From Rugalucina vietnamica (taxonomy: Eukaryota; Mollusca; Bivalvia; Lucinida; Lucinidae): 64,000 nt of DNA. Below, piece by piece: positions 1-64,000 of the stretch. The stretch's first letter is position 1. Each line of letters opens with the position of its first letter. The DNA lies in NCBI GenBank assembly GCA_964017185.1, contig OZ024872.1, positions 40,058,188-40,122,187 on the forward strand. Direction: 5' to 3'. The notes under the pieces are model-generated. The model was not told the origin of the DNA, searched no databases, and saw nothing but the letters and a program-made list of their open reading frames with translations. Both the position numbers and the translations under genes were made by a program.

Positions 1-174
1 TAAAGTGATTAAAAAGGAAACAGATAATAAGCTTTATAAATACCGACATCAAAAACAAAATATTTGTATTTTAGGCGAATTAAAAAAGATATTCAAATCA
101 AAACACGAAATAGTAAAAGTATAAAAAGAATAAATAAATTAAGAAGCAAATCAGTTTATTCATACGATCCGATC

Positions 175-1338
175 ATGGTGGTCCAAGAAATTGAGGATTC
201 TGTGGATATTGTGCAGTGTTGTATTGTGGGAGATGGTTTGGTTGGGAAAACGTGTTTGGCAAGATCTCTTCTCGGATTGGACTTACCGGCAGTCTATGAG
301 GCAACTTTGTTTGATAATTATGCAAGTAAGTAGACTTTGATTACTAAATAAGCCTGTGCGTGAGAAAACCAACAATTTGGGTTTCGACCAGATCTGACAC
401 AAACTGGGCTGTACAGTCACAGAAGAAAGCTAGAATCTTGAAATTTTGGATACAAGTAAAGAAAACAAAGGCGCTGATCAGCTTCGCAGTTACTGCGAAG
501 CTGATCTGCGCCTTTGTTTTCGCCTGTGCAGATTGTTTGTTTTCCCATGCGGCGGCTCAAAATATATTCTGGCTTCTCATAAGACCCTCTCCCCTGAATA
601 CAAACGATGGATATGGTGTTTGTTTATGAGAACAATTCGAAGGTATGGCTTTGGTATTTTGATAACTTATTTCGTTGGGTTTTATAATATAAAGTTAATT
701 CTTCTAGTTGATGATATGACCCATTATTGTCATTCCTGAACACAACAAGCCAAGTATGCACCACTGATTTTACTCACGAATCCGCCTGACCATTAATACA
801 GTACGGGATACGCGAATGCTTCGAGAAGTGTGCATCGCGATCGCATGTATTTGACTCGAGGGGCACTTTTTCCTGTACATTTAGATAATCTCATTTTTCT
901 TCAGGTCAGATGAAGTTCAAGGATAAACAGTACACAATCAGCATCCATGACACAGCAGGGCAACAGGACTACACAGGGATTAGAGCCTTCTCATACGCAC
1001 AAACAGATATTGTTATAGTGTGCTTTTCAATGACAGACATTCAAACTTACAAAAATGTCCAAGAACTTTGGGTCCCTGAAATTCAAATGTGTTTGCAAAA
1101 TAAAAAGCCAGTGATACTCGTTGGGACGCAAAGTGATTGTAAAAACGGGAACAGTCCTTGTAAACCAGAATATGGACATACGTTGGCAAAAGCGATCGGC
1201 GCGGTTCGGTTTGTGGAATGTTCAGTGTACGACAAAGACAGCGTTTCTCATCTTTTTGAAACTATAATCGGTGTGGTATATGCACGAGGCAAAAGAAGGG
1301 GTAGTATTGTAAGGAAACTCTTAAAGATGTGGAGATAG
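175..1338 (+). CDS. Rho/Cdc42-like small GTPase, two exons (join 175-325, 905-1338)
   Basis: Splicing 175-325 to 905-1338 gives 194 residues. The intron has GTAAGT at 326 and a TTCTTCAG acceptor ending at 904; it interrupts a codon in phase 1. G1 is GDGLVGKT (19-26), the switch I threonine is T44 before FDNY, G3 is DTAGQ (66-70, catalytic Gln kept), G4 is TQSD (125-128, Cdc42-like), and G5 is ECS (155-157). These motifs place it in the Rho family (Rac/Cdc42 branch), which cycles between GTP and GDP to control actin and membrane signalling. Two oddities: the segment between G4 and G5 is about 11 residues shorter than in Rac1, which removes most of the Rho insert helix; and the protein ends in a basic stretch (KRR...RKLLKMWR) with no CAAX box, so it cannot be prenylated in the usual way. 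ATG 175 is the first in-frame ATG, with A at -3 and G at +4. The frame is open upstream to 40, and an AG at 73-74 could be an acceptor, so an upstream exon is possible. An orphan or recent paralogue is likely. Confidence 0.9.
326..904 (+). other. Phase-1 intron of the Rho-like GTPase gene
   Basis: GT at 326-327 and AG at 903-904 restore the conserved path from FDNYAS to the G3 strand (the split codon AGT = Ser). The intron carries a MITE (352-562). 563-904 shows no further feature beyond A+T-rich sequence and a pyrimidine-rich acceptor tract. Confidence 0.85.
352..562 (+). mobile_element. MITE family A (GAGCCGC-ended), copy in GTPase intron
   Basis: Starts with a degenerate GCCTGTGCGTGAGAAAACC end and finishes with TTTTCCCATGCGGCGGCTC. 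The inside carries a near-perfect hairpin around GCTGATCAGCTTCGCAGTTA (about 465-525), the hallmark of this family. It has no coding capacity. At least nine other copies or pieces lie in this window (3374, 6902, 8160, 11565, 11824, 14917, 16868, 30812, 34471, 49692). Confidence 0.85.
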
Positions 1339-1950
1339 TTCGATCGTCTGGAATATTTGTGTAACACATTTAAAATAGACATGACAGTAATGTTTATTGG
1401 CCTGTGATTATTTTTACATGTTTAACGCTTTTGACCTTCCAAATGTGCAATATAATTTGTTTTTTTTTCTTTTCTTTTTCTCATATTTTCAAGTCTTTCA
1501 ATTGAAGGAGTTTGCTTTTACATGCATTTTGGATTTAACATTATTTTGTAAGTCTTGCAAAAGTATTTATTGATATATACAAAATTAAACTATATAAGTT
1601 GTGTCATTTGTGCTTTCAACACTATAATTATAATGCTAAGTTAGATAGATGATTAAAATTTGGTTAAACTAGTTCCATAATTCATCTAAATATTTGCTTG
1701 TACATGTACGTAGTAGAGAAGCACTGTATTTTGTGCAAACGTTTCATTTGTAGAAACGAAGTACAAATTGAGTCACACAATCACAATATTTTAACACCGA
1801 GAAAACAGTTTGAAGTCAAACAAAAGTTAAAAATGGAAACAAATAAAACACGAACATTTTCTCTTTCAAAGCGTTTTGTGTTTTTAATTAGCTACGTTAA
1901 GCTTTAAAACAATACTAAAAATATAATACATGTATACGAATAAATACTCA
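1339..1950 (+). other. Probable 3' UTR and downstream flank of the GTPase gene
   Basis: A+T-rich non-coding sequence follows the TAG stop at 1336-1338. AATAAA polyadenylation hexamers occur at 1842-1847 and 1939-1944. The 69-codon open frame near 1698-1907 has no recognisable domain. The transcript end cannot be fixed from sequence alone. Confidence 0.45.
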
Positions 1951-2255
1951 ATCTTAACACAGTCATATATCACTATCCTTTAACTTAACAGCTATCTAAA
2001 TATTACCAAAGCAAAAGAACTAAACCCATCAACCAGCTAATGTATTATTGCATTTTGTGTCACGCAAATATGTACCCCAATCCCAACACTTTGGTCATTC
2101 CAGAACTACAATGTTCTGTATGGAGTATTCAGGTGTATGAAAAAGAGTGATCTGAGTAATTGGATGATAAGCATCATCATAACAACATGGATAAAATGTG
2201 ATGCCAGGAAATAATATGTTCTTATCCAATATAGGGATCAAACATGTTTTTCCAT
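1951..2255. other. Intergenic stretch, nothing recognised
   Basis: No coding, RNA or repeat signal seen on either strand apart from A+T-rich sequence. Confidence 0.5.
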
Positions 2256-2352
2256 TCATTAACATTCGCTAGGTCCCAAGGGGAGTGTTGTAAACCGAGG
2301 GCATAGCCCGAGGTTTTCAACACTTCCCAAGGGACATATCGAATGTTAATGA
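2256..2352. repeat. Hairpin MITE, about 97 bp near-perfect inverted repeat
   Basis: The left half starts TCATTAACATTCG and the right half ends CGAATGTTAATGA. Pairing continues through GGTCCCAAGGGGAGTGTTG / CAACACTTCCCAAGGGAC to a GGGCATAGCCC centre. The two halves nearly complement each other over the whole length, so it would form a long fold-back. Confidence 0.85.
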
Positions 2353-2815
2353 CTGACAAAATCATTTTGGATCGCTATTATTGCAAAAAATCTGCACAAA
2401 CGAAAGAAGTAATGGTGCACTACATTTTACAGCCTCATCACATTTTCATACTCGTAATTTTAAGCTTTCATTTTTATGCTCGTACCGGACGGACTTCAGT
2501 TCCTTATTATTAGCACGTGCTTTGCATGGCACCCGGTAACGAGCATAAGAAAAAGCCAAGATTAACAGCACGTGCGCGCGTGAATTGCAATATTAATGCA
2601 TGGCTTTCTCTTCACTAATAAACGACTGCTAATATCGTGTGCAATAATTTGTAATAACAAACACCCAGCCTGGGCACAAAGAAAAGCACTAAAAGTCCAG
2701 TTCAGCTTACATGGCTGAGCATTAATGGTATAATTACACCAAAAGAAGACAAACTATGGTTGCAAAATACATATGGAAGTGGTGATTGAGTTATAGTGTC
2801 AACATGGTGACTGTA
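2353..2815. other. Non-coding stretch with CACGTG-containing segment
   Basis: 2510-2580 holds two AGCACGTGC-like segments about 60 bp apart around a GAGCATAAGAAAAAGCC spacer. This may be a decayed inverted repeat. No gene seen. Confidence 0.3.
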
Positions 2816-3052
2816 GAAATTTCCATGTACAAGTAGATATTTCAAATGCTTTGCTAAACAATACTTTTACAATATGATACATTCTAAAAATCTGAATATA
2901 TTAGAAGCATTTTATCATAGTGTAGGCAATAAAATGCCTTTAGTGGAACCGGAAGTTATCATTTGTGAAAGCATGAATACAAGTAACTCAAAATTTACAA
3001 GACTGAACGTAAAGTCTGTACGTTTGTGAATATGAAGCCTTCCTGTTACATG
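2816..3052 (-). repeat. Diverged duplicate of the sequence just downstream of the ASB-type gene
   Basis: From TAGAAATTTCCATGTAC to GCCTTCCTGTTA this segment aligns with 3843-4053 in the same order and orientation, with substitutions and small indels. The second copy lies directly after the stop of the ankyrin/SOCS gene (minus strand), so it is probably 3' UTR. This copy may be the last trace of a tandem gene duplicate. Confidence 0.7.
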
Positions 3053-3373
3053 TTCAATGATTATCAAACAGTGAGCAGCCGCATCAATCTGCAAATGAGA
3101 AACCAAAGACGTAGATCATCTGTGCTGTAGCTGCCCTGTAATGGTTTTTGTTTTGAATGGTTTAAAGGTGACAATGTTTCTTCATTTAGGCGTAAATCTA
3201 CTTTATGTTCCGTGTCAGATTCTAATGAAATAATGTTTTACTGGAATGTTGACTGTTACATGTACATTTTATCCTAATATAATATTGTTAGTAGCAAATC
3301 GTAAAAAAATGAAGAAACTACATAGTAGTCTACACTATACAAGCAAATGCACCAATCTGCCAACATATCATAT
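3053..3373. other. Spacer between duplicated segments
   Basis: A+T-rich, with no gene or repeat recognised. Confidence 0.4.
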
Positions 3374-3610
3374 GAACCGCGACGCGAGAAAACTGGTCTT
3401 CTGGGTTTCCTTCCAGGTCTGAAACAAACCGACCTGTGCAGTCACAGAAGATGGCTAAAAGCTTGGAATTTCAAATTAAAGAAAAAGTGGAATTGTACTA
3501 TCCGTGAAGCAAAGATAAAGGTGCTGATCAGCTGTGCAGTTACTGCACAGCTGATCTGCGCCTTTGTTTTCGCATAGGCGATAATCCGGGTTTCTCGTGA
3601 CGAGTCTCAT
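3374..3610 (+). mobile_element. MITE family A copy
   Basis: Begins GAACCGCGACGCGAGAAAAC. It has the family's central hairpin (GTGCTGATCAGCTGTGCAG with its complement, about 3520-3570) and ends CTCGTGACGAGTCTC. The ends have diverged from the consensus, so this is an older copy. Confidence 0.8.
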
Positions 3611-3842
3611 TTGCCAAGTTCAAATAATTTTTTGAAGTTTTCTGAAAGTATGATTTATGTTCCATCTTTAATGGAAAAGGGGTTAATCCTTCTCGGGGCA
3701 AAATTATTCATCTTCATTACTAGAATATGTAGATGCTGCATTTAAAAATTTATCCCATTATTTTAGAGAACTTCTAACGTATTCATTCATCATCAACATT
3801 TCAATTATTAAACAGCTGGTTTAATCAATTCATATTTCATAA

Positions 3843-4053
3843 GTAGAAATTTCCATGTACATATTTCAAATGCTTTGCTGAACATTATTTTTACATGGTA
3901 TATTTATTTTTAAAATCTGAATATATCAGAAACATTTTGTGGAGCCGGAACTTATCATGAATGGAGGCATGAAGACAATACAAGTTAATTCAAAATCTAC
4001 AAGTCTTAACGCAAAATCAGTACTTTTTGAATATTAAGGCTTCCTGTTAAATG
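3843..4053 (-). repeat. Probable 3' UTR segment of the ASB-type gene, duplicated at 2816
   Basis: Lies immediately downstream (minus strand) of the SOCS-box stop codon. A minus-strand AATAAA (plus TTTATT, 3903-3908) is a candidate polyadenylation signal about 200 nt after the stop. It is homologous to 2816-3052. Confidence 0.55.
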
Positions 4054-4109
4054 CAAAAGGCAAATCTCATCACACATTGAGCTTGAGAAAATGCAGACTA
4101 GTAAGCAGC

Positions 4110-5934
4110 TTAGTTATTCAGTTTTGATATTTCAGACGGATCCACGCTGTCATAAAGCAAGAAATTCTTCAACACATTGGGAAGCTGGAGTTTCGATACC
4201 TTATCCATGCTTTGCTTCCCCTTCCCCAAAGCAACTCTGATTCTGTTTCGACAAAGCATCATCAGTGGCCTTGGCTCATTCGCAAGCGCCTTAACTAGGT
4301 CCCTAGTGCTTGTATTAATCGCTGAGAAAGTGTCAATGGTCTTACACATGGTTTTCAAACAGTTCTGAGCTTCTTCGCAATAAACGTCAGCCAAGAGCTT
4401 TATTGTGTCCAAATTCTGTCTATGTACAGCATGTTCCAAAGGGTTACACGGTTTGCACGTATTGCTTAACGTAGAGCGGACTGATATACGACTTTGAGCG
4501 TTTACCAGAAGCAGAATCATTTCGTTTTGAAAGCTGTCCACCGCGAACCACAACGGAAGTGTGCCCCCATCATCCTCGATATCACAGTCCGCCCCATAAT
4601 TCAACAGCAGTTTTGCCAGATGGGGAACATTATAGAAGACTGCTTCGTTCAAGGCCGTCATCCCGTGAAGTCCTCGACAATTCACTTTGCAGCCTGATTC
4701 TAATAACAAAATCGAAGTTTTTCTGTGTTTGCTAGTTATGGCACTTATAAGCGGGGTTAGTCCGTCTCGGTTTTTAGCGTTAATGTCAAAGCCTCTCCGA
4801 ATGAGTTCCTTACAGCACGCGACACTGCCACTTGCAGCGGCGTAATGGAGAAGGGTATTGCTGTTGTTTGGTTTTTTATTCAGATCAGCACCGTTTTGAA
4901 TGAAATAAACGACTAGCTCTGTATGTCCTTTCAACGCTGCAACGTGGATCGGGGTACAACCCAGTGAGTCTTGTGCGTCTATCTGACATCCGGCGTGTAG
5001 CAGCCGACAGCAGCATTTTATCTGGCTACGTTCAGATGCCAAATGCAAGGCCGTACGCTTATTGTAAGCAGCCATATTGACGTTACATTTATTTTCAAGA
5101 AGCAGGTCCACTACGTCTACATGTCCATTTAGGGCCGCCATCATCAATGGTGTGAACCTCCGAACTTCTTGCGCATCTATTTCCGCGCCTGCTTCCAAAA
5201 GCAGACGACAACATTCTAAATCACCGTGTTGCGCGGCGAAATGTAGTGCGGTTGATCCACTATGGCTAACTTTATTAACATCACAACCGGTCTCAAGATA
5301 TAGCTTTAGAAGCTCAACATATCCTTTTTCAGCAGCAGAAATTAATGGTGAATTTCCAAAAGAATCGTCCTCTTCGAAATCCGCTTTAGCTTTCACCAGT
5401 AGCTTGCAGATCTGCAGATGGCCATTTTCAGTAGCACAATGGAGAGCTGTTCTCTCCAAATAGCCCCTCCGTCTAACGGCAGCCTGGTGTGCAAGAAGAT
5501 ATTTCACAACACTTGTGTATCCATTCCAGCAGGCAAGAATCAATGGTGTATCGTCCTGTCCATTGCGCGAATTGATATCCGCGCCTGCGTCTACTAGCAG
5601 ACGACAGCACTCCAAATAACCGGATTCCGCGGCGGCGTGTAGTGCCGTATTCTGATCAGGACCGCATTTCGTTTGAACATTGCAGTCCCAAAGAATAAGC
5701 AACTCCACCGCTACCGCGTGCCCATTTCCTGATGCGAGAATTAATGGTGTATTTTCATCCGGGTCCAAGATGTCTGGTGATATTCCCGCCTCCAGAATAG
5801 ATGCCGCGCAGTCGGCCCGGCCCAGTCGACAAGCGTTGAGAAGACCATTATGAAGTTCGTCCTGGTTACATGATTCGCATCGAATCAGCTCTCGGACAAG
5901 CTTTACGTTGTTCTCCTGTATTGCATCTGCCAGC
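4110..5934 (-). CDS. Ankyrin-repeat SOCS-box (ASB-type) protein, last and largest exon
   Basis: This minus-strand exon gives 607 residues plus one split-codon base. Counting from 5768, thirteen ankyrin repeats follow one another (TPLILA / TALHAAA / TPLILAC ... ), alternating TPL- and TALH-type repeats with GH/GY turns. Codons from 5769 to 5933 add at least one more (GLLNACRLGRADCAASILEA) and a helix pair (LADAIQENNVKLVRELI). The C-terminus is a SOCS box: a BC-box PLMMLCRNRIRVALG and a Cul5-box-like LQLPNVLKNFLLY. ASB proteins use the ankyrin stack to bind a substrate and the SOCS box to recruit Elongin B/C and Cullin-5, making a ubiquitin ligase receptor in the cytosol. The codon at 5768 is TTG and lies inside the repeat array, so it is not the start. 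A minus-strand acceptor (TTTCATTCCAG) ends at 5935, so at least one 5' exon lies upstream; I could not find it. The frame is intact. Which ASB subfamily it belongs to is unclear. Confidence 0.93.
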
Positions 5935-5994
5935 CTGGAATGAAAGAAGAAGTCATTCTCAGCATTACGAAAATTTGCCCAAACAACATACAGA

Positions 5995-6230
5995 GTTTTT
6001 TTTCAGAAGCAAAATTTGAAAATTTCATCAGATTTTATTTTTTTTTCTTCTAAAAACATACAATGTGGGTACACATTAGAACCACCTTGTCGAGGCGGTT
6101 CTAACGAGTACCCACAATGTATGTTTTGGATCAAAAATTAGAAAATTAGGTATACCCGCTGCAAACCCCAGTTTTATATATAAAAGTGGGGTTTGAGTGG
6201 ATACATTTCACGGGCATGTTTTTCCGTTGA
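5995..6230 (+). mobile_element. MITE family B (ACAATGTGGGTAC hairpin) copy
   Basis: Contains the palindrome AACATACAATGTGGGTAC ... GTACCCACAATGTATGTT (about 6055-6127) around CCTTGTCGAGGCGGTTCTAA, then GGTATACCC, a CCCCAGTTTTATATATAAA / GTGGGGTTT stem, and ends with GGGCATGTTTTTC. Related copies lie near 10390, 11200, 12350, 12470, 13160, 14410 and 36480. Confidence 0.75.
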
Positions 6231-6901
6231 AAAATACATCGTCAGGAAAGAATACATCGTCAGGACTGACGTATGAATGGTACCAAGACAACTGCAATGC
6301 TCAACTCCGCTCCACTTAGGTACTTCGTTACACTTCCGCGAGACGTGAAGCTATCACGTTACACCGAATGGGGCGCCCCGTCTACAAAGATACAATGTGG
6401 AGAAAATATCAACACAGAAGAGTAATTTTGTACAAATGTATCACAATGGACGAGAAATGAACAGTAGATGTAGACCACTATGACCACATTTTCCCATTTT
6501 TTACTAGTCTAAGATTTAAAAACAAATGCGATCAGAGTGGCTCCCATAATTACTATCAACAAAACTTTTAGTATTTTCAAGAAATCGCAAAATTTAGCTT
6601 TGTATAAATGCAAATTATGTTTTCTAACTGCGCAAGCATTACTTCCACTACCTGTTTAATCAAGAAAAGAAAGAGAAAAATGAACTTGGGGGAAACATCA
6701 TAAAACAGAAATAGAATAAAATCAAACAAACACAACATTTTCTCAACAAAACAGCAGCACATGTTCTTAGTCTTTACTAATATTTAATTAAGGGAAACAT
6801 ATCAACATCAAAATAGGCAGCTGGCTATCTGCATGAGTAGCGATACCTTTGATATTTACAGGAACTTTAAGATAAAATTCAAAAAAATGATGGAACTATT
6901 T
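6231..6901. other. Intergenic, nothing recognised
   Basis: Non-coding A+T-rich DNA. The 61-codon minus frame at 6577-6762 is low-complexity and is not supported as a gene. Confidence 0.45.
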
Positions 6902-7107
6902 GAGCCGCCACATGGGAAAACCAACAATCTGCATAGGCGAAAACAAAGGCGCAGATCAAGCTGATCAGCTACTCGGACAGTACAGTTCCTCTTCTATTTA
7001 AATCCGAAATTTCAAGATTCTAGCTCTTTTCTGTGGCTGTACAGGTCGGTTTGTGTCGGACCTGTTCGAAAACCACATTGTTGGTTTTCCCACGAGGGGG
7101 GTCATTT
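6902..7107 (-). mobile_element. MITE family A copy, reverse orientation
   Basis: GAGCCGCCACATGGGAAAAC at the left and GGTTTTCCCACGAGGGGGGTC at the right. The flanks carry ATTT on both sides, consistent with a 4-bp target duplication. Confidence 0.85.
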
Positions 7108-7394
7108 AACAGCACAGGTAGGCCGCTATATAGCTAAATGGATAAACTGACAATCATCTATCATCGAAGGAAGCACAAATTTATAATGCATTTAGTATGG
7201 GTCCTTAGCAACTCAATAGATGGACAGTGTTTAGTGTTTCATGTCAGCAGCGGATGTCAAAAATGTACTGAGCATAAATAATACTAAACTCGTAAATGAG
7301 ATGCTCTGGAAATGCAAGAAGGAAGCTCAGAAGCATTTAGTAGAAAACAACGCACTAAGGAAATGTATTTCACTGAACATCCTAGTTTTACTCT

Positions 7395-7549
7395 GCGTGT
7401 GTTCGGGGTTCTTCCAATGGTACCATTGGTTGCTAACATTTGTACCATTGGTACCGATGGCTCTACCATTTTACCATTTGCACAAATTTCTTTACCAATG
7501 GCGCCATTGTTAATTAAATTGGTACCATTGGAGAACCCCGAACACACGC
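7395..7549. mobile_element. Short TIR element filled with GGTACCATTGG motifs
   Basis: Ends are GCGTGTGTTCGGGGTTCT and AGAACCCCGAACACACGC. The inside (7412-7532) is made of variants of CCAATGGTACCATTGG in both orientations. It has no coding capacity. Superfamily not determined; no clear target duplication. Confidence 0.85.
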
Positions 7550-8159
7550 TATATAACTACCATCAAATAAGATGACAGATTAAGACTTCATGAAAGTATC
7601 TATACATAATTCATAGAGGCAAAATGCCAGGCTTAATCCCAGTGATGTAACTGCAAAATTGCTCATCAATATAGCGTGTTTATATGAAATACAATATCCC
7701 TGTAATAAATTCTTGAAATTGTCTGGAATATGAAACAGATAATGCCACCTGCGGTTTCTATAATAGGCAAAAACTAACAAACCCATAGAACATCTAACAC
7801 TTTAAAACATGTCATATTCAGATAACGATTATAACATATGCCGACAACCATCTAATTGTCTGTTGTATAACACAGTTGAAAGATATGTTTGTTTCGAAAT
7901 GTTTCAGAAGCAAAATGAATGAACTATACATTACTCGTGCATTCCACAAAATGACCACTTGAGTGTACTTCGGCTTCTAACAAAAAATATGTTTAAACAG
8001 GACGAGGACATCATGATCGTGGACTATAAGCTACCTGAGGTACATGTACCCACTTAAAATACGTCAACCTTTATAAAAAAAACAACAACAAACAAAAAAA
8101 ACAACAACAACAAAAAAACAGTTCACCTATGTCAGTGACGGAGGCATGACGACACATAT
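7550..8159. other. Intergenic stretch with an A/C-rich simple-sequence tract
   Basis: 8070-8121 is A-rich with repeated AACAAC. No gene seen elsewhere. Confidence 0.4.
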
Positions 8160-8316
8160 GAGCCGCCTCGTGGGAAAACCAACAATGTGGTTTCCGAACA
8201 GGTCTGACACAAACCGTTCTGTAGGCTAGAAGCTTGAAATTTTGGAGATTAGTAGGGGAGGAATTGTACTATCCGAGTAGCGAAAACAAAGGCGCTGATC
8301 AGCTTCGAGGTGGCTC
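8160..8316 (+). mobile_element. MITE family A, internally deleted copy
   Basis: GAGCCGCCTCGTGGGAAAAC to GAGGTGGCTC, flanked by ATAT on both sides (4-bp target duplication). The right half of the central hairpin is missing. It abuts the next element at 8325. Confidence 0.85.
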
Positions 8317-8324
8317 ATATTTAA

Positions 8325-9591
8325 GAGGGTCTGGATGGGGGGTCCTGTTATTCACTAATCACTAAAATGTTAGCCATTTATTCACTGTCATTAAAATTTT
8401 GGCTTATTCATTAAAATTAGATCGATTATTCATTAAAATATGACAATTAATAGTAACGGCTTCTTCACCCAGCTAATATCCATAAGCAAATAGGTGTTTC
8501 CCACCTAAGGCATCTCTTATCTCAAACCACAAGGACTAATTCTATGGTAGATTGCTGAGTGCCACCTTGATACTATAATCTTGAGAGAAACATATACTCT
8601 GCTAGACCACAAAGCCTCATAGAAACTTTCCGAAATAGTATACCGATCTGTTCTAGCAAATCCCATTTTAAATCTGTTGTGAGTATAATCCTCTCCACCT
8701 TATATACTGAATACGCCCTAGGTTTTACCCTGAATCTTTCTCTTCAATTATGAATACCAAATGTTATTTCAGAAAAAAATGTAACTTTAGGTGTAAAAGT
8801 TATATAGATAATTAAAATGCTGTTGTTTTTATTTAGAAAATTAGTTAGCATTGGAGTACTATGTGATGTATGGATTTGTGCTTTGTGCCTGATTGTACAA
8901 TGCATTTTATTAAAGTCTTAATACCGAGCGAGCGAAGCGAGCGAGGAAAAAATTGCCAGATAGATTTGCATTAACGTTCTTAGTGCTGCCTTGTTCCTGA
9001 TAGCAAAGACACTATCATTATGTTCTGTCATATAAAAAAGCAAGATGATGTCCATCTACAGAAACGATTATCATTATAGGATTGTAAAATAAGTGGGGTA
9101 ATAGAATAAAAAGAAAATACATATACATAAGCAAACAAAACAGTGAAATAGTATCTGGCTCAGTAAACATCCAGAATGATTTATTTTCTTTTTCTCTGCC
9201 TTCAAATGACACATTTATTTTTCATCTGGCCCAAGAGGTGAGCCTCTACATGTTTGGCTTCCAGATATATGTCTTTCCAAACATTTAAGGATTTCTGAAA
9301 TATGAATTTGACCTGGGGACGGGTCCAGACCCCAGAAAAAATGAAATTCTGGGATGTCAGGGAGGCCATCTAAGACAATTCCACAGCAAAATTTTAGCAT
9401 ATTCATTATTCTTTAAAAGGTTGTTATTCACTATTCATTATATTATTCTGCTATTCATTAAAAATTTACATTTATTCATTATTCTTTAGGACCCCATTAT
9501 TCACTAATCATTATTTTGTTTACTCTTTATTCACTCTCATTAAAAATTTTAGGCCATTATTCATTAATCATTATACCCCATCCAGACCCTC
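8325..9591. mobile_element. 1.27-kb TIR element with TTATTCATTAAAA-repeat sub-termini
   Basis: Left end GAGGGTCTGGATGGGG, right end CCCCATCCAGACCCTC, flanked by ATTTAA on both sides (8319-8324 and 9592-9597). The inner flanks (8345-8460 and 9420-9575) are built from repeats of TTATTCACT/ATTCATTAAAA in the same sense. No transposase domain is visible; minus-strand frames at 9018-9212 and 9215-9406 are short and unrecognised. Likely non-autonomous; superfamily uncertain. Confidence 0.8.
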
Positions 9592-9969
9592 ATTTAATCA
9601 AAAGAAATTTGATTGCTCAAGTTCTTATCCCATATACACGGTATATAGATCAAATTGCTCCCACATGTCAAGCGGTACATATTCTTTTACGGCCAGAAGT
9701 TATAGATCCAAAAAGATCGAGTGCAAATTTACAAACGACTGAAAAGTGAACGCAGATTTCGAAAAAAAAAAAAATAAATAAAATAAAATTCTCAAGTGCT
9801 CCGTGCTACCCTGCGTCGCCATAGCAACGTCTTTACATATTGCATAACTTTATTTTGTACTTTTGAGAATGGAAATAAATTCACTTTACATTATATATTT
9901 TCATTGAATTTTGAATAGTGAAAGTGTACTTTCGGAAGCAGTCCACAAATTTTTTGAACAAATTTTTTG

Positions 9970-10002
<33 letters not shown>
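9970..10002 (+). repeat. Poly(A) tract, 33 nt
   Basis: Uninterrupted run of A. It may mark a retroposed 3' end, but no upstream element is recognisable. Confidence 0.9.
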
Positions 10003-10003
<1 letters not shown>

Positions 10004-10385
10004 ACCTCGTATTAACCGCGACGGAAGTCAGTATTGCATGCGCGATGATAATTTACTGAAAATAAGTTTACAGGCTGCATCCTTCTGGTATATACTTCTG
10101 GCCAAGATAAAACTTGCTCAAGATTTGCAAACAAGCCACTGGAAAGTTACAGTCATGTCAGGATTGCATGTTGACACATACAGCGTGAGTCCTACATGTT
10201 GTTAAAATAAGCTTTTAAACAGGGTGGTGTTACACTTAAATCGTTTGGTTTAAATTCATACGGAATTACTGCACCTAATCATGCTAATGGGTTCCATTTA
10301 CTCTATGCGGTAAAAAGAGACACCATCTAACCTGCAACTGCAAGAACCCGTTAACATGCCACAATTTGCAAACATACTAGGCAAT
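10003..10385. other. Intergenic, nothing recognised
   Basis: No coding or structural signal that I can support. Confidence 0.4.
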
Positions 10386-10660
10386 AAACTCGCCCATATA
10401 AACAGAGATTTTTTCAGAAGCAAAAAATGAATATTTCACAGGAAACATTTTGATACTTGTTATATTTTTGCTCAAAACACTGACTGAGGGTACAAGCTAG
10501 AACCGCCTCGCCGAGGCGGATCTAACGAGTGCCCACAATCTCTGTTTAGGAGCTAAAAATAAGAAAAAATAGGTATACCCCTGCAAGCCCCAGTTTTTCT
10601 ATATAAAAGTTGGGTTCAAAGGGGTATACTTTTCATGGAAATGTTTTCCGGATGAACTAA
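10386..10660 (+). mobile_element. MITE family B copy
   Basis: Holds the CGCCTCGCCGAGGCGG palindrome (about 10505-10520), ACGAGTGCCCACAATCTCTG, GGTATACCCCTGCAAGCCCC and a terminal ATGGAAATGTTTTCC, in the same order as the copy at 5995. Confidence 0.75.
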
Positions 10661-11200
10661 CCTGCAACTGCAAGAATCCATTAACATGTCACAATTTGCA
10701 AACATACTAGTCAATCCGATTGACGGCGAAAGAATCTGACAATTCAGGGTTGCGTAATATTGACGTTTCCTGCAGACTCTCTCGCATTAAAGAATTTCTT
10801 ATATTCCACAATGAATCATCTTGTTACATAGATTCAGGAAGCAATCAAACTTTCTGACATAACTGCTCTCTTCAAATGCCAAGAATAATCTTTCAAGCCT
10901 ATTTCAATTAGCTTTTGGCCCTTCATAAATCCATAAAAGCCTCTCAAAGGAAAGTGCTACAATCTGATTTTATTGATTTGATTTTGAAGGTGGAAGAAAT
11001 TAGTTCGAAAGCTCAGTGAATGAAGCAAAATTTCGTTTTTTTCTACACGAGAATATGATGAGTCAAAACCGACAAAGCAAATACCACAAAGTCATGCATG
11101 GGTACATTGTATGACAATCGTAATTTGATAGCGTAGCGCCCCCGCATGTAGAATGTGCACAGGTCGTTCGCTCGTCCACGGTTGTTACAGACTCATCGCG
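10661..11200. other. Intergenic, partial internal duplication
   Basis: 10662-10715 repeats 10330-10385 (AACCTGCAACTGCAAGAA ... CAATTTGCAAACATACTAG). The rest shows nothing recognisable. Confidence 0.5.
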
Positions 11201-11335
11201 AATACACACCCACACAATCTATGTTTTGGAACAAAAATCAGAAAAACGTTTATCTCATTACATTTCAGTTTTACTAAATATAAAAAATGGGTGTATGTGG
11301 GTATTCATAACATGGATATTTTTGCGTAATGAATA
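11201..11335 (+). mobile_element. MITE family B fragment
   Basis: CACACAATCTATGTTTTGGA is followed by a decayed middle and TGTGGGTATTCATAACATGG. The CCGAGGCGG core is missing. Confidence 0.55.
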
Positions 11336-11564
11336 TGCTTATAACTGATTACGATGCGAATTAAGCTTTGTCTGAAGTTCTGGAAAATATGTTGCCTGAT
11401 AAATGTTTCCAGTGCAAAAAGGAGAGCAAAATTGGAACTGAGATTGCTTATGATATATTTTATTTTCAGTTAATAAATATCTCAACATATGGATTATTCT
11501 CCGCAAGACATAACTGGCGTTCAATTCTAGTATTGTTTTCAAATGATAGTAGTCAACCTGAACC

Positions 11565-11650
11565 GTGTCATAAGAAAACCCGATCTTCGGGTGTTTCGAC
11601 CAGGTCCTACACCAGTCGGCCTGTACAGTCGCAGAAAATACGGCTTTTTC
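11565..11650 (+). mobile_element. MITE family A left-end fragment
   Basis: AACCGTGTCATAAGAAAACC, then TTTCGACCAGGTCC and GGCCTGTACAGTCGCAGAAA match the left half of family A. The hairpin half is absent. Confidence 0.7.
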
Positions 11651-11823
11651 ATGACGCGATTTATTTACCTTTAACGCTGATTGCCTTAACATTCATTTCC
11701 AAGGTTTTGTCTGTTTAACTAATAATTACAACAAATGTTTGCCAGAAAATGTCATAGATATCCAAGATAGATTTGTCAACTTTTGACAATTCTTGGAAAA
11801 CAGCCGTTTTATTACAATGATAT

Positions 11824-12058
11824 GAGCCTGTGCGTGAGAAAACCAACAATTTGAGTTCCGACCAGGTCCGACACAAACCGGCCTGTACAGTCTTAGAAGC
11901 AGGCTAGAAGCTTGAAATTTCGGATTTGAGAAGAAGAGAAATTGTACTATCCGTGTAGCGAAAACAAAGGCGCTGATCAGCTTCGCAGTTACTGCGAAGC
12001 TGATCTGCGTCTTTGTTTTCGCCTATGCAGATTGTTGATTTTCCCATGCGGCGGTTCA
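11824..12058 (+). mobile_element. MITE family A, full-length copy
   Basis: GAGCCTGTGCGTGAGAAAAC to CCCATGCGGCGGTTC with a complete central hairpin (GCTGATCAGCTTCGCAGTTA and its complement, about 11970-12010). ATAT flanks both sides. Confidence 0.9.
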
Positions 12059-12339
12059 TATAGTAGTTGAAACATGCTCCAGCAGTCGTGAACCCAACGA
12101 AAGTAGTATTCAGCAGGATATATTACTACAAACCACTCAAAAAATCTGCATGCAATGTCATAGATATCCTAGATAAATTCGTCAACTTTTGACAATTCTT
12201 GGAAAGCCTCCATCTTCAAACAGACGTTTTATTACAATTGTCGTGTAGTTCAAACATGTGAAAGCCAAGAACCAAATGGAAGAGATGTAAATCAGCATAG
12301 ATTACAACATAACAACAAAATCACGACTGCCAGACTCAC

Positions 12340-12560
12340 CAGGATAACATATCCATGTAATGTATACCCATTTAAACCGCACTTTTATATACCCGTATCT
12401 CTGAAAATAAATAGCTCTTCTCCCTGAATCCCCAAAATCCCTGGGAGGGCCTCATACTCCTAACATGTCCATGTAATGTACATCCCTTTATTGTATTTAA
12501 AAACTTGGGTATACATTTTGTCTTATTTTTGATCCAAAACATTGACTGTAGGTACTCGGT
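12340..12560 (+). mobile_element. MITE family B fragments
   Basis: Two broken pieces (ATCCATGTAATGTATACCC near 12350 and ATGTCCATGTAATGTACATCC near 12466) plus ATTGACTGTAGGTACTCGG at 12541. Confidence 0.5.
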
Positions 12561-12745
12561 AAGAATCGCATTTTCTTTTAAGCAAACATATTGGAAATAT
12601 CAAAACTTTTCAGCCCAAAATTTTCAATTTTGACAGTGTATTGCATGGGCATGTTTTTGTAATGGATGACATGATATACCAGAGACACGTTCCATTTTAT
12701 GACAATTCTTGGAAAGTTTCCATCTTAAATAAACATTTTTTACAA

Positions 12746-13160
12746 TGCTCTTGTTGCACTTGTTGCAAACCCAAGAACGGTTGTAGTAATGAGTAGCATA
12801 GATTACGACAGTACAACAAAGGGCTGTCAGAAAGGTATCAAACATAGATTCGTCAACATTTGACAATCATTTTATTGTCTTTTCGCACCGGACGGTAAGA
12901 ATGATTCTTCAAAAGGTCATTACGAAATTTTAAAAACACACCCTTTTTCCTAAGGTGTACAAATACATGTAGAAAATTCTCAGTTGATTTTTATAGATCT
13001 TTCTTTGTTTGAATTAATGCTGAAACGCCCCAGTCAACGGACATGGTCATGCCGTGACGTTGGGACATTTTATGGGACTTCTATCCAAAATTAGGATGTC
13101 ATGACATCCAAGAGGTACTAGTTTTCTTATTTATTTATTTTTTTTTCTTTTTTGGAATTT
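12746..13160. other. Mixed intergenic sequence with SINE-tail-like segment
   Basis: 13020-13080 (CCCCAGTCAACGGACATGG, GGGACATTTTATGGGAC) resembles the segment near 40340-40500. This is probably a fragment of the same dispersed repeat. No gene. Confidence 0.35.
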
Positions 13161-13325
13161 TACTTAAAACATAAATTGTGGGTACACGTTTCTCCCTGAG
13201 GCGGTTCTCACGAGTTCCCACAGTCTCTGTTCGGGAACAATAATGAGGAAAATGCCTACCCCTGTAAACCCCAGTTTAACCAGTGGAGTTTATGGGGGAT
13301 TGCTTTTCATGGACATGGTTATCCT
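13161..13325 (+). mobile_element. MITE family B copy
   Basis: ACATAAATTGTGGGTACACG, TGAGGCGGTTCTCACGAG, CCCACAGTCTCTGTTC, TAAACCCCAGTTTAACC and TTTTCATGGACATGG follow in family order. Confidence 0.7.
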
Positions 13326-13880
13326 GGTGCATTCCGCTGTCAAGTTGGGTAAAAAAAACGACGAGTGAATGCCTTGTGCAGGAAGTCATTTCCAGTCTGG
13401 ACTGTCCCGTTACAACGCTCTGTCTGTGTTATAGAAAAGTTCGCGAAGTAGTGAAACTCGCGTAATATTGACTAACAACATAAATGGTATAATGCAACAC
13501 AACACGTTCATTTATTCTGACTTTGCAATGACTGCATTGCTCTTTCGCATTTTCTGGATTTTGAGAATGACTTATTTTCGGTTTTCGTTTTCTCGGATGT
13601 CTCCATTCTCAGACTCCATGTTCAGCACAATATAATTTGTCAAGTCATTAATAGAACGGAGACGCTGACGACCTAATGTTGTTCAAGCAATCATCGCCTA
13701 TTGATTAACCATTACTTATAGAATGGAATCTTGTCTGAAAGAATTTTACACAACTTTCTGCTTGTCTGCTATCTCGAGAGAATGTAGAAATGTATCCACA
13801 ACTGCGACCTGGCGAAAAACGTAGTCAGTTATACAGACAGTACAAACAAAAAAACAACCTTGACAACTTTAATTCTAGTG
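13326..13880. other. Intergenic, nothing recognised
   Basis: No supported feature. The short plus frames have no domain. Confidence 0.4.
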
Positions 13881-14095
13881 AGGCGCAGTGGCCTATTGGT
13901 ATTTGCGCCGGGCCTAGAATTGAGTGGTCGCCCGGGAGTGGTCGGCCTCGGGAGTGGAATTCCAGCGACGCCGAGTAGCGTTCTTGAGCAAGGCATACCA
14001 ACTCCCTAAGATGCCGGTTAATATTCAGGAAGCGGTGGGTTCATCGCGGCAAGACTGAAAAACTGGGACGTTAATCACTAAACAAACCTAAAGAC
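13881..14095 (+). mobile_element. tRNA-derived SINE
   Basis: The head (GGCGCAGTGGCCTATTGG) is A-box-like. A body with TTCTTGAGCAAGGCATACCA and GGAAGCGGTGGGTTCATCGC leads to the tail ACTGGGACGTTAATCACTAA. The same body and tail occur at 33838-34017 (-) and 38690-38880 (+). The B box is degraded here. Confidence 0.75.
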
Positions 14096-14400
14096 AAGCC
14101 AGCTTCTTCGCATATGACAGCAAACTGAACCGGAGTCTATGGCTTTCGCACCGTATGATGTTGACTTAAAATCGGTCTGTCTAAAATGTCTGTATTTCAT
14201 GCCAGCGAACGATAAAAATTTAAACTTTCGTTGTGATTCAAAATAGTTATTATCATGCAACGTATTGACTTATTGATTTCAATTTTATTTGAAATTAAAA
14301 TAAATGATCATTATGTTACGATACAAAGGCTAAAATGTTGACGGATCAATAGCTTTGTAGCCAACTGTCTGGCTACTGTCTGATAAGCACAAAACATGCC
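14096..14400. other. Intergenic, nothing recognised
   Basis: A+T-rich sequence with no supported feature. Confidence 0.4.
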
Positions 14401-14575
14401 ATCAAGAAAACATGCCCATGCAATATACATGTACATGTACAGATTTTTTTTTTCATATGTAAAAATGAAAAATTTCAGTAGAAAGTCGTTGATATTTTCT
14501 TATTTTTGCTCAAAACATTGATTGTGGGTACATGTTAGAACCGCCCCAAGTTTGTGACTATTCTAAAAGGTATAC
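14400..14575 (+). mobile_element. MITE family B fragment
   Basis: ACATGCCCATGCAATATACA, then TTTTTGCTCAAAACATTGAT, TGTGGGTACATGTTAGAACC. The right part is lost. Confidence 0.55.
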
Positions 14576-14916
14576 GTTTTCCTGATGCTTAATTCTCAGC
14601 ATCAGAATGACATGTTTTTCACTAGTTTTTAAAAATGACTTGTACAAGTTTTAAGGAACCTGTTAACGTAAATTTTAAAAACTCCAAAACCAGACACAAG
14701 GCGAAGCCATTCGGAAACAGTATCGCTTAAGATGTAGAAAAATATTTTACAAAATTGCCCAGCCATTTCGAGGAAAACGCGAACGGTTTATGAAACGTCC
14801 AGGAATCGTTTCGTGTTTGCGTTGACACCATGATTTGAATCTAATCAGATGTTTGGACTCGCAAAGAGTACCTTTGGCACTGCGACCCGTCAGACTGAAT
14901 TGGTGCAATTTTATAT

Positions 14917-15121
14917 GAGCCGTGTCATGAGAAAATCAACAATGAGGTTTCCGACCAGGTCCGACACAAACCGAGCTGCATAAGCACAGAAAATGGCTAG
15001 AAGCTGGAAATTTAGGATTTAGAAAGAAGAGAAATTGAACTATTCGTGTAGCGAAAACAAATGTGCTGATCAGCTTCGCGATTAGCATATGCAACGTGTG
15101 GGTGTTGTCACGACGCGGCTC
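14917..15121 (+). mobile_element. MITE family A copy
   Basis: GAGCCGTGTCATGAGAAAAT to GTCACGACGCGGCTC. The middle of the central hairpin is truncated (GCTGATCAGCTTCGCGATTA without its full complement). Confidence 0.8.
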
Positions 15122-16050
15122 GAAGCCTCGAATAAAGAATTACATGCTGAGACATCAATTTGAGGAATAAAACATCAAAAATAAATCAAGAAGCTTCCGA
15201 GATTCCTAATGCGGATTATGTTTCGCAAGCTTAAGCGACAAATCGAATTTGTACTTCTGCTTTCCGGTCCAATATTTCTCCAAATGTCAGATCGGCACAA
15301 CAAATGTCGTGCTTGTTCCCATAACAAAACGTCCCTGGAACTAAACATGTAATTCGACGAAAGTCCTTTTTTGATGTATCCACGGATTAAGTAACGCTCA
15401 TGCTCAACAGTTGAAGTTGGGAAATCGGGTATCCTAGCCACACTATTCCTGGACAGAGGCGGGTTACCAGTTATTAGTGCACATTTCTTCTATCGATAAA
15501 TGAATGAGACAACCTTCATGAGAAATAGTAAAATAAACACGTATTTTATATAAGATGGGGGTCCGGCTTTAAAACAAGGACGTTCTAGCAAGATGAATAT
15601 GCTGGCACTAGAGAACATCATTAATATCTAAGCATTTTTCTCTTATTCCCATAATTGCTCCTAGAGTAGTAATATAATATCATTTTGCTACCCCCTTGGG
15701 CACTGTAGTCAGAATAATGAGTTCGCTTGGATAGATCTGCCTCGCAATAACGGGTCACGTTCTGATAAAACCGTCGTCCAGACGAGCTGTACGTCCAGCG
15801 AAGGCTTGTGTTTAACAGTGACAAACGTCTATGGCATCATGAAGTTCTTGAGAGGACTACAGCATGTAATTATTATAACTATTCATGAAACATTACCGAA
15901 TATCTAGCAACACTGAGTAGCCAAAGGGGCCTGGGCATATACAACCATCGATCAACAGGGAAATGGACCCTCTGAAGGGATTCAAACTCTTCCAAAACTA
16001 GCGTATGCTTATCATACGTGGTAAACAAACAATTCAGAGCTGCACTAAAG
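15122..16050. other. Intergenic, no gene recognised
   Basis: Open frames at 15175-15441 and 15621-15824 (-) have no recognisable motifs. CCTGGACAGAGGCGGGTTACCAG at 15447 onward resembles a segment near 40619. Nothing else is supported. Confidence 0.4.
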
Positions 16051-16280
16051 GACTCGTCACACATAAGCGAAATTCCCTCGACGTAGATTTGCGTAGACTT
16101 GCTTTTTATTGTAAAAAGTAATTTTTTATTGATTGATGTATTGCTTTGCGTCGCTTTCGGCAGCGAACGTCGCGATATGGACGAAGCCGTTGACTGGTGC
16201 GAAAAGAAATAAATCAAATAAGCATAAACTTTTTTTTCGCAAGTAAACGCAAGTCTACGTCGAGTGATTTTCGCTTTTAT
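16051..16280. mobile_element. TIR element, family C (AGCGAAA-TCCCTC ends)
   Basis: Left CGTCACACATAAGCGAAATT then CCCTCGACGTAGATTTGCG; right ACGCAAGTCTACGTCGAGTG then ATTTTCGCTTTT. The arms pair over about 40 bp. Related sequence occurs at 29192-29260 and 36687-36895. No coding capacity. Confidence 0.7.
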
Positions 16281-16443
16281 TTTATACTTTATATATCAAA
16301 ACATGATAAAATGGATATTTTCATTGATATGAAATTTCACTAAAATCAAATCTCACTGATATCAAAAGTCACTAGTGACTGATATCAACCTATATCATCA
16401 TTGTAGAAGAGGAACTACTTTTAGCATAAAATAAAAAGAAATT

Positions 16444-16445
<2 letters not shown>

Positions 16446-16478
<33 letters not shown>
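16446..16478 (-). repeat. Poly(T) tract, 33 nt
   Basis: Uninterrupted T run, i.e. poly(A) on the minus strand. Confidence 0.9.
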
Positions 16479-16488
16479 CGGAGAATAC

Positions 16489-16594
16489 CAAATATATTTC
16501 ATCTCGTGAGTTGAAAACTTCACAATTTTCACTCGTGCTGCGCACTCCAAGTGAAAATTCTGATGTTTTCAACTCACTCGATGAAATATATTTG
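16489..16594. repeat. Hairpin MITE, about 106 bp
   Basis: CAAATATATTTCATCTCGTG at the left pairs with CGATGAAATATATTTG at the right, and GAGTTGAAAAC pairs with GTTTTCAACTC inside. It has a short GTGCTGCGCAC centre. Confidence 0.85.
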
Positions 16595-16867
16595 ATATTC
16601 ACCTCAAAAAAGCAAATGTGCTCTATATATGTGTGACGTAGGCCAGAATTATGATTAAAATATTTTATCTGGTAGTAGGCCTACTGGTCTGCTGATGTTA
16701 GTATTTCTATATCTACAAATGATTAGCCTAATTCCATAATGAATTAGCCTATTCTTTCAAAATATACGGGCGGAATTTAATTAAATCTGCCAGTTAACGA
16801 TGCCTATATATCAACAACTAGAAATTCTGGCAAAAATTCAAAGAGCATGTTTCAGTTTCTTCTAAAT
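16595..16867. other. Spacer, nothing recognised
   Basis: A+T-rich, no supported feature. Confidence 0.4.
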
Positions 16868-17088
16868 GAGCTGCATCATGAGAAAACAAACATTTTGCAT
16901 ATGTGAAAACAAAGGCGCAGAAATTGCGAAGCTGATCAGCGCCTTTGTTTTCGCTGCACGGATAGTACAATTCCTCTACTTTCTACATACAAAATTTCCA
17001 GCCTCTGGCCATCTTCTGTGCTTGTGCAGCTCGGTTTGTGTCAAAACTGTTTGGAAACCACATTGTTGGTTTTGTCATGAGGCGGCTC
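16868..17088 (-). mobile_element. MITE family A, reverse orientation
   Basis: GAGCTGCATCATGAGAAAAC at the left and GGTTTTGTCATGAGGCGGCTC at the right. AAAT flanks both sides as a direct 4-bp duplication, and the hairpin is partly retained. Confidence 0.88.
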
Positions 17089-17655
17089 AAATGTCAGATA
17101 CTGACAAGATCATATCAATCAACGAAGAAAGAGAAACAACTGTTGCTTTTTAGGTTCTATGTTGTTTGGTAGTATTTGTAAAAGAAATGAACAGTATACC
17201 TATTTAACCCATTTTTGAATGAATTAAAATATGCAACATAAGCGAAAACTAGCAGAAAGAGGAGAATGTTTCAAAATGATGCAATTCAACGTTCACGTAT
17301 CATCATAACATGTACGTCTAAAAGCACTTTTTATCAAACGTGCCGACTTCTCTTGAGAGTGTCTGTTAGCTGTTATTTCATATCTGTATTTTAGAATAAT
17401 TTCAGTAAGACATCTCGCCAAAATTGATCTAACAAACCGTACCCATATGACTCAGTTTGAAGATACGTATTCCTAGAATTGCGTTCATCGAGACTTTGAC
17501 ACCCACCCCCACCCCCAGCCCGGTTTTTGTGCGCTTTTTGTCACATGCTTTGCCTCATTTTTTTTTAAATCTGAAAATGTCGAAGACCCAATTCACCCGA
17601 CTTCCACTATCAGTTAACTATATACTTGTATTAAAATGCAGCTATCACGGTTGTC
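17089..17655. other. Intergenic, nothing recognised
   Basis: 17500-17525 is a C-rich ACCCACCCCCACCCCC tract. No gene. Confidence 0.4.
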
Positions 17656-17660
17656 ATTCA

Positions 17661-17724
17661 ATCCTTGTCACCTCAAGGGGTGACGAGACAAAATCCTTGT
17701 CACCTCAAGGGGTGACGAGACAAC
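17661..17724. repeat. Two tandem 32-bp units, each with an inner palindrome
   Basis: ATCCTTGTCACCTCAAGGGG begins at 17661 and again at 17693. GTCACC ... GGTGAC in each unit forms a small stem. Confidence 0.85.
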
Positions 17725-17904
17725 GCTTATACACGTACTATGTTTAGTAAGAAATCTTATGTTCCGTCCTATGGAGGAAATGTGCATGACACAATGTATG
17801 ATTTCTATCTCTCACGACCCCGGCACCACGAATCTACTTCGAAACCAACCCTGAACTGTTTCATCTTTGTTAAACTTTTCTCCTTTTGTATGCTGTTCCT
17901 TTTT

Positions 17905-18200
17905 ATCGCACCTGCTTATAGCAGGGTGCGATATAGGAGTCCAAATTTCTGTCCGTCCGTACGTTCGTCCGTTCGCTCGTCCGTCAACATTTACGTCGAA
18001 GTTTGGTTTTCTCGACATCAATGATAGCTGCAAGTCTCAAACCTTGCATAGTAATTGTCCTTGACATACCCTTCAAGCACGCACCTTGACCCGCTGACCT
18101 TGACCCATATTTCACGGTCCACTGACTTTGACAAATTTTACGTCGAAGTTTGGTTTTCTCGACATCAGTGATAGCTGCGAGTCTCAAACATTGCAGGCGC
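17905..18200 (+). mobile_element. Left part of a TIR element with ~145-bp tandem core (family F)
   Basis: Opens with the stem ATCGCACCTGC...GCAGGGTGCGAT, then a GTCCGTCCGT-like tract, then about two core units (GTCGAAGTTTGGTTTTCTCG ... CTTGACCCATATTTCACGGT). The fuller copy is at 37563-38396. The right end is missing here; the sequence changes at about 18200 into short satellite-like repeats. Confidence 0.75.
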
Positions 18201-18345
18201 CGAAAAGTTAGCAGCATGGCAGAATGAATTTTGTAAAGTTAGCAGCATGGCAGCATGGCAGAATGAATTCGGTAAAGTTAGCAGCTTGGCAGCATGGCAG
18301 GACGAAATAAGTAAGTTAGCAGCATGGCAGTATGGCCGAATGAAA
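18200..18345 (+). repeat. Short tandem repeats (GTTAGCAGCATGGCAG) leading into the satellite
   Basis: Four irregular units of AAGTTAGCAGCATGGCAG with AATGAATT spacers. The AGCAGCATGG core resembles a piece of the 174-bp satellite monomer. Confidence 0.7.
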
Positions 18346-18475
18346 TATCATTTAACCAGTGTGGTCGTACAAAAGACAAAAACGTAACATTAAAATAACT
18401 AAAATGCTCACAAATTAAAAAAAAAAATATATCTAATTTGCAAAATTCGTCCTCTTCGCAGGATGAATATCCGGA

Positions 18476-21400
18476 AAGATGGGATTTCTGGAGAATCTTT
18501 CAATGTAGGAAAACGGTTTATATCTCTAAATACATGCGCTGGTAGGGCTAACTGTCGAATAGTATAGCAGTATGGATATTAAAAGTCTTGGCGGAACGGT
18601 ATCGGCAAAAGGCAAATTTCGTCCTACTAGCAGCATGAAAATGACCAGCAGCATGGGATTTCTGGAGAACCGTCCAATGTAGGAAAACGGTTTATATCTC
18701 TAAATACATGCGCTGGTAGGGCTAACTGTCGAGTAGTATAGCAGTATGGATTTTCAAAGTCTTGGCGGAACGGTGTCGGCAAAAGGCAAATTTCATCCTG
18801 CTAGCAGCACGAAAATGACCAGCAGCATGGGATTTCTGGAGAACCGTTCAATGTAGGAAAACGCTTTATATCGCTAAATGCATGCGTTGGTAGGGCTAAC
18901 TGTCGAGTAGTATAGCAGTATGGATTTTTATCGTCTTGGCGGAACGGTATCGGCAAAAGGCAAATTTCGTCCTGCTAGCAGCATGAAAATGACCAGCAGC
19001 ATGGGATTTCTGGACTAACGTCCAATGTAGGAAAACGGTTTATATCCCTAAATACATGCGCTGGTAGGGCTAACTGTCGAGTAGTATAGCAGTATGGATT
19101 TTCAAAGTCTTGGCGGAACGGTGTCGGCAAAAGGCAAATTTCATCCTGCTAGCAGCATGAAAATGTCCAGCAGCATGGGATTTCTGGAGAACCGTCCAAC
19201 GTAGGAAAACGCTTTATATCTCTAAATACATGCGCTGGTAGGGCTAACTGTCTAGTAGTATAGCAGTATGGATTTTCAAAGTCTTGGCGGAACGGTGTCG
19301 GCAGAAGGCAAATTTCATCCTGCAAGCAGCACGAAAATGACCAGCAGCATGGGATTTCTGTAGAACCGTTCAATGTATGAAAACGCTTTATATCTCTAAA
19401 TGCATGCGGTGGTAGGGCTAACTGTCGAGTAGTATAGCAGTATGGATTTTCATCGTCTTGGCGGAACGGTATCGGCAAAAGGCAAATTTCGTCCTGCTAG
19501 CAGCATGAAAATGAACAGCAGCATGGGATTTCTCGAGAACCGTCCAATGTAGGAAAACGGTTTATATCTCTAAATACATGCGCTGGTAGGGCTAACTGTC
19601 GAGTAGTATAGCAGTATGGATTTTCAAAGTCTTGGCGGAACTGTGTCTGCAAAAGGCAAGTTTCATCCTGCTAGCAGCACGAAAATGACCAGCAGCATGG
19701 GATTTCTGGAGAACCGTTCAATGTAGGAAAACGCTTTATATCTCTAAATGCATGCGCTGGTAGGGCTAACTGTCGAGTAGTATAGCAGTATGGATTTTCA
19801 TCGTCTTGGCGGAACGGTATCGGCAAAAGTCAAATTTCGTCCTGCTAGCAGCATGAAAATGACCAGCAGCATGGGATTTCTGGAGAAACGTCCAATGTAG
19901 GAAAACGGTTTGAATCTCTAAATACATGCGCTGGTAGGGCTAACTGTCGAGTAGTATAGCAGTATGGATTTTCAAAGTCTTGGCGGAACGGTGTCGGCAA
20001 AAGGCAAATTTCATCCTGCTAGCAGCACAAAAATGACCAGCAGCATGGGATTTCTGGAGAACCGTCCAATGTAGGAAAACGCTTTATATCTCTAAATGCA
20101 TGCGCTGGTAGGGCTAACTGTCGAGTAGTATAGCAGTATGGATTTTCATCGTCTTGGCGGAACGGTATCGGCAAAAGGCAAATTTCATCCTGCTAGCAGC
20201 ACGAAAATGACCAGCAGCATGGGATTTCTGGAGAACCGTTCAATGTAGGAAAACGCTTTATATCTCTAAATGCATGCGCTGGTAGGGCTAACTGTCGAGT
20301 AGTATAGCAGTATGGATTTTTAAAGTCTTGGCGGAACGGTATCGGCAAAAGGCAAATTTCGTCCTGCTAGCAGCATGAAAATGACCAGCAGCATGGGATT
20401 TCTGGAGAACCGTTCAATGTAGGAAAACGCTTTATATCTCTAAATGCATGCGCTGGTAGGGCTAACTTTCGAGTAGTATAGCAGTATGGATTTTCATCGT
20501 CTTGGCGGAAAGGTATCGGCAAAAGGCAAATTTCGTCCTGCTAGCAGCATGAAAATGACCAGCAGCATGGGATTTCTGGAGAACCGTCCAATGTAGGAAA
20601 ACGCTTTATATCTCTAAATACATGCGCTGGTAGGGCTAACTGTCGAGTAGTATAGCAGTATGGATTTTCAAAGTCTTGGCGGAACGGTGTCGGCAAAAGG
20701 CAAATTTCATCCTGCTAGCAGCACGAAAATGACCAGCAGCATGGGATTTCTGGAGAACCGTTAAATGTAGGAAAACGCTTTATATCTCTAAATGCATGCG
20801 CTGGTAGGACTAACTGTCGAGTAGTATAGCAGTATGGATTTTCATAGTCTTGGCGGAACGGTATCGGCAAAAGTCAAATTTCGTCCTGCTAGCAGCATGA
20901 AAATGACCAGCAGCATGGGATTTCTGGAGAACCGTCCAATGTAGGAAAACGCTTTATATCTCTAAATACATGCGCTGGTAGGGCTAACTGTCGAGTAGTA
21001 TAGCAGTATGGATTTTCAATGTCTTGGCGGAACGGTATCGGCAAAAGGCAAATTTCGTCCTGCTAGCAGCATGAAAATGACCAGCAGCATGGGATTTCTG
21101 GAGAACCGTTCAATGTAGGAAAACGCTTTATATCTCTAAATGCATGCGCTGGTAGGGCTAACTTTCGAGTAGTATAGCAGTATGGATTTTCATCGTCTTG
21201 GCGGAAAGGTATCGGCAAAAGGCAAATTTCGTCCTGCTAGCAGCATGAAAATGACCAGCAGCATGGGATTTCTGGAGAACCGTCCAATGTAGGAAAACGC
21301 TTTATATCTCTAAATACATGCGCTGGTAGGGCTAACTGTCGAGTAGTATAGCAGTATGGATTTTCAAAGTCTTGGCGGAACGGTGTCGGCAAAAGGCAAA

Positions 21401-24400
21401 TTTCATCCTGCTAGCAGCACGAAAATGACCAGCAGCATGGGATTTCTGGAGAACCGTTCAATGTAGGAAAACGCTTTATATCTCTAAATGCATGCGCTGG
21501 TAGGACTAACTGTCGAGTAGTATAGCAGTATGGATTTTCATAGTCTTGGCGGAACGGTATCGGCAAAAGTCAAATTTCGTCCTGCTAGCAGCATGAAAAT
21601 GACCAGCAGCATGCGATTTCTGGAGAACCGTCCAATGTAGGAAAACGCTTTATATCTCTAAATACATGCGCTGGTAGGGCTAACTGTCGAGTAGTATAGC
21701 AGTATGGATTTTCAATGTCTTGGCGGAACGGTGTCGGCAAAAGGCAAATTTCATCCTGCTAGCAGCACGAAAATGACCAGCAACATGGGATTTCTGGAGA
21801 ACCGTTCAATGTAGGAAAACGCTTTATATCTGTAAATGCATGCGCTGGTAGGACTAACTGTCGAGTAGTATAGCAGTATGGATTTTCATAGTCTTGGCGG
21901 AACGGTATCTGCAAAAGTCAAATTTCGTCCTGCTAGCAGCATGAAAATTACCAGCAGCATGGGATTTCTGGAGAACCGTCCAATGTAGGAAAACGCTTTA
22001 TATCTCTAAATACATGCGCTGGTAGGGCTAACTGTCGAGTAGTATAGCAGTATGGATTTTCAAAGTCTTGGCGGAACGGTATCGGCAAAAGGCAAATTTC
22101 GTCCTGCTAGCAGCATGAAAATGACCAGCAGCATGGGATTTCTGGAGAACCGTCCAATGTAGGAAAACGGTTTATATCTCTAAATACATGCGCTGGTAGG
22201 GCTAACTGTCGAGTAGTATAGCAGTATGGATTTTCAAAGTCTTGGCGGAACGGTGTCGGCAAAAGGCAAATTTCATCCTGCTAGCAGCACGAAAATGACC
22301 AGCAGCATGGGATTTCTGGAGAACCGTTCAATGTAGGAAAACGCTTTATATCTCTAAATGCATGCGCTGGTAGGGCTAACTGTCGAGTAGTATAGCAGTA
22401 TGGATTTTCATCGTCTTGGCGGAACGGTATCGGCAAAAGGCAAATTTCGTCCTGCTAGCAGCATGAAAATGACCAGCAGCATGGGATTTCTGGAGAACCG
22501 TCCAATGTAGGAAAACGGTTTATATCTCTAAATACATGCGCTGGTAGGGCTAACTGTCGAGTAGTATAGCAGTATGGATTTTCAAAGTCTTGGCGGAACG
22601 GTGTCGGCAAAAGGCAAATTTCATCCTGCTAGCAGCACGAAAATGACCAGCAGCATGGGATTTCTGGAGAACCGTTCAATGTAGGAAAACGCTTTATATC
22701 TCTAAATGCATGCGCTGGTAGGGCTAACTGTCGAGTAGTATAGTAGTATGGATTTTCAAAGTCTTGGCGGAACGGTATCGGCAAAAGGCAAATTTCGTCC
22801 TGCTAGCAGCATGAAAATGACCAGCAGCATGGGATTTCTGGAGAACCGTTCAATGTAGGAAAACGCTTTATATCTCTAAATGCATGCGCTGGTAGGGCTA
22901 ACTGTCGAGTAGTATAGCAGTATGGATTTTCATCGTCTTGGCGGAACGGTATCGGCAAAAGGCAAATTTCGTCCTGCTAGCAGCATGAAAATGACCAGCA
23001 GCATGGGATTTCTGGAGAACCGTCCAATGTAGGAAAACGCTTTATATCTCTAAATAAATGCGCTGGTAGGGCTAACTGTCGAGTAGTATAGCAGTATGGA
23101 TTTTCAAAGTCTTGGCGGAACGGTGTCGGCAAAAGGCAAATTTCATCCTGCTAGCAGCACGAAAATGACCAGCAGCATGGGATTTCTGGAGAACCGTTCA
23201 ATGTAGGAAAACGCTTTATATCTCTAAATGCATGCGCTGGTAGGGCTAACTTTCGAGTAGTATAGCAGTATGGATTTTCAAAGTCTTGGCGGAACGGTAT
23301 CGGCAAAAGGCAAATTTCGTCCTGCTAGCAGCATGAAAATGACCAGCAGCATGGGATTTCTGGAGAACCGTTCAATGTAGGAAAACGCTTTATATCTCTA
23401 AATGCATGCGCTGGTAGGGCTAACTGTCGAGTAGTATTGCAGTATGGATTTTCATCGTCTTGGCGGAAAGGTATCGGCAAAAGGCAAATTTCGTCCTGCT
23501 AGCAGCATGAAAATGACCAGCAGCATGGGATTTCTGGAGAACCGTCCAATGTAGGAAAACGCTTTATATCTCTAAATACATGCGCTGGTAGGGCTAACTG
23601 TCGAGTAGTATAGCAGTATGGATTTTCAAAGTCTTGGCGGAACGGTGTCGGCAAAAGGCAAATTTCATCCTGCTAGCAGCACGAAAATGACCAGCAGCAT
23701 GGGATTTCTGGAGAACCGTTCAATGTAGGAAAACGCTTTATATCTCTAAATGCATGCGCTGGTAGGACTAACTGTCGAGTAGTATAGCATTATGGATTTT
23801 CATAGTCTTGGCGGAACGGTATCGGCAAAAGTCAAATTTCGTCCTGCTAGCAGCATGAAAATGACCAGCAGCATGGGATTTCTGGAGAACCGTCCAAAGT
23901 AGGAAAACGCTTTATATCTATAAATACATGCGCTGGTAGGGCTAACTGTCGAGTAGTATAGCAGTATGGATTTTCAAAGTCTTGGCGGAACGGTGTCGGC
24001 AAAAGGCAAAATTCATCCTGCTAGCAGCACGAAAATGACCAGCAACATGGGATTTCTGGAGAACCGTTCAATGTAGGAAAACGCTTTATATCTCTAAATG
24101 CATGCGCTGGTAGGACTAACTGTCGAGTAGTATAGCAGTATGGATTTTCATAGTCTTGGCGGAACGGTATCGGCAAAAGTCAAATTTCGTCCTGCTAGCA
24201 GCATGAAAATGACCAGCAGCATGGGATTTCTGGAGAACCGTCCATTGTAGGAAAACGCTTTATATCTCTAAATATATGCGCTGGTAGGGCTAACTGTCGA
24301 GTAGTATAGCAGTATGGATTTTCATCGTCTTGGCGGAACGGTATCGGCAAAAGGCAAATTTCGTCCTGCTAGCAGCATGAAAATGACCAGCAGCATGGGA

Positions 24401-25730
24401 TTTCTGGAGAACCGTCCAATGTAGGAAAACGGTTTATATCTCTAAATACATGCGCTGGTAGGGCTAACTGTCGAGTAGTATAGCAGTATGGATTTTCAAA
24501 GTCTTGGCGGAACGGTGTCTGCAAAAGGCAAATTTCATCCTGCTAGCAGCACGAAAATGACCAGCAGCATGGGATTTCTGGAGAACCGTTCAATGTAGGA
24601 AAACGCTTTATATCTCTAAATGCATGCGCTGGTAGGGCTAACTGTCGAGTAGTATAGTAGTATGGATTTTCAAAGTCTTGGCGGAACGGTATCGGCAAAA
24701 GGCAAATTTCGTCCTGCTAGCAGCACGAAAATGACCAGCAGCATGGGATTTCTGGAGAACCGTTCAATGTAGGAAAACGCTTTATATCTCTAAATGCATG
24801 CGCTGGTAGGGCTAACTGTCGAGTAGTATAGCAGTATGGATTTTCATCGTCTTGGCGGAACGGTATCGGCAAAAGGCAAATTTCGTCCTGCTAGCAGCAT
24901 GAAAATGACCAGCAGCATGGGATTTCTGGAGAACCGTCCAATGTAGGAAAACGCTTTATATCTCTAAATACATGCGCTGGTAGGGCTAACTGTCGAGTAG
25001 TATAGCAGTATGGATTTTCAAAGTCTTGGCGGAACGGTGTCGGCAAAAGGCAAATTTCATCCTGCTAGCAGCACGAAAATGACCAGCAGCATGGGATTTC
25101 TGGAGAACCGTTCAATGTAGGAAAACGCTTTATATCTCTAAATGCATGCGCTGGTAGGACTAACTGTCGAGTAGTATAGCAGTATGGATTTTCATAGTCT
25201 TGGCGGAACGGTATCGGCAAAAGTCAAATTTCGTCCTGCTAGCAGCATGAAAATGACCAGCAGCATGGGATTTCTGGAGAACCGTCCAATGTAGGAAAAC
25301 GCTTTATATCTCTAAATACATGCGCTGGTAGGGCTAACTGTCGAGTAGTATAGCAGTATGAATTTTCAAAGTCTTGGCGGAACGGTATCGGCAAAAGGCA
25401 AATTTCGTCCTGCTAGCAGCATGAAAATGACCAGCAGCATGGAATTTCTGGAGAACCGTCCAATGTAGGAAAACGGTTTATATCTCTAAATACATGCGCT
25501 GGTAGGGCTAACTGTCGAGTAGTATAGCAGTATGGATTTTCAAAGTCTTGGCGGAACGGTGTCGGCAAAAGACAAATTTCATCCTGCTAGCAGCACGAAA
25601 ATGACCAGCAGCATGGGATTTCTGGAGAACCGTTCAATGTAGGAAAACGCTTTATATCTCTACATGCATGCGCTGGTAGGGCTAACTGTCGAGTTATATA
25701 GCAGTATGGATTTTCAAAGACTTGGCTGTA
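18476..25730 (+). repeat. 174-bp satellite array 1 (41 full monomers plus ends)
   Basis: Taking GCTAACTGTCGAGTAGTATA as phase marker, it occurs at 18547, 18721, 18895, 19069, 19243, 19417 and on to 25681. 25681-18547 is exactly 41 x 174. Monomers alternate between an A type (TTCAAAGTC, GGTGTCGG, TTTCATCC, GCACGAAAATG) and a B type (TTCATCGTC, GGTATCGG, TTTCGTCC, GCATGAAAATG), so the main unit is a 348-bp dimer, with some runs out of strict alternation. 174 is a multiple of three, so open frames recur, but most monomers carry a stop at the GCTAGC site. 170-180 bp is nucleosome-sized, typical of structural satellites. Confidence 0.98.
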
Positions 25731-26535
25731 GTGATTTGGCAAAAGATCCATGCTACTATGGTACTCGTCAGTTTATCTGTCAAATGCAAGCAGCCAGTGA
25801 TATACAGTGATTTCCAAAACGTCTTCGTTCTCAAGTAATCCGAAAGCATCGAACCACACTCAATGGGATACGAACCGTTTCGCAACTCTGCTTGGTTTGG
25901 TCGGAAACCCCGTTTCACGAGTTTTGCACTTTTCGACCAAATGCAGTCAGATGCCACTTTTGGACAGCTAGACACTGTTCAAAAGATCCATGCTGCTATG
26001 GTACTCGCCAGTTTATCAGTCGAATGCGAACAGCGATATACAGCGATTTCCAAAACGTGTTGGTCCTCTAGTAATCCCATCCTGCTGAAGCGTGATATTT
26101 GCATTTTCTTGAAGCCAAAAGAAACGCTTCGAGCCCTGCTGTTCTGCCAATTTTCAGAATATCCATGCTGCTGTACCAGAGGCCACACCAAGCAATCACA
26201 ACACACTCTCTGGACTAAGAACCGTTTCGCAACTCTGGTTGGTTTGGTCGGAAACCCAGTTTCACGAGTTTTTCACGTTTCGACCAAATGCAGTCCGGCG
26301 GCTACTGTCCAGGCACTGTTCAAAAGATTCATGCTGCTATGGTACTCGCCTGTGTATCTGTCCAGTGCGAACAGCCAGCGATATACAGCGATTTCCAAAA
26401 CTTCTTTGTTCTTCAGTAATTCCATCCAGCTGGAGCGTGGTATTCGCATTTTCTTGTAGCCAAAAGATACGCTTCGAGCCCTGCTGTTCTGTCAAGTTTC
26501 TGAAAATCCATGCTGCTGTACTAGAGATCAAATTA
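25731..26535 (-). repeat. Divergent satellite relatives in inverted orientation (348-bp dimer)
   Basis: GATCCATGCTGCTATGGTAC ... GATTTCCAAAACTTCTT ... CAGTAATTCCATCC aligns with the reverse complement of the satellite monomer (AATCCATACTGCTATACTAC ... AGCGTTTTCCTACATTGAAC ... CCAGAAATCCCATGC). GAACCGTTTCGCAACTCTG recurs at 25872 and 26219, about 347 apart, i.e. two monomers. The long frame at 25863-26459 is a product of this repeat and not a gene. Confidence 0.8.
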
Positions 26536-26539
26536 CAAA

Positions 26540-27295
26540 CCGCGTCACTGGGCAGTAGAAAAGACTGCATATTGTTTTTATGCAGATCGGACTGGAACTC
26601 TGGTTGCCATTGCAACATACATATTTTAATGGGAAAAAAATCAAAAATCTCTGAAACCACAGGGTCCACAGCTTTGATACTTGGTATGTGGCAACAGCTA
26701 ATGGTCCTTTACATAAATTGTGACAGCCGTGTCCCTGGGGTCAAATTTGACCACGCCCCCGGGTTTGGTAGTCTCCATGGACTTACAATGGGAAAAACTA
26801 TAAATTAATCTCGGAAAACACAAGGCCCAGAGCTTCTATATTTTGTATGTAGTAATGTTTGTTAGTCCTTATTATAAATTTTGCCAACCATGCCACTGAG
26901 GTCAAATCAAATGTGGCCACGCCCCTGGGGTTGTCTCCATAGACTTACCATAGAAAGCAATTCAAAATTCAATATCTCCAAAGGCAGTAGGTGGATCTTG
27001 ATCAAATTACACACACAGCATGACTGGGCAGTAGGAAAGGTTGCATATTGTTTCGAGGCAGATCGGACTGGAACTCTTTTCATGTATGTTTTAATGTTCA
27101 ATATCTCCAAAGCCAGTATGTAGATCTTTATCAAATTACACACACTAAGCATCACTGGGCAGTAGGAAAGGTTGCATATTGTTTTCGGCAGTCTGGTTGG
27201 TCGATTATCAATGAAGTAATAGAATTAATTTAAATCCCATGACCTTACAATGTGATGATCTCTCAGGTGAGCTACAGGACCAATGGTCCTCTTGT
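26540..27295 (+). repeat. Dispersed tandem repeats with 'accatgcccctgggg' and 'CAGATCGGACTGGAACT' units
   Basis: Units with CTGAAACCACAGGGTCCACA-like, TAGTAATGTTTGTTAGTCCT and CCACGCCCCTGGGGTTG motifs repeat with changes; GCATATTGTTT...GCAGATCGGACTGGAACTC occurs three times. It ends near GGTGAGCTACAGGACCAATG (27268). The same family makes up much of 44-47.6 kb. Confidence 0.65.
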
Positions 27296-27590
27296 CAAAG
27301 GCCTTCCCATAATCCATGAAAACGCAGTAAAGTTTATTCCCTGTTCTTTTTGGAATCGTGTCTTGGCAATCTTAAGAAAGAAGAAGTAGTTTAATTTCTC
27401 TCCATTCACGAAATATAACTTTGGCATAAACCAGCTCAGTGCGAATCAATTGGCAGTCCCTGTGCATCCTTATGCTGCATGGGCATGCCTTGACAGTCTT
27501 GGAAACGCGGAGTGAGTGTCGTATGACGGTACCGTAGAGGGCGGCAGCTTGTTGGCCACAGGGCATCACTGATGAGTGATACCGTAGCAG
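27296..27590. other. Unassigned sequence, decayed repeat likely
   Basis: A minus-strand open frame (27372-27569) shows no recognisable family. No supported feature. Confidence 0.3.
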
Positions 27591-27617
27591 GGTAGTGGCC
27601 TAGGGGTTACCCTAAAT

Positions 27618-27735
27618 AGCACAAAGGACTCCTTTTCGCGAAAAGGACTTCAAATATCGAAACGGAGTCGTTTTCTCCTTATCAGCTGACCCTAAAATAA
27701 GAAAAGGACTCCTTTTCACGAAAATGACTTTAATG
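27618..27735. repeat. Two copies of an AAAGGACTCCTTTTCGCGAA motif
   Basis: AAGGACTCCTTTTCGCGAAA at about 27623 and AAAAGGACTCCTTTTCACGA at about 27702. Each is internally palindromic. Confidence 0.7.
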
Positions 27736-27985
27736 TACTGAGAAATAAATTAATATAACTGTATAGTGAAAAACAGGGTTCCCACGGAAAGTGTAAAATA
27801 AAATTCCATGACTTTTCCATGATAATTCAATGATCGGAGTTTAATTTCCAGGACTATTTTTTCTGTTTATTTATTTGTCATATAACAATGTATAAATGGT
27901 AAGAATAGATACTTATATTGCAAAAAAAACTTACTTCAAGGTATTATCTTGTTTTCTGATGAAGAAAAATAAGTTTGAATGAAGT
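27736..27985. other. Nothing recognised
   Basis: A+T-rich non-coding sequence. Confidence 0.4.
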
Positions 27986-28540
27986 CGCAATAGCTAATGT
28001 GCTACGTACATATGACGTATGTGTGGCGTATGAAGCGTCAAGCGGCGTATGCGTGACGTATCTACGTCGTATGTAAGTTAGGTTCCATTCTTATCTGCAG
28101 CTCATCTGTTGTGTATCTTATTTTGAAAACATCTTTATTTCATGTATTCCACATGTTTTCATTTTGTTTGCAATCATGTTTTAAGATTATTGCGTGTACA
28201 TTAAACTCTCAAATGGTTTCATTATTTTTCATGTTTGGCCCGGGTTACACATTCCATACATGTACGCATGTAATGGTACGCATGTAAGGGATGCGGGATT
28301 TACCAAAAGCTACGAGTACGGCTTTTAAATAAAACTCTAACTGGATTGCCTTTCTGTTTCAGTCATTTTGCATTTTGGACACATAATGTACATGCTAAAC
28401 CAGCCAACGCTATTTCAACGTCAGCGTCTTCCAGGACCATGACTTTGGAAACAATTAGAATGTGTTATAAAGAGGTATATTAGATGTGAATGGAAAGCAA
28501 CGATTACTCCTAATACGTCATGCATACGCCACAGCAGTGA
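27986..28540. mobile_element. Possible TIR element with ACGTATG-rich left end
   Basis: 27995-28075 is dense in ACGTATG/GGCGTATG variants. TACGTCATGCATACGCCACA at 28515 is partly complementary to GTGGCGTATGAAGCG / GCGTGACGTATC on the left. Boundaries and target duplication could not be fixed. Confidence 0.35.
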
Positions 28541-29190
28541 AATACACAATGGTTCAAATGTACTTAACCCCTCTCTCTCTCTTCCCCCCCCCCCTAAAAA
28601 GAGGAAAAAGAAAAAGAAAAAAAAGATACTTGAGTGGCGGGGAACACGTTCGCATATGACACAGCCGAATATTAACTGAAACTAAACCGTGACCAGCAAG
28701 GTTTTCCGTAGAAGCGCAAATATAACTGAATATATAGTTTGACAAATAGGTCACTATATGGGCGGCAACTTAACAATTCATATCTGGGCGTGGTCGACTA
28801 GTCCGGCATCTGTTCAAGTAGGGAGATTTTTGAAAAGTCGAACACAGTCAGCCTAGACTGCTGTCACAAATTTACCAGATACCTGTATTTTGTCCAATCC
28901 TATATGAATTAGACAAATTCGTATTTCATTCTTATTTTCTAACTTGAATCTTTTAACTGTATACCTTTGGCTTAAGGTAGACCAAACCCAATAACGAATT
29001 CATGAGGTAACGCCCATACAGTGACCTATTTGCTGAACTATACAACATGCGAATATAAATGAACATGAGTAGCATGCACTAAACATGCGACCAGTTGTGC
29101 GATATTCAACCAGGTGCTTCCTCGTATATATACTAAACAAAAGTGAAAATGCTAACTTGAATTTCTCTGTCTCTCATTTCATTTGATTGC
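28541..29190. other. Intergenic with C- and A-rich simple tracts
   Basis: 28568-28625 holds CTCTCTCTC, a C9 run and AAAGAAAAAG. 28700-28760 and 28985-29060 share a short decayed inverted similarity (CACTATATGGGCGGCAA-like versus GCCCATACAGTGACC), possibly fragment ends. No gene. Confidence 0.35.
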
Positions 29191-29191
29191 A

Positions 29192-29351
29192 ACTTTAGAG
29201 GTCGTCACACCTAAGCGAAAGTCCCTCAACGCAGACTTGCGTTAAGTTGCGAACTTGAGTTATGCAATATTCGTTTCAATTCGTTTGTCTGCGTTTCAAT
29301 ACGTGGTAGAGCGTTCGCATGAATGTGTTTGCTTGCGTGAGCATTCGTCAG
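29192..29351 (+). mobile_element. Family C TIR element, left half
   Basis: CGTCACACCTAAGCGAAAGT then CCCTCAACGCAGACTTGCG match the family C end, followed by GCGTTTCAATACG-type motifs. It is cut off where the long inverted repeat arm starts at 29352. Confidence 0.6.
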
Positions 29352-30383
29352 GAACACGTTATTTTTTCAATCTGCATTATGCCGTCAATCTGCAGTTGAG
29401 ACTAAGAGCCAAAACCAAGGCCAATCCGGAACGAGGCAGGGCCAAATCGGAACTAGGGTGGGCCAAATCGGAACAGGGGAGGGCCAAATCGGAACAGGGG
29501 AGGGCCAGTTGGAAATTTCATATAGAGTACTAGAAACATGGTTTTCCAGTATAAATGAGGTATCAATATAGTAAAATATGATGTAGAAAACATGTATTCG
29601 TTATATCTGGTTCCATTTGAATGTATTATTCAAATATTTGAGAAAGTATATATGCAATTAATATGCTAATCGGCTCGCTTAAATCATTGAAGAATACCTT
29701 AGATACATTCTTCAAATATTTGAGAAAACATATATTCATCAAATCTTTTCGAAATCAGAAGGACTTGATATATTCTTCAAATATTTGAGAAAACATATAT
29801 TCATCAAATGTTTTTGAAATGACAAGGACTTGATATATCTTTCAAATATTTGAGAAAACTTATATTCATCAAATCTTTTCGAAATCAGAAGGACTTGATA
29901 TATTCTTCAAATATTTGAGAAAACATATATTCATCAAATGTTTTTTGAAATGACAAGGACTTGATATATCTTTCAAATATTTGAGAAAACATATATTCAT
30001 CAAATCTTTTCGAAATCAGAAGGACTTGATATATTCTTCAAATATTTGAGAAAACATGTATTAATCAAATGTTTTTTTCGATTTGCAGTTACACTTAAAT
30101 CGTTAAAGAGTAATATATTTCTCAAATATATGATAATATATATTCGTTTTACAACAAAAGATACAAGTAGTAAGTACATTACTTGTACATTAGTAGTAAG
30201 TAAATTATCTGTGTTAAAGCCCTACAAGTATATGTCGTTATCAAATATTTTAAAACCATATATATTTTATCTATCGTCTGATTGCGAAACATTTTTTAAT
30301 ATTTGGAAACATAAGTCAATTGCATGTGTATTTAAACTTTTGCCCCTTTACTCCCTCAAATCTCGTATTCAACTCCGTTATCA
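29352..30383 (+). repeat. Left arm of a >1-kb inverted repeat with 65-bp tandem core
   Basis: Nearly identical to the reverse complement of 49903-50932. Contains GGCCAAATCGGAACAGGGGA repeats (29430-29510), then about seven copies of a ~65-bp unit built on TTCAAATATTTGAG and CATCAAATCTTTTCG (starts near 29631, 29712, 29777, 29842, 29907, 29973, 30038) alternating two variants, then a non-repeated segment to ACTCCGTTATCA. Confidence 0.92.
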
Positions 30384-30805
30384 AAAGGTACAAGTAGGCA
30401 AAGATCAGGAAAAGGCGCAATCAGAAAAAGATTCCCACTCCAAAAACCGAGGTGGGAAAAAACCAAACTAACAATCAGGTACTTATACCATGAAACATAT
30501 CGTAAGCCGAATGAGCAGCTATTTTCCCAATAGGTGGCCACTCAGTTACCTTAACTTAACTAAAAATATGAAAACATACATAAGGCGCCAACAGCACAAA
30601 AAATGTTATACACCAAGACATAAAACAAAAAGAACCACCACAGAAGTATCGACTTGGAACGATCAGTAACACAAAGTTACTGGCGGGCTTAAACCGGTTT
30701 TACATGGCCATAACCTCACCCTCAGCTTCTGCAGTGGTTCATAACATTTAGTTAGTTATTTGGTCCTCGTGGTGAATCTCTAACTAGTCAATGAATCATC
30801 AAGCA
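30384..30805 (+). mobile_element. Dispersed repeat family R inserted in the inverted-repeat arm
   Basis: The other arm reads straight through this site (GTTATCAAGCATCGAATGAG, near 49889-49909). ATCA lies on both sides of the insertion. The inside has CACTCCAAAAACCGAGGTGG, CTAACAATCAGGTACTTATA and TAGGTGGCCACTCAGTTACC. Other copies: 39010-39230 (-), 44110-44270, 44560-44640, 48425-48640, 48945-49270. No clear A/B box; non-coding. Possibly a SINE or a MITE without evident TIR. Confidence 0.75.
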
Positions 30806-30811
30806 TCGAAT

Positions 30812-31044
30812 GAGCCTGTGCATGGGAAAACCACAATTTTGGTTTCTTAACAGGTCCGACACAAACCAGGCTGTACAGACACAGCAGATGGCTAGAGGCT
30901 GTAAATTTTGAATTTAGAAATTAGATGAAATCTACTATCCATGTAGCGAAAACAAAGGCACTGATCAGCTTCACAGTTACTGCGAAGCTGATCTGCGTCT
31001 TTGTTTTCTCCAATGCAGATTGTTTAGTTTCTCATGCGACGGTT
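30812..31044 (+). mobile_element. MITE family A, full-length
   Basis: GAGCCTGTGCATGGGAAAAC to TTTCTCATGCGACGGTT with the central hairpin. It is the partner of the reverse copy at 49692-49893 and belongs to the same inverted-repeat arm. Confidence 0.88.
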
Positions 31045-31425
31045 AAAATATGTCTGTTTGTGCAAACAGTAATGCACTAGTCATTTGAAATCACGGCCCC
31101 AAGCCCTGGCGACTGACTTTTGGTCCAGCAAATCCACGCTAAAAGCCCCACCTTGAGGGAACTGCTCGTTGCTGTTTTGCCCCGCCTGCTATATTTTCAT
31201 TTCACGGCCCTTTTTGCCTAGTATATAAAGCAAACATAGGGTATTCCCCCCGCACTGCCGTGGCAAAACTTTGGTCAAAACCCCACTCACTTCCACAGCT
31301 ATCCCACGCCCTCTCCCGGGGCTGGGGTCGTGGTTACAAATGACTTGTGCATAAAGAGGCGAAACAATGATGCATTATGCACAAAATGGTAACTGTCTTT
31401 GGTGTTCACCTGCGACATTTCTTCC
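31045..31425. other. Intergenic, C-rich patches
   Basis: 31240-31330 is C-rich (CCCCCCGCACTGCC, CCTCTCCCGGGG). No gene seen. Confidence 0.35.
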
Positions 31426-31429
31426 ATTA

Positions 31430-31625
31430 GCTCAAGTAGTAGGCTACTCAATTGGTGAGGTGTGCGCTTCGGATTCGGGAGGTCGCGGGTTCAATCCCAG
31501 GTCACGCCATAACAAAGACGTTAAAAGGAACCAGTGGCTACCGTGGTTTCTCTCACGACATGCGCCTTTGGAACCTGGCATGGCATGAAGCAACTTTATC
31601 ATAAAGTTAGTTGATATATTTACAA
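31430..31625 (+). mobile_element. tRNA-derived SINE, second family
   Basis: TGCGCTTCGGATTCGGGAGG followed by a B box in GCGGGTTCAATCCCAGG (about 31486-31502), then TTCTCTCACGACATGCGCC and a weak tail with TTATCATAAAGTTAG. Confidence 0.55.
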
Positions 31626-31639
31626 GGAGGGATAGTCTT

Positions 31640-32110
31640 AACTAGCCTCAGATGATACTTACAGTTCAAATAAAAATAAAACTGAGATCCTTTAAGAGCA
31701 GTGAGCATATTTTCGAGAATGGTGATGGGCCATGCCACCGTTTCGGCTATTCAAGCCTCGTCAATGACCCTTTAGATTTGGCAACATGGAGCCAAAGAGA
31801 GTTACAGTAATTATTCAACTATCAGCAGGCTAGTCGATACAAAGACTAGTATAATCAAAATGTGGCCAAATATATTGAACGTTGGTTAGAATATGAATCT
31901 AAACCGATAATAATTTTCTGATTTCTCAAAATATCCTCTTTGATCTCAGACCAAAAGGAAAATATAATCTGCACTATGGATGATGTACGGGGAGACTTTT
32001 TAGGGCCGCCACACGGCACAACACCAGCTGCAGTAATAGCAAATATACATAAAACTGAGATACTTTAAGAGCAGTGAGCATATTTTCGAGAATGGTGATG
32101 GGCCATGCCT
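31640..32110 (+). repeat. Dispersed repeat G, copy 1
   Basis: GAGATCCTTTAAGAGCAGTG, TAGATTTGGCAACATGGAGC, TAGTCGATACAAAGACTAGT, CGTTGGTTAGAATATGA and GGATGATGTACGGGGAGACT occur in the same order at 41205-41610. Pieces also occur at 45680-45740 and (reverse) at 47390-47520. Confidence 0.8.
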
Positions 32111-32170
32111 CGTCAGCCATTCACACATGACTGGAATATTGTTGACTGGGACATTAAACCCCATGCAAAT
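32111..32170 (+). mobile_element. SINE tail fragment
   Basis: CATGACTGGAATATTGTTGA then CTGGGACATTAAACCCCATG matches the tail of the SINE at 38690. Confidence 0.6.
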
Positions 32171-32537
32171 CACACAATTTACGTAATAAGTTTCCTCGTG
32201 AAATGACTTGAGTTTTTGAGCCATGTCATATTGCACAACGTTTATTAACAAACGTTAAACGCTCGTTTCATACACGCTTTGGGCAAGTTTCTGCAGCAAT
32301 ATCTCGTAACCTCGCGTACACTGGTGTGCCTAAAATCTGTGCCAAACGCGTTGAAAGCGTATTCAACGCACTGTAGCGCACGTGGAACTGATTCGAATCG
32401 TAGAAAACACACACCCGAGACACGCCGAGCTTTTAGAAAAACAAAAAATAAATAAATAAAAATAATAGATCTAATAATAATAATAAAAATTTAAAAAAAA
32501 TGTTTAAACTTTTCGCGAAACGCGCACCGATCTCTGA
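32171..32537. other. Unassigned sequence with degenerate AACGC/GCGTT motifs
   Basis: ACGTTAAACGCTCG, CACGCTTTGGG, AACGCGTTGAAAGCG, ATTCAACGCACTG occur close together. This might be part of a TIR element ending further right. No gene. Confidence 0.3.
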
Positions 32538-33010
32538 AATTCTACAATACCACGCGATTCTCAGTAGTGATTTAGTGAATAAACATTATTTACAGGTTAT
32601 GACAAATTATATCAAAGGCGAAGGTTGGCCTTATAGTACAAATTCGGGTCACATTTACGAATTCTAGCCATCACGATCGTTTGCTTTCGACAAAGACCCG
32701 TCACAGTTTATGCATGTGTGCATCAATGCTGCGCACATTTAGACCCCGTATGCACTTGGCACAAATGTACGTTATGTGTGGAAGAATTATTTGGCGCCCC
32801 GGTACCAGCCTTGTCGTAAGCCACTACCTGACGGATTGCAGATCTGGTCCATTCAGGGTCGTGTCTATTTGTGTACAACAATAAAAATAATTAATTGATA
32901 TTCTAAATCTTTTATACCTTTATATGGCGTCTTTGTCATTTTTATGTCATTACCTGTAAATAATGTTCATTCACTAAATCGCTACTGAGAATCACGTGGT
33001 ATTGTAGACA
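32538..33010. mobile_element. Inverted-repeat element, ~75-bp arms
   Basis: Left arm AATTCTACAATACCACGCGA then TTCTCAGTAGTGATTTAGTG ... TTATTTACAGG; right arm CCTGTAAATAATGTTCATTC then ACTAAATCGCTACTGAGAA ... GTGGTATTGTAGA. The loop (32612-32930) is non-coding. Confidence 0.75.
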
Positions 33011-33067
33011 TGCAAACCGATAAATGATCGGTGATACACGCTTCAATTGACAACGAAGTTGAGGTTA

Positions 33068-33724
33068 AGCTAGTATCTCACTGGAATGCGAATATCTCGC
33101 GACTGTTTTGCGAATTTTGTCGCGGACTTTCGCACGACATTCGCGCGAGTGTCGCGTGAGTGTCGTGAGAATTTTCTTGTGTCGCGAACTAGTCGCGAAC
33201 TGGTCGCGAAGTTTTTAAACATGTTCAAAAATTTTGTGGGAATTAATTCGCCAAAACATTTCGCAAGACTGTCGCGCGACTGTCGTACGACGGTCGTTCG
33301 TGCGAGTGTCGCGAACTTGTCGCCGCGAAATTTTGGCGAATTTACAATGCGAAATTTTCGCGACACTCGTACGAATGTCGTGCGAGTGTCGCACGACGGT
33401 CGCGCGACAGTCTTGCGAAAACCTCGCGACTATCTGGCGAGAAAATGAAACTAAGCGACATTCGTATGAATGGCGTGCGACACTCGCACGAATGTCGCGC
33501 GACTGTCGTACGAATTTAAATGAAAATAAGTTACATTCGCGGGAAAGTCGCGATAGTCGCGAGATATATTTTCAAAATTAGACCGAAATTCGCGAATTTG
33601 TCGCATAAATGTCTATTCAATGAGACTGCAAAGTTGTGTTTATATCGTTAATCTTTGTCGCGAAATAGTCGCGAAGTATTCGCGAACTAGTCTCTAGTTG
33701 TCGCATTCCAGTGAGATAGGGGCT
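33068..33724. mobile_element. TIR element filled with GTCGCG/CGTACGA motifs (TTA target duplication)
   Basis: Left AGCTAGTATCTCACTGGAAT, right ATTCCAGTGAGATAGGGGCT, flanked by TTA on both sides (33065-33067, 33725-33727). Most of the inside is degenerate repeats of GTCGCGNACT and GTCGTRCGAGTGTCG in both orientations, giving spurious Arg/Ser-rich frames on both strands. A TTA (TWA) duplication fits PIF/Harbinger elements. A decayed relative is at 42120-42625. Confidence 0.88.
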
Positions 33725-33837
33725 TTAGATTTTGGAGTTTTCTCCTACATCGATTTATTATTTTTGTTATTGTGTACTTTTCATTGTGCGTCACCCATTC
33801 CATACCGCCTGTTTTATATATGTATATATACGTATAT

Positions 33838-34017
33838 ATTTTTGTATTGAGGCTTAACGTCCCAGTTAACAATTTTTCAGTCATGTCGGCCGGCGCAAAT
33901 GCGTTCTGGGAGTTAATGTGTCTTGCTCAGGGACACAACACGGTGCCGCTTGTGGGGATCGAGCCCAGGACCTCTCGATTCGGGGTCCGACGCTCTACCA
34001 CTACGCCACCTCGCTCC
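33838..34017 (-). mobile_element. tRNA-derived SINE
   Basis: On the minus strand: head GAGGTGGCGTAGTGGTAGAG (A box), B box GGGCTCGATCCCC, then CACCGTGTTGTGTCCCTGAG and tail AACTGGGACGTTAAGCCTCA. Same family as 38690-38880 and 13881-14095. Confidence 0.88.
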
Positions 34018-34189
34018 CATATGACTTATATGTAAATAAGTGCCACATAAGCCACACTCGGCTGGGTGTCAAATATGTTAGTTTCAAAATAGTATGTATA
34101 CCTATGCTTGTGATACGTGACACTAAATTAAACTAATTAATTATCGTTATTATTATATTAATTTTGATAATATCAAAACATAAATAATG

Positions 34190-34300
34190 GGTGTGCCAGG
34201 TGGTTCTCGGGGTTCTCCCGTTTTCGCCCCACCTACTGATTGGCCCGTCTCATATGAGCTGAAATAATCTTGAAAGGGACGTAAAACTGAATTATAAAAA
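34190..34300 (+). mobile_element. Likely SINE tail fragment
   Basis: TCATATGAGCTGAAATAATC then TTGAAAGGGACGTAAAACTG has the GGGACGTAAAAC tail form of molluscan SINEs. Confidence 0.45.
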
Positions 34301-34470
34301 CTCTTTCACACGTTTACATATTCGAAATTCAGACAGATTTCATAATCATTCATTCACAGACTTTATTACGCAAGAAAGATTTCAATGGCCTAATTTATAA
34401 ACAATTCACTAGTTGATACACAATTAAACAAGATTCGTGATTAGATAGGGTTCAATAACAACCAATAAAT

Positions 34471-34699
34471 GAGCCGCCTCATGGGAAAACCAACAATGTG
34501 GTTTCTGAACAGGTCCAACACAAATCAGGCTGTACAAGCACAGAAGATGGCTAGAGAAATTTTGGTTTTAGAAAGTAGAAGCATTGTACTATCCAAATAG
34601 CGAAAACAAAGGCGCTGATCAGCTTCGCGGTTACCGCGAAGCTGATCTCCGTCTTTGTTTTCGCCTATGCAGATTGTTTGTTTTCCCATGAGACGGCTC
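34471..34699 (+). mobile_element. MITE family A, best-preserved copy
   Basis: Left GAGCCGCCTCATGGGAAAAC, right GTTTTCCCATGAGACGGCTC; TIRs of about 30 bp, an intact central hairpin (GCTGATCAGCTTCGCGGTTA and complement) and AAAT on both sides (34467-34470, 34700-34703). Confidence 0.93.
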
Positions 34700-34904
34700 A
34701 AATGTCAATCACTTCGAATAAGGCCAGAAGGTCCATCTGGTATTACACTTAAAGTTTCTGTACTACTATCGCTATCATCTGATCATAGACGAAATACAAA
34801 TACAATGACTTTTTGCGAAGACGAGTTGTTAGACCCTGTTTGATAAGGGCGCTCTCTTTCATCAGGAATTGAGTTTTAATGTGTCACTGTCAGTGAGCAT
34901 GTCT

Positions 34905-34965
34905 GGATTGGGGGTGGTGGGCTGAGGGGTGGGGGTGTTGGAGGGAGCTACCAGCCGGGGGTATA
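34905..34965 (+). other. G-run cluster, possible G-quadruplex
   Basis: Four or more runs of three to five G within about 45 nt (GGGGGTGGTGGGCTGAGGGG, then GGGGGTGTTGGAGGG). Only a sequence-motif prediction. Confidence 0.6.
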
Positions 34966-35037
34966 CGTGCCTCTCAAGGCACCTTTTCTAGTTATTATTA
35001 AATGCTTGTAAAAGTTGCTTTAGTGTCTTACAGTCCT

Positions 35038-35258
35038 CTGGGCCCAAAATTACAATGCTCCCTTAACGTTAAGGTGGCGAATTTCAGCATCCAAAAAGAT
35101 GCATATAAACTAAACTGAAATCAAACTTGTCGGTTTTATTATGTCAATAGCATTTTATTATCAGTTATTGATTTTAACGGTACAATATCGTTTCAAAATT
35201 TGTCACCTTAACTAAGGTGGGCCTTAACTTTAAGGAAGCAGTGTAATTCTGGGCCCAG
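35038..35258. mobile_element. 221-bp MITE with CTGGGCCCARAATTACA ends
   Basis: Left CTGGGCCCAAAATTACAATG then CTCCCTTAACGTTAAGG; right CCTTAACTTTAAGGAAGCAG then TGTAATTCTGGGCCCAG. Inside, TTAACGTTAAGGTGG / CACCTTAACTAAGG motifs repeat. Non-coding. Confidence 0.85.
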
Positions 35259-35504
35259 GTGTGCAAAGAAAATTAGCGCGCAAGTAGTGTGCAAGAACCA
35301 GGTGTAAGTAAATCTTATAAATTTGTATTTGCAAAATACACTGTCTTAAACCATGGAGAGGTGGGGGGGGTGTATAGTAGAATGACAGATCTATTTTAGA
35401 GCAGTATACAGAGCTGACTTGTATACTCAATCTAGGACTTGATCGCAAACATTGAGGGTCAGGTCCTCGGTCCTAGATGTAAAGTAGAATGTCATTCTTC
35501 AATA

Positions 35505-35538
<34 letters not shown>

Positions 35539-35740
35539 TGTCCTAGATTTTGTCCTCTAGCCCCACCCTCAGGGCACGGACCCTAGAGTCTAATACCATT
35601 AGGAACAAGGCAAACCTTATAGAGTACCTTTGATGCATGTACGAATCATTTCTAAACATGGTGGTAAAGAAAAGTAAAGAAATACATTTTTTAAAGAAGT
35701 TCTAGACTTTGACCTCTAGCCCCACCCCCGCACATGGACG
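35505..35740 (+). repeat. Poly(A) (26-nt) and a twice-repeated C-rich segment
   Basis: A run at 35511-35536. CTAGATTTTGTCCTCTAGCC at about 35545 and CTAGACTTTGACCTCTAGCC at about 35702 share CCCCACCC, showing a decayed ~157-bp duplication. Confidence 0.7.
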
Positions 35741-36475
35741 TCATGTTTACTGCAAATCATAGCTAGTTGTGTCAGGTATGATGTATGTACAATCAAGGCA
35801 ATTCCCTGTTATCGTGTATTTCACGGGAAGTCGTGTACAATTAAGTGTTGCGTTTCTCAAGTGTTTCAGTATATTATCCTGTAATTTAGTAATTGTAATT
35901 TAGTGTTTTATCTCACCGTAACAAATGCGATTCTAGTATGGTTAAAACATGTCCAAATGCATAGTAAAGTCTGATTTCTTTCACCCTGCCGACGTACCTC
36001 TGACAGGTATGTTTTCATATAAATCATTTAAATGCCCATGTCCTGTGAACAAAAATAAAGTTTTGGCCCTTATCAAACTTTGGCTAGTGTATCTGTACTG
36101 TTACAATTTGAATGTCTTTTTTATGTGCTACTAGGTAGACTCGTCGATCACATTATGTCTTTAGTCTTTTATTGTATAGAGAGAACCATACGAGCAATTA
36201 GATTCGGTCATTACAATTCGTTTCTTTTCCTGCGTACAGACGACCACCTTTAATCTAAGAAAACCATAAACCACTGGATTTATTTCTCATTAACGCCAAG
36301 TTCAAGTGAAGGAACCCTGTATTGCAAACTCTAAAATTAAATGCTACAATCACAACGCCAGTGATCTAAATGCATTTTGTATAAATTCACAGTGTTCATC
36401 GTTTCTAATCTAAATCGTATGTATACGTCTGATCGAATTAAGGTGTTTGTTTCTACATCAGGAAACCAAAACATG
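35741..36475. other. Intergenic, nothing recognised
   Basis: A+T-rich sequence with no supported gene or repeat. Confidence 0.4.
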
Positions 36476-36682
36476 CCCGTGGAATGTATACCCCCTTGAA
36501 CCCCACTTTTTTATAGCTCCAAAACATAGATTGTGGGTACTCGTTAGAACCGCTATGTACACACAATCGATGTTTTGAGCAAAAATAAGAAAATATCATT
36601 TTTTTTTTCCATTGAATTTTTCATATTTTACATCTTTAAAAATTTCTGTATAAAATAAATGCATGGACATTTTTTGTAATGA
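36476..36682 (-). mobile_element. MITE family B copy, reverse orientation
   Basis: AACATGCCCGTGGAATGTAT then ACCCCCTTGAACCCCACTTT is the reverse of the family right end, followed by ACATAGATTGTGGGTACTCG / ACACACAATCGATGTTTTGA. The core is shortened. Confidence 0.75.
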
Positions 36683-36686
36683 AAGC

Positions 36687-36895
36687 CTCGTCACATATTA
36701 GCGAAAATCCCTCAATGCAGACTGACGTAAAAATTTTTGCGATCTTTATCCTTCGAGTTCGTTCGCTTAAGAGAGTAGTTTTATAAAGCATCTACAAAAC
36801 GTTTCGACCAGAAATGACAAAAAATGATAGATGCAAATCTGTGCAAGTCTGCGTTGAGAGACTTTCGCTCCTTCCGACCAAACAGTGTGAGCCAC
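36687..36895. mobile_element. TIR element, family C
   Basis: Left CTCGTCACATATTAGCGAAA then ATCCCTCAATGCAGAC; right GCAAGTCTGCGTTGAGAGAC then TTTCGCTCC. About 200 bp, non-coding. Confidence 0.75.
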
Positions 36896-37562
36896 TAACA
36901 TTGCGCATTAAATCAAATATAAAGATTTGGATCAATTTAGACAATTAAAAGTTAAAGCAAACCCAGACTATAATATGTGCATTTTAAGTCACGATTCACG
37001 CGAAAGCCTATATTCGTAGTATGAAAATTCGGAACATGCCGGGCACATGCGAGGTTTAGATTTGGTCTCTACGCAGTCGAAAAAAAAACAACAACAGGTT
37101 TTCTTTGTAATCCAATGATTATAAGGACATCTCTCTCTCTCTCTACTTTGTGATATAGACTGAACGGGTGCTATAGTTGAATCGTGGAAATAGTTCTTCT
37201 TCCCCTTTTGATTAGAGTATATGTCTTTAAGCTGTGGAAGAAATGTGCACTATATACTGGTAATCTGCATCTGGGAGACCTGTTATTGAAACGACTGGTT
37301 AGGACATTAACTGATCGCTCAAAATCTATAAAGATTCATATATACGTAATGAACATGGAACTGACGTGACGCACAATACTGTCAGACTGTGGCACATTCC
37401 AGTGTATTTAATCAAAACGCATTTTTGAACACGTCCATGCGTGTTTGGCAGACAATATATTTCAATGTTGTAATTGGTTGCTATACTGTTTATTAAGTTT
37501 TGCGTCAGTTTCAAAAGGTAAAAGTAAGTTATAGGAATATATCATAAGCTGAGTGAGCATCA
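36896..37562. other. Intergenic, short CT microsatellite only
   Basis: (CT)n at about 37129-37143. AAAAGGTAAAAGTAAGTTAT at 37513 resembles the start of family R. No gene. Confidence 0.4.
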
Positions 37563-38396
37563 TTTTTATCGCACCTGCTTATAGCAGGGTGCGATATAGG
37601 AGTCTAAATTTCGTCCGTGCGTCCGTTCGTTCGTCTGTCCGTCAACATTTACGTCGATGTTTCATTTTCTCAACATCAGTGATAGCTGCGAGTCTCAAAC
37701 CATGCATAGTAATTGTCCTTGACATACCCTTCAAGCACGCACCTTGACCCAGTGCCCTTGACTTATATTTCACGGTCCATTGACTAAATGTAATTTTTAC
37801 GTCGAAGTTACGTCAAAGTTTGGTTTTCTCTGCATCAGTGATAGCCCCGAGTGTGAAACCTTGCATAGTAATTGTCCTTGAGATACCCTTCAAGCATGCA
37901 TCTTGACCCAGTGCCTTTGACCTATATTTCACGGTCCATTGACTTTATTTTTACATCGAAGTTTGGTTTTCTCTGCATCAATGATACCTGCGAGTGTGAA
38001 ACCTTGCAAAGTAATTGTCCTTGACATGCCCTTTACCTTGACCCGGTGCCCTTGACCTATATTTCTTGATACATTGACTTCGTTAATTTTTACGTCGAAG
38101 TTTGGTTTTCTCTGCACCTGTGATAGCTTGAGTGTGAAACCTTGCATACTAATTAATTGTCCTTGGTGTACCCTTCAAGCACACACCTTGACCTGTTGCA
38201 CTTGACCCATATTTCACGATCCAACGACTTTATTATTTTTATGTCAAAGTTTGATTTTCTCTACACCTAAGGTAGCTGGAATGTGAAACCTTGCATAGAA
38301 TTGTCCCTGACATGCCCTTTAAGTGCACACATTGGCCTGGTGCTCTTGACCTTTATTTCATATTTTGAATTATTTTGCCCGATGCAGGTGCGATAC
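37563..38396 (+). mobile_element. TIR element with ~145-bp tandem core (family F), near-complete
   Basis: Left ATCGCACCTGC with stem GCAGGGTGCGAT, right GATGCAGGTGCGAT. Between them is a short GTCCG-rich tract and about five degenerate units beginning GTCGAAGTTTGGTTTTCTC near 37650, 37808, 37954, 38094 and 38240. Another, truncated copy is at 17905. Non-autonomous. Confidence 0.85.
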
Positions 38397-38689
38397 CGAC
38401 CTCCGCGGCTTTCTTGTCTCCAAAGGTCGTCACTCAATTACGCTAGCTTAACTGAATATACATGTATGAAAAGGTACATTGAAACAAACTGCGAAAAATC
38501 TAAACAAAACACAGGACAAATAGAGCCACTACAGAAGTAACGGTCAGCAAGTCTATTTCAGCTTCACTGTGACGGAGCCCCATCTATCGGGGCTGTGAAA
38601 AAAGGACGGACTTCTTGTGTGGCCATTCAAAGCTGGCTTCCTACTGGCTGACCATCTCATCCCTTGCTAACCGCTTAATAAATAAATTC

Positions 38690-38880
38690 TAGAGCGACTT
38701 GCCCTAGTGGTAGAGCATCGGAATTCGAATCGAGAGGTTCTGGGTTCGATCCCTTCTACCGGCACCGTGTTGTGTCCCTGAGCAAGGTACGTTAACTGGT
38801 TAATACCCAGGAAACGGTGGCTGCGTCTCGAAAAAAATGTTGACTGGGACATTAAACCTTAAAACAAACAAACAGTAGAT
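38690..38880 (+). mobile_element. tRNA-derived SINE
   Basis: A box in CCTAGTGGTAGAGCATCGG, B box GGGTTCGATCCC (about 38741-38752), body CACCGTGTTGTGTCCCTGAG, tail TTGACTGGGACATTAAACC with an AAACAAACAAAC 3' end. Confidence 0.9.
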
Positions 38881-39009
38881 AATTCTTATAAGTCTTTGCC
38901 TGGTTAAGCCAAACTATCCAAACGTATCAACCTTAGTTCTTTACTTGGATGCCATGACATCCCCAGTGACACGACAAAATGGTATATAATTTTTTTTTGT
39001 GCTGTTGGC

Positions 39010-39230
39010 GCCTTATGTGTGTTTTCATAATTTTAGTTAAGTTTAAGTAACTGAGTGGCCACCTATTGGGAAAATAGCTGCTCATTCGGCTTACGATATG
39101 TTTCATGGTATAAGTACCTGATTGTTAGTTTGGTTTTTTCCCACCTCGGTTTTTGGAGTGGGAATCTTTTTCTGATTGCGCCTTTTCCTGATCTTTGTCT
39201 ACTTGTACCTTTTTGTCTGGAAGAAAGAAA
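39010..39230 (-). mobile_element. Dispersed repeat family R, reverse copy
   Basis: GAGTGGCCACCTATTGGGAA, TAAGTACCTGATTGTTAGTT and CACCTCGGTTTTTGGAGTGG are the reverse complement of 30384-30545 with very few differences. Confidence 0.85.
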
Positions 39231-40315
39231 GCATGGAAGATCCACTGGACTGGCCCCCATCTATTTGCAATCTAATATCCATGGAACGTTTGCTTTGATA
39301 ACTGACCATTCATAAGACGTACACTACATGCCAAAGGAGAATTGACAAAATAGATTTGTGTCATGCTGTCTTTATGAATGATAAAAATGAATCATAAATT
39401 TTAATTATCTATTGAGTAAATGAAAACAAAAACGGATGATCTTATTTTCAGGAGGAGTTTTTACATGTTTGTTTTTGTTTTTGTTTTTGTTTTTGTTTTC
39501 AGTAAGTAATGCGCCATGAGCTGTTTGATAGATATTTTCTACGTGACATTACAAACTGTTGGTGATTGTCAAAAATTTTGAATTTTGCGTGTAAAATGAA
39601 ACGAATTCGAAAGTTTTCTGACACAATAAATAGGCACAGACTTAGTAATAGACTTAATTAAAATTACCAACCGCTAAATTTTGGCGCTGTAATCGTAGGT
39701 CCGTGTGTTTTACCCACTTTACGCTTTACGTCACTGAAAACCCCTAGCGCCTTAAACGGCATTAAACGAATTTCCTCATTTTTATTCTGCTTTTTTCTTG
39801 TGCTTCAGGTTGTACGCTATCACCGGATATGGTTTGGTTTCACAAAAAGCCTTTTTGTAGCCCTCCTAAGGTTTTCTTAAAAAAAAAAATAAAAATAAAA
39901 AATAAAAAAAAATAAAAAAAATAAAACGCTACGTATCAAGAAATCAAGAAAACAGTATTAGCAAACAATTTAGCAAACAAATCTTTATGAATAAAATTAC
40001 GATACACATATGTTTTTATAAATCAGTTAAATTTTTAACAAGTTTTATGCAAAATGATATTAAGTATAAGATGTATAGTGAGCCGTTTTCAAAGTAGAAC
40101 ATCTTCAGCACTCACAACATGCAAAAGCTTATACAAAGACTGTTGTCGCCTGAGCTCTTAGAGATTGCTCACCTACCTTTGTGGGATATTGACAACCTGT
40201 GCATGTTTTGTTCCAGGATAGGTTAGGAATCTGGTTTCAATACATGCAAATAGATCACCTTTGATAACGATCGGAAAATTGTCTTGCAATCCCAACGGCT
40301 TCGTTTTATTTTATT
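39231..40315. other. Intergenic with simple repeats
   Basis: (GTTTTT)n at about 39468-39500 and an A-rich AAAATAAAA tract at 39880-39925. The rest shows no feature I can support. Confidence 0.5.
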
Positions 40316-40319
40316 TATT

Positions 40320-40690
40320 CTATTATTTTACTGTTCAAAGTCCAAGTCAACTGCTATGGTCATATCGGGGCGTCGCCTTCATTTTATGGGATTTCTATCC
40401 AACATGACATCCGAAATAAGATTGGTTTGAATTGATGCTGTGCGTCCCAGTCAACAGCTTAGGTCATATCGGGGCGCTGCCTCCATTTTATTGGACTTTC
40501 AACAAAAAATGATGATGTCTAACATCCAACAAGTGCTTGATATATACATGTAACCATCCAACACTAAGCCACAAAAGGATTTAAATACACATGAATGGTT
40601 AACTTTGACAACCACGTTTCCTGGACAGGCTCAGACCTGAGCGGCTAACCAGTAATCAGATGGTCAGTCAGTAGTGTACAAGCTTTGGCT
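40320..40690 (-). repeat. Twice-repeated SINE-like segment
   Basis: TCAACTGCTATGGTCATATC / GGGGCGTCGCCTTCATTTTA (about 40349) recurs as TCAACAGCTTAGGTCATATC (about 40451). GCGTCCCAGTCAACAG is the reverse of a SINE-type GGGACG tail. A related piece is at 13021-13085. Confidence 0.55.
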
Positions 40691-41204
40691 GGAGGCACAA
40701 GCAGCCCACCTATTTCTTTAGGCCTCAATGGGCGGGTGTCCCCGAAATAATCGGATATTATTTTTCATCAACCATGTTAACAGAATGTCTTGAGGTAAGA
40801 CTGATTTGACTCGTGGTCAGTCAGTCGTTAAGCAGCTTTGTCTGGTGCCTTGTGCAGTCCATCTATTGAAGGTCAATTACCGGTTAACGGCTAAGAAGAC
40901 CCAATCTTGCACAATAAAGGCAGCTAGTTCAAATGTCAGAAGCTTCTTCGGCCTTGCTTGTAACAAGACTCATTTGACTTTGAAGTTTCTCCAGATCCAA
41001 CCACGGGCGCAAACGCCTTAAAATTCCTTTAATTCTATCACTGATAAAGTCATGACAACCATAGAAACTGTGTTTTATGATATATTCTTGTTTCTTATAT
41101 GTAACAAGGTAAACGAAGCAACTAAGACAAAATATAAGTACAATACGACAGACGTGCGACTTTGACTGTCACCAAACACCAAAGACTTGAAACGAGAAAT
41201 AAAA
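40691..41204. other. Intergenic, nothing recognised
   Basis: TCAGTCAGTAGTGTACAAGC/TCAGTCAGTCGTTAAGCAGC at 40664 and 40817 suggest a weak ~153-bp duplication. No gene. Confidence 0.35.
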
Positions 41205-41610
41205 ATCAAACTGAGATCCTTTAAGAGCAGCGAACATATAATGAGAAGCCTCTTCAGTGACCCTATAGATTTGGCAACATGGAGCAAAAGATTATGACTG
41301 TAATTTACATCGTTCAAAAGGGTAGTCGATACAAAGACTAGTAAAATCCAAATGGAGTCAAATATTTAAACGTTGGTTAGAAAATGACTCTAAACCGATA
41401 ATAATTTTCTGATTTCTCAGAATACCCTCGCTGATCTCAAAGGACCAAAAGGAAAATATAATCTGCACTATGGATGATGTACGGGGAGACTTTTTACGGC
41501 CGCCACACGGCACAACACCAGCTGCAGTAATAGGAAATAAAAATTAAACTGAGATCCTTTAAGAGCAGCGAACATGACTGTAATTTACATCGTTCAAAAG
41601 GGTAGTATAA
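41205..41610 (+). repeat. Dispersed repeat G, copy 2
   Basis: Same block order as 31640-32110, including GGATGATGTACGGGGAGACT and GCCGCCACACGGCACAACAC. The GAGATCCTTTAAGAGCAG block appears at both ends (41214 and 41552). Confidence 0.8.
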
Positions 41611-42119
41611 TGAGAAAGGGGAAGTTGGTTTAAGGTCCGAAATCCATTGAATAGAAGTCAGTTCCCTTTATCTTGTAAAATGTTGAATTGGTTCGAGATT
41701 TGGCCAGAATCTGACAAAGGACTTCGAATATGGCTAAACCCATTGTGGTAAAATTATAGAATCAAGAACGCCAATGAAAGCGTATGATGAAAGCAACTCG
41801 GCTCGGGGTCACGATGTCGTTCTTTTGTCCCTCTAACAGATATGATCTTAGTCTTACGGAAACTGAAAATTAAAACAAGAATGTTCATTAGAATCAAAGG
41901 AATGCTACACAGAACGAATGATAAACTATAAATGCGTGTTTGTCAAACACTATGCCCCAACTGTATGTTTGCCCCTAACCCAGCGCAGTTTATACGATTC
42001 ATTCATTTCAATTGATCGAAGTGAATTTTCATGTCCCGGTATAGCTGCTAGAATGCCTGGGTTTTTCTGTAACTTTTTCAAAAGTAAAAGTAAAGATCGC
42101 ATAAGGTAATCAGGTGATA
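41611..42119. other. Intergenic, nothing recognised
   Basis: No supported feature. Confidence 0.35.
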
Positions 42120-42625
42120 TACCAGTATGCCAAATATGAATGTTCTAGCTCAAATACTTTTGAGAAATCTTGCACACAAGACTTTCCAACACGCGATTTT
42201 CATGTTGCAGTCTCATTGGATGGACATTTATGCGACAATTTCGTGCAATTCGGACCGAATCATTCGGCCTTATTTTGCAAATATGTCTAACGAATGTCGC
42301 GCGACACACGTACAACAGTTGCGAGACATTTTTGAGTGTCTTACGACATTCGCACAAATATCGCTTAGTTTCGCATGTTTTCTCAAGACTGCCGCGACCG
42401 TCGTGAATTTGTCGCATTGTAGATTCGCCACAATTTCGCAGGTTCGCGACTCTCGCACGAATGTCGTACGACTGTTGAGCAAGAGGTTCGTGGCAAATAA
42501 ATTCGCATGAAATGGTAAAACATGATTATAACTTAAAATGTATTTCGTTAATAGTTAGCGAATAGTTCACCACACATATAACAAAACGCGCGACGTTCGT
42601 ACGAATGTCGTACGATTGTAAGTCA
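42120..42625. mobile_element. Decayed relative of the GTCGCG-filled TIR element
   Basis: ACGAATGTCGCGCGACACACG, TTGCGAGACATTTTTGAG, CTCGCACGAATGTCGTACGA and GTACGAATGTCGTACGA recur as in 33068-33724. GCAGTCTCATTGGATGGACA at 42208 resembles the TIR. Ends not resolved. Confidence 0.6.
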
Positions 42626-43223
42626 TATTATATATATTGTAAATTCTACACTGTCATTTCATTTTGTCATGCATTTCAACATTTATAAATTGAGAACCGT
42701 ATGTTAGACTGGCATAAAGTCAAATATAATATTCTCTTTAATTGAGCACAGACCCGTCATATTATCTTGCTCCGATTCCCCGGCTACGTCAAAGGCGTGT
42801 TTTGTGCTGAGCAGTTGGAAAAACTGAGTCAATCTCTTAATGAATATGGATGCTAAGAGTCATAACTTTGGATTAATCTTCAATTCAATATCATTTACTT
42901 GGTTAAAATGTTTTGTTTTGTTTTTAAATGATATCTAGTATCAGGGTACACTCATTTTCATACTAATAGAGACATCCATTAAGAATTTTCTTGGTCGGCA
43001 AGTTCCAGTGATTTCTAATTCATTGTATAAGATGGTTGTTAGTATTTTCAAATCAATTCAATCTTTTGAAGAATCGTAAACCAAAAGGTCAGGTCAAGAT
43101 TGACTACTATTATACAATGCCCAGGTTGTACTGGCATCGGTGTTTCCTCATTACAGAATTCAACAATGTTGTCTATTATATTGTAAGGCTACTCTTTACA
43201 AATTGTGGGAATGATTCGTTTCA
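42626..43223. other. Intergenic, nothing recognised
   Basis: A+T-rich, with no supported gene or repeat. Confidence 0.4.
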
Positions 43224-43224
43224 G

Positions 43225-43300
43225 TGAGCCGCGACGTAGAAAAACATGGCTTAAGCAAATTCGAAAATAAAAAGACAGCAGATCAACTGGCATAATATTG
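43225..43300 (+). mobile_element. MITE family A end fragment
   Basis: GAGCCGCGACGTAGAAAAAC is a family-A-like left end. The remainder does not match. Confidence 0.4.
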
Positions 43301-43494
43301 CGTTTTAGCTATATAGAAAGTATTAAAAACTCTTTGTTTCTAATTACAAAATTTCAATTGTGTAGTAGTCATTTGTGATTGCACTGTTCAATTACGCCAG
43401 AAATGACCTCGTGTCATTCATGTTCCATCTAAACAAAAACGAGATACACCGTATCAAACCAAATTCTAGTTTGCTCTGCTGAGCCACAGGCTGT

Positions 43495-43690
43495 TCATGC
43501 GAGCGTATAGTGTACCACAATCCGGCGTATGTATGTCGTCTGTTCGTCCGTCTGTCCACAAATTCAAAATTGCTTTCCTATAAAACCGCTCAAAAACTTT
43601 CCTGAAAATTGGCTATGATGATTTGGTACAATATTCCACCATCAGAAATTTGCCAAATGTGAATTTGAGATTGGCGTACTAAATACGCTA
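43495..43690 (+). repeat. Fragment of a CGTCTGTTCGTCCGTC-type dispersed element
   Basis: GTGTACCACAATCCGGCGTA, then GTCGTCTGTTCGTCCGTCTG, then AAACCGCTCAAAAACTTTCC. Such CGTCCGTC-rich heads recur at 17940, 37610, 43808 and 44935. Confidence 0.5.
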
Positions 43691-44261
43691 TAATCGTCGT
43701 AATATAAGATTATTATTATCATTATTATTGTAACTTATATCGTTATTATTGTTAATAGCCGACCTAAGCCGTAGGCTCACAATGTGAGCTAATAGTATAG
43801 TGTTCGAGGCATCTGTCCGTGCGTATGTCCGTGCGTCCGTTCATACTTTCAAACATATATCCCTCCATGGCCACTAGGACAGTCGCAATCAATTTTTATC
43901 TGAAGCATCAATGGGGTGGCGAAAAGATTGTTTTATTATTGTTATTATTATTTTTGTTATTATTATCATTGTCAGGTTGGATCAGAACTCACTGGTCTCC
44001 GTGGCAACAAATAGCTTCAACTCATTTGCACTGGGAAACATAAACAAATCTCCGAAACCTCAAGGCCCATGAGCTTTTATTTTCATGTTTAGCAATGTAT
44101 TGTAAGGTAAACTATGCAATAGACATAAAATGGCGCAACCTCTCCAAAACCGAGATGGTAAAAAACTAAATTGACAATCAGGTGCGAATGATAAAAATAC
44201 ATTATCGATAGCCGAGTGAACCACTGTTTCCCGATAGGTGGCCAATCAGTTACACGAACTT

Positions 44262-44288
44262 AACTCTAACCCTTACCCTAACCCTTTC
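44262..44288 (-). repeat. Telomere-like TAACCC cluster
   Basis: CTCTAACCCTTACCCTAACC gives three to four degenerate copies of the metazoan telomere hexamer (TTAGGG on the minus strand). It is interstitial and too short to be a chromosome end. Confidence 0.6.
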
Positions 44289-45984
44289 AACAAAAAGTAA
44301 CTGAACGAGTATTTGTATATTGTCATTTGAAATTTTAACGAATCGTTAACTAACGACATCGTTAATTTTAAACAACTGATATGAAGATGTTTTGTGTTGA
44401 CGTTGGCTCTGGGATGATTTTAAGTTCTTCTTATAAAAGGAAGATGGGTGGTTTTTTATATCTGGCGAAGGCCTCCGGAACGTCCGTTCCTCTGATACTG
44501 AGAATGTTGTAATGAAAACGTACATCTGGTGCAAACATCACAAAAGTCAAACACCAAAACATACAACAATTTGAACAACAACCGATGTATCGCCTTGGAA
44601 CGATCAGTAATGTAAAATTAAATGGGGGCCATTATAAATCCTCTTTATTAGTCAGGCCATCCGTGCCACAGGGATCCATAAAACGGCATTATCTGCCATC
44701 AGCTTATAATAGGAAATACATGAAAACAATCTTCTCTTAAAAACCATATATTTTGCTTGACGTAACAATGTATTATAATCAAATATTGCCAAACTCATAG
44801 GCTCCCATATACCTACAATGGGAAAACGTATAAAACATCTTCTCTGGGCCAGACGGTCTAGAGCTTTGATATCTTCTATATTTTGTTTAGGTTTTCCCCA
44901 AATGGTAAGCTTATCGAATAGTACTCGAGCCGGCGTCCGTTCGACCATGCGTCAGTCCCTGCGTGCGTCCTTTCACACTTTCAAACATAAATATCTCTAA
45001 GGCCACTAGGCCAATATTGCGATTGCGATTTACGGGGGAAAGGTTATATTTGATTTAGGGAACTTTGGTTTCCGTGGCAACAAATACCACCCATAGACAT
45101 ACAATGGAAAAAATATAAAACATCGTGTTCAATCGAGGACAGGTAATAAAGGGTCACTCTTTAAGGTTCAGTACCCGAAATTGCGCAATATGGCACATAC
45201 TAGCTCCGTTTGAACGTTTTCATTGATTCCAAAGCATCAAACCTTTATGTTTTATTCTCTAAATCCACAATGCACATACGTAGTTTCTATATACTGTGTG
45301 TAGCAATGTTCAGTAATCCTCTTTATAAATCATACCAACCATGCCCCTGGGGTCCATACATGCAAAACAAAAACCTTCTCTGAAACTACAAAACCCAAAG
45401 CTTGTATATCTATTATGCAGCAATCGTATGTCAATCCTGTCAATCATGCCATTAGGTCCAAATTGTCCCCAACCATGGGGGTCATTGACTCCCATTTACC
45501 ATCGATAAAACAAAACAAAAACTTCTCTGAAACTACAAGGCCCTGAGCGTTTACATTTTATGTGTAGTAATGGCTAGTAATCAGTTTAAAAATCCAGCAA
45601 ACAGTGCCCCTGAAGTCCATACAACCCACACCTAGCCGGCGTGATGGGTAATGTTTTAAAAACGTCTGTGAAACAACACATAAAAATAAAAACTGTGATC
45701 CTTTAAGAGCTGTGAGCATATTAAAGAGAACGAAGATGGACCATACCATTTTCTTTGGTTTCATTAGCTCCTTCAGACATAAAACAAAATCTTTATTGAT
45801 CCTGCCAACGTTGTCCTTGTTGTCCATACAGGCCGTCATTTTCTGCCACATGCATAAGTTTGTATAAACTGGGCATTGCACTTTAGAGATCTTTTGGGGT
45901 TAATGAAAAAAGTAGCCCCCCCCCCTGAGAACCAACAAGTTTAACTTTCTAAAACATGTTTTCATTCGAAATCTATGGGGATTA

Positions 45985-46615
45985 TTTTCAGACACTTAAG
46001 GGCAGCTAACTCCATATTCCGCTGTCAAATATGGCCGAATTCGAACTTATGCGAGACATTATGGTTTTCCACGCTTCTGCCACCAAGAATGATGAAGATC
46101 CAATCAAACATGTAGGGGCTAGAGTGTTGACAACACTAAGTATCATTTTCAGACATTCAAAGGCAGCTAACTCTGCAACCATTCATGTGATCTGGTCGAA
46201 TTTCGAAATCATCCAAGATCTTATACTTGTCCACGTTACAAAAATAACGCAGATCCAATCACAAAAGAGGGCACCAGAGTGTTGGCAACACTAAATATCA
46301 ATTTTTCAGAATGTCAAGGGCAGCTAACTCAGCAATCAGTAGTGGGATCTGGTCCAATATCGAACTGATCAGAGATATTGTGGTTGTCCTTGTTACCTGC
46401 AAGTCTGAAAAAGATTTGATTCAAAATAGCCGAGAAAATGTGTTAACACCACTTTCCCCATTATAAGTCTATTGGGAGTTTTCAAAACACACAAGGGCAG
46501 CTGACTTCGTAGTCCGTGATGGAATCTGGCCGGAATTCGAACACGTTGGAGATATTATGGTTGCTATCGTTAATTGCAAGAATAAATAAGATCCAATCAA
46601 AAATGTAGGATCAAG
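45985..46615 (+). repeat. ~155-bp tandem repeats (GGGCAGCTAACTC units)
   Basis: Four degenerate units each with TTTTCAGA..TCAAGGGCAGCTAACTC, ATCTGG..GAATTCGAAC, GAGATATTRTGGTT and AAGATCCAATCAAA, starting near 45985, 46150, 46305 and 46475. The 87-codon frame at 46031-46294 arises from this repeat. Confidence 0.75.
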
Positions 46616-46763
46616 TTTAATTGTGATTGGCCTTCTCGTCTCCGATATACATGTTTGAAAGTGTGGACAGACAGACACACGCACAGACCCACAGACGCCT
46701 GCGTCTCATTCTAAGAGCTCACCCTGTGAGCCTTCGGCTTAGGTTAGATAAAACATGCTTAAA

Positions 46764-46811
46764 GTGTGTGTGTGTGTGTGTATGTGTTTGTGTGCGTGTG
46801 TGTGTGTGTGT
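46764..46811 (+). repeat. (GT)n microsatellite, imperfect
   Basis: GTGTGTGTGTGTGTGTATG and GTGCGTGTGTGTGTGTGTG runs, next to the right terminus of the composite element. Confidence 0.9.
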
Positions 46812-46859
46812 TTCAGAGTCGGAAGATTTCATGTGTTGCCAATAATTAGCATATGGCAG

Positions 46860-47640
46860 AAAATACGCCTTCTGGGTGTGGCCTGTAAAGACCCAAATGG
46901 GGCACTGTTGCAGGATTTTAAAAACGGACTAGTAGCCATTGCTACACACAACATTAAAAGCTCTGGGCCTTGTAGTTTCAGAGATGAAGGTTTTGTATTT
47001 TTCAGTTGAATGTATATGAGAGCCAATGACCCGCAAAGTGGGAACATTTTGGACCCCAATGTCACGATTGACATGATTTATGCACAGCTCCACATACGAC
47101 TGTTGCATACTACGTATACAAGCTTTGAGAATTTTTCATGTATGGGCCCCAGGGGCGTGGTTGTCAGGATTTATGAAGAAGATTACTATATAATGCTACA
47201 CAAAAATAATATTAAACTCTATGCCTTGTGGATTTAGAGAAGATGGTGTTCTTTATTTGGTCCATTGTAAGTCTATGGTTGATATTCGTTGCCATGGAAC
47301 CCAGTTCGGATCCCAGTCGGCCCTAAACCAAATGCAACCATTTCGCTATCTCAATTATAATTACTTTACTTAATTTCAATAATTCATTTTGGCTCCATGT
47401 TGCCAAATTCTGAAGGGTCATTGAAGAGGCTTCAGTAGTTGAAACCGCGGTATGGCCCATCTCCATTCTCTTTGATATGCTCGCTGCTCTTAAAAGATCA
47501 CCGTTTTTATTTTTATTCAGATAAAATTTAAAAATTGCCCTAGTGTCCTTAGATATATTCATGTTAGAAAGTGGGAAAGGAGGCACGCACGCTGGGACGG
47601 ACGCACGAACGGATGCCGTCCCGAGTAATAACCTTACCGC
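46860..47640 (-). repeat. Reverse-oriented relatives of the composite element's internal units
   Basis: GGCCTTGTAGTTTCAGAGAT, CCCCAGGGGCGTGGTTGTCA and TTGTGGATTTAGAGAAGATG are the reverse of motifs in 44-45.6 kb. GGGACGGACGCACGAACGGA at 47596 is the reverse of the CGTCCG tract, so this looks like a second, oppositely oriented element. It contains a reverse repeat G piece (47390-47520). Confidence 0.65.
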
Positions 47641-48424
47641 GTGACCAAAACTATACAAAATATCAAATATATCAAAGCTTTAGACTGACTGGTTCCCGAT
47701 AAATGATTTTTTTTTTCAAAACTTTTCCCATTGTTGTCGCCCGTCACAACGGGTGACATATACGGTAGGATTTTTCCAAAGAAACAGCGAAGAAAACCGA
47801 CAGAATCCAAATAAGAAAATATGTATGGTTCTCGAGATATTTTACATGCCATTTGACAAAGCGGGAAACCAGCAACGTTTTACCGACAGGAACTGACTAT
47901 TGAAAGGCAGAAAGAGATTGGCTAGATCTATTCCGACCAATCATACATTTGGTCTAAAAACTGGTTCGGTATTCTTTGCTGTGGATGGACTTGATTTAGC
48001 GATTATGAGTGTACACAGTCGTTTCGCAAGTCGTTTCGTCTCCTGGGCACAAAATTTCGGTTCTGTATTTTGATTAGGCCGAATGTTCAACAGAACATGA
48101 CACCCCACCACACAAATGGATAGACCGAGGTATAAAAGTGTAACGCGATGTAGGTAAGACAGTTGATCTACATGTATATCCTGACAGATACATGTAACCA
48201 TTCTTACGCAATCCAGGACTAAATGGATGGTGGTGTAGATCTAAATATCAGATAAACGGGCGATAGAGTCTACTAGCTTTTTTAAAAGCTATCCTTGTAT
48301 GTAATGTATATTGAAGCTTATGAGTTTGGAAAAACGAGTATGTGATTACAATTCATTGCTATAGAGAATATTGTTTTCATGTATTTCCTATTATAAGCTG
48401 ATGGCAGATAATGGCGTTCCCGGG
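47641..48424. other. Intergenic, nothing recognised
   Basis: No supported feature. The frames on the minus strand have no recognisable domain. Confidence 0.4.
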
Positions 48425-49270
48425 ACTGGGTCAGTATGCCCCCACTCCAGAAGCCGAGGTGGGAAAAACTAAATTGACAATCAGGTACTAATACAAAGAG
48501 AACATATGGGTGGCTACTCAGTTACCCGGAGTTAGCTAAATTCACGAAAACGTACATAAGAGATGCAAATAGCACAAAAACGAAACACCAAAACTAAAGC
48601 ATTAGAACCAAAACAGAAACATCGCCTTGGAACGGTCTATCTATCATTTTATTACATCATTGTTCTATTTTCTGTTATGCACTAACACACATACTTAATG
48701 TTTGATAATGGAGTTGGGAATAAGTCACGTGAATTTTCAAGCATTTGTACATGCACGTACTCGTGCATGCGAGAGAGAGTAAAGCAGAAAGCGTTTCAAT
48801 GTACATGTGACTTACATGTACGTTTCCGAATATTTGAACTATTTTTTGAAATCAGATGGTAGTTAAAATATATCTCGTTTGAAATAACTGGGATAGCTAT
48901 ATGTGTGTCAATATCTTTAACACAGATAACGTACCAAGTCTAGTATTGTACAGGTAAAAGTAGGCTATGATAAGGAAATGGAGCAATCAGACAGAAATTT
49001 CCACTCCAATAACCGAGATGGGAAAAACTAAATTAACAATCAGGTACTTATACTAAGAAAACACATCGTAAGTCGAATGAGCAACTATTTCCGAATAGGC
49101 TGCATAAGGTGCAAACTTCACAAAATTTCAACACCAAAATAAAATACAAATAGAATCACCACAGAAGTATTGCCTTGGAACGACCAGTAATATAAAATTA
49201 CTGACGGGCTTAAACTTGTTTCACAGGCACCCAACCTCGCCCTCAGCTTCTACAATCACTGTAAATCCGT
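48425..49270 (+). mobile_element. Two copies of dispersed repeat family R
   Basis: CCACTCCAGAAGCCGAGGTG (48440) and CCACTCCAATAACCGAGATG (49001), each followed by AAATT(G/A)ACAATCAGGTACT and CATCGCCTTGGAACG / ATTGCCTTGGAACGAC. The second copy is longer and reaches CCCAACCTCGCCCTCAGCTT. Between them (48650-48940) lies A+T-rich sequence resembling the non-repeated end of the inverted-repeat arm. Confidence 0.75.
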
Positions 49271-49691
49271 TATACACAAATAAAAACAAGAAATAAGGAC
49301 CATCATGTTAAAATATATATTATTCATAGCTACCAACATTTAACAATCATAACGGAAAGCAGGGTGGGCAGCTAATGAAGGTAAGGTGGCCACAGTGCTA
49401 GCTTGGACGGAACAAGTAAAATTCAGAGGACTAAGTGAACAGCTAAATGATATTCGGGTGACCACAAAGTCATGCAACATAAAACTAGAAATTGGAATAA
49501 CTTTAATAAATTCGAACCACAACAGCAACACCGCCAAAAAAAAAACGGCCAGTTATAAACTAGAAATTGTTTCCTACACAAAAACTGATGTCTCCCCTTT
49601 TCTAAGTCCAAACATATTCAATATTCTAGACTTATGATTTTTGTGTCTTGCACGTTGTCGCGGATGTAAATAATGCTATAAAGTTTCTGCA
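49271..49691. other. Intergenic, nothing recognised
   Basis: No supported feature. Confidence 0.35.
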
Positions 49692-49893
49692 TTGGAGAAA
49701 ACAAAGACGCAGATCAGCTTCGCAGTAACTGTGAAGCTGATCAGTGCCTTTGTTTTCTCTACATGGATAGTAGATTTCATCTAATTTCTAAATTCAAAAT
49801 TTACAGCCTCTAGCCATCTGCTGTGTCTGTACAGCCTGGTTTGTGTCGGACCTGTTAAGAAACCAAAATTGTGGTTTTCCCATGCACAGGCTC
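49692..49893 (-). mobile_element. MITE family A, reverse copy in inverted-repeat arm
   Basis: GAGAAAACAAAGACGCAGAT with the hairpin GCTTCGCAGTAACTGTGAAG, ending GTGGTTTTCCCATGCACAGGCTC. It mirrors 30812-31044 very closely; the outer few bases on its left are lost. Confidence 0.9.
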
Positions 49894-49902
49894 ATTCGAT
49901 GC

Positions 49903-50932
49903 TTGATAACGGAGTTGAATACGAGATTTGAGGGAGTAAAGGGGCAAAAGTTTAAATACACATGCAATTGACTTATGTTTCCAAATATTAAAAAATGTTT
50001 CGCAATCAGACGATAGATAAAATATATATGGTTTTAAAATATTTGATAACGACATATACTTGTAGGGCTTTAACACAGATAATTCACTTACTACTAATGT
50101 ACAAGTAATGTACTTACTACTTGTATCTTTTGTTGTAAAACGAATATATATTATCATATATTTGAGAAATATATTACTCTTTAACGATTTAAGTGTAACT
50201 GCAAATCGAAAACATTTGATGAATACATGTTTTCTCAAATATTTGAAGAATATATCAAGTCCTTCTGATTTCGAAAAGATTTGATGAATATAAGTTTTCT
50301 CAAATATTTGAAAGATATATCAAGTCCTTGTCATTTCAAAAAACATTTGATGAATATATGTTTTCTCAAATATTTGAAGAATATATCAAGTCCTTCTGAT
50401 TTCGAAAAGATTTGATGAATATAAGTTTTCTCAAATATTTGAAAGATATATCAAGTCCTTGTCATTTCAAAAACATTTGATGAATATATGTTTTCTCAAA
50501 TATTTGAAGAATATATCAAGTCCTTCTGATTTCGAAAAGATTTGATGAATATATGTTTTCTCAAATATTTGAAGAATGTATCTAAGGTATTCTTCAATGA
50601 TTTAAGCGAGCCGATTAGCATATTAATTGCATATATACTTTCTCAAATATTTGAATAATACATTCAAATGGAACCAGATATAACGAATACATGTTTTCTA
50701 CATCATATTTTACTATATTGATACCTCATTTATACTGGAAAACCATGTTTCTAGTACTCTATATGAAATTTCCAACTGGCCCTCCCCTGTTCCGATTTGG
50801 CCCTCCCCTGTTCCGATTTGGCCCACCCTAGTTCCGATTTGGCCCTGCCTCGTTCCGGATTGGCCTTGGTTTTGGCTCTTAGTCTCAACTGCAGATTGAC
50901 GGCATAATGCAGATTGAAAAAATAACGTGTTC
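49903..50932 (-). repeat. Right arm of the >1-kb inverted repeat
   Basis: Reverse complement of 29352-30383 with few differences, including the same alternating ~65-bp TTCAAATATTTGA units and the GGCCCTCCCCTGTTCCGATT repeats. Unlike the left arm it has no family R insertion, so it shows the empty site. Confidence 0.92.
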
Positions 50933-51295
50933 AGGATGAGTCTTACCTGCCGGAAAATTTTAAACAGGTCTGTTGAAAACAATTTTTCGCATATGTGCGT
51001 TTCACTTCGTTCACCAATCGCAAGTCTTCGCAAAGCATTCGTTATCGTGCGTAATCGTGCTTAAGGATTCACAACTAAACTGTAAAATTGCATCATGCTA
51101 TTAGGCTAATTTGCATATCAACCGAAGAGTTGCGCTTCAATATAATGACGATTGCTTGCGCTCTTCAATGCACTGTACCGCTTACAAGCGCATTGTTGCG
51201 AATCGAATCCGACGCATGAATGCGAAGTATTACGTTTAGTCAACGAACGCATACAGAGGGAAACTTTGACAAACAGATCCATGCGAAACGTAGCG
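50933..51295. other. Intergenic with degenerate TGCGAA/CGCATT motifs
   Basis: GCGCTTCAATATAATGACG, CGCTTACAAGCGCATTGTTG, CGACGCATGAATGCGAAG occur close together, as in the family C interior at 29280-29350. No gene. Confidence 0.35.
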
Positions 51296-51298
51296 TTA

Positions 51299-52426
51299 TA
51301 CCCCCATTCCACTGGACGGCGTTTCCACTACGATACGTTCATGGCGTTCTTAAAAAAACTTGTGAAACGCCGTGGAAGCGCCGTCATGTGAAAAAAATTA
51401 GGATTCCCACGCTTTTAGTACGCTTCTAGTACGCTTCGACTACGTTCTCGCTACGCTAGCGACGTTCTTGTCGCGCTACTACAGCGCTTCTACGGCGCTT
51501 TAGGAATCCCCAAGCCGCATCAGCTACGCTTCCACGACGTCAAGGGATTTCTGTCTACGCTTTGACTACGCTTTGCCTACGCTTACTATGTTCCCGATGC
51601 GTCCTTTCTACGTTTGGAGCTCAGGCACCGCGTTTCTGTTGCGTTTTGTCCATGAAAACTCAACAAGTTAAGATCTTTCTCAGCATTTGACAACTAGTCT
51701 TCAAAGAAGATTAACCGTATGGTGCCAGTGGCTGTGTTGCAGATTGCGATAATAAAGTTAGGATTCAACTTCGAGTTGGGGAGGGGGTATATCCTGTTCG
51801 ACCTGACGCGAAGCAAATTCTGGAGTAGGCTCTTGCTGCGGTTCAATTGCTGTAAATCGCCATGAACGCAGCTCAAACGTCCAGAGCGTAGTAGAAGCGT
51901 GGTGGTAACGCAGTCAAGACACCAAGAGCGTAGTGGAAGCGTAGTGGTAACGTAGTCAAAACGCCAAGAACGTACTAGAAGCGTAGCAGAAGCGCGTTGG
52001 TTGATATTGGTAATTTGGTGGAATCGTAGTGAAAGCGTGGGTAGCGTGGCAAGGACGTACATTGCGTAGAGGGAGCGTACTGGGATCGCGGACAAATATC
52101 GCTACGCTTTTACTGCGATGCTGCTACGCTTCTTCTACGTTATGCACGCTACGGCTACGATACTGCTACGCTAATGCAGTTCTTACTACGCTTTTACTAC
52201 GCGTCCACTGCGTTTCGAGTCCACGGAGTTCTCTCTACGTTAAAGTTTTAAATTTTTGAGCAGGGTCAAAACTTTCAAATTTGGGTGGCGTTCAAGGCGC
52301 TACCAGTACGTTTCTACTACGATCAAGGCGTTTCGACTACGCTTCTGGCGCTTTCTCTACGTTTCACTGTATTTTATGCCCATATTTGGAAACGTAGTGG
52401 AAACGCCGCCCAGTGGAATGGGGGTA
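51299..52426. mobile_element. 1.13-kb TIR element filled with CTACGCTT motifs (TTA target duplication)
   Basis: Left TACCCCCATTCCACTGGACG then GCGTTTCCACTACG; right CGTAGTGGAAACGC then CGCCCAGTGGAATGGGGGTA; TTA flanks both sides (51296-51298, 52427-52429). The inside is dozens of variants of CTACGCTTCTA or GAAGCGTAGT: mainly forward at 51410-51610, reverse at 51850-52090, forward at 52100-52370. No transposase. A TTA duplication suits PIF/Harbinger. Confidence 0.9.
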
Positions 52427-52586
52427 TTACACATATATCGTAGCGTTCCACAGAAGCCGTAGTCTGCGGGTTCGAAACATACCTGTGCTAATTTAGTAGG
52501 TCTATATCTTTATTTCTCTACTTTAATATATATATATATATAGAAAAAACAGTCAGAATTCTTCGAGTGACGCACAATATAAATAA
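52427..52586. repeat. Flank with (TA)n tract
   Basis: TTTAATATATATATATATAT at about 52523-52541. A similar (TA)n tract lies at the other end of the next inverted repeat (53901-53913). Confidence 0.6.
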
Positions 52587-53902
52587 AAGTCTGGTAAGAC
52601 AAATAAATAGAAAGTCTGTTGTTGTATTTTTCCTTTTTTCTGTAAGCGCTTTCACGGCTTCATGGCTGATCTTCAGACATAACAAGAAATGATGACGTTT
52701 AAACGTAACGTAGAAACCACACAAAACAAACGTTACGTTTACGTCTTCCGCTAAATGTTTTGCCGTATAATAGCACATTACGTAAAGGCGTTTTCCTCCG
52801 TTGTTATTACGTTAACTTGAGTGCGATAATTTTCAACTGAATTCTTGCGAGCTGTGCGTGTATGTACAAATCACAAGAATCCAGCAACTATCGCTGTTCC
52901 AAACTAGGATCCATCAAATGAACATGTATTCTTTAAACAAAATACCCTTTCGTCATCTACAATAAATGCAACTTATATTCCGGTATCAGTGAACATTCCG
53001 GGAATTATGAAAAAAATACCAATTCAGGGGGAACTACCCTTGAAGTTAGAAATACATATTTTTCATACACATTTGAAAAACCTGGGATGGATGTTGAATT
53101 TAAGAAAAATATATTAAAGTAAATAAAATAATAAAGCTGGAAAATAAAACTACACCTTACGCCATAACCACAAAATCTTTTGAGATATTACGTTTAAAGG
53201 GAATTAATAAGGAATCTGAATTGCACCCGCTATAAACGATAAATTCTTGATACATATAGATTCCGGGTTTTAGTATTTTGTTAAATATTGAAATTTACGT
53301 CCTACTAAACCATTGTTTTAGAAAAACGTTTAGGTAAATGAACATAGATTCGTACAGATCTAAAACGTCAAACGTTAGGCATAATCTTAGTATACAACAT
53401 TAGAGTAAAAGAACACGGATTCGTACAGATCTAAAACGTCAAACGTCAGATACAGCCTTAAACTGTTGCAACAACGTGGAGAATGACTTTTCAAGGTTAA
53501 AATTAATTACGCTATCAAAAAGAATATAGCTCTGATATACACAGAATGTCCATAATATCCAAAAAGTATTAACCGTGTCAGAACAACACACCCCAACATA
53601 TTAAAGTTCATGAAAATAAAAAGTAGATCGAACAAAAATATGTCTTTACATTTATATTACATAGAAAGTACAATAGCATCCTTTGTCTCAAGCCAATTAA
53701 GTCTTACCGAAGAATAGCTTTCTTGTTATGAATTTCTTGTTATGTCTGAATTTCTTGTTATGTCTGAATTTCTTGTCTGAATTTCTTGTTATGAAGAATT
53801 TCTTGTTATGTCTGAAGATCAGCCATGAAGCTGTGAAAGCGCTTACAGAAAAAAAGAAAAATACAACAACAGACTTTCTATTTATTTCTCTTACCAGACT
53901 TA
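52587..53902. repeat. Inverted-repeat element with ~101-bp arms, abutting satellite array 2
   Basis: Left arm AAGTCTGGTAAGACAAATAA ... CTTCAGACATAACAAG (52587-52686) pairs with right arm CTTGTTATGTCTGAAGATCA ... TTACCAGACTT (53802-53902) with a few mismatches. The interior (52687-53725) is non-coding; 53726-53805 holds five units of GAATTTCTTGTTATGTCT. The right arm ends in (TA)n directly joined to the satellite at 53915. Confidence 0.85.
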
Positions 53903-53914
53903 TATATATATATA

Positions 53915-56900
53915 AAGGGCTAACTGTCGAGTAGTATAGCAGTATGGATTTTCATCGTCTTGGCGGAACGGTATCGGCAAAAGGCAAATTTCGTCCTGCT
54001 AGCAGCATGAAAATGACCAGCAGCATGGGATTTCTGGAGAACCGTCCAATGTAGGAAAACGCTTTATATCTCTAAATACATGCGCTGGTAGGGTTAACTG
54101 TCGAGTAGTATAGCAGTATGGATTTTCAAAGTCTTGGCGGAATGGTGTCGGCAAAAGGCAAATTTCATCCTGCTAGCAGCACGAAAATGACCAGCAGCAT
54201 GGGATTTCTGGAGAACCATTCAATGTAGGAAAACGCTTTATATCTCTAAATGCATGCGCTGGTAGGGCTAACTGTCGAGTAGTATAGCAGTATGGATTTT
54301 CATCGTCTTGGCGGAACGGTATCGGCAAAAGGCAAATTTCGTCCTGCTAGCAGCATGAAAATGACCAGCAGCATGGGATTTCTGGAGAACCGTCCAATGT
54401 AGGAAAACGCTTTATATCTCTAAATGCATGCGCTGGTAGGGCTAACTGTCGAGTAGTATAGCAGTATGGATTTTCAAAGACTTGGGGTAACGGTGTCGGC
54501 AAAAGGCAAATTTCATCCTGCTAGCAGCACGAAAATGACCAGCAGCATGGGATTTCTGAAGAACCGTTCAATGTAGGAAAACGCTTTATATCTCTAAATG
54601 CATGCGCTGGTAGGGCTAACTGTCGAGTAGTATAGCAGTATGGATTTTCATCGTCTTGGCGGAACGGTATCGGCAAAAGGCAAATTTCGTCCTGCTAGCA
54701 GCATGAAAATGACCAGCAGCATGGGATTTCTGGAGAACCGTCCAATGTAGGAAAACGCTTTATATCTCTAAATACATGCGCTGGTAGGGCTAACTGTCGA
54801 GTAGTATAGCAGTATGGATTTTCAAAGTCTTGGCGGAACGGTGTCGGCAAAAGGCAAATTTCATCCTGCTAGCAGCACGAAAATGACCAGCAGCATGGGA
54901 TTTCTGGAGAACCATTCAATGTAGGAAAACGCTTTATATCTCTAAATGCATGCGCTGGTAGGGCTAACTGTCGAGTAGTATAGCAGTATGGATTTTCATC
55001 GTCTTGGCGGAACGGTATCGGCAAAAGGCAAATTTCGTCCTGCTAGCAGCATGAAAATGACCAGCAGCATGGGATTTCTGGAGAACCGTCCAATGTAGGA
55101 AAACGCTTTATATCTCTAAATGCATGCGCTGGTAGGGCTAACTGTCGAGTAGTATAGCAGTATGGATTTTCAAAGACTTGGGGTAACGGTGTCGGCAAAA
55201 GGCAAATTTCATCCTGCTAGCAGCACGAAAATGACCAGCAGCATGGGATTTCTGAAGAACCGTTCAATGTAGGAAAACGCTTTATATCTCTAAATGCATG
55301 CGCTGGTAGGGCTAACTGTCGAGTAGTATAGCAGTATGGATTTTCATCGTCTTGGCGGAACGGTATCGGCAAAAGGCAAATTTCGTCCTGCTAGCAGCAT
55401 GAAAATGACCAGCAGCATGGGATTTCTGGAGAACCGTCCAATGTAGGAAAACGCTTTATATCTCTAAATACATGCGCTGGTAGGGCTAACTGTCGAGTAG
55501 TATAGCAGTATGGATTTTCAAAGTCTTGGCGGAACGGTGTCGGCAAAAGGCAAATTTCATCCTGCTAGCAGCACGAAAATGACCAGCAGCATGGGATTTC
55601 TGGAGAACCATTCAATGTAGGAAAACGCTTTATATCTCTAAATGCATGCGCTGGTAGGGCTAACTGTCGAGTAGTATAGCAGTATGGATTTTCATCGTCT
55701 TGGCGGAACGGTATCGGCAAAAGGCAAATTTCGTCCTGCTAGCAGCATGAAAATGACCAGCAGCATGGGATTTCTGGAGAACCGTCCAATGTAGGAAAAC
55801 GCTTTATATCTCTAAATGCATGCGCAAGTAGGGCTAACTGTCGAGTAGTATAGCAGTATGGATTTTCAAAGACTTGGGGTAACGGTGTCGGCAAAAGGCA
55901 AATTTCATCCTGCTAGCAGCACGAAAATGACCAGCAGCATGGGATTTCTGAAGAACCGTTCAATGTAGGAAAACGCTTTATATCTCTAAATGCATGCGCT
56001 GGTAGGGCTAACTGTCGAGTAGTATAGCAGTATGGATTTTCATCGTCTTGGCGGAACGGTATCGGCAAAAGGCAAATTTCGTCCTGCTAGCAGCATGAAA
56101 ATGACCAGCAGCATGGGATTTCTGGAGAACCGTCCAATGTAGGAAAACGCTTTATATCTCTAAATACATGCGCTGGTAGGGCTAACTGTCGAGTAGTATA
56201 GCAGTATGGATTTTCAAAGTCTTGGCGTAACGGTGTCGGCAAAAGGCAAATTTCATCCTGCTAGCAGCACGAAAATGACCAGCAGCATGGGATTTCTGGA
56301 GAACCGTTCAATGTAGGAAAACGCTTTATATCTCTAAATGCATGCGCTGGTAGGGCTAACTGTCGAGTAGTATAGCAGTATGGATTTTCATCGTCTTGGC
56401 GGAACGGTATCGGCAAAAGGCAAATTTCGTCCTGCTAGCAGCATGAAAATGACCAGCAGCATGGGATTTCTGGAGAACCGTCCAATGTAGGAAAACGCTT
56501 TATATCTCTAAATACATGCGCTGGTAGGGCTAACTGTCGAGTAGTATAGCAGTATGGATTTTCAAAGTCTTGGCGGAACGGTGTCGGCAAAAGTCAAATT
56601 TCATCCTGCTAGCAGCACGAAAATGACCAGCAGCATGGGATTTCTGGAGAACCGTCCAATGTAGGAAAACGCTTTATATATCTAAATGCATGCGCTGGTA
56701 GGGCTAACTGTCGAGTAGTATAGCAGTATGGATTTTCATCGTCTTGGCGGAACGGTATCGGCAAAAGGCAAATTTCGTCCTGCTAGCAGCATGAAAATGA
56801 CCAGCAGCATGGGATTTCTGGAGAAACGTCCAATGTAGGAAAACGCTTTATATCTCTAAATACATGCGCTGGTAGGGCTAACTGTCGAGTAGTATAGCAG

Positions 56901-58738
56901 TATGGATTTTCAAAGTCTTGGCGTAACGGTGTCGGCAAAAGGCAAATTTCATCCTGCTAGCAGCACGAAAATGACCAGCAGCATGGGATTTCTGGAGAAC
57001 CGTTCAATGTAGGAAAACGCTTTATATCTCTAAATGCATGTGCTGGTAGGGCTAACTGTCGAGTAGTATAGCAGTATGGATTTTCATCGTCTTGGCGGAA
57101 CGGTATCGGCAAAAGGCAAATTTCGTCCTGCTAGCAGCATGAAAATGACCAGCAGCATGGGATTTCTGGAGAACCGTCCAATGTAGGAAAACGCTTTATA
57201 TCTCTAAATGCATGCGCTGGTAGGGCTAACTGTCGAGTAGTATAGCAGTATGGATTTTCATCGTCCTGGCGGAACGGTATCGGCAAAAGGCAAATTTCAT
57301 CCTGCTAGCAGCATGAAAATGACCAGCAGCATGGGATTTCTGGAGAACCGTCCAATGTAGGAAAACGCTTTATATCTCTAAATACATGCGCTGGTAGGGC
57401 TAATTGTCGAGTAGTATAGCAGTATGGATTTTCAAAGTCTTGGCGGAACGGTGTCGGCAAAAGGCAAATTTCATCCTGCTAGCAGCACGAAAATGACCAG
57501 GAGCATGGGATTTCTGGAGAACCGTTCAATGTAGGAAAACGCTTTATATCTCTAAATGCATGCACTGGTAGGGCTAACTGTCGAGTAGTATAGCAGTATG
57601 GATTTTCAAAGTCTTGGCGGAACGGTATCGGCAAAAGGCAAATTTCGTCCTGCTAGTAGCATGAAAATGACCAGCAGCATGGGATTTCTGGAGAACCCTC
57701 CAATGTACGAAAACGCTTTATATCTCTAAATACATGCGCTGGTAGGGCTAACTGTCGAGTAGTATAGCAGTATGAATTTTCATCGTCTTGGCGGAACGGT
57801 ATCGGCAAAAGGCAAATTTCGTCCTGCTAGCAACATGAAAATGACCAGCAGCATGGGTTTTCTGGAGAACCGTCCAATGTAGGAAAACGCTTTATATTTC
57901 TAAATACATGCGCTGGTAGGGCTAACTGTCGAGTAGTATAGCAGTATGGATTTTCAAAGTCTTGGCGGAACGGTGTCGGCAAAAGGCAAATTTCATCCTG
58001 CTAGCAGCACGAAAATGACCAGCAGCATGGGATTTCTGGAGAACCGTTCAATGTAGGAAAACGCTTTATATCTCTAAATGCATGCGCTGGTAGGGCTAAC
58101 TGTCGAGTAGTATAGCAGTATGGATTTTCATCGTCTTGGCAGAACGGTATCGGCAAAAGGCAAATTTCGTCTTGCTAGCAGCATGAAAATGACCAGCAGC
58201 ATGGGATTTCTGGAGAACCGTCCAATGTAGGAAAACGCTTTATATCTCTAAATACATGCGCTGGTAGGGCTAACTGTCGAGTAGTATAGCAGTATGGATT
58301 TTCAAAGTCTTGGCGGAACGGTGTCGGCAAAAGGCAAATTTCATCCTGCTAGCAGCACGAAAATGACCAGCAGCATGGAATTTCTGGAGAACCGTTCAAT
58401 GTAGGAAAACGCTTTATATCTCTAAATGCATGCGCTGGTAGGGCTAACTGTCGAGTAGTATAGCAGTATGGATTTTCATCGTCTTGGCGGAACGGTATCG
58501 GCAAAAGGCAAATTTCGTCCTGCTAGCAGCATGAAAATGACCGTTTTCCTCGATTTCTGGAGAACCGTCCAATGTAGGAAAACGGTTTATATCTCTAAAT
58601 GCATGCGCTGGTAGGGCTAACTGTCGAGTAGTATAGCAGTATGGATTTTCAAAGTCTTGGCGGAACGGTGTCGGCAAAAGGCAAATTTCATCCTGCTAGC
58701 AGCACGAAAATGACCAGCAGCATGGGATTTCTGGAGAA
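53915..58738 (+). repeat. 174-bp satellite array 2 with 696-bp higher-order unit
   Basis: The phase marker GCTAACTGTCGAG lies at 53919 and at 58443, exactly 26 x 174 apart. Then comes one 173-bp variant monomer (to 58616) and a partial one. CAAAGACTTGGGGTAACGG occurs at 54475, 55171 and 55867, and GAGAACCATTCAATG at 54211, 54907 and 55603, so a four-monomer unit of 696 bp is repeated three times almost unchanged. Confidence 0.98.
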
Positions 58739-59295
58739 GCCATCTAAACACGGTCACTGGGCTAAGGGCCGTTTGATAACTCTGCTTGGTATGGTCCGAT
58801 ATCCCTGTTCACGAGTTTTGCCCGTTTCGACCAAATGCAGTCCGAAGCCACTTTTGGATAGCTACTGCTCAGGCAACGTTCAAAAGATCCATCCTGCTAT
58901 AGTACTCGCTTGTTTATCTGTCCATTGCGAACAGCCAGTGATATACAGCGATTTCCAAAACTACTTGGTTCTCCAGTAATCGCATCCTACCGGAGCGTGG
59001 TATTCGCTTTTCTTGTAGCCAAAAAAACGCTTCGAGCCCTGCTGTTCTGCCAAGTTTCCGAAAATCCATGCTGCTGTACCAGAGGACAATCCAAGCCATC
59101 GAAACACACTCATTGGGCTGAGAACCGTTTTGAAGCTTTGGTTTGGTTCAGAAACCCCATTTCACGAGTTCTGCACTTTTTCGACCAAATGCAGTCCGAT
59201 GCCACTTTCGGGCGGCTACTGTCCAGGAACTGTTAAAAAGATTCATGCTGCTATGGTACTCACCAGTTTATCTGTCCAAACAGGCCAGTGATAAA
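58739..59295 (-). repeat. Divergent satellite units, inverted, part 1
   Basis: GATCCATCCTGCTATAGTAC, CGATTTCCAAAACTACTTGG, CCAAGTTTCCGAAAATCC and GTTTCACGAGTTTTGC repeat the elements seen at 25731-26535 in the same orientation. Interrupted at 59295 by an insertion; resumes at 59970. Confidence 0.85.
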
Positions 59296-59969
59296 CAGGT
59301 CTAAGAGCTGACATTTCAAGTCTTTAAATATACAGACTTACTAGATTTACAGACTGTCTGTAAATCTACAGACTTGTTAAGTATGTGGATATAAAGACAG
59401 TCTGTAAATCTAAAGACTTGTAAAGTCTATATATTTAAAGACTTATGCAGTATTTGATCGAATTTTGGAATACAAAGAAAAAGCGCATTCTATATTTAAC
59501 GTAAATGAATGACCTATACATGTACGATATTCGGTGTGTAAAGTTCGTGTAAAAGTATGGCCTTATTTCCGTGTACTGATAGCAAATAATAACTAAATGT
59601 ATTCCTTGTTGATTATTCTCCCTTTGACCATTGTTGGCGATGAATGTCACCCGATCAGATGATTGCTTGCGTTATCAATTGTTGAGTTATAGTATATGGG
59701 AGAAAACTTTTGTATATCAAAACACATTTATTTGTTTCTTCCATTATTCAATGTTAAGTCAACAAACGATGAACATTTTTCTGCACTATGCAACTGCTTA
59801 TGTAATAAAGCAAATCACAATTGTTTATCAGTGCGAATTTTCCGTATTTCATAATTGTTGCTATTCCTTCGTTTTAGTCTTTAATTCTATAGACTCACAG
59901 GTCTTTAAATCTAAAGACAGTCTGTAAATCTAAAGACAGTCTGTAAATTTATGTCAGCTCTTAGACCTG
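59296..59969. mobile_element. 674-bp TIR element filled with AGACTGTCTGTAAATC motifs
   Basis: Left CAGGTCTAAGAGCTGACAT, right ATGTCAGCTCTTAGACCTG, flanked by ATAAA on both sides (59291-59295, 59970-59974). Next to each end are repeats of GACAGTCTGTAAATCTAAAG in both orientations. It splits a divergent satellite unit, whose two halves join cleanly without it. The 98-codon frame inside has no recognisable domain. Confidence 0.88.
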
Positions 59970-60032
59970 ATAAATAGCGACTTTCAACACTTCTTGGTTC
60001 TCCAGTAATCACATCCTGCTGAAGCTTGGTAT
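59970..60032 (-). repeat. Divergent satellite unit, part 2
   Basis: AGCGACTTTCAACACTTCTT then GGTTCTCCAGTAATCACATC continues the unit cut at 59295. Confidence 0.8.
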
Positions 60033-61053
60033 AGCCAGCATGCATATATCGGCCCGTCAGCGGCATTAAGTGGGCATCGCGGCATATCAGCCCCATGACG
60101 GCCCGTCAGGGGCCCGAAATAACAAATTGTCTGACAAAAATACATCTCAGTGCCAGGAATTGACATTAATGCATTTCTACATTAGGTAGAAATGGCAAAG
60201 AAAGAAAATTATTTGATCTCTGAAAGAAATTCACATTCTCTTAGAGCAGAAAGCGGGCCGCTGGCGGTCCGTCAGCGACATCTTGGCATATCGGCCCAAC
60301 GACGGCCCGCCAGGGGCACGAAATAGGACAATGCCCTACAAAAAGCTGATGCTTGAACGATAAATCCTTGCTTCCTCATATAACTATAACTCAATTATTT
60401 AATGAGTGCTGGATCATTGAGTGTTTCACAAACGTAACACAAAATGTAACAAACAAAAACACAAGAGGGCCCGCTGTCAACCCGTCAAGTCGGCCCAACG
60501 GCTGCCACTATATTAAAGGGAAACAACAAAAATCGATAACATCGAATTTTCATTATTTTACACAGTGTTCTTAAATAAAGGTGTTTAAATAAATATGTAA
60601 ATGATAATTCATAACAGAGAGTGATTCTGACTATCAATTATTTAACTTTTCTAAGTGTATTACTTGTTTCGGTCAATCTCATGGCACTTCATCTTCGAAA
60701 TAAATTTTTATTATATATATACACACATGGAAAAGTAATTAATTCATAAAAACGCCTCTGGTGTTGAGTACGTCTTAATTCATGCCCTAAAACACACAGA
60801 TTCTTCGTTTTCGAAGATTCGAAATGCAAAACTATGTGATATTTTTTGATATTAATAAACTTCTAATTTCTTAATATTTTGCATGTCGGTACAATGGGGG
60901 CAACATCGCGGCAACATAGCGTTTTTCCGACAGCGGGCCGACAATTTTTTACTTTTCACATCCACCGGTGGGCCACTGCAGAATTTAGTTAGCGGGCCGC
61001 TATGCAAATATTAGCGGGCCGTCAGCGGTCCCCTATTGCAATGCTGACTGGGA
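60033..61053. mobile_element. 1.02-kb element filled with CGGCCCGTCAGCGG motifs
   Basis: Left AGCCAGCATGCATATATCGG, right ATTGCAATGCTGACTGGGA; imperfect TIRs around CAGCATGCA. TAT lies on both sides (60030-60032, 61054-61056). The satellite unit reads through if the element and one TAT are removed (GCTTGGTAT / TTGCATTTACTTGTAGCC). GC-rich variants of GGCCCGTCAGCGG and AGCGGGCCGCTGGCGG sit at both ends in both orientations with an A+T-rich centre. No transposase. Confidence 0.75.
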
Positions 61054-61602
61054 TATTTGCATTTACTTGTAGCCAAAAGAAACCCTTCGAACCCGCAGTT
61101 CTGCCAAGTTTCCGAAAATCCATGCTGTTGTACCAGAGACCACACCAAGCCATAGAAACACACTCATTGGGCTGAGAACCGTTTCTCAGCTCTGCTTGTT
61201 TGGTCGGAAACCCCGTTTCACGAGTTATGCACTTTTTGAACAAAAGCAGTCCGATGCCACTTTTGGACGGAAACTGTCCAAGCAACGTTCAGAAGATCCA
61301 TGCTGCTGTGGTACTCGTCTGTTTATCTGTCCAATGCAAACAGCCAGTGATATACAGCGATTTCCAAAACTACTTGGTTCTCCAGTATTAATATCATCCT
61401 GCTGGAGCGTGGTATTCGCATTTTCCTTTAGCCAAAAGAAACGCTTCGAGCCCTGCTGTTCTGCCAAGTTTCCAAAAATCCATGCTGCTGTACCAGAAGC
61501 CACACCAAGCCACCGAAACACACTCACTGGGCAACTCTACTTTGTTTCGTCGGAGACCCCGTTTCACGAGTTTTACATTTTTCTACCAAATGCAATCTGA
61601 TG
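61054..61602 (-). repeat. Divergent satellite units, part 3
   Basis: GCCAAAAGAAACCCTTCGAA, AGATCCATGCTGCTGTGGTA, CGATTTCCAAAACTACTTGG and GTTTCACGAGTTTTACA repeat the family. Two dimer-like units, ended by the retroelement insertion. Confidence 0.85.
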
Positions 61603-61639
61603 CTGTCCCACAAACATTTTATAATATTTGAACATACAC

Positions 61640-61870
61640 TCTTTTCATGGAGCTTTCTTGGGATGCAAGTGATTGCAAGTCAAAGCAACAGGGTGGTAAT
61701 TGCGAGCCAGAGACCTGTCACCTTTCTTCAACAGGGCGCAAATACGTATTAGCAAGAGACCAGTCTTTTGTGACATTATCTGGCAAAGACCCGGCACAGA
61801 TGAAAGTCCTGATGAGTCTAGCGAACAGGGCCATGTTGGTCCTTTTTGTCGTGGTACGGTTCATATATAT
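61640..61870 (+). ncRNA. Decayed hammerhead-ribozyme-like motif beside the Penelope-like piece
   Basis: CTGATGA at 61809-61815 is followed by a very short stem II region and GAAC at 61823-61826 (GAAA is expected). ACA (61825-61827 region) and TGTT (61834-61837) could form the short stem III and cleavage triplet used by Penelope-like hammerheads. Stem I pairing is weak. Penelope-like elements are known to carry type I hammerheads in their terminal repeats, so position supports the call; the missing core A and short stem II suggest it is inactive. It lies on the strand opposite to the endonuclease frame. Confidence 0.4.
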
Positions 61871-61874
61871 CCCA

Positions 61875-62276
61875 TCAAGCATTCAAAGATGGTTGTAAAA
61901 TTCTAATTAAGAGCTTTTCTTTTTCCTCCAACATACTGCCATTTGCATTTGGAACACTGTAAATGGGGAAGATATTGAAACCACCTCCAGAACATGGGTA
62001 AAAATGTTTGTTAACATTTAAAACCCTCAAGTTTGCATCATTAGTTTGTTGTCTATGCACTGTCATTCTTTGTTTAGGCATGTTTGTAGTTTTCCCGATG
62101 TAGAATTCGCCACAGTTTTTACACGTGAGAGTATAGACTACAAACTCAGTTTTACAGTTCATGTTTGATGTGACTTCGAAGTATATTCCGTTGACGAAAG
62201 TTATTTCTTTCCATTGTATTAAATCTGGACATGTTTTACACCTCTTATCACTGCATTTCGACACCCTACCTTCCAA
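61875..62276 (-). pseudogene. Penelope-like element, C-terminal GIY-YIG endonuclease fragment
   Basis: About 133 codons, intact. A CxxKRCKTCP cysteine motif is followed by a strand-rich stretch, then VVYTLTCKNCGEFYIGKT (the family's CxxC plus YIG), RMTVHR (the GIY-YIG Arg and His), and a C-terminal EKEKLLIRILQPSLN, the usual end of Penelope-like proteins. This domain nicks target DNA during retrotransposition. The reverse transcriptase part is absent: an in-frame stop lies just upstream (at about 62287), and satellite sequence begins near 62350. The frame opens at a TTG with no ATG, so this is a 5'-truncated, dead copy rather than a gene. Confidence 0.88.
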
Positions 62277-62339
62277 TATAAACGGCTAGAGACAACCCAA
62301 AAATCAACGTATCCTAACGTCTTCTAAATTTCACTCCAA

Positions 62340-64000
62340 TATATTGGAAGGACGAAATTTGCCTTTTGCCGATACCGTTCCGCCAAGTCTTTGAAAATCC
62401 ATACTGCTATACTACTCGGCAGTTAGCCCTATCAGCGCATGTATTTAGAGATATAAACCGTTTTCCTACATTGAACGGTTCTCCTGAAATCCCATCCTGC
62501 TAGATTTTTCATTCTGCCAGAAGGACGAAACGTAAAATTTTGCAAACTCTGCCATTCCGCCAAGTTTCCGAAAATCCATACTGCTATACTACTCGACAGT
62601 TAGCCCTACCAGCGCATGCATTTAGAGATATAAACCGTTTTCCTACATTGGACGGTTCTCCAGAAATCGAGGAAAACGGTCATTTTCATGCTGCTAGCAG
62701 GACGAAATTTGCCTTTTGCCGATACCGTTCCGCCAAGACGATGAAAATCCATACTGCTATACTACTCGACATTTAGCCCTACCAGCGCATGCATTTAGAG
62801 ATATAAAGCGTTTTCCTACATTGAACGGTTCTCCAGAAATCCCATGCTGCTGGTCATTTTCGTGCTGCTAGCAGGATGAAATTTGCCTTTTGCCGACACC
62901 GTTCCGCCAAGACTTTGAAAATCCATACTGCTATACTACTCGACAGTTAGCCCTAACAGCGCATGTATTTAGAGATATAAAGCGTTTTCCTACATTGAAC
63001 GGTTCTCCAGAAATCCCATGCTGCTGGTCATTTTCATGCTGCTAGCAGGACGAAATTTGCCTTTTGCCGATACCGTTCCGCCAAGACGATGAAAATCCAT
63101 ACTGCTATACTACTCGACAGTTAGCCCTACCAGCGCATGCATTTAGAGATATAAAGCGTTTTCCTGCATTGAACGGTTCTCCAGAAATCCCATGCTGCTG
63201 GTCATTTTCGTGCTGCTAGCAGGACGAAATTTGCCTTTTGCCGATACCGTTCCGCCAAGACGATGAAAATCCATACTGCTATACTACTCGACAGTTAGCC
63301 CTACCAGCGCATGCATTTAGAGATATAAAGCGTTTTCCTACATTGAACGGTTCTCCAGAAATCCCATGCTGCTGGTCATTTTCGTGCTGCTAGCAGGATG
63401 AAATTTGCCTTTTGCCGACACCGTTCCGCCAAGACTTTGAAAATCCATACTGCTATACTACTCGACAGTTAGCCCTACCAGCGCATGTATTTAGAGATAT
63501 AAAGCGTTTTCCTACATTGAACGGTTCTCCAGAAATCCCATGCTGCTGGTCATTTTCATGCTGCTAGCAGGACGAAATTTGCCTTTTGCCGATACCGCTC
63601 CGCCAAGACGATGAAAATCCATACTGCTATACTACTCGACAGTTAGCCCTACCAGCGCATGCATTTAGAGATATAAAGCGTTTTCCTACATTGAACGGTT
63701 CTCCAGAAATCCCATGCTGCTGGTCATTTTCGTGCTGCTAGCAGGATGAAATTTGCCTTTTGCCGACACCGTTCCGCCAAGACTTTGAAAATCCATACTG
63801 CTATACTACTCGACAGTTAGCCCTACCAGCGCATGTATTTAGAGATATAAAGCGTTTTCCTACATTGAACGGTTCTCCAGAAATCCCATGCTGCTGGTCA
63901 TTTTCATGCTGCTAGCAGGACGAAATTTGCCTTTTGCCGATACCGCTCCGCCAAGACGATGAAAATCCATACTGCTATACTACTCGACAGTTAGCCCTAC
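62340..64000 (-). repeat. 174-bp satellite array 3, reverse orientation, runs off the window
   Basis: AGTTAGCCCT or its variant recurs at 62421, 62598, 62771, 62945, 63119 and 63293, mostly 174 apart, with A- and B-type monomers alternating as in arrays 1 and 2. The second monomer holds the rare AATCGAGGAAAACGGTC variant and is 173 bp, matching the last monomer of array 2. The start is degenerate. Confidence 0.97.

Follow-up and report, generated by a model that had tools for sequence, protein, structure and literature searches.

Deletion derivatives of CACTA transposons retain the ends of the element, hAT transposons usually generate target-site duplications (TSDs) of 8 bp, or of 5-6 bp in some groups, and a MITE of Donax trunculus carries tandem repeats which, like those of a Xenopus MITE, are repeats of a central segment. 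In CACTA elements (En/Spm, Tam1 and soybean Tgm/Tgmt*), subterminal repeated motifs are bound by TNPA-type proteins, as described in excerpts of PMC2613891. For the hAT transposon Hermes, passages of PMC10368747 report that subterminal repeats are bound by BED domains and that several protomers of one transposase ring bind one end, and argue for precise site positions. In Galileo and Foldback-like elements, THAP sites lie within internally repetitive long terminal inverted repeats (TIRs) and are proposed, in PMC3688188, to give binding specificity. Internal regions of mPing, a Tourist-like PIF/Harbinger element, promote or inhibit mobility, and the part of PMC9921582 that deals with them reports no shared internal promoting sequence. 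The Xenopus MITE with tandem repeats is cited in the reference list of PMC2872659.

Here we describe seven repeat-rich stretches, E1 to E7, in a window of animal DNA, by which we mean the whole analysed stretch of 64,000 nt. Coordinates are positions counted along this window, and a strand is given where one applies.

E1, 7395..7549: MITE of 155 bp; 18-bp TIR GCGTGTGTTCGGGGTTCT; motif ACCATTGGTAC/CCAATGGTACC
E2, 8325..9591: MITE of 1267 bp; 16-bp TIR GAGGGTCTGGATGGGG; 6-bp TSD ATTTAA (8319-8324 / 9592-9597)
E2 left array, 8345..8455: TTATTCATTA-type motif
E2 right array, 9390..9575: TTATTCATTA-type motif, as in the left array
E3, 33068..33724: MITE of 657 bp; TIR AGCNNNTATCTCACTGGAATGCG; TSD TTA (33065-33067 / 33725-33727); 11-bp motif ~TCGYRCGAMTG in both orientations
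E4, 42205..42615, minus strand: decayed E3-family copy by collinear alignment (E 3e-26); ends not recognisable
E5, 51299..52426: MITE of 1128 bp; TIR TACCCCCATTCCACTGG...; TSD TTA (51296-51298 / 52427-52429); 11-bp motif ~CTACGCTTCNN
E5 left array, 51299..51650: from motif mapping
E5 middle, 51704..51847, minus strand: possible coding-start remnant; other copies show the frame MPPRKGRKANATSTATQPPTIEPQQEPTPE..., whose Met end is absent here
E5 right array, 51880..52426: from motif mapping
E6, 59296..59969: MITE of 674 bp; 19-bp TIR CAGGTCTAAGAGCTGACAT; 5-bp TSD ATAAA (59291-59295 / 59970-59974); motif AGTCTGTAAATCTAAAGAC, an inverted 9/10-bp motif
E6 left array, 59318..59444: from motif mapping
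E6 right array, 59876..59948: from motif mapping
E7, 60033..61053: element of ~1 kb; imperfect TIR; motif CGGCCCGTCAG close to both ends

With CACTA elements, as portrayed in those excerpts, these stretches share a short TIR, a family-specific motif array near the ends and a 3-bp TSD. They differ in that no TIR of E1-E7 starts with CACTA or CACTG, in the TSDs of E2 (6 bp) and E6 (5 bp), and in that E1, E3 and E5 are motif-dense nearly throughout; a subterminal array of short motifs is present, and the resemblance is one of working principle only. Like Hermes in the passages at hand, they carry several short repeats inside the TIR, and the fixed spacing in E2 suggests precise positions, but E6 TSDs are of 5 bp (9/10) or 6 bp (1/10), those of E2 of 6 bp (17/20) or 7 bp (1/20), and the arrays are longer. 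The likeness to Galileo, so far as its excerpted description goes, lies in multiple short, here putative, binding sites in repetitive terminal DNA; Galileo arrays sit inside long TIRs, whereas here the TIRs are of 16-35 bp rather than long and internally repetitive, and the arrays do not mirror each other. Insertions of E3 and E5 duplicate TTA/TAA, the 3-bp TWA TSD of PIF/Harbinger, but an element-filling 11-bp array is not described for mPing in the part of PMC9921582 concerned, and the parent search through the E5 coding remnant linked no Harbinger transposase to E3 or E5. Tandem-repeat MITEs also have repeat units inside the element; here the units are degenerate and subterminal and, in most of the elements, occur in both orientations. 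The view that no named class fits was thus too strong, as CACTA, hAT and Galileo/Foldback elements all have subterminal repeat arrays: the principle is already known, and is here carried far.

Results

Architecture of the elements

In all seven stretches, direct repeated 9-mers outnumbered those of every one of 200 dinucleotide shuffles (E1 10 versus a maximum of 2, E2 104 versus 23, E3 74 versus 13, E4 12 versus 7, E5 56 versus 11, E6 67 versus 11, E7 33 versus 15), which agrees with the repeat design that a preliminary description had assigned to seven elements, except that E4 is a reversed, decayed copy of the E3 family. It aligns collinearly with reversed E3 (60% over 507 columns, E 3e-26), so the proposal of a separate motif per element fails for E4, and both E3 and E4 are contained in a larger TIR element (29354-50930). 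Inverted 9-mers exceeded all 200 dinucleotide shuffles in five of the seven, and motifs in both orientations, also proposed, hold to that extent; E2 (20 versus 36) and E7 (13 versus 14) showed no excess over the shuffle maximum. An excess of short words is also seen in many window stretches outside E1-E7 (satellites, microsatellites).

Called motif sites cover 52% of E1, 46% of E3, 44% of E5 and 41% of E4; in E6 (24%), E7 (17%) and E2 (15%) they lie mainly close to the ends, with 5 of the 16 called E2 sites in the element's middle. To speak of interiors made almost wholly of motif is therefore an overstatement; E1, E3 and E5 are the only elements that are motif-dense along their whole length. 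Short TIRs, expected on every element, are exact or near-exact in E1 (18 bp), E2 (16 bp), E3 (18 bp, or 24 bp with 3 mismatches), E5 (~35 bp) and E6 (19 bp) and imperfect in E7, where they read CCCAG(C/T)CAGCAT... at three independent sites; E4 has none at its previously proposed ends. In line with the earlier description of elements that lack a transposase, an ORF of at least 150 aa is absent from all seven. Copies with unrelated interiors, named beforehand as the finding that would count against this design, did not appear: scored copies of E1, E2, E3, E5, E6 and E7 share their interior.

Dispersed copies and target-site duplications

Fetched copies show TSDs of four kinds (5 bp, 6 bp, TTA/TAA, and 3 bp of varied sequence), and hence one design recurs in differently integrating families. 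Exact TSDs flank 11 of 20 E1 copies (3 bp, varied sequence), 18 of 20 E2 copies (6 bp in 17, 7 bp in one) and all 10 E6 copies (5 bp in nine, 6 bp in one). For E5, exact TTA/TAA was found in 15 of 24 copies, plus one GTA, and 6 of the 8 misses combine TTA at one end with TAA at the opposite end. E3 has exact TSDs at four of six independent sites (three TTA/TAA, one TGA), the other two not being exact, and E7, of which 10 copies were fetched, has no consistent TSD at three independent sites. E1, E2, E5 and E6 are short, non-coding MITEs with TIRs, TSDs and many dispersed copies, and E3, for which a first look at the genome gave 2432 candidates, shows these features at four of its six independent sites. 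The window copy's flank is shared by 21 of 29 fetched E3 copies and by 7 of 10 fetched E7 copies; since E3 and E4 lie inside the larger TIR element and the window copy of E7 sits in a repeated context, many near-identical copies are passengers.

It is therefore likely, as one joint reading, that E1-E7 (E4 excepted, a fragment) represent non-autonomous DNA-transposon families moved in trans and that their arrays are subterminal transposase-binding sites kept from autonomous parents.

Behaviour of the arrays

The arrays are inherited with the copies. In E2, analysed in 20 of the full-length rows, the 330 array columns yielded 5 distinct indels and the 968 middle columns 97 (21 rows), and substitutions per site were 0.030 and 0.027 in the arrays against 0.046 in the middle. 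Unlike the middle, the E2 arrays hold their length, a pattern that suggests that their sites are rigidly arranged. The 40 full matches scored for E6, the best of 257 candidates, all span 673-676 bp. The aligned copies were full-length or best-scoring ones and damaged ends or arrays are under-sampled, which makes the argument from stable length weaker for E1 and E6 and less so for E2. In addition, E1 was sampled as 20 copies from rows in which both ends matched, nearly all spanning 187 bp, so that 187 bp in 19 of 20 is not an unbiased count and E1 is not used as evidence for fixed array length; the window copy (155 bp) is shorter than the fetched 187-bp copies, and relatives of other lengths exist (rows of ~156 and ~193 bp). 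A single mechanism need not underlie all the arrays, given that the E2 motif is AT-rich without phasing and that the repeat step in E6 is 19 bp. In an Rfam search the E6 left array gave sub-threshold miRNA-precursor scores, which are most simply its inverted repeats, and nothing in the window matched at the gathering threshold.

E3 and E5 change differently from E2. Of 31 distinct array indels of at least 4 bp, 15 were exactly 11 bp and 16 of other sizes, versus 1 of 63 at 11 bp in the E2 and E5 middles, taken as DNA outside arrays (Fisher p 4e-8), with the E3 losses at consensus 200, 209 and 215 possibly being alignment variants of fewer events. Relative to its consensus, E5 shows four unit gains and four unit losses; the alignment behind this count used 23 sequences of 1100-1320 bp out of 25, and the left TIR was not recognisable at 5 of 29 fetched loci. 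Protein-level 11-bp indels were not seen among E3 relatives, a test weakened by frame constraint and self-similar alignment (14 of 120 proteins dropped).

These unit changes bring up the alternative that the arrays are passive minisatellites, in which a TIR-adjacent piece was amplified by slippage and unequal exchange and rides, functionless, with the MITE. In its favour are the exact 11-bp units that E3 and E5 gain and lose, a 42-bp tandem block within E5, the differing lengths of E1 copies (~156 and ~193 bp) and the tandem-repeat-bearing MITEs known from Donax and, as cited in the reference list of PMC2872659, from Xenopus. We nevertheless consider it unlikely, since the E2 arrays are more conserved in both length and sequence than the E2 middle, the 40 scored E6 matches (the best of 257 candidates) are uniform in length, and passive amplification would not predict one arrangement across families with four kinds of TSD.

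Helical phasing and folding

The best period of E5 is 10.5 (score 2.97, against 0.41 at a period of 11), and among 90 control windows the top score was 2.98 (period 15.4), others reaching 2.86 (10.7) and 2.67 (10.1). When only the core CTACG of E5 was used, its 15 steps >13 bp were equalled in fit by 22 of 5000 random step sets; the E5 site steps are 11, 20, 31 and 42 bp. Peaks elsewhere are at 10.1 for E1 (2.96), 11.0 for E4 (1.83), 10.5 for E3 with a score only at the control median (1.58), 10.3 for E2 below that median (1.48), 8.8 for E6 and 11.5 for E7. Helical phasing is thus suggestive, and for E5 only.

If selection on the arrays had instead been for strand folding, two-way motifs would form a single-strand hairpin that aids transposition, replication-linked escape or silencing. 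As single-stranded DNA, E1 (z -9.4, 200 shuffles) and E3 (z -16.3, 20 shuffles), the two elements compared, beat all shuffles; yet foldback capacity is automatic given TIRs and two-way motifs, and E2 and E7 lack an inverted 9-mer excess, which leaves this explanation very improbable. That unrelated low-complexity repeats or chance were taken for elements is scarcely credible: satellites and microsatellites abound in the window and many of its other stretches share the short-word excess, but all seven elements exceed their shuffles, E1, E2, E5 and E6 each have dispersed copies that share the interior and are flanked by exact TSDs, and the idea is already refuted for these four and E3, the case of E7 resting on three independent sites of 10 fetched.

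Search for autonomous parents

Between its two arrays E5 retains what resembles part of the parental coding start, with a family frame that reads MPPRKGRK... in other copies. No autonomous relative emerged from it: a padded N-terminal protein search with this remnant found nothing, and in its own genome no open frame >235 aa occurred among the matches listed (150 of 197 candidates scored). Pfam searches on the frames of seven relatives gave weak matches only, none near a family cut-off, and DNA searches for distant E5 relatives in plasmids and E3 relatives in phages gave no match. Viral contigs scanned for three TIRs returned 0, 4 and 0 matches, the four being chance-like and without a second TIR.

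Discussion

Transposase-binding-site arrays, one of the origins first proposed for these interiors, fit the anatomy of short TIRs, inherited arrays and E2 arrays more conserved than the middle, although binding itself is inferred. The ligand could be the transposase or a DNA-binding partner that the autonomous parent encodes, and each end's array would hold several protein subunits, allowing the ends to pair and be cut. E1, E3 and E5 would look 'all motif' because little is left besides their two subterminal regions. Expansion by slippage, part of that proposal, agrees with the exact 11-bp unit indels of E3 and E5 and not with E2. In E3 and E5 the units come and go singly, probably through replication slippage or misaligned gap repair, and steps close to one helical turn would keep the remaining sites nearly on the same face of the DNA. 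A self-copying mode of growth finds no support other than the gain and loss of units; whole elements insert with ordinary TSDs.

We also raise, tentatively and as a possibility that we rate low, a broader scenario in which differently integrating families of a single genome independently filled non-autonomous elements with supernumerary putative transposase-binding sites; in the TTA/TAA families the sites would be helically phased and the arrays would change by about one turn, and elements would compete for transposase by site number, while keeping to one face of the helix, in an arms race that the sequence records.

Should the arrays be binding sites, these families would supply natural sets of elements one site apart, and the effect of site number and spacing on the success of non-autonomous elements would be readable from genome copies and open to direct tests. 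Moreover, the motifs would predict targets of the DNA-binding domains of the transposase or its partner in the same genome, and the recurrence of one design in families whose TSDs are of four kinds speaks for a general principle by which ends are recognised.

Results

Of the seven terminal inverted repeat (TIR) elements of the preliminary description, E1 to E7, five (E1, E2, E3, E5 and E6) are members of MITE-type families and E7 is probably another; their arrays, that is, runs of one short degenerate motif, sit just inside short TIRs and are inherited.

Elements with self-similar motif content
7395-7549, E1, MITE
8325-9591, E2, MITE
33068-33724, E3, MITE
42120-42625, E4, decayed reversed copy of the E3 family
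51299-52426, E5, MITE
59296-59969, E6, MITE
60033-61053, E7, about 1-kb element with imperfect TIR, candidate MITE

The reported self-similarity of the interiors is real: direct 9-mer repeats lie above the maximum of 200 dinucleotide shuffles in all seven elements, as do inverted 9-mers in five (the exceptions being E2 and E7). The further claim that the interiors consist almost wholly of motif comes closest to the truth for E1, E3 and E5, in which a motif search on both strands calls about half of the sequence (52%, 46% and 44%, with 41% in E4); it fits less well for E6, E7 and E2, where coverage is 24%, 17% and 15% and the sites are concentrated mainly near both element ends. E4, presented as a separate kind, aligns collinearly with reversed E3 (60% over 507 columns, E 3e-26), motif-free stretches included, and has no TIR at the ends first proposed for it. 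No ORF of at least 150 aa was found in any of the seven.

A first hint that the interiors are inherited came from protein matches: a 120-aa open frame of E3 matches 158 predicted proteins and a 135-aa frame of E5 matches 13, most of them from Mb-sized contigs; we interpret these proteins as translations of array DNA. Among the best 120 of the 158 E3 matches, 106 align to the E3 plus strand and the remaining 14 were removed by filters. In the source assembly (GCA_964017185.1; 1.09 Gb, 47 contigs), every family is present as copies on many contigs, with first-look candidates numbering 2432 for E3, 1425 for E2, 596 for E1, 257 for E6, 184 for E5 and 97 for E7; the best 40 candidates were scored for the DNA queries, so the true copy numbers are at least those counted, and the most similar copies are over-represented. 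E1-family copies crowd together at G000:C8:5436810-5437313.

The motif-array design occurs with four kinds of target-site duplication (TSD): 5 bp, 6 bp, TTA/TAA and 3 bp of varied sequence. Exact TSDs flank 18 of 20 fetched E2 copies (6 bp in 17, 7 bp in one), all 10 fetched E6 copies (5 bp in nine, 6 bp in one) and, as varied 3-bp sequences, 11 of 20 fetched E1 copies. For E5, both TIRs are present at 24 of 29 loci besides the window copy, and 16 of these 24 have an exact 3-bp TSD (8 TTA, 7 TAA, 1 GTA); the eight misses comprise two copies with altered ends and six in which TTA at one end is paired with TAA at the opposite end (L042, L044, L053, L054, L055 and L057), a pattern that would fit a change at the central base of the duplicated target. 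Exact TSDs accompany 25 of 29 E3 copies, the left flank of the window copy being common to 21 and another flank to four; at independent sites the count is 4/6 (TTA, TAA, TAA, TGA). Among 10 fetched E7 copies, seven have the window flanks, and the three independent sites share the left end CCCAGCCAGCAT, from which the window copy differs at its first bases, and display no consistent TSD. Going by the TSD alone, TTA/TAA would point to PIF/Harbinger and 5-6 bp to hAT-like groups.

The middle of E5 has on its minus strand a frame, reading MPPRKGRKANATSTATQPPTIEPQQEPTPE... in other copies, with arrays on both sides, and looks like the possible coding start of a parent left between two subterminal arrays. 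A padded protein search with this frame gave no match. A search of the source assembly (150 of 197 candidates scored) did not lead to a full-length gene either: no listed match has an open frame above 235 aa, and the longest frames belong to matches that cover just the latter half of the query. The coding reading is thus tentative.

E2 arrays are steadier than the E2 middle: within the same copies, all full-length, 21 rows contain 5 distinct indel events in the two arrays (330 consensus columns) versus 97 in the middle (968 columns). The arrays also carry fewer substitutions per site (0.030 and 0.027) than the middle (0.046). The 40 scored full matches of E6 (best 40 of 257 candidates) are 673-676 bp long by match coordinates. 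E1 copies, chosen by their two ends, measure 187 bp in 19 of 20 cases and 186 bp in one; the genomic matches also include some about 156 and 193 bp long, and the window copy has 155 bp.

E3 and E5 differ from E2 in that their arrays turn over by unit. The E5 arrays (consensus positions 1-345 plus 600-1163) contribute 14 distinct indels of at least 4 bp and E3, used whole, contributes 17; of these 31, 15 are exactly 11 bp long, versus 1 of 63 in the middle regions of E2 and E5 (Fisher p 4e-8). Relative to the consensus, E5 has four 11-bp gains and four losses; E3 has seven losses, three of which lie close together and may represent fewer events. Because 21 of the 29 E3 rows besides the window copy are passengers of a larger repeat, many of these losses need no E3 transposition and resemble the products of slippage or of misaligned repair.

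Same-strand neighbouring sites in E5 are spaced by 11 bp (21 times), 20 bp (8) or 31 bp (5), and 11-bp spacing recurs in E3 (13), E4 (6) and E7 (6). The 5-mer distances of E5 score 2.97 at a period of 10.5 bp versus 0.41 at 11, and when only the core CTACG is considered, its 15 steps longer than 13 bp agree with a period of 10-11 bp, with 22 of 5000 random sets equally good. However, the best of 90 control windows reaches 2.98 (period 15.4) and others reach 2.86 (10.7) and 2.67 (10.1). E6 alternates orientation every 9-10 bp (a 19-bp period) and E2 sites have no clear phase. Helical phasing is therefore a suggestion for E5 only and not common to all elements.

Other features of the window
4110-6002 (-), 630-aa open frame, ankyrin repeats and C-terminal SOCS box
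18479-25726, 53916-58738, 62349-64000, 174-bp satellite in three blocks, E6 and E7 sitting between two of them
29354-50930, 21.6-kb element, terminal inverted repeats of about 1 kb (99.4% alike), exact 6-bp TSD TCAGGA
44800-47740, nested inverted repeats (up to 68 bp) scattered through 3 kb that also contains internal direct repeats
52577-53911, TIR element, 114-bp arms, 96%
348-559, 3404-3612, 6895-7105, 8156-8307, 11820-12064, 14913-15083, 16867-17092, 30809-31050, 34466-34703, 49686-49896, repeat dispersed as about ten full or partial copies, its ends resembling TGAGCCGCCTCATGGGAAAACCAAC

The 21.6-kb element has no frame above 130 aa among the ORFs listed between 30500 and 49800, and resembles a Polinton only by its length and TSD. 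Within the reach of the fetched loci, 21 further places contain stretches of its 31.5-35.3 kb part, at about 91-99%. In 52577-53911, the right subterminal part carries 18-bp tandem repeats containing a piece of the element's own arm, and the element is a possible further case of the motif-array design.

Discussion

We propose that the array motifs would be binding sites, either for the transposase itself or for a DNA-binding protein that acts with it. Published accounts describe BED domains of Hermes that bind subterminal repeats, with several protomers per end (PMC10368747), repeats in the long TIRs of Galileo bound by THAP domains (PMC3688188), and subterminal motifs of CACTA elements bound by TNPA-type proteins, the motifs diverging between families (PMC2613891); others report that internal regions affect mPing mobility (PMC9921582) and that coral MITEs possess a conserved internal region (PMC2872659). 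In the open-licence papers searched, we found no description of a motif-array design shared by several families of a single genome, nor of a MITE that gains or loses single 11-bp units, which is weak evidence on both points. The principle of subterminal arrays is already known, and what appears to be new here is their extent and recurrence.
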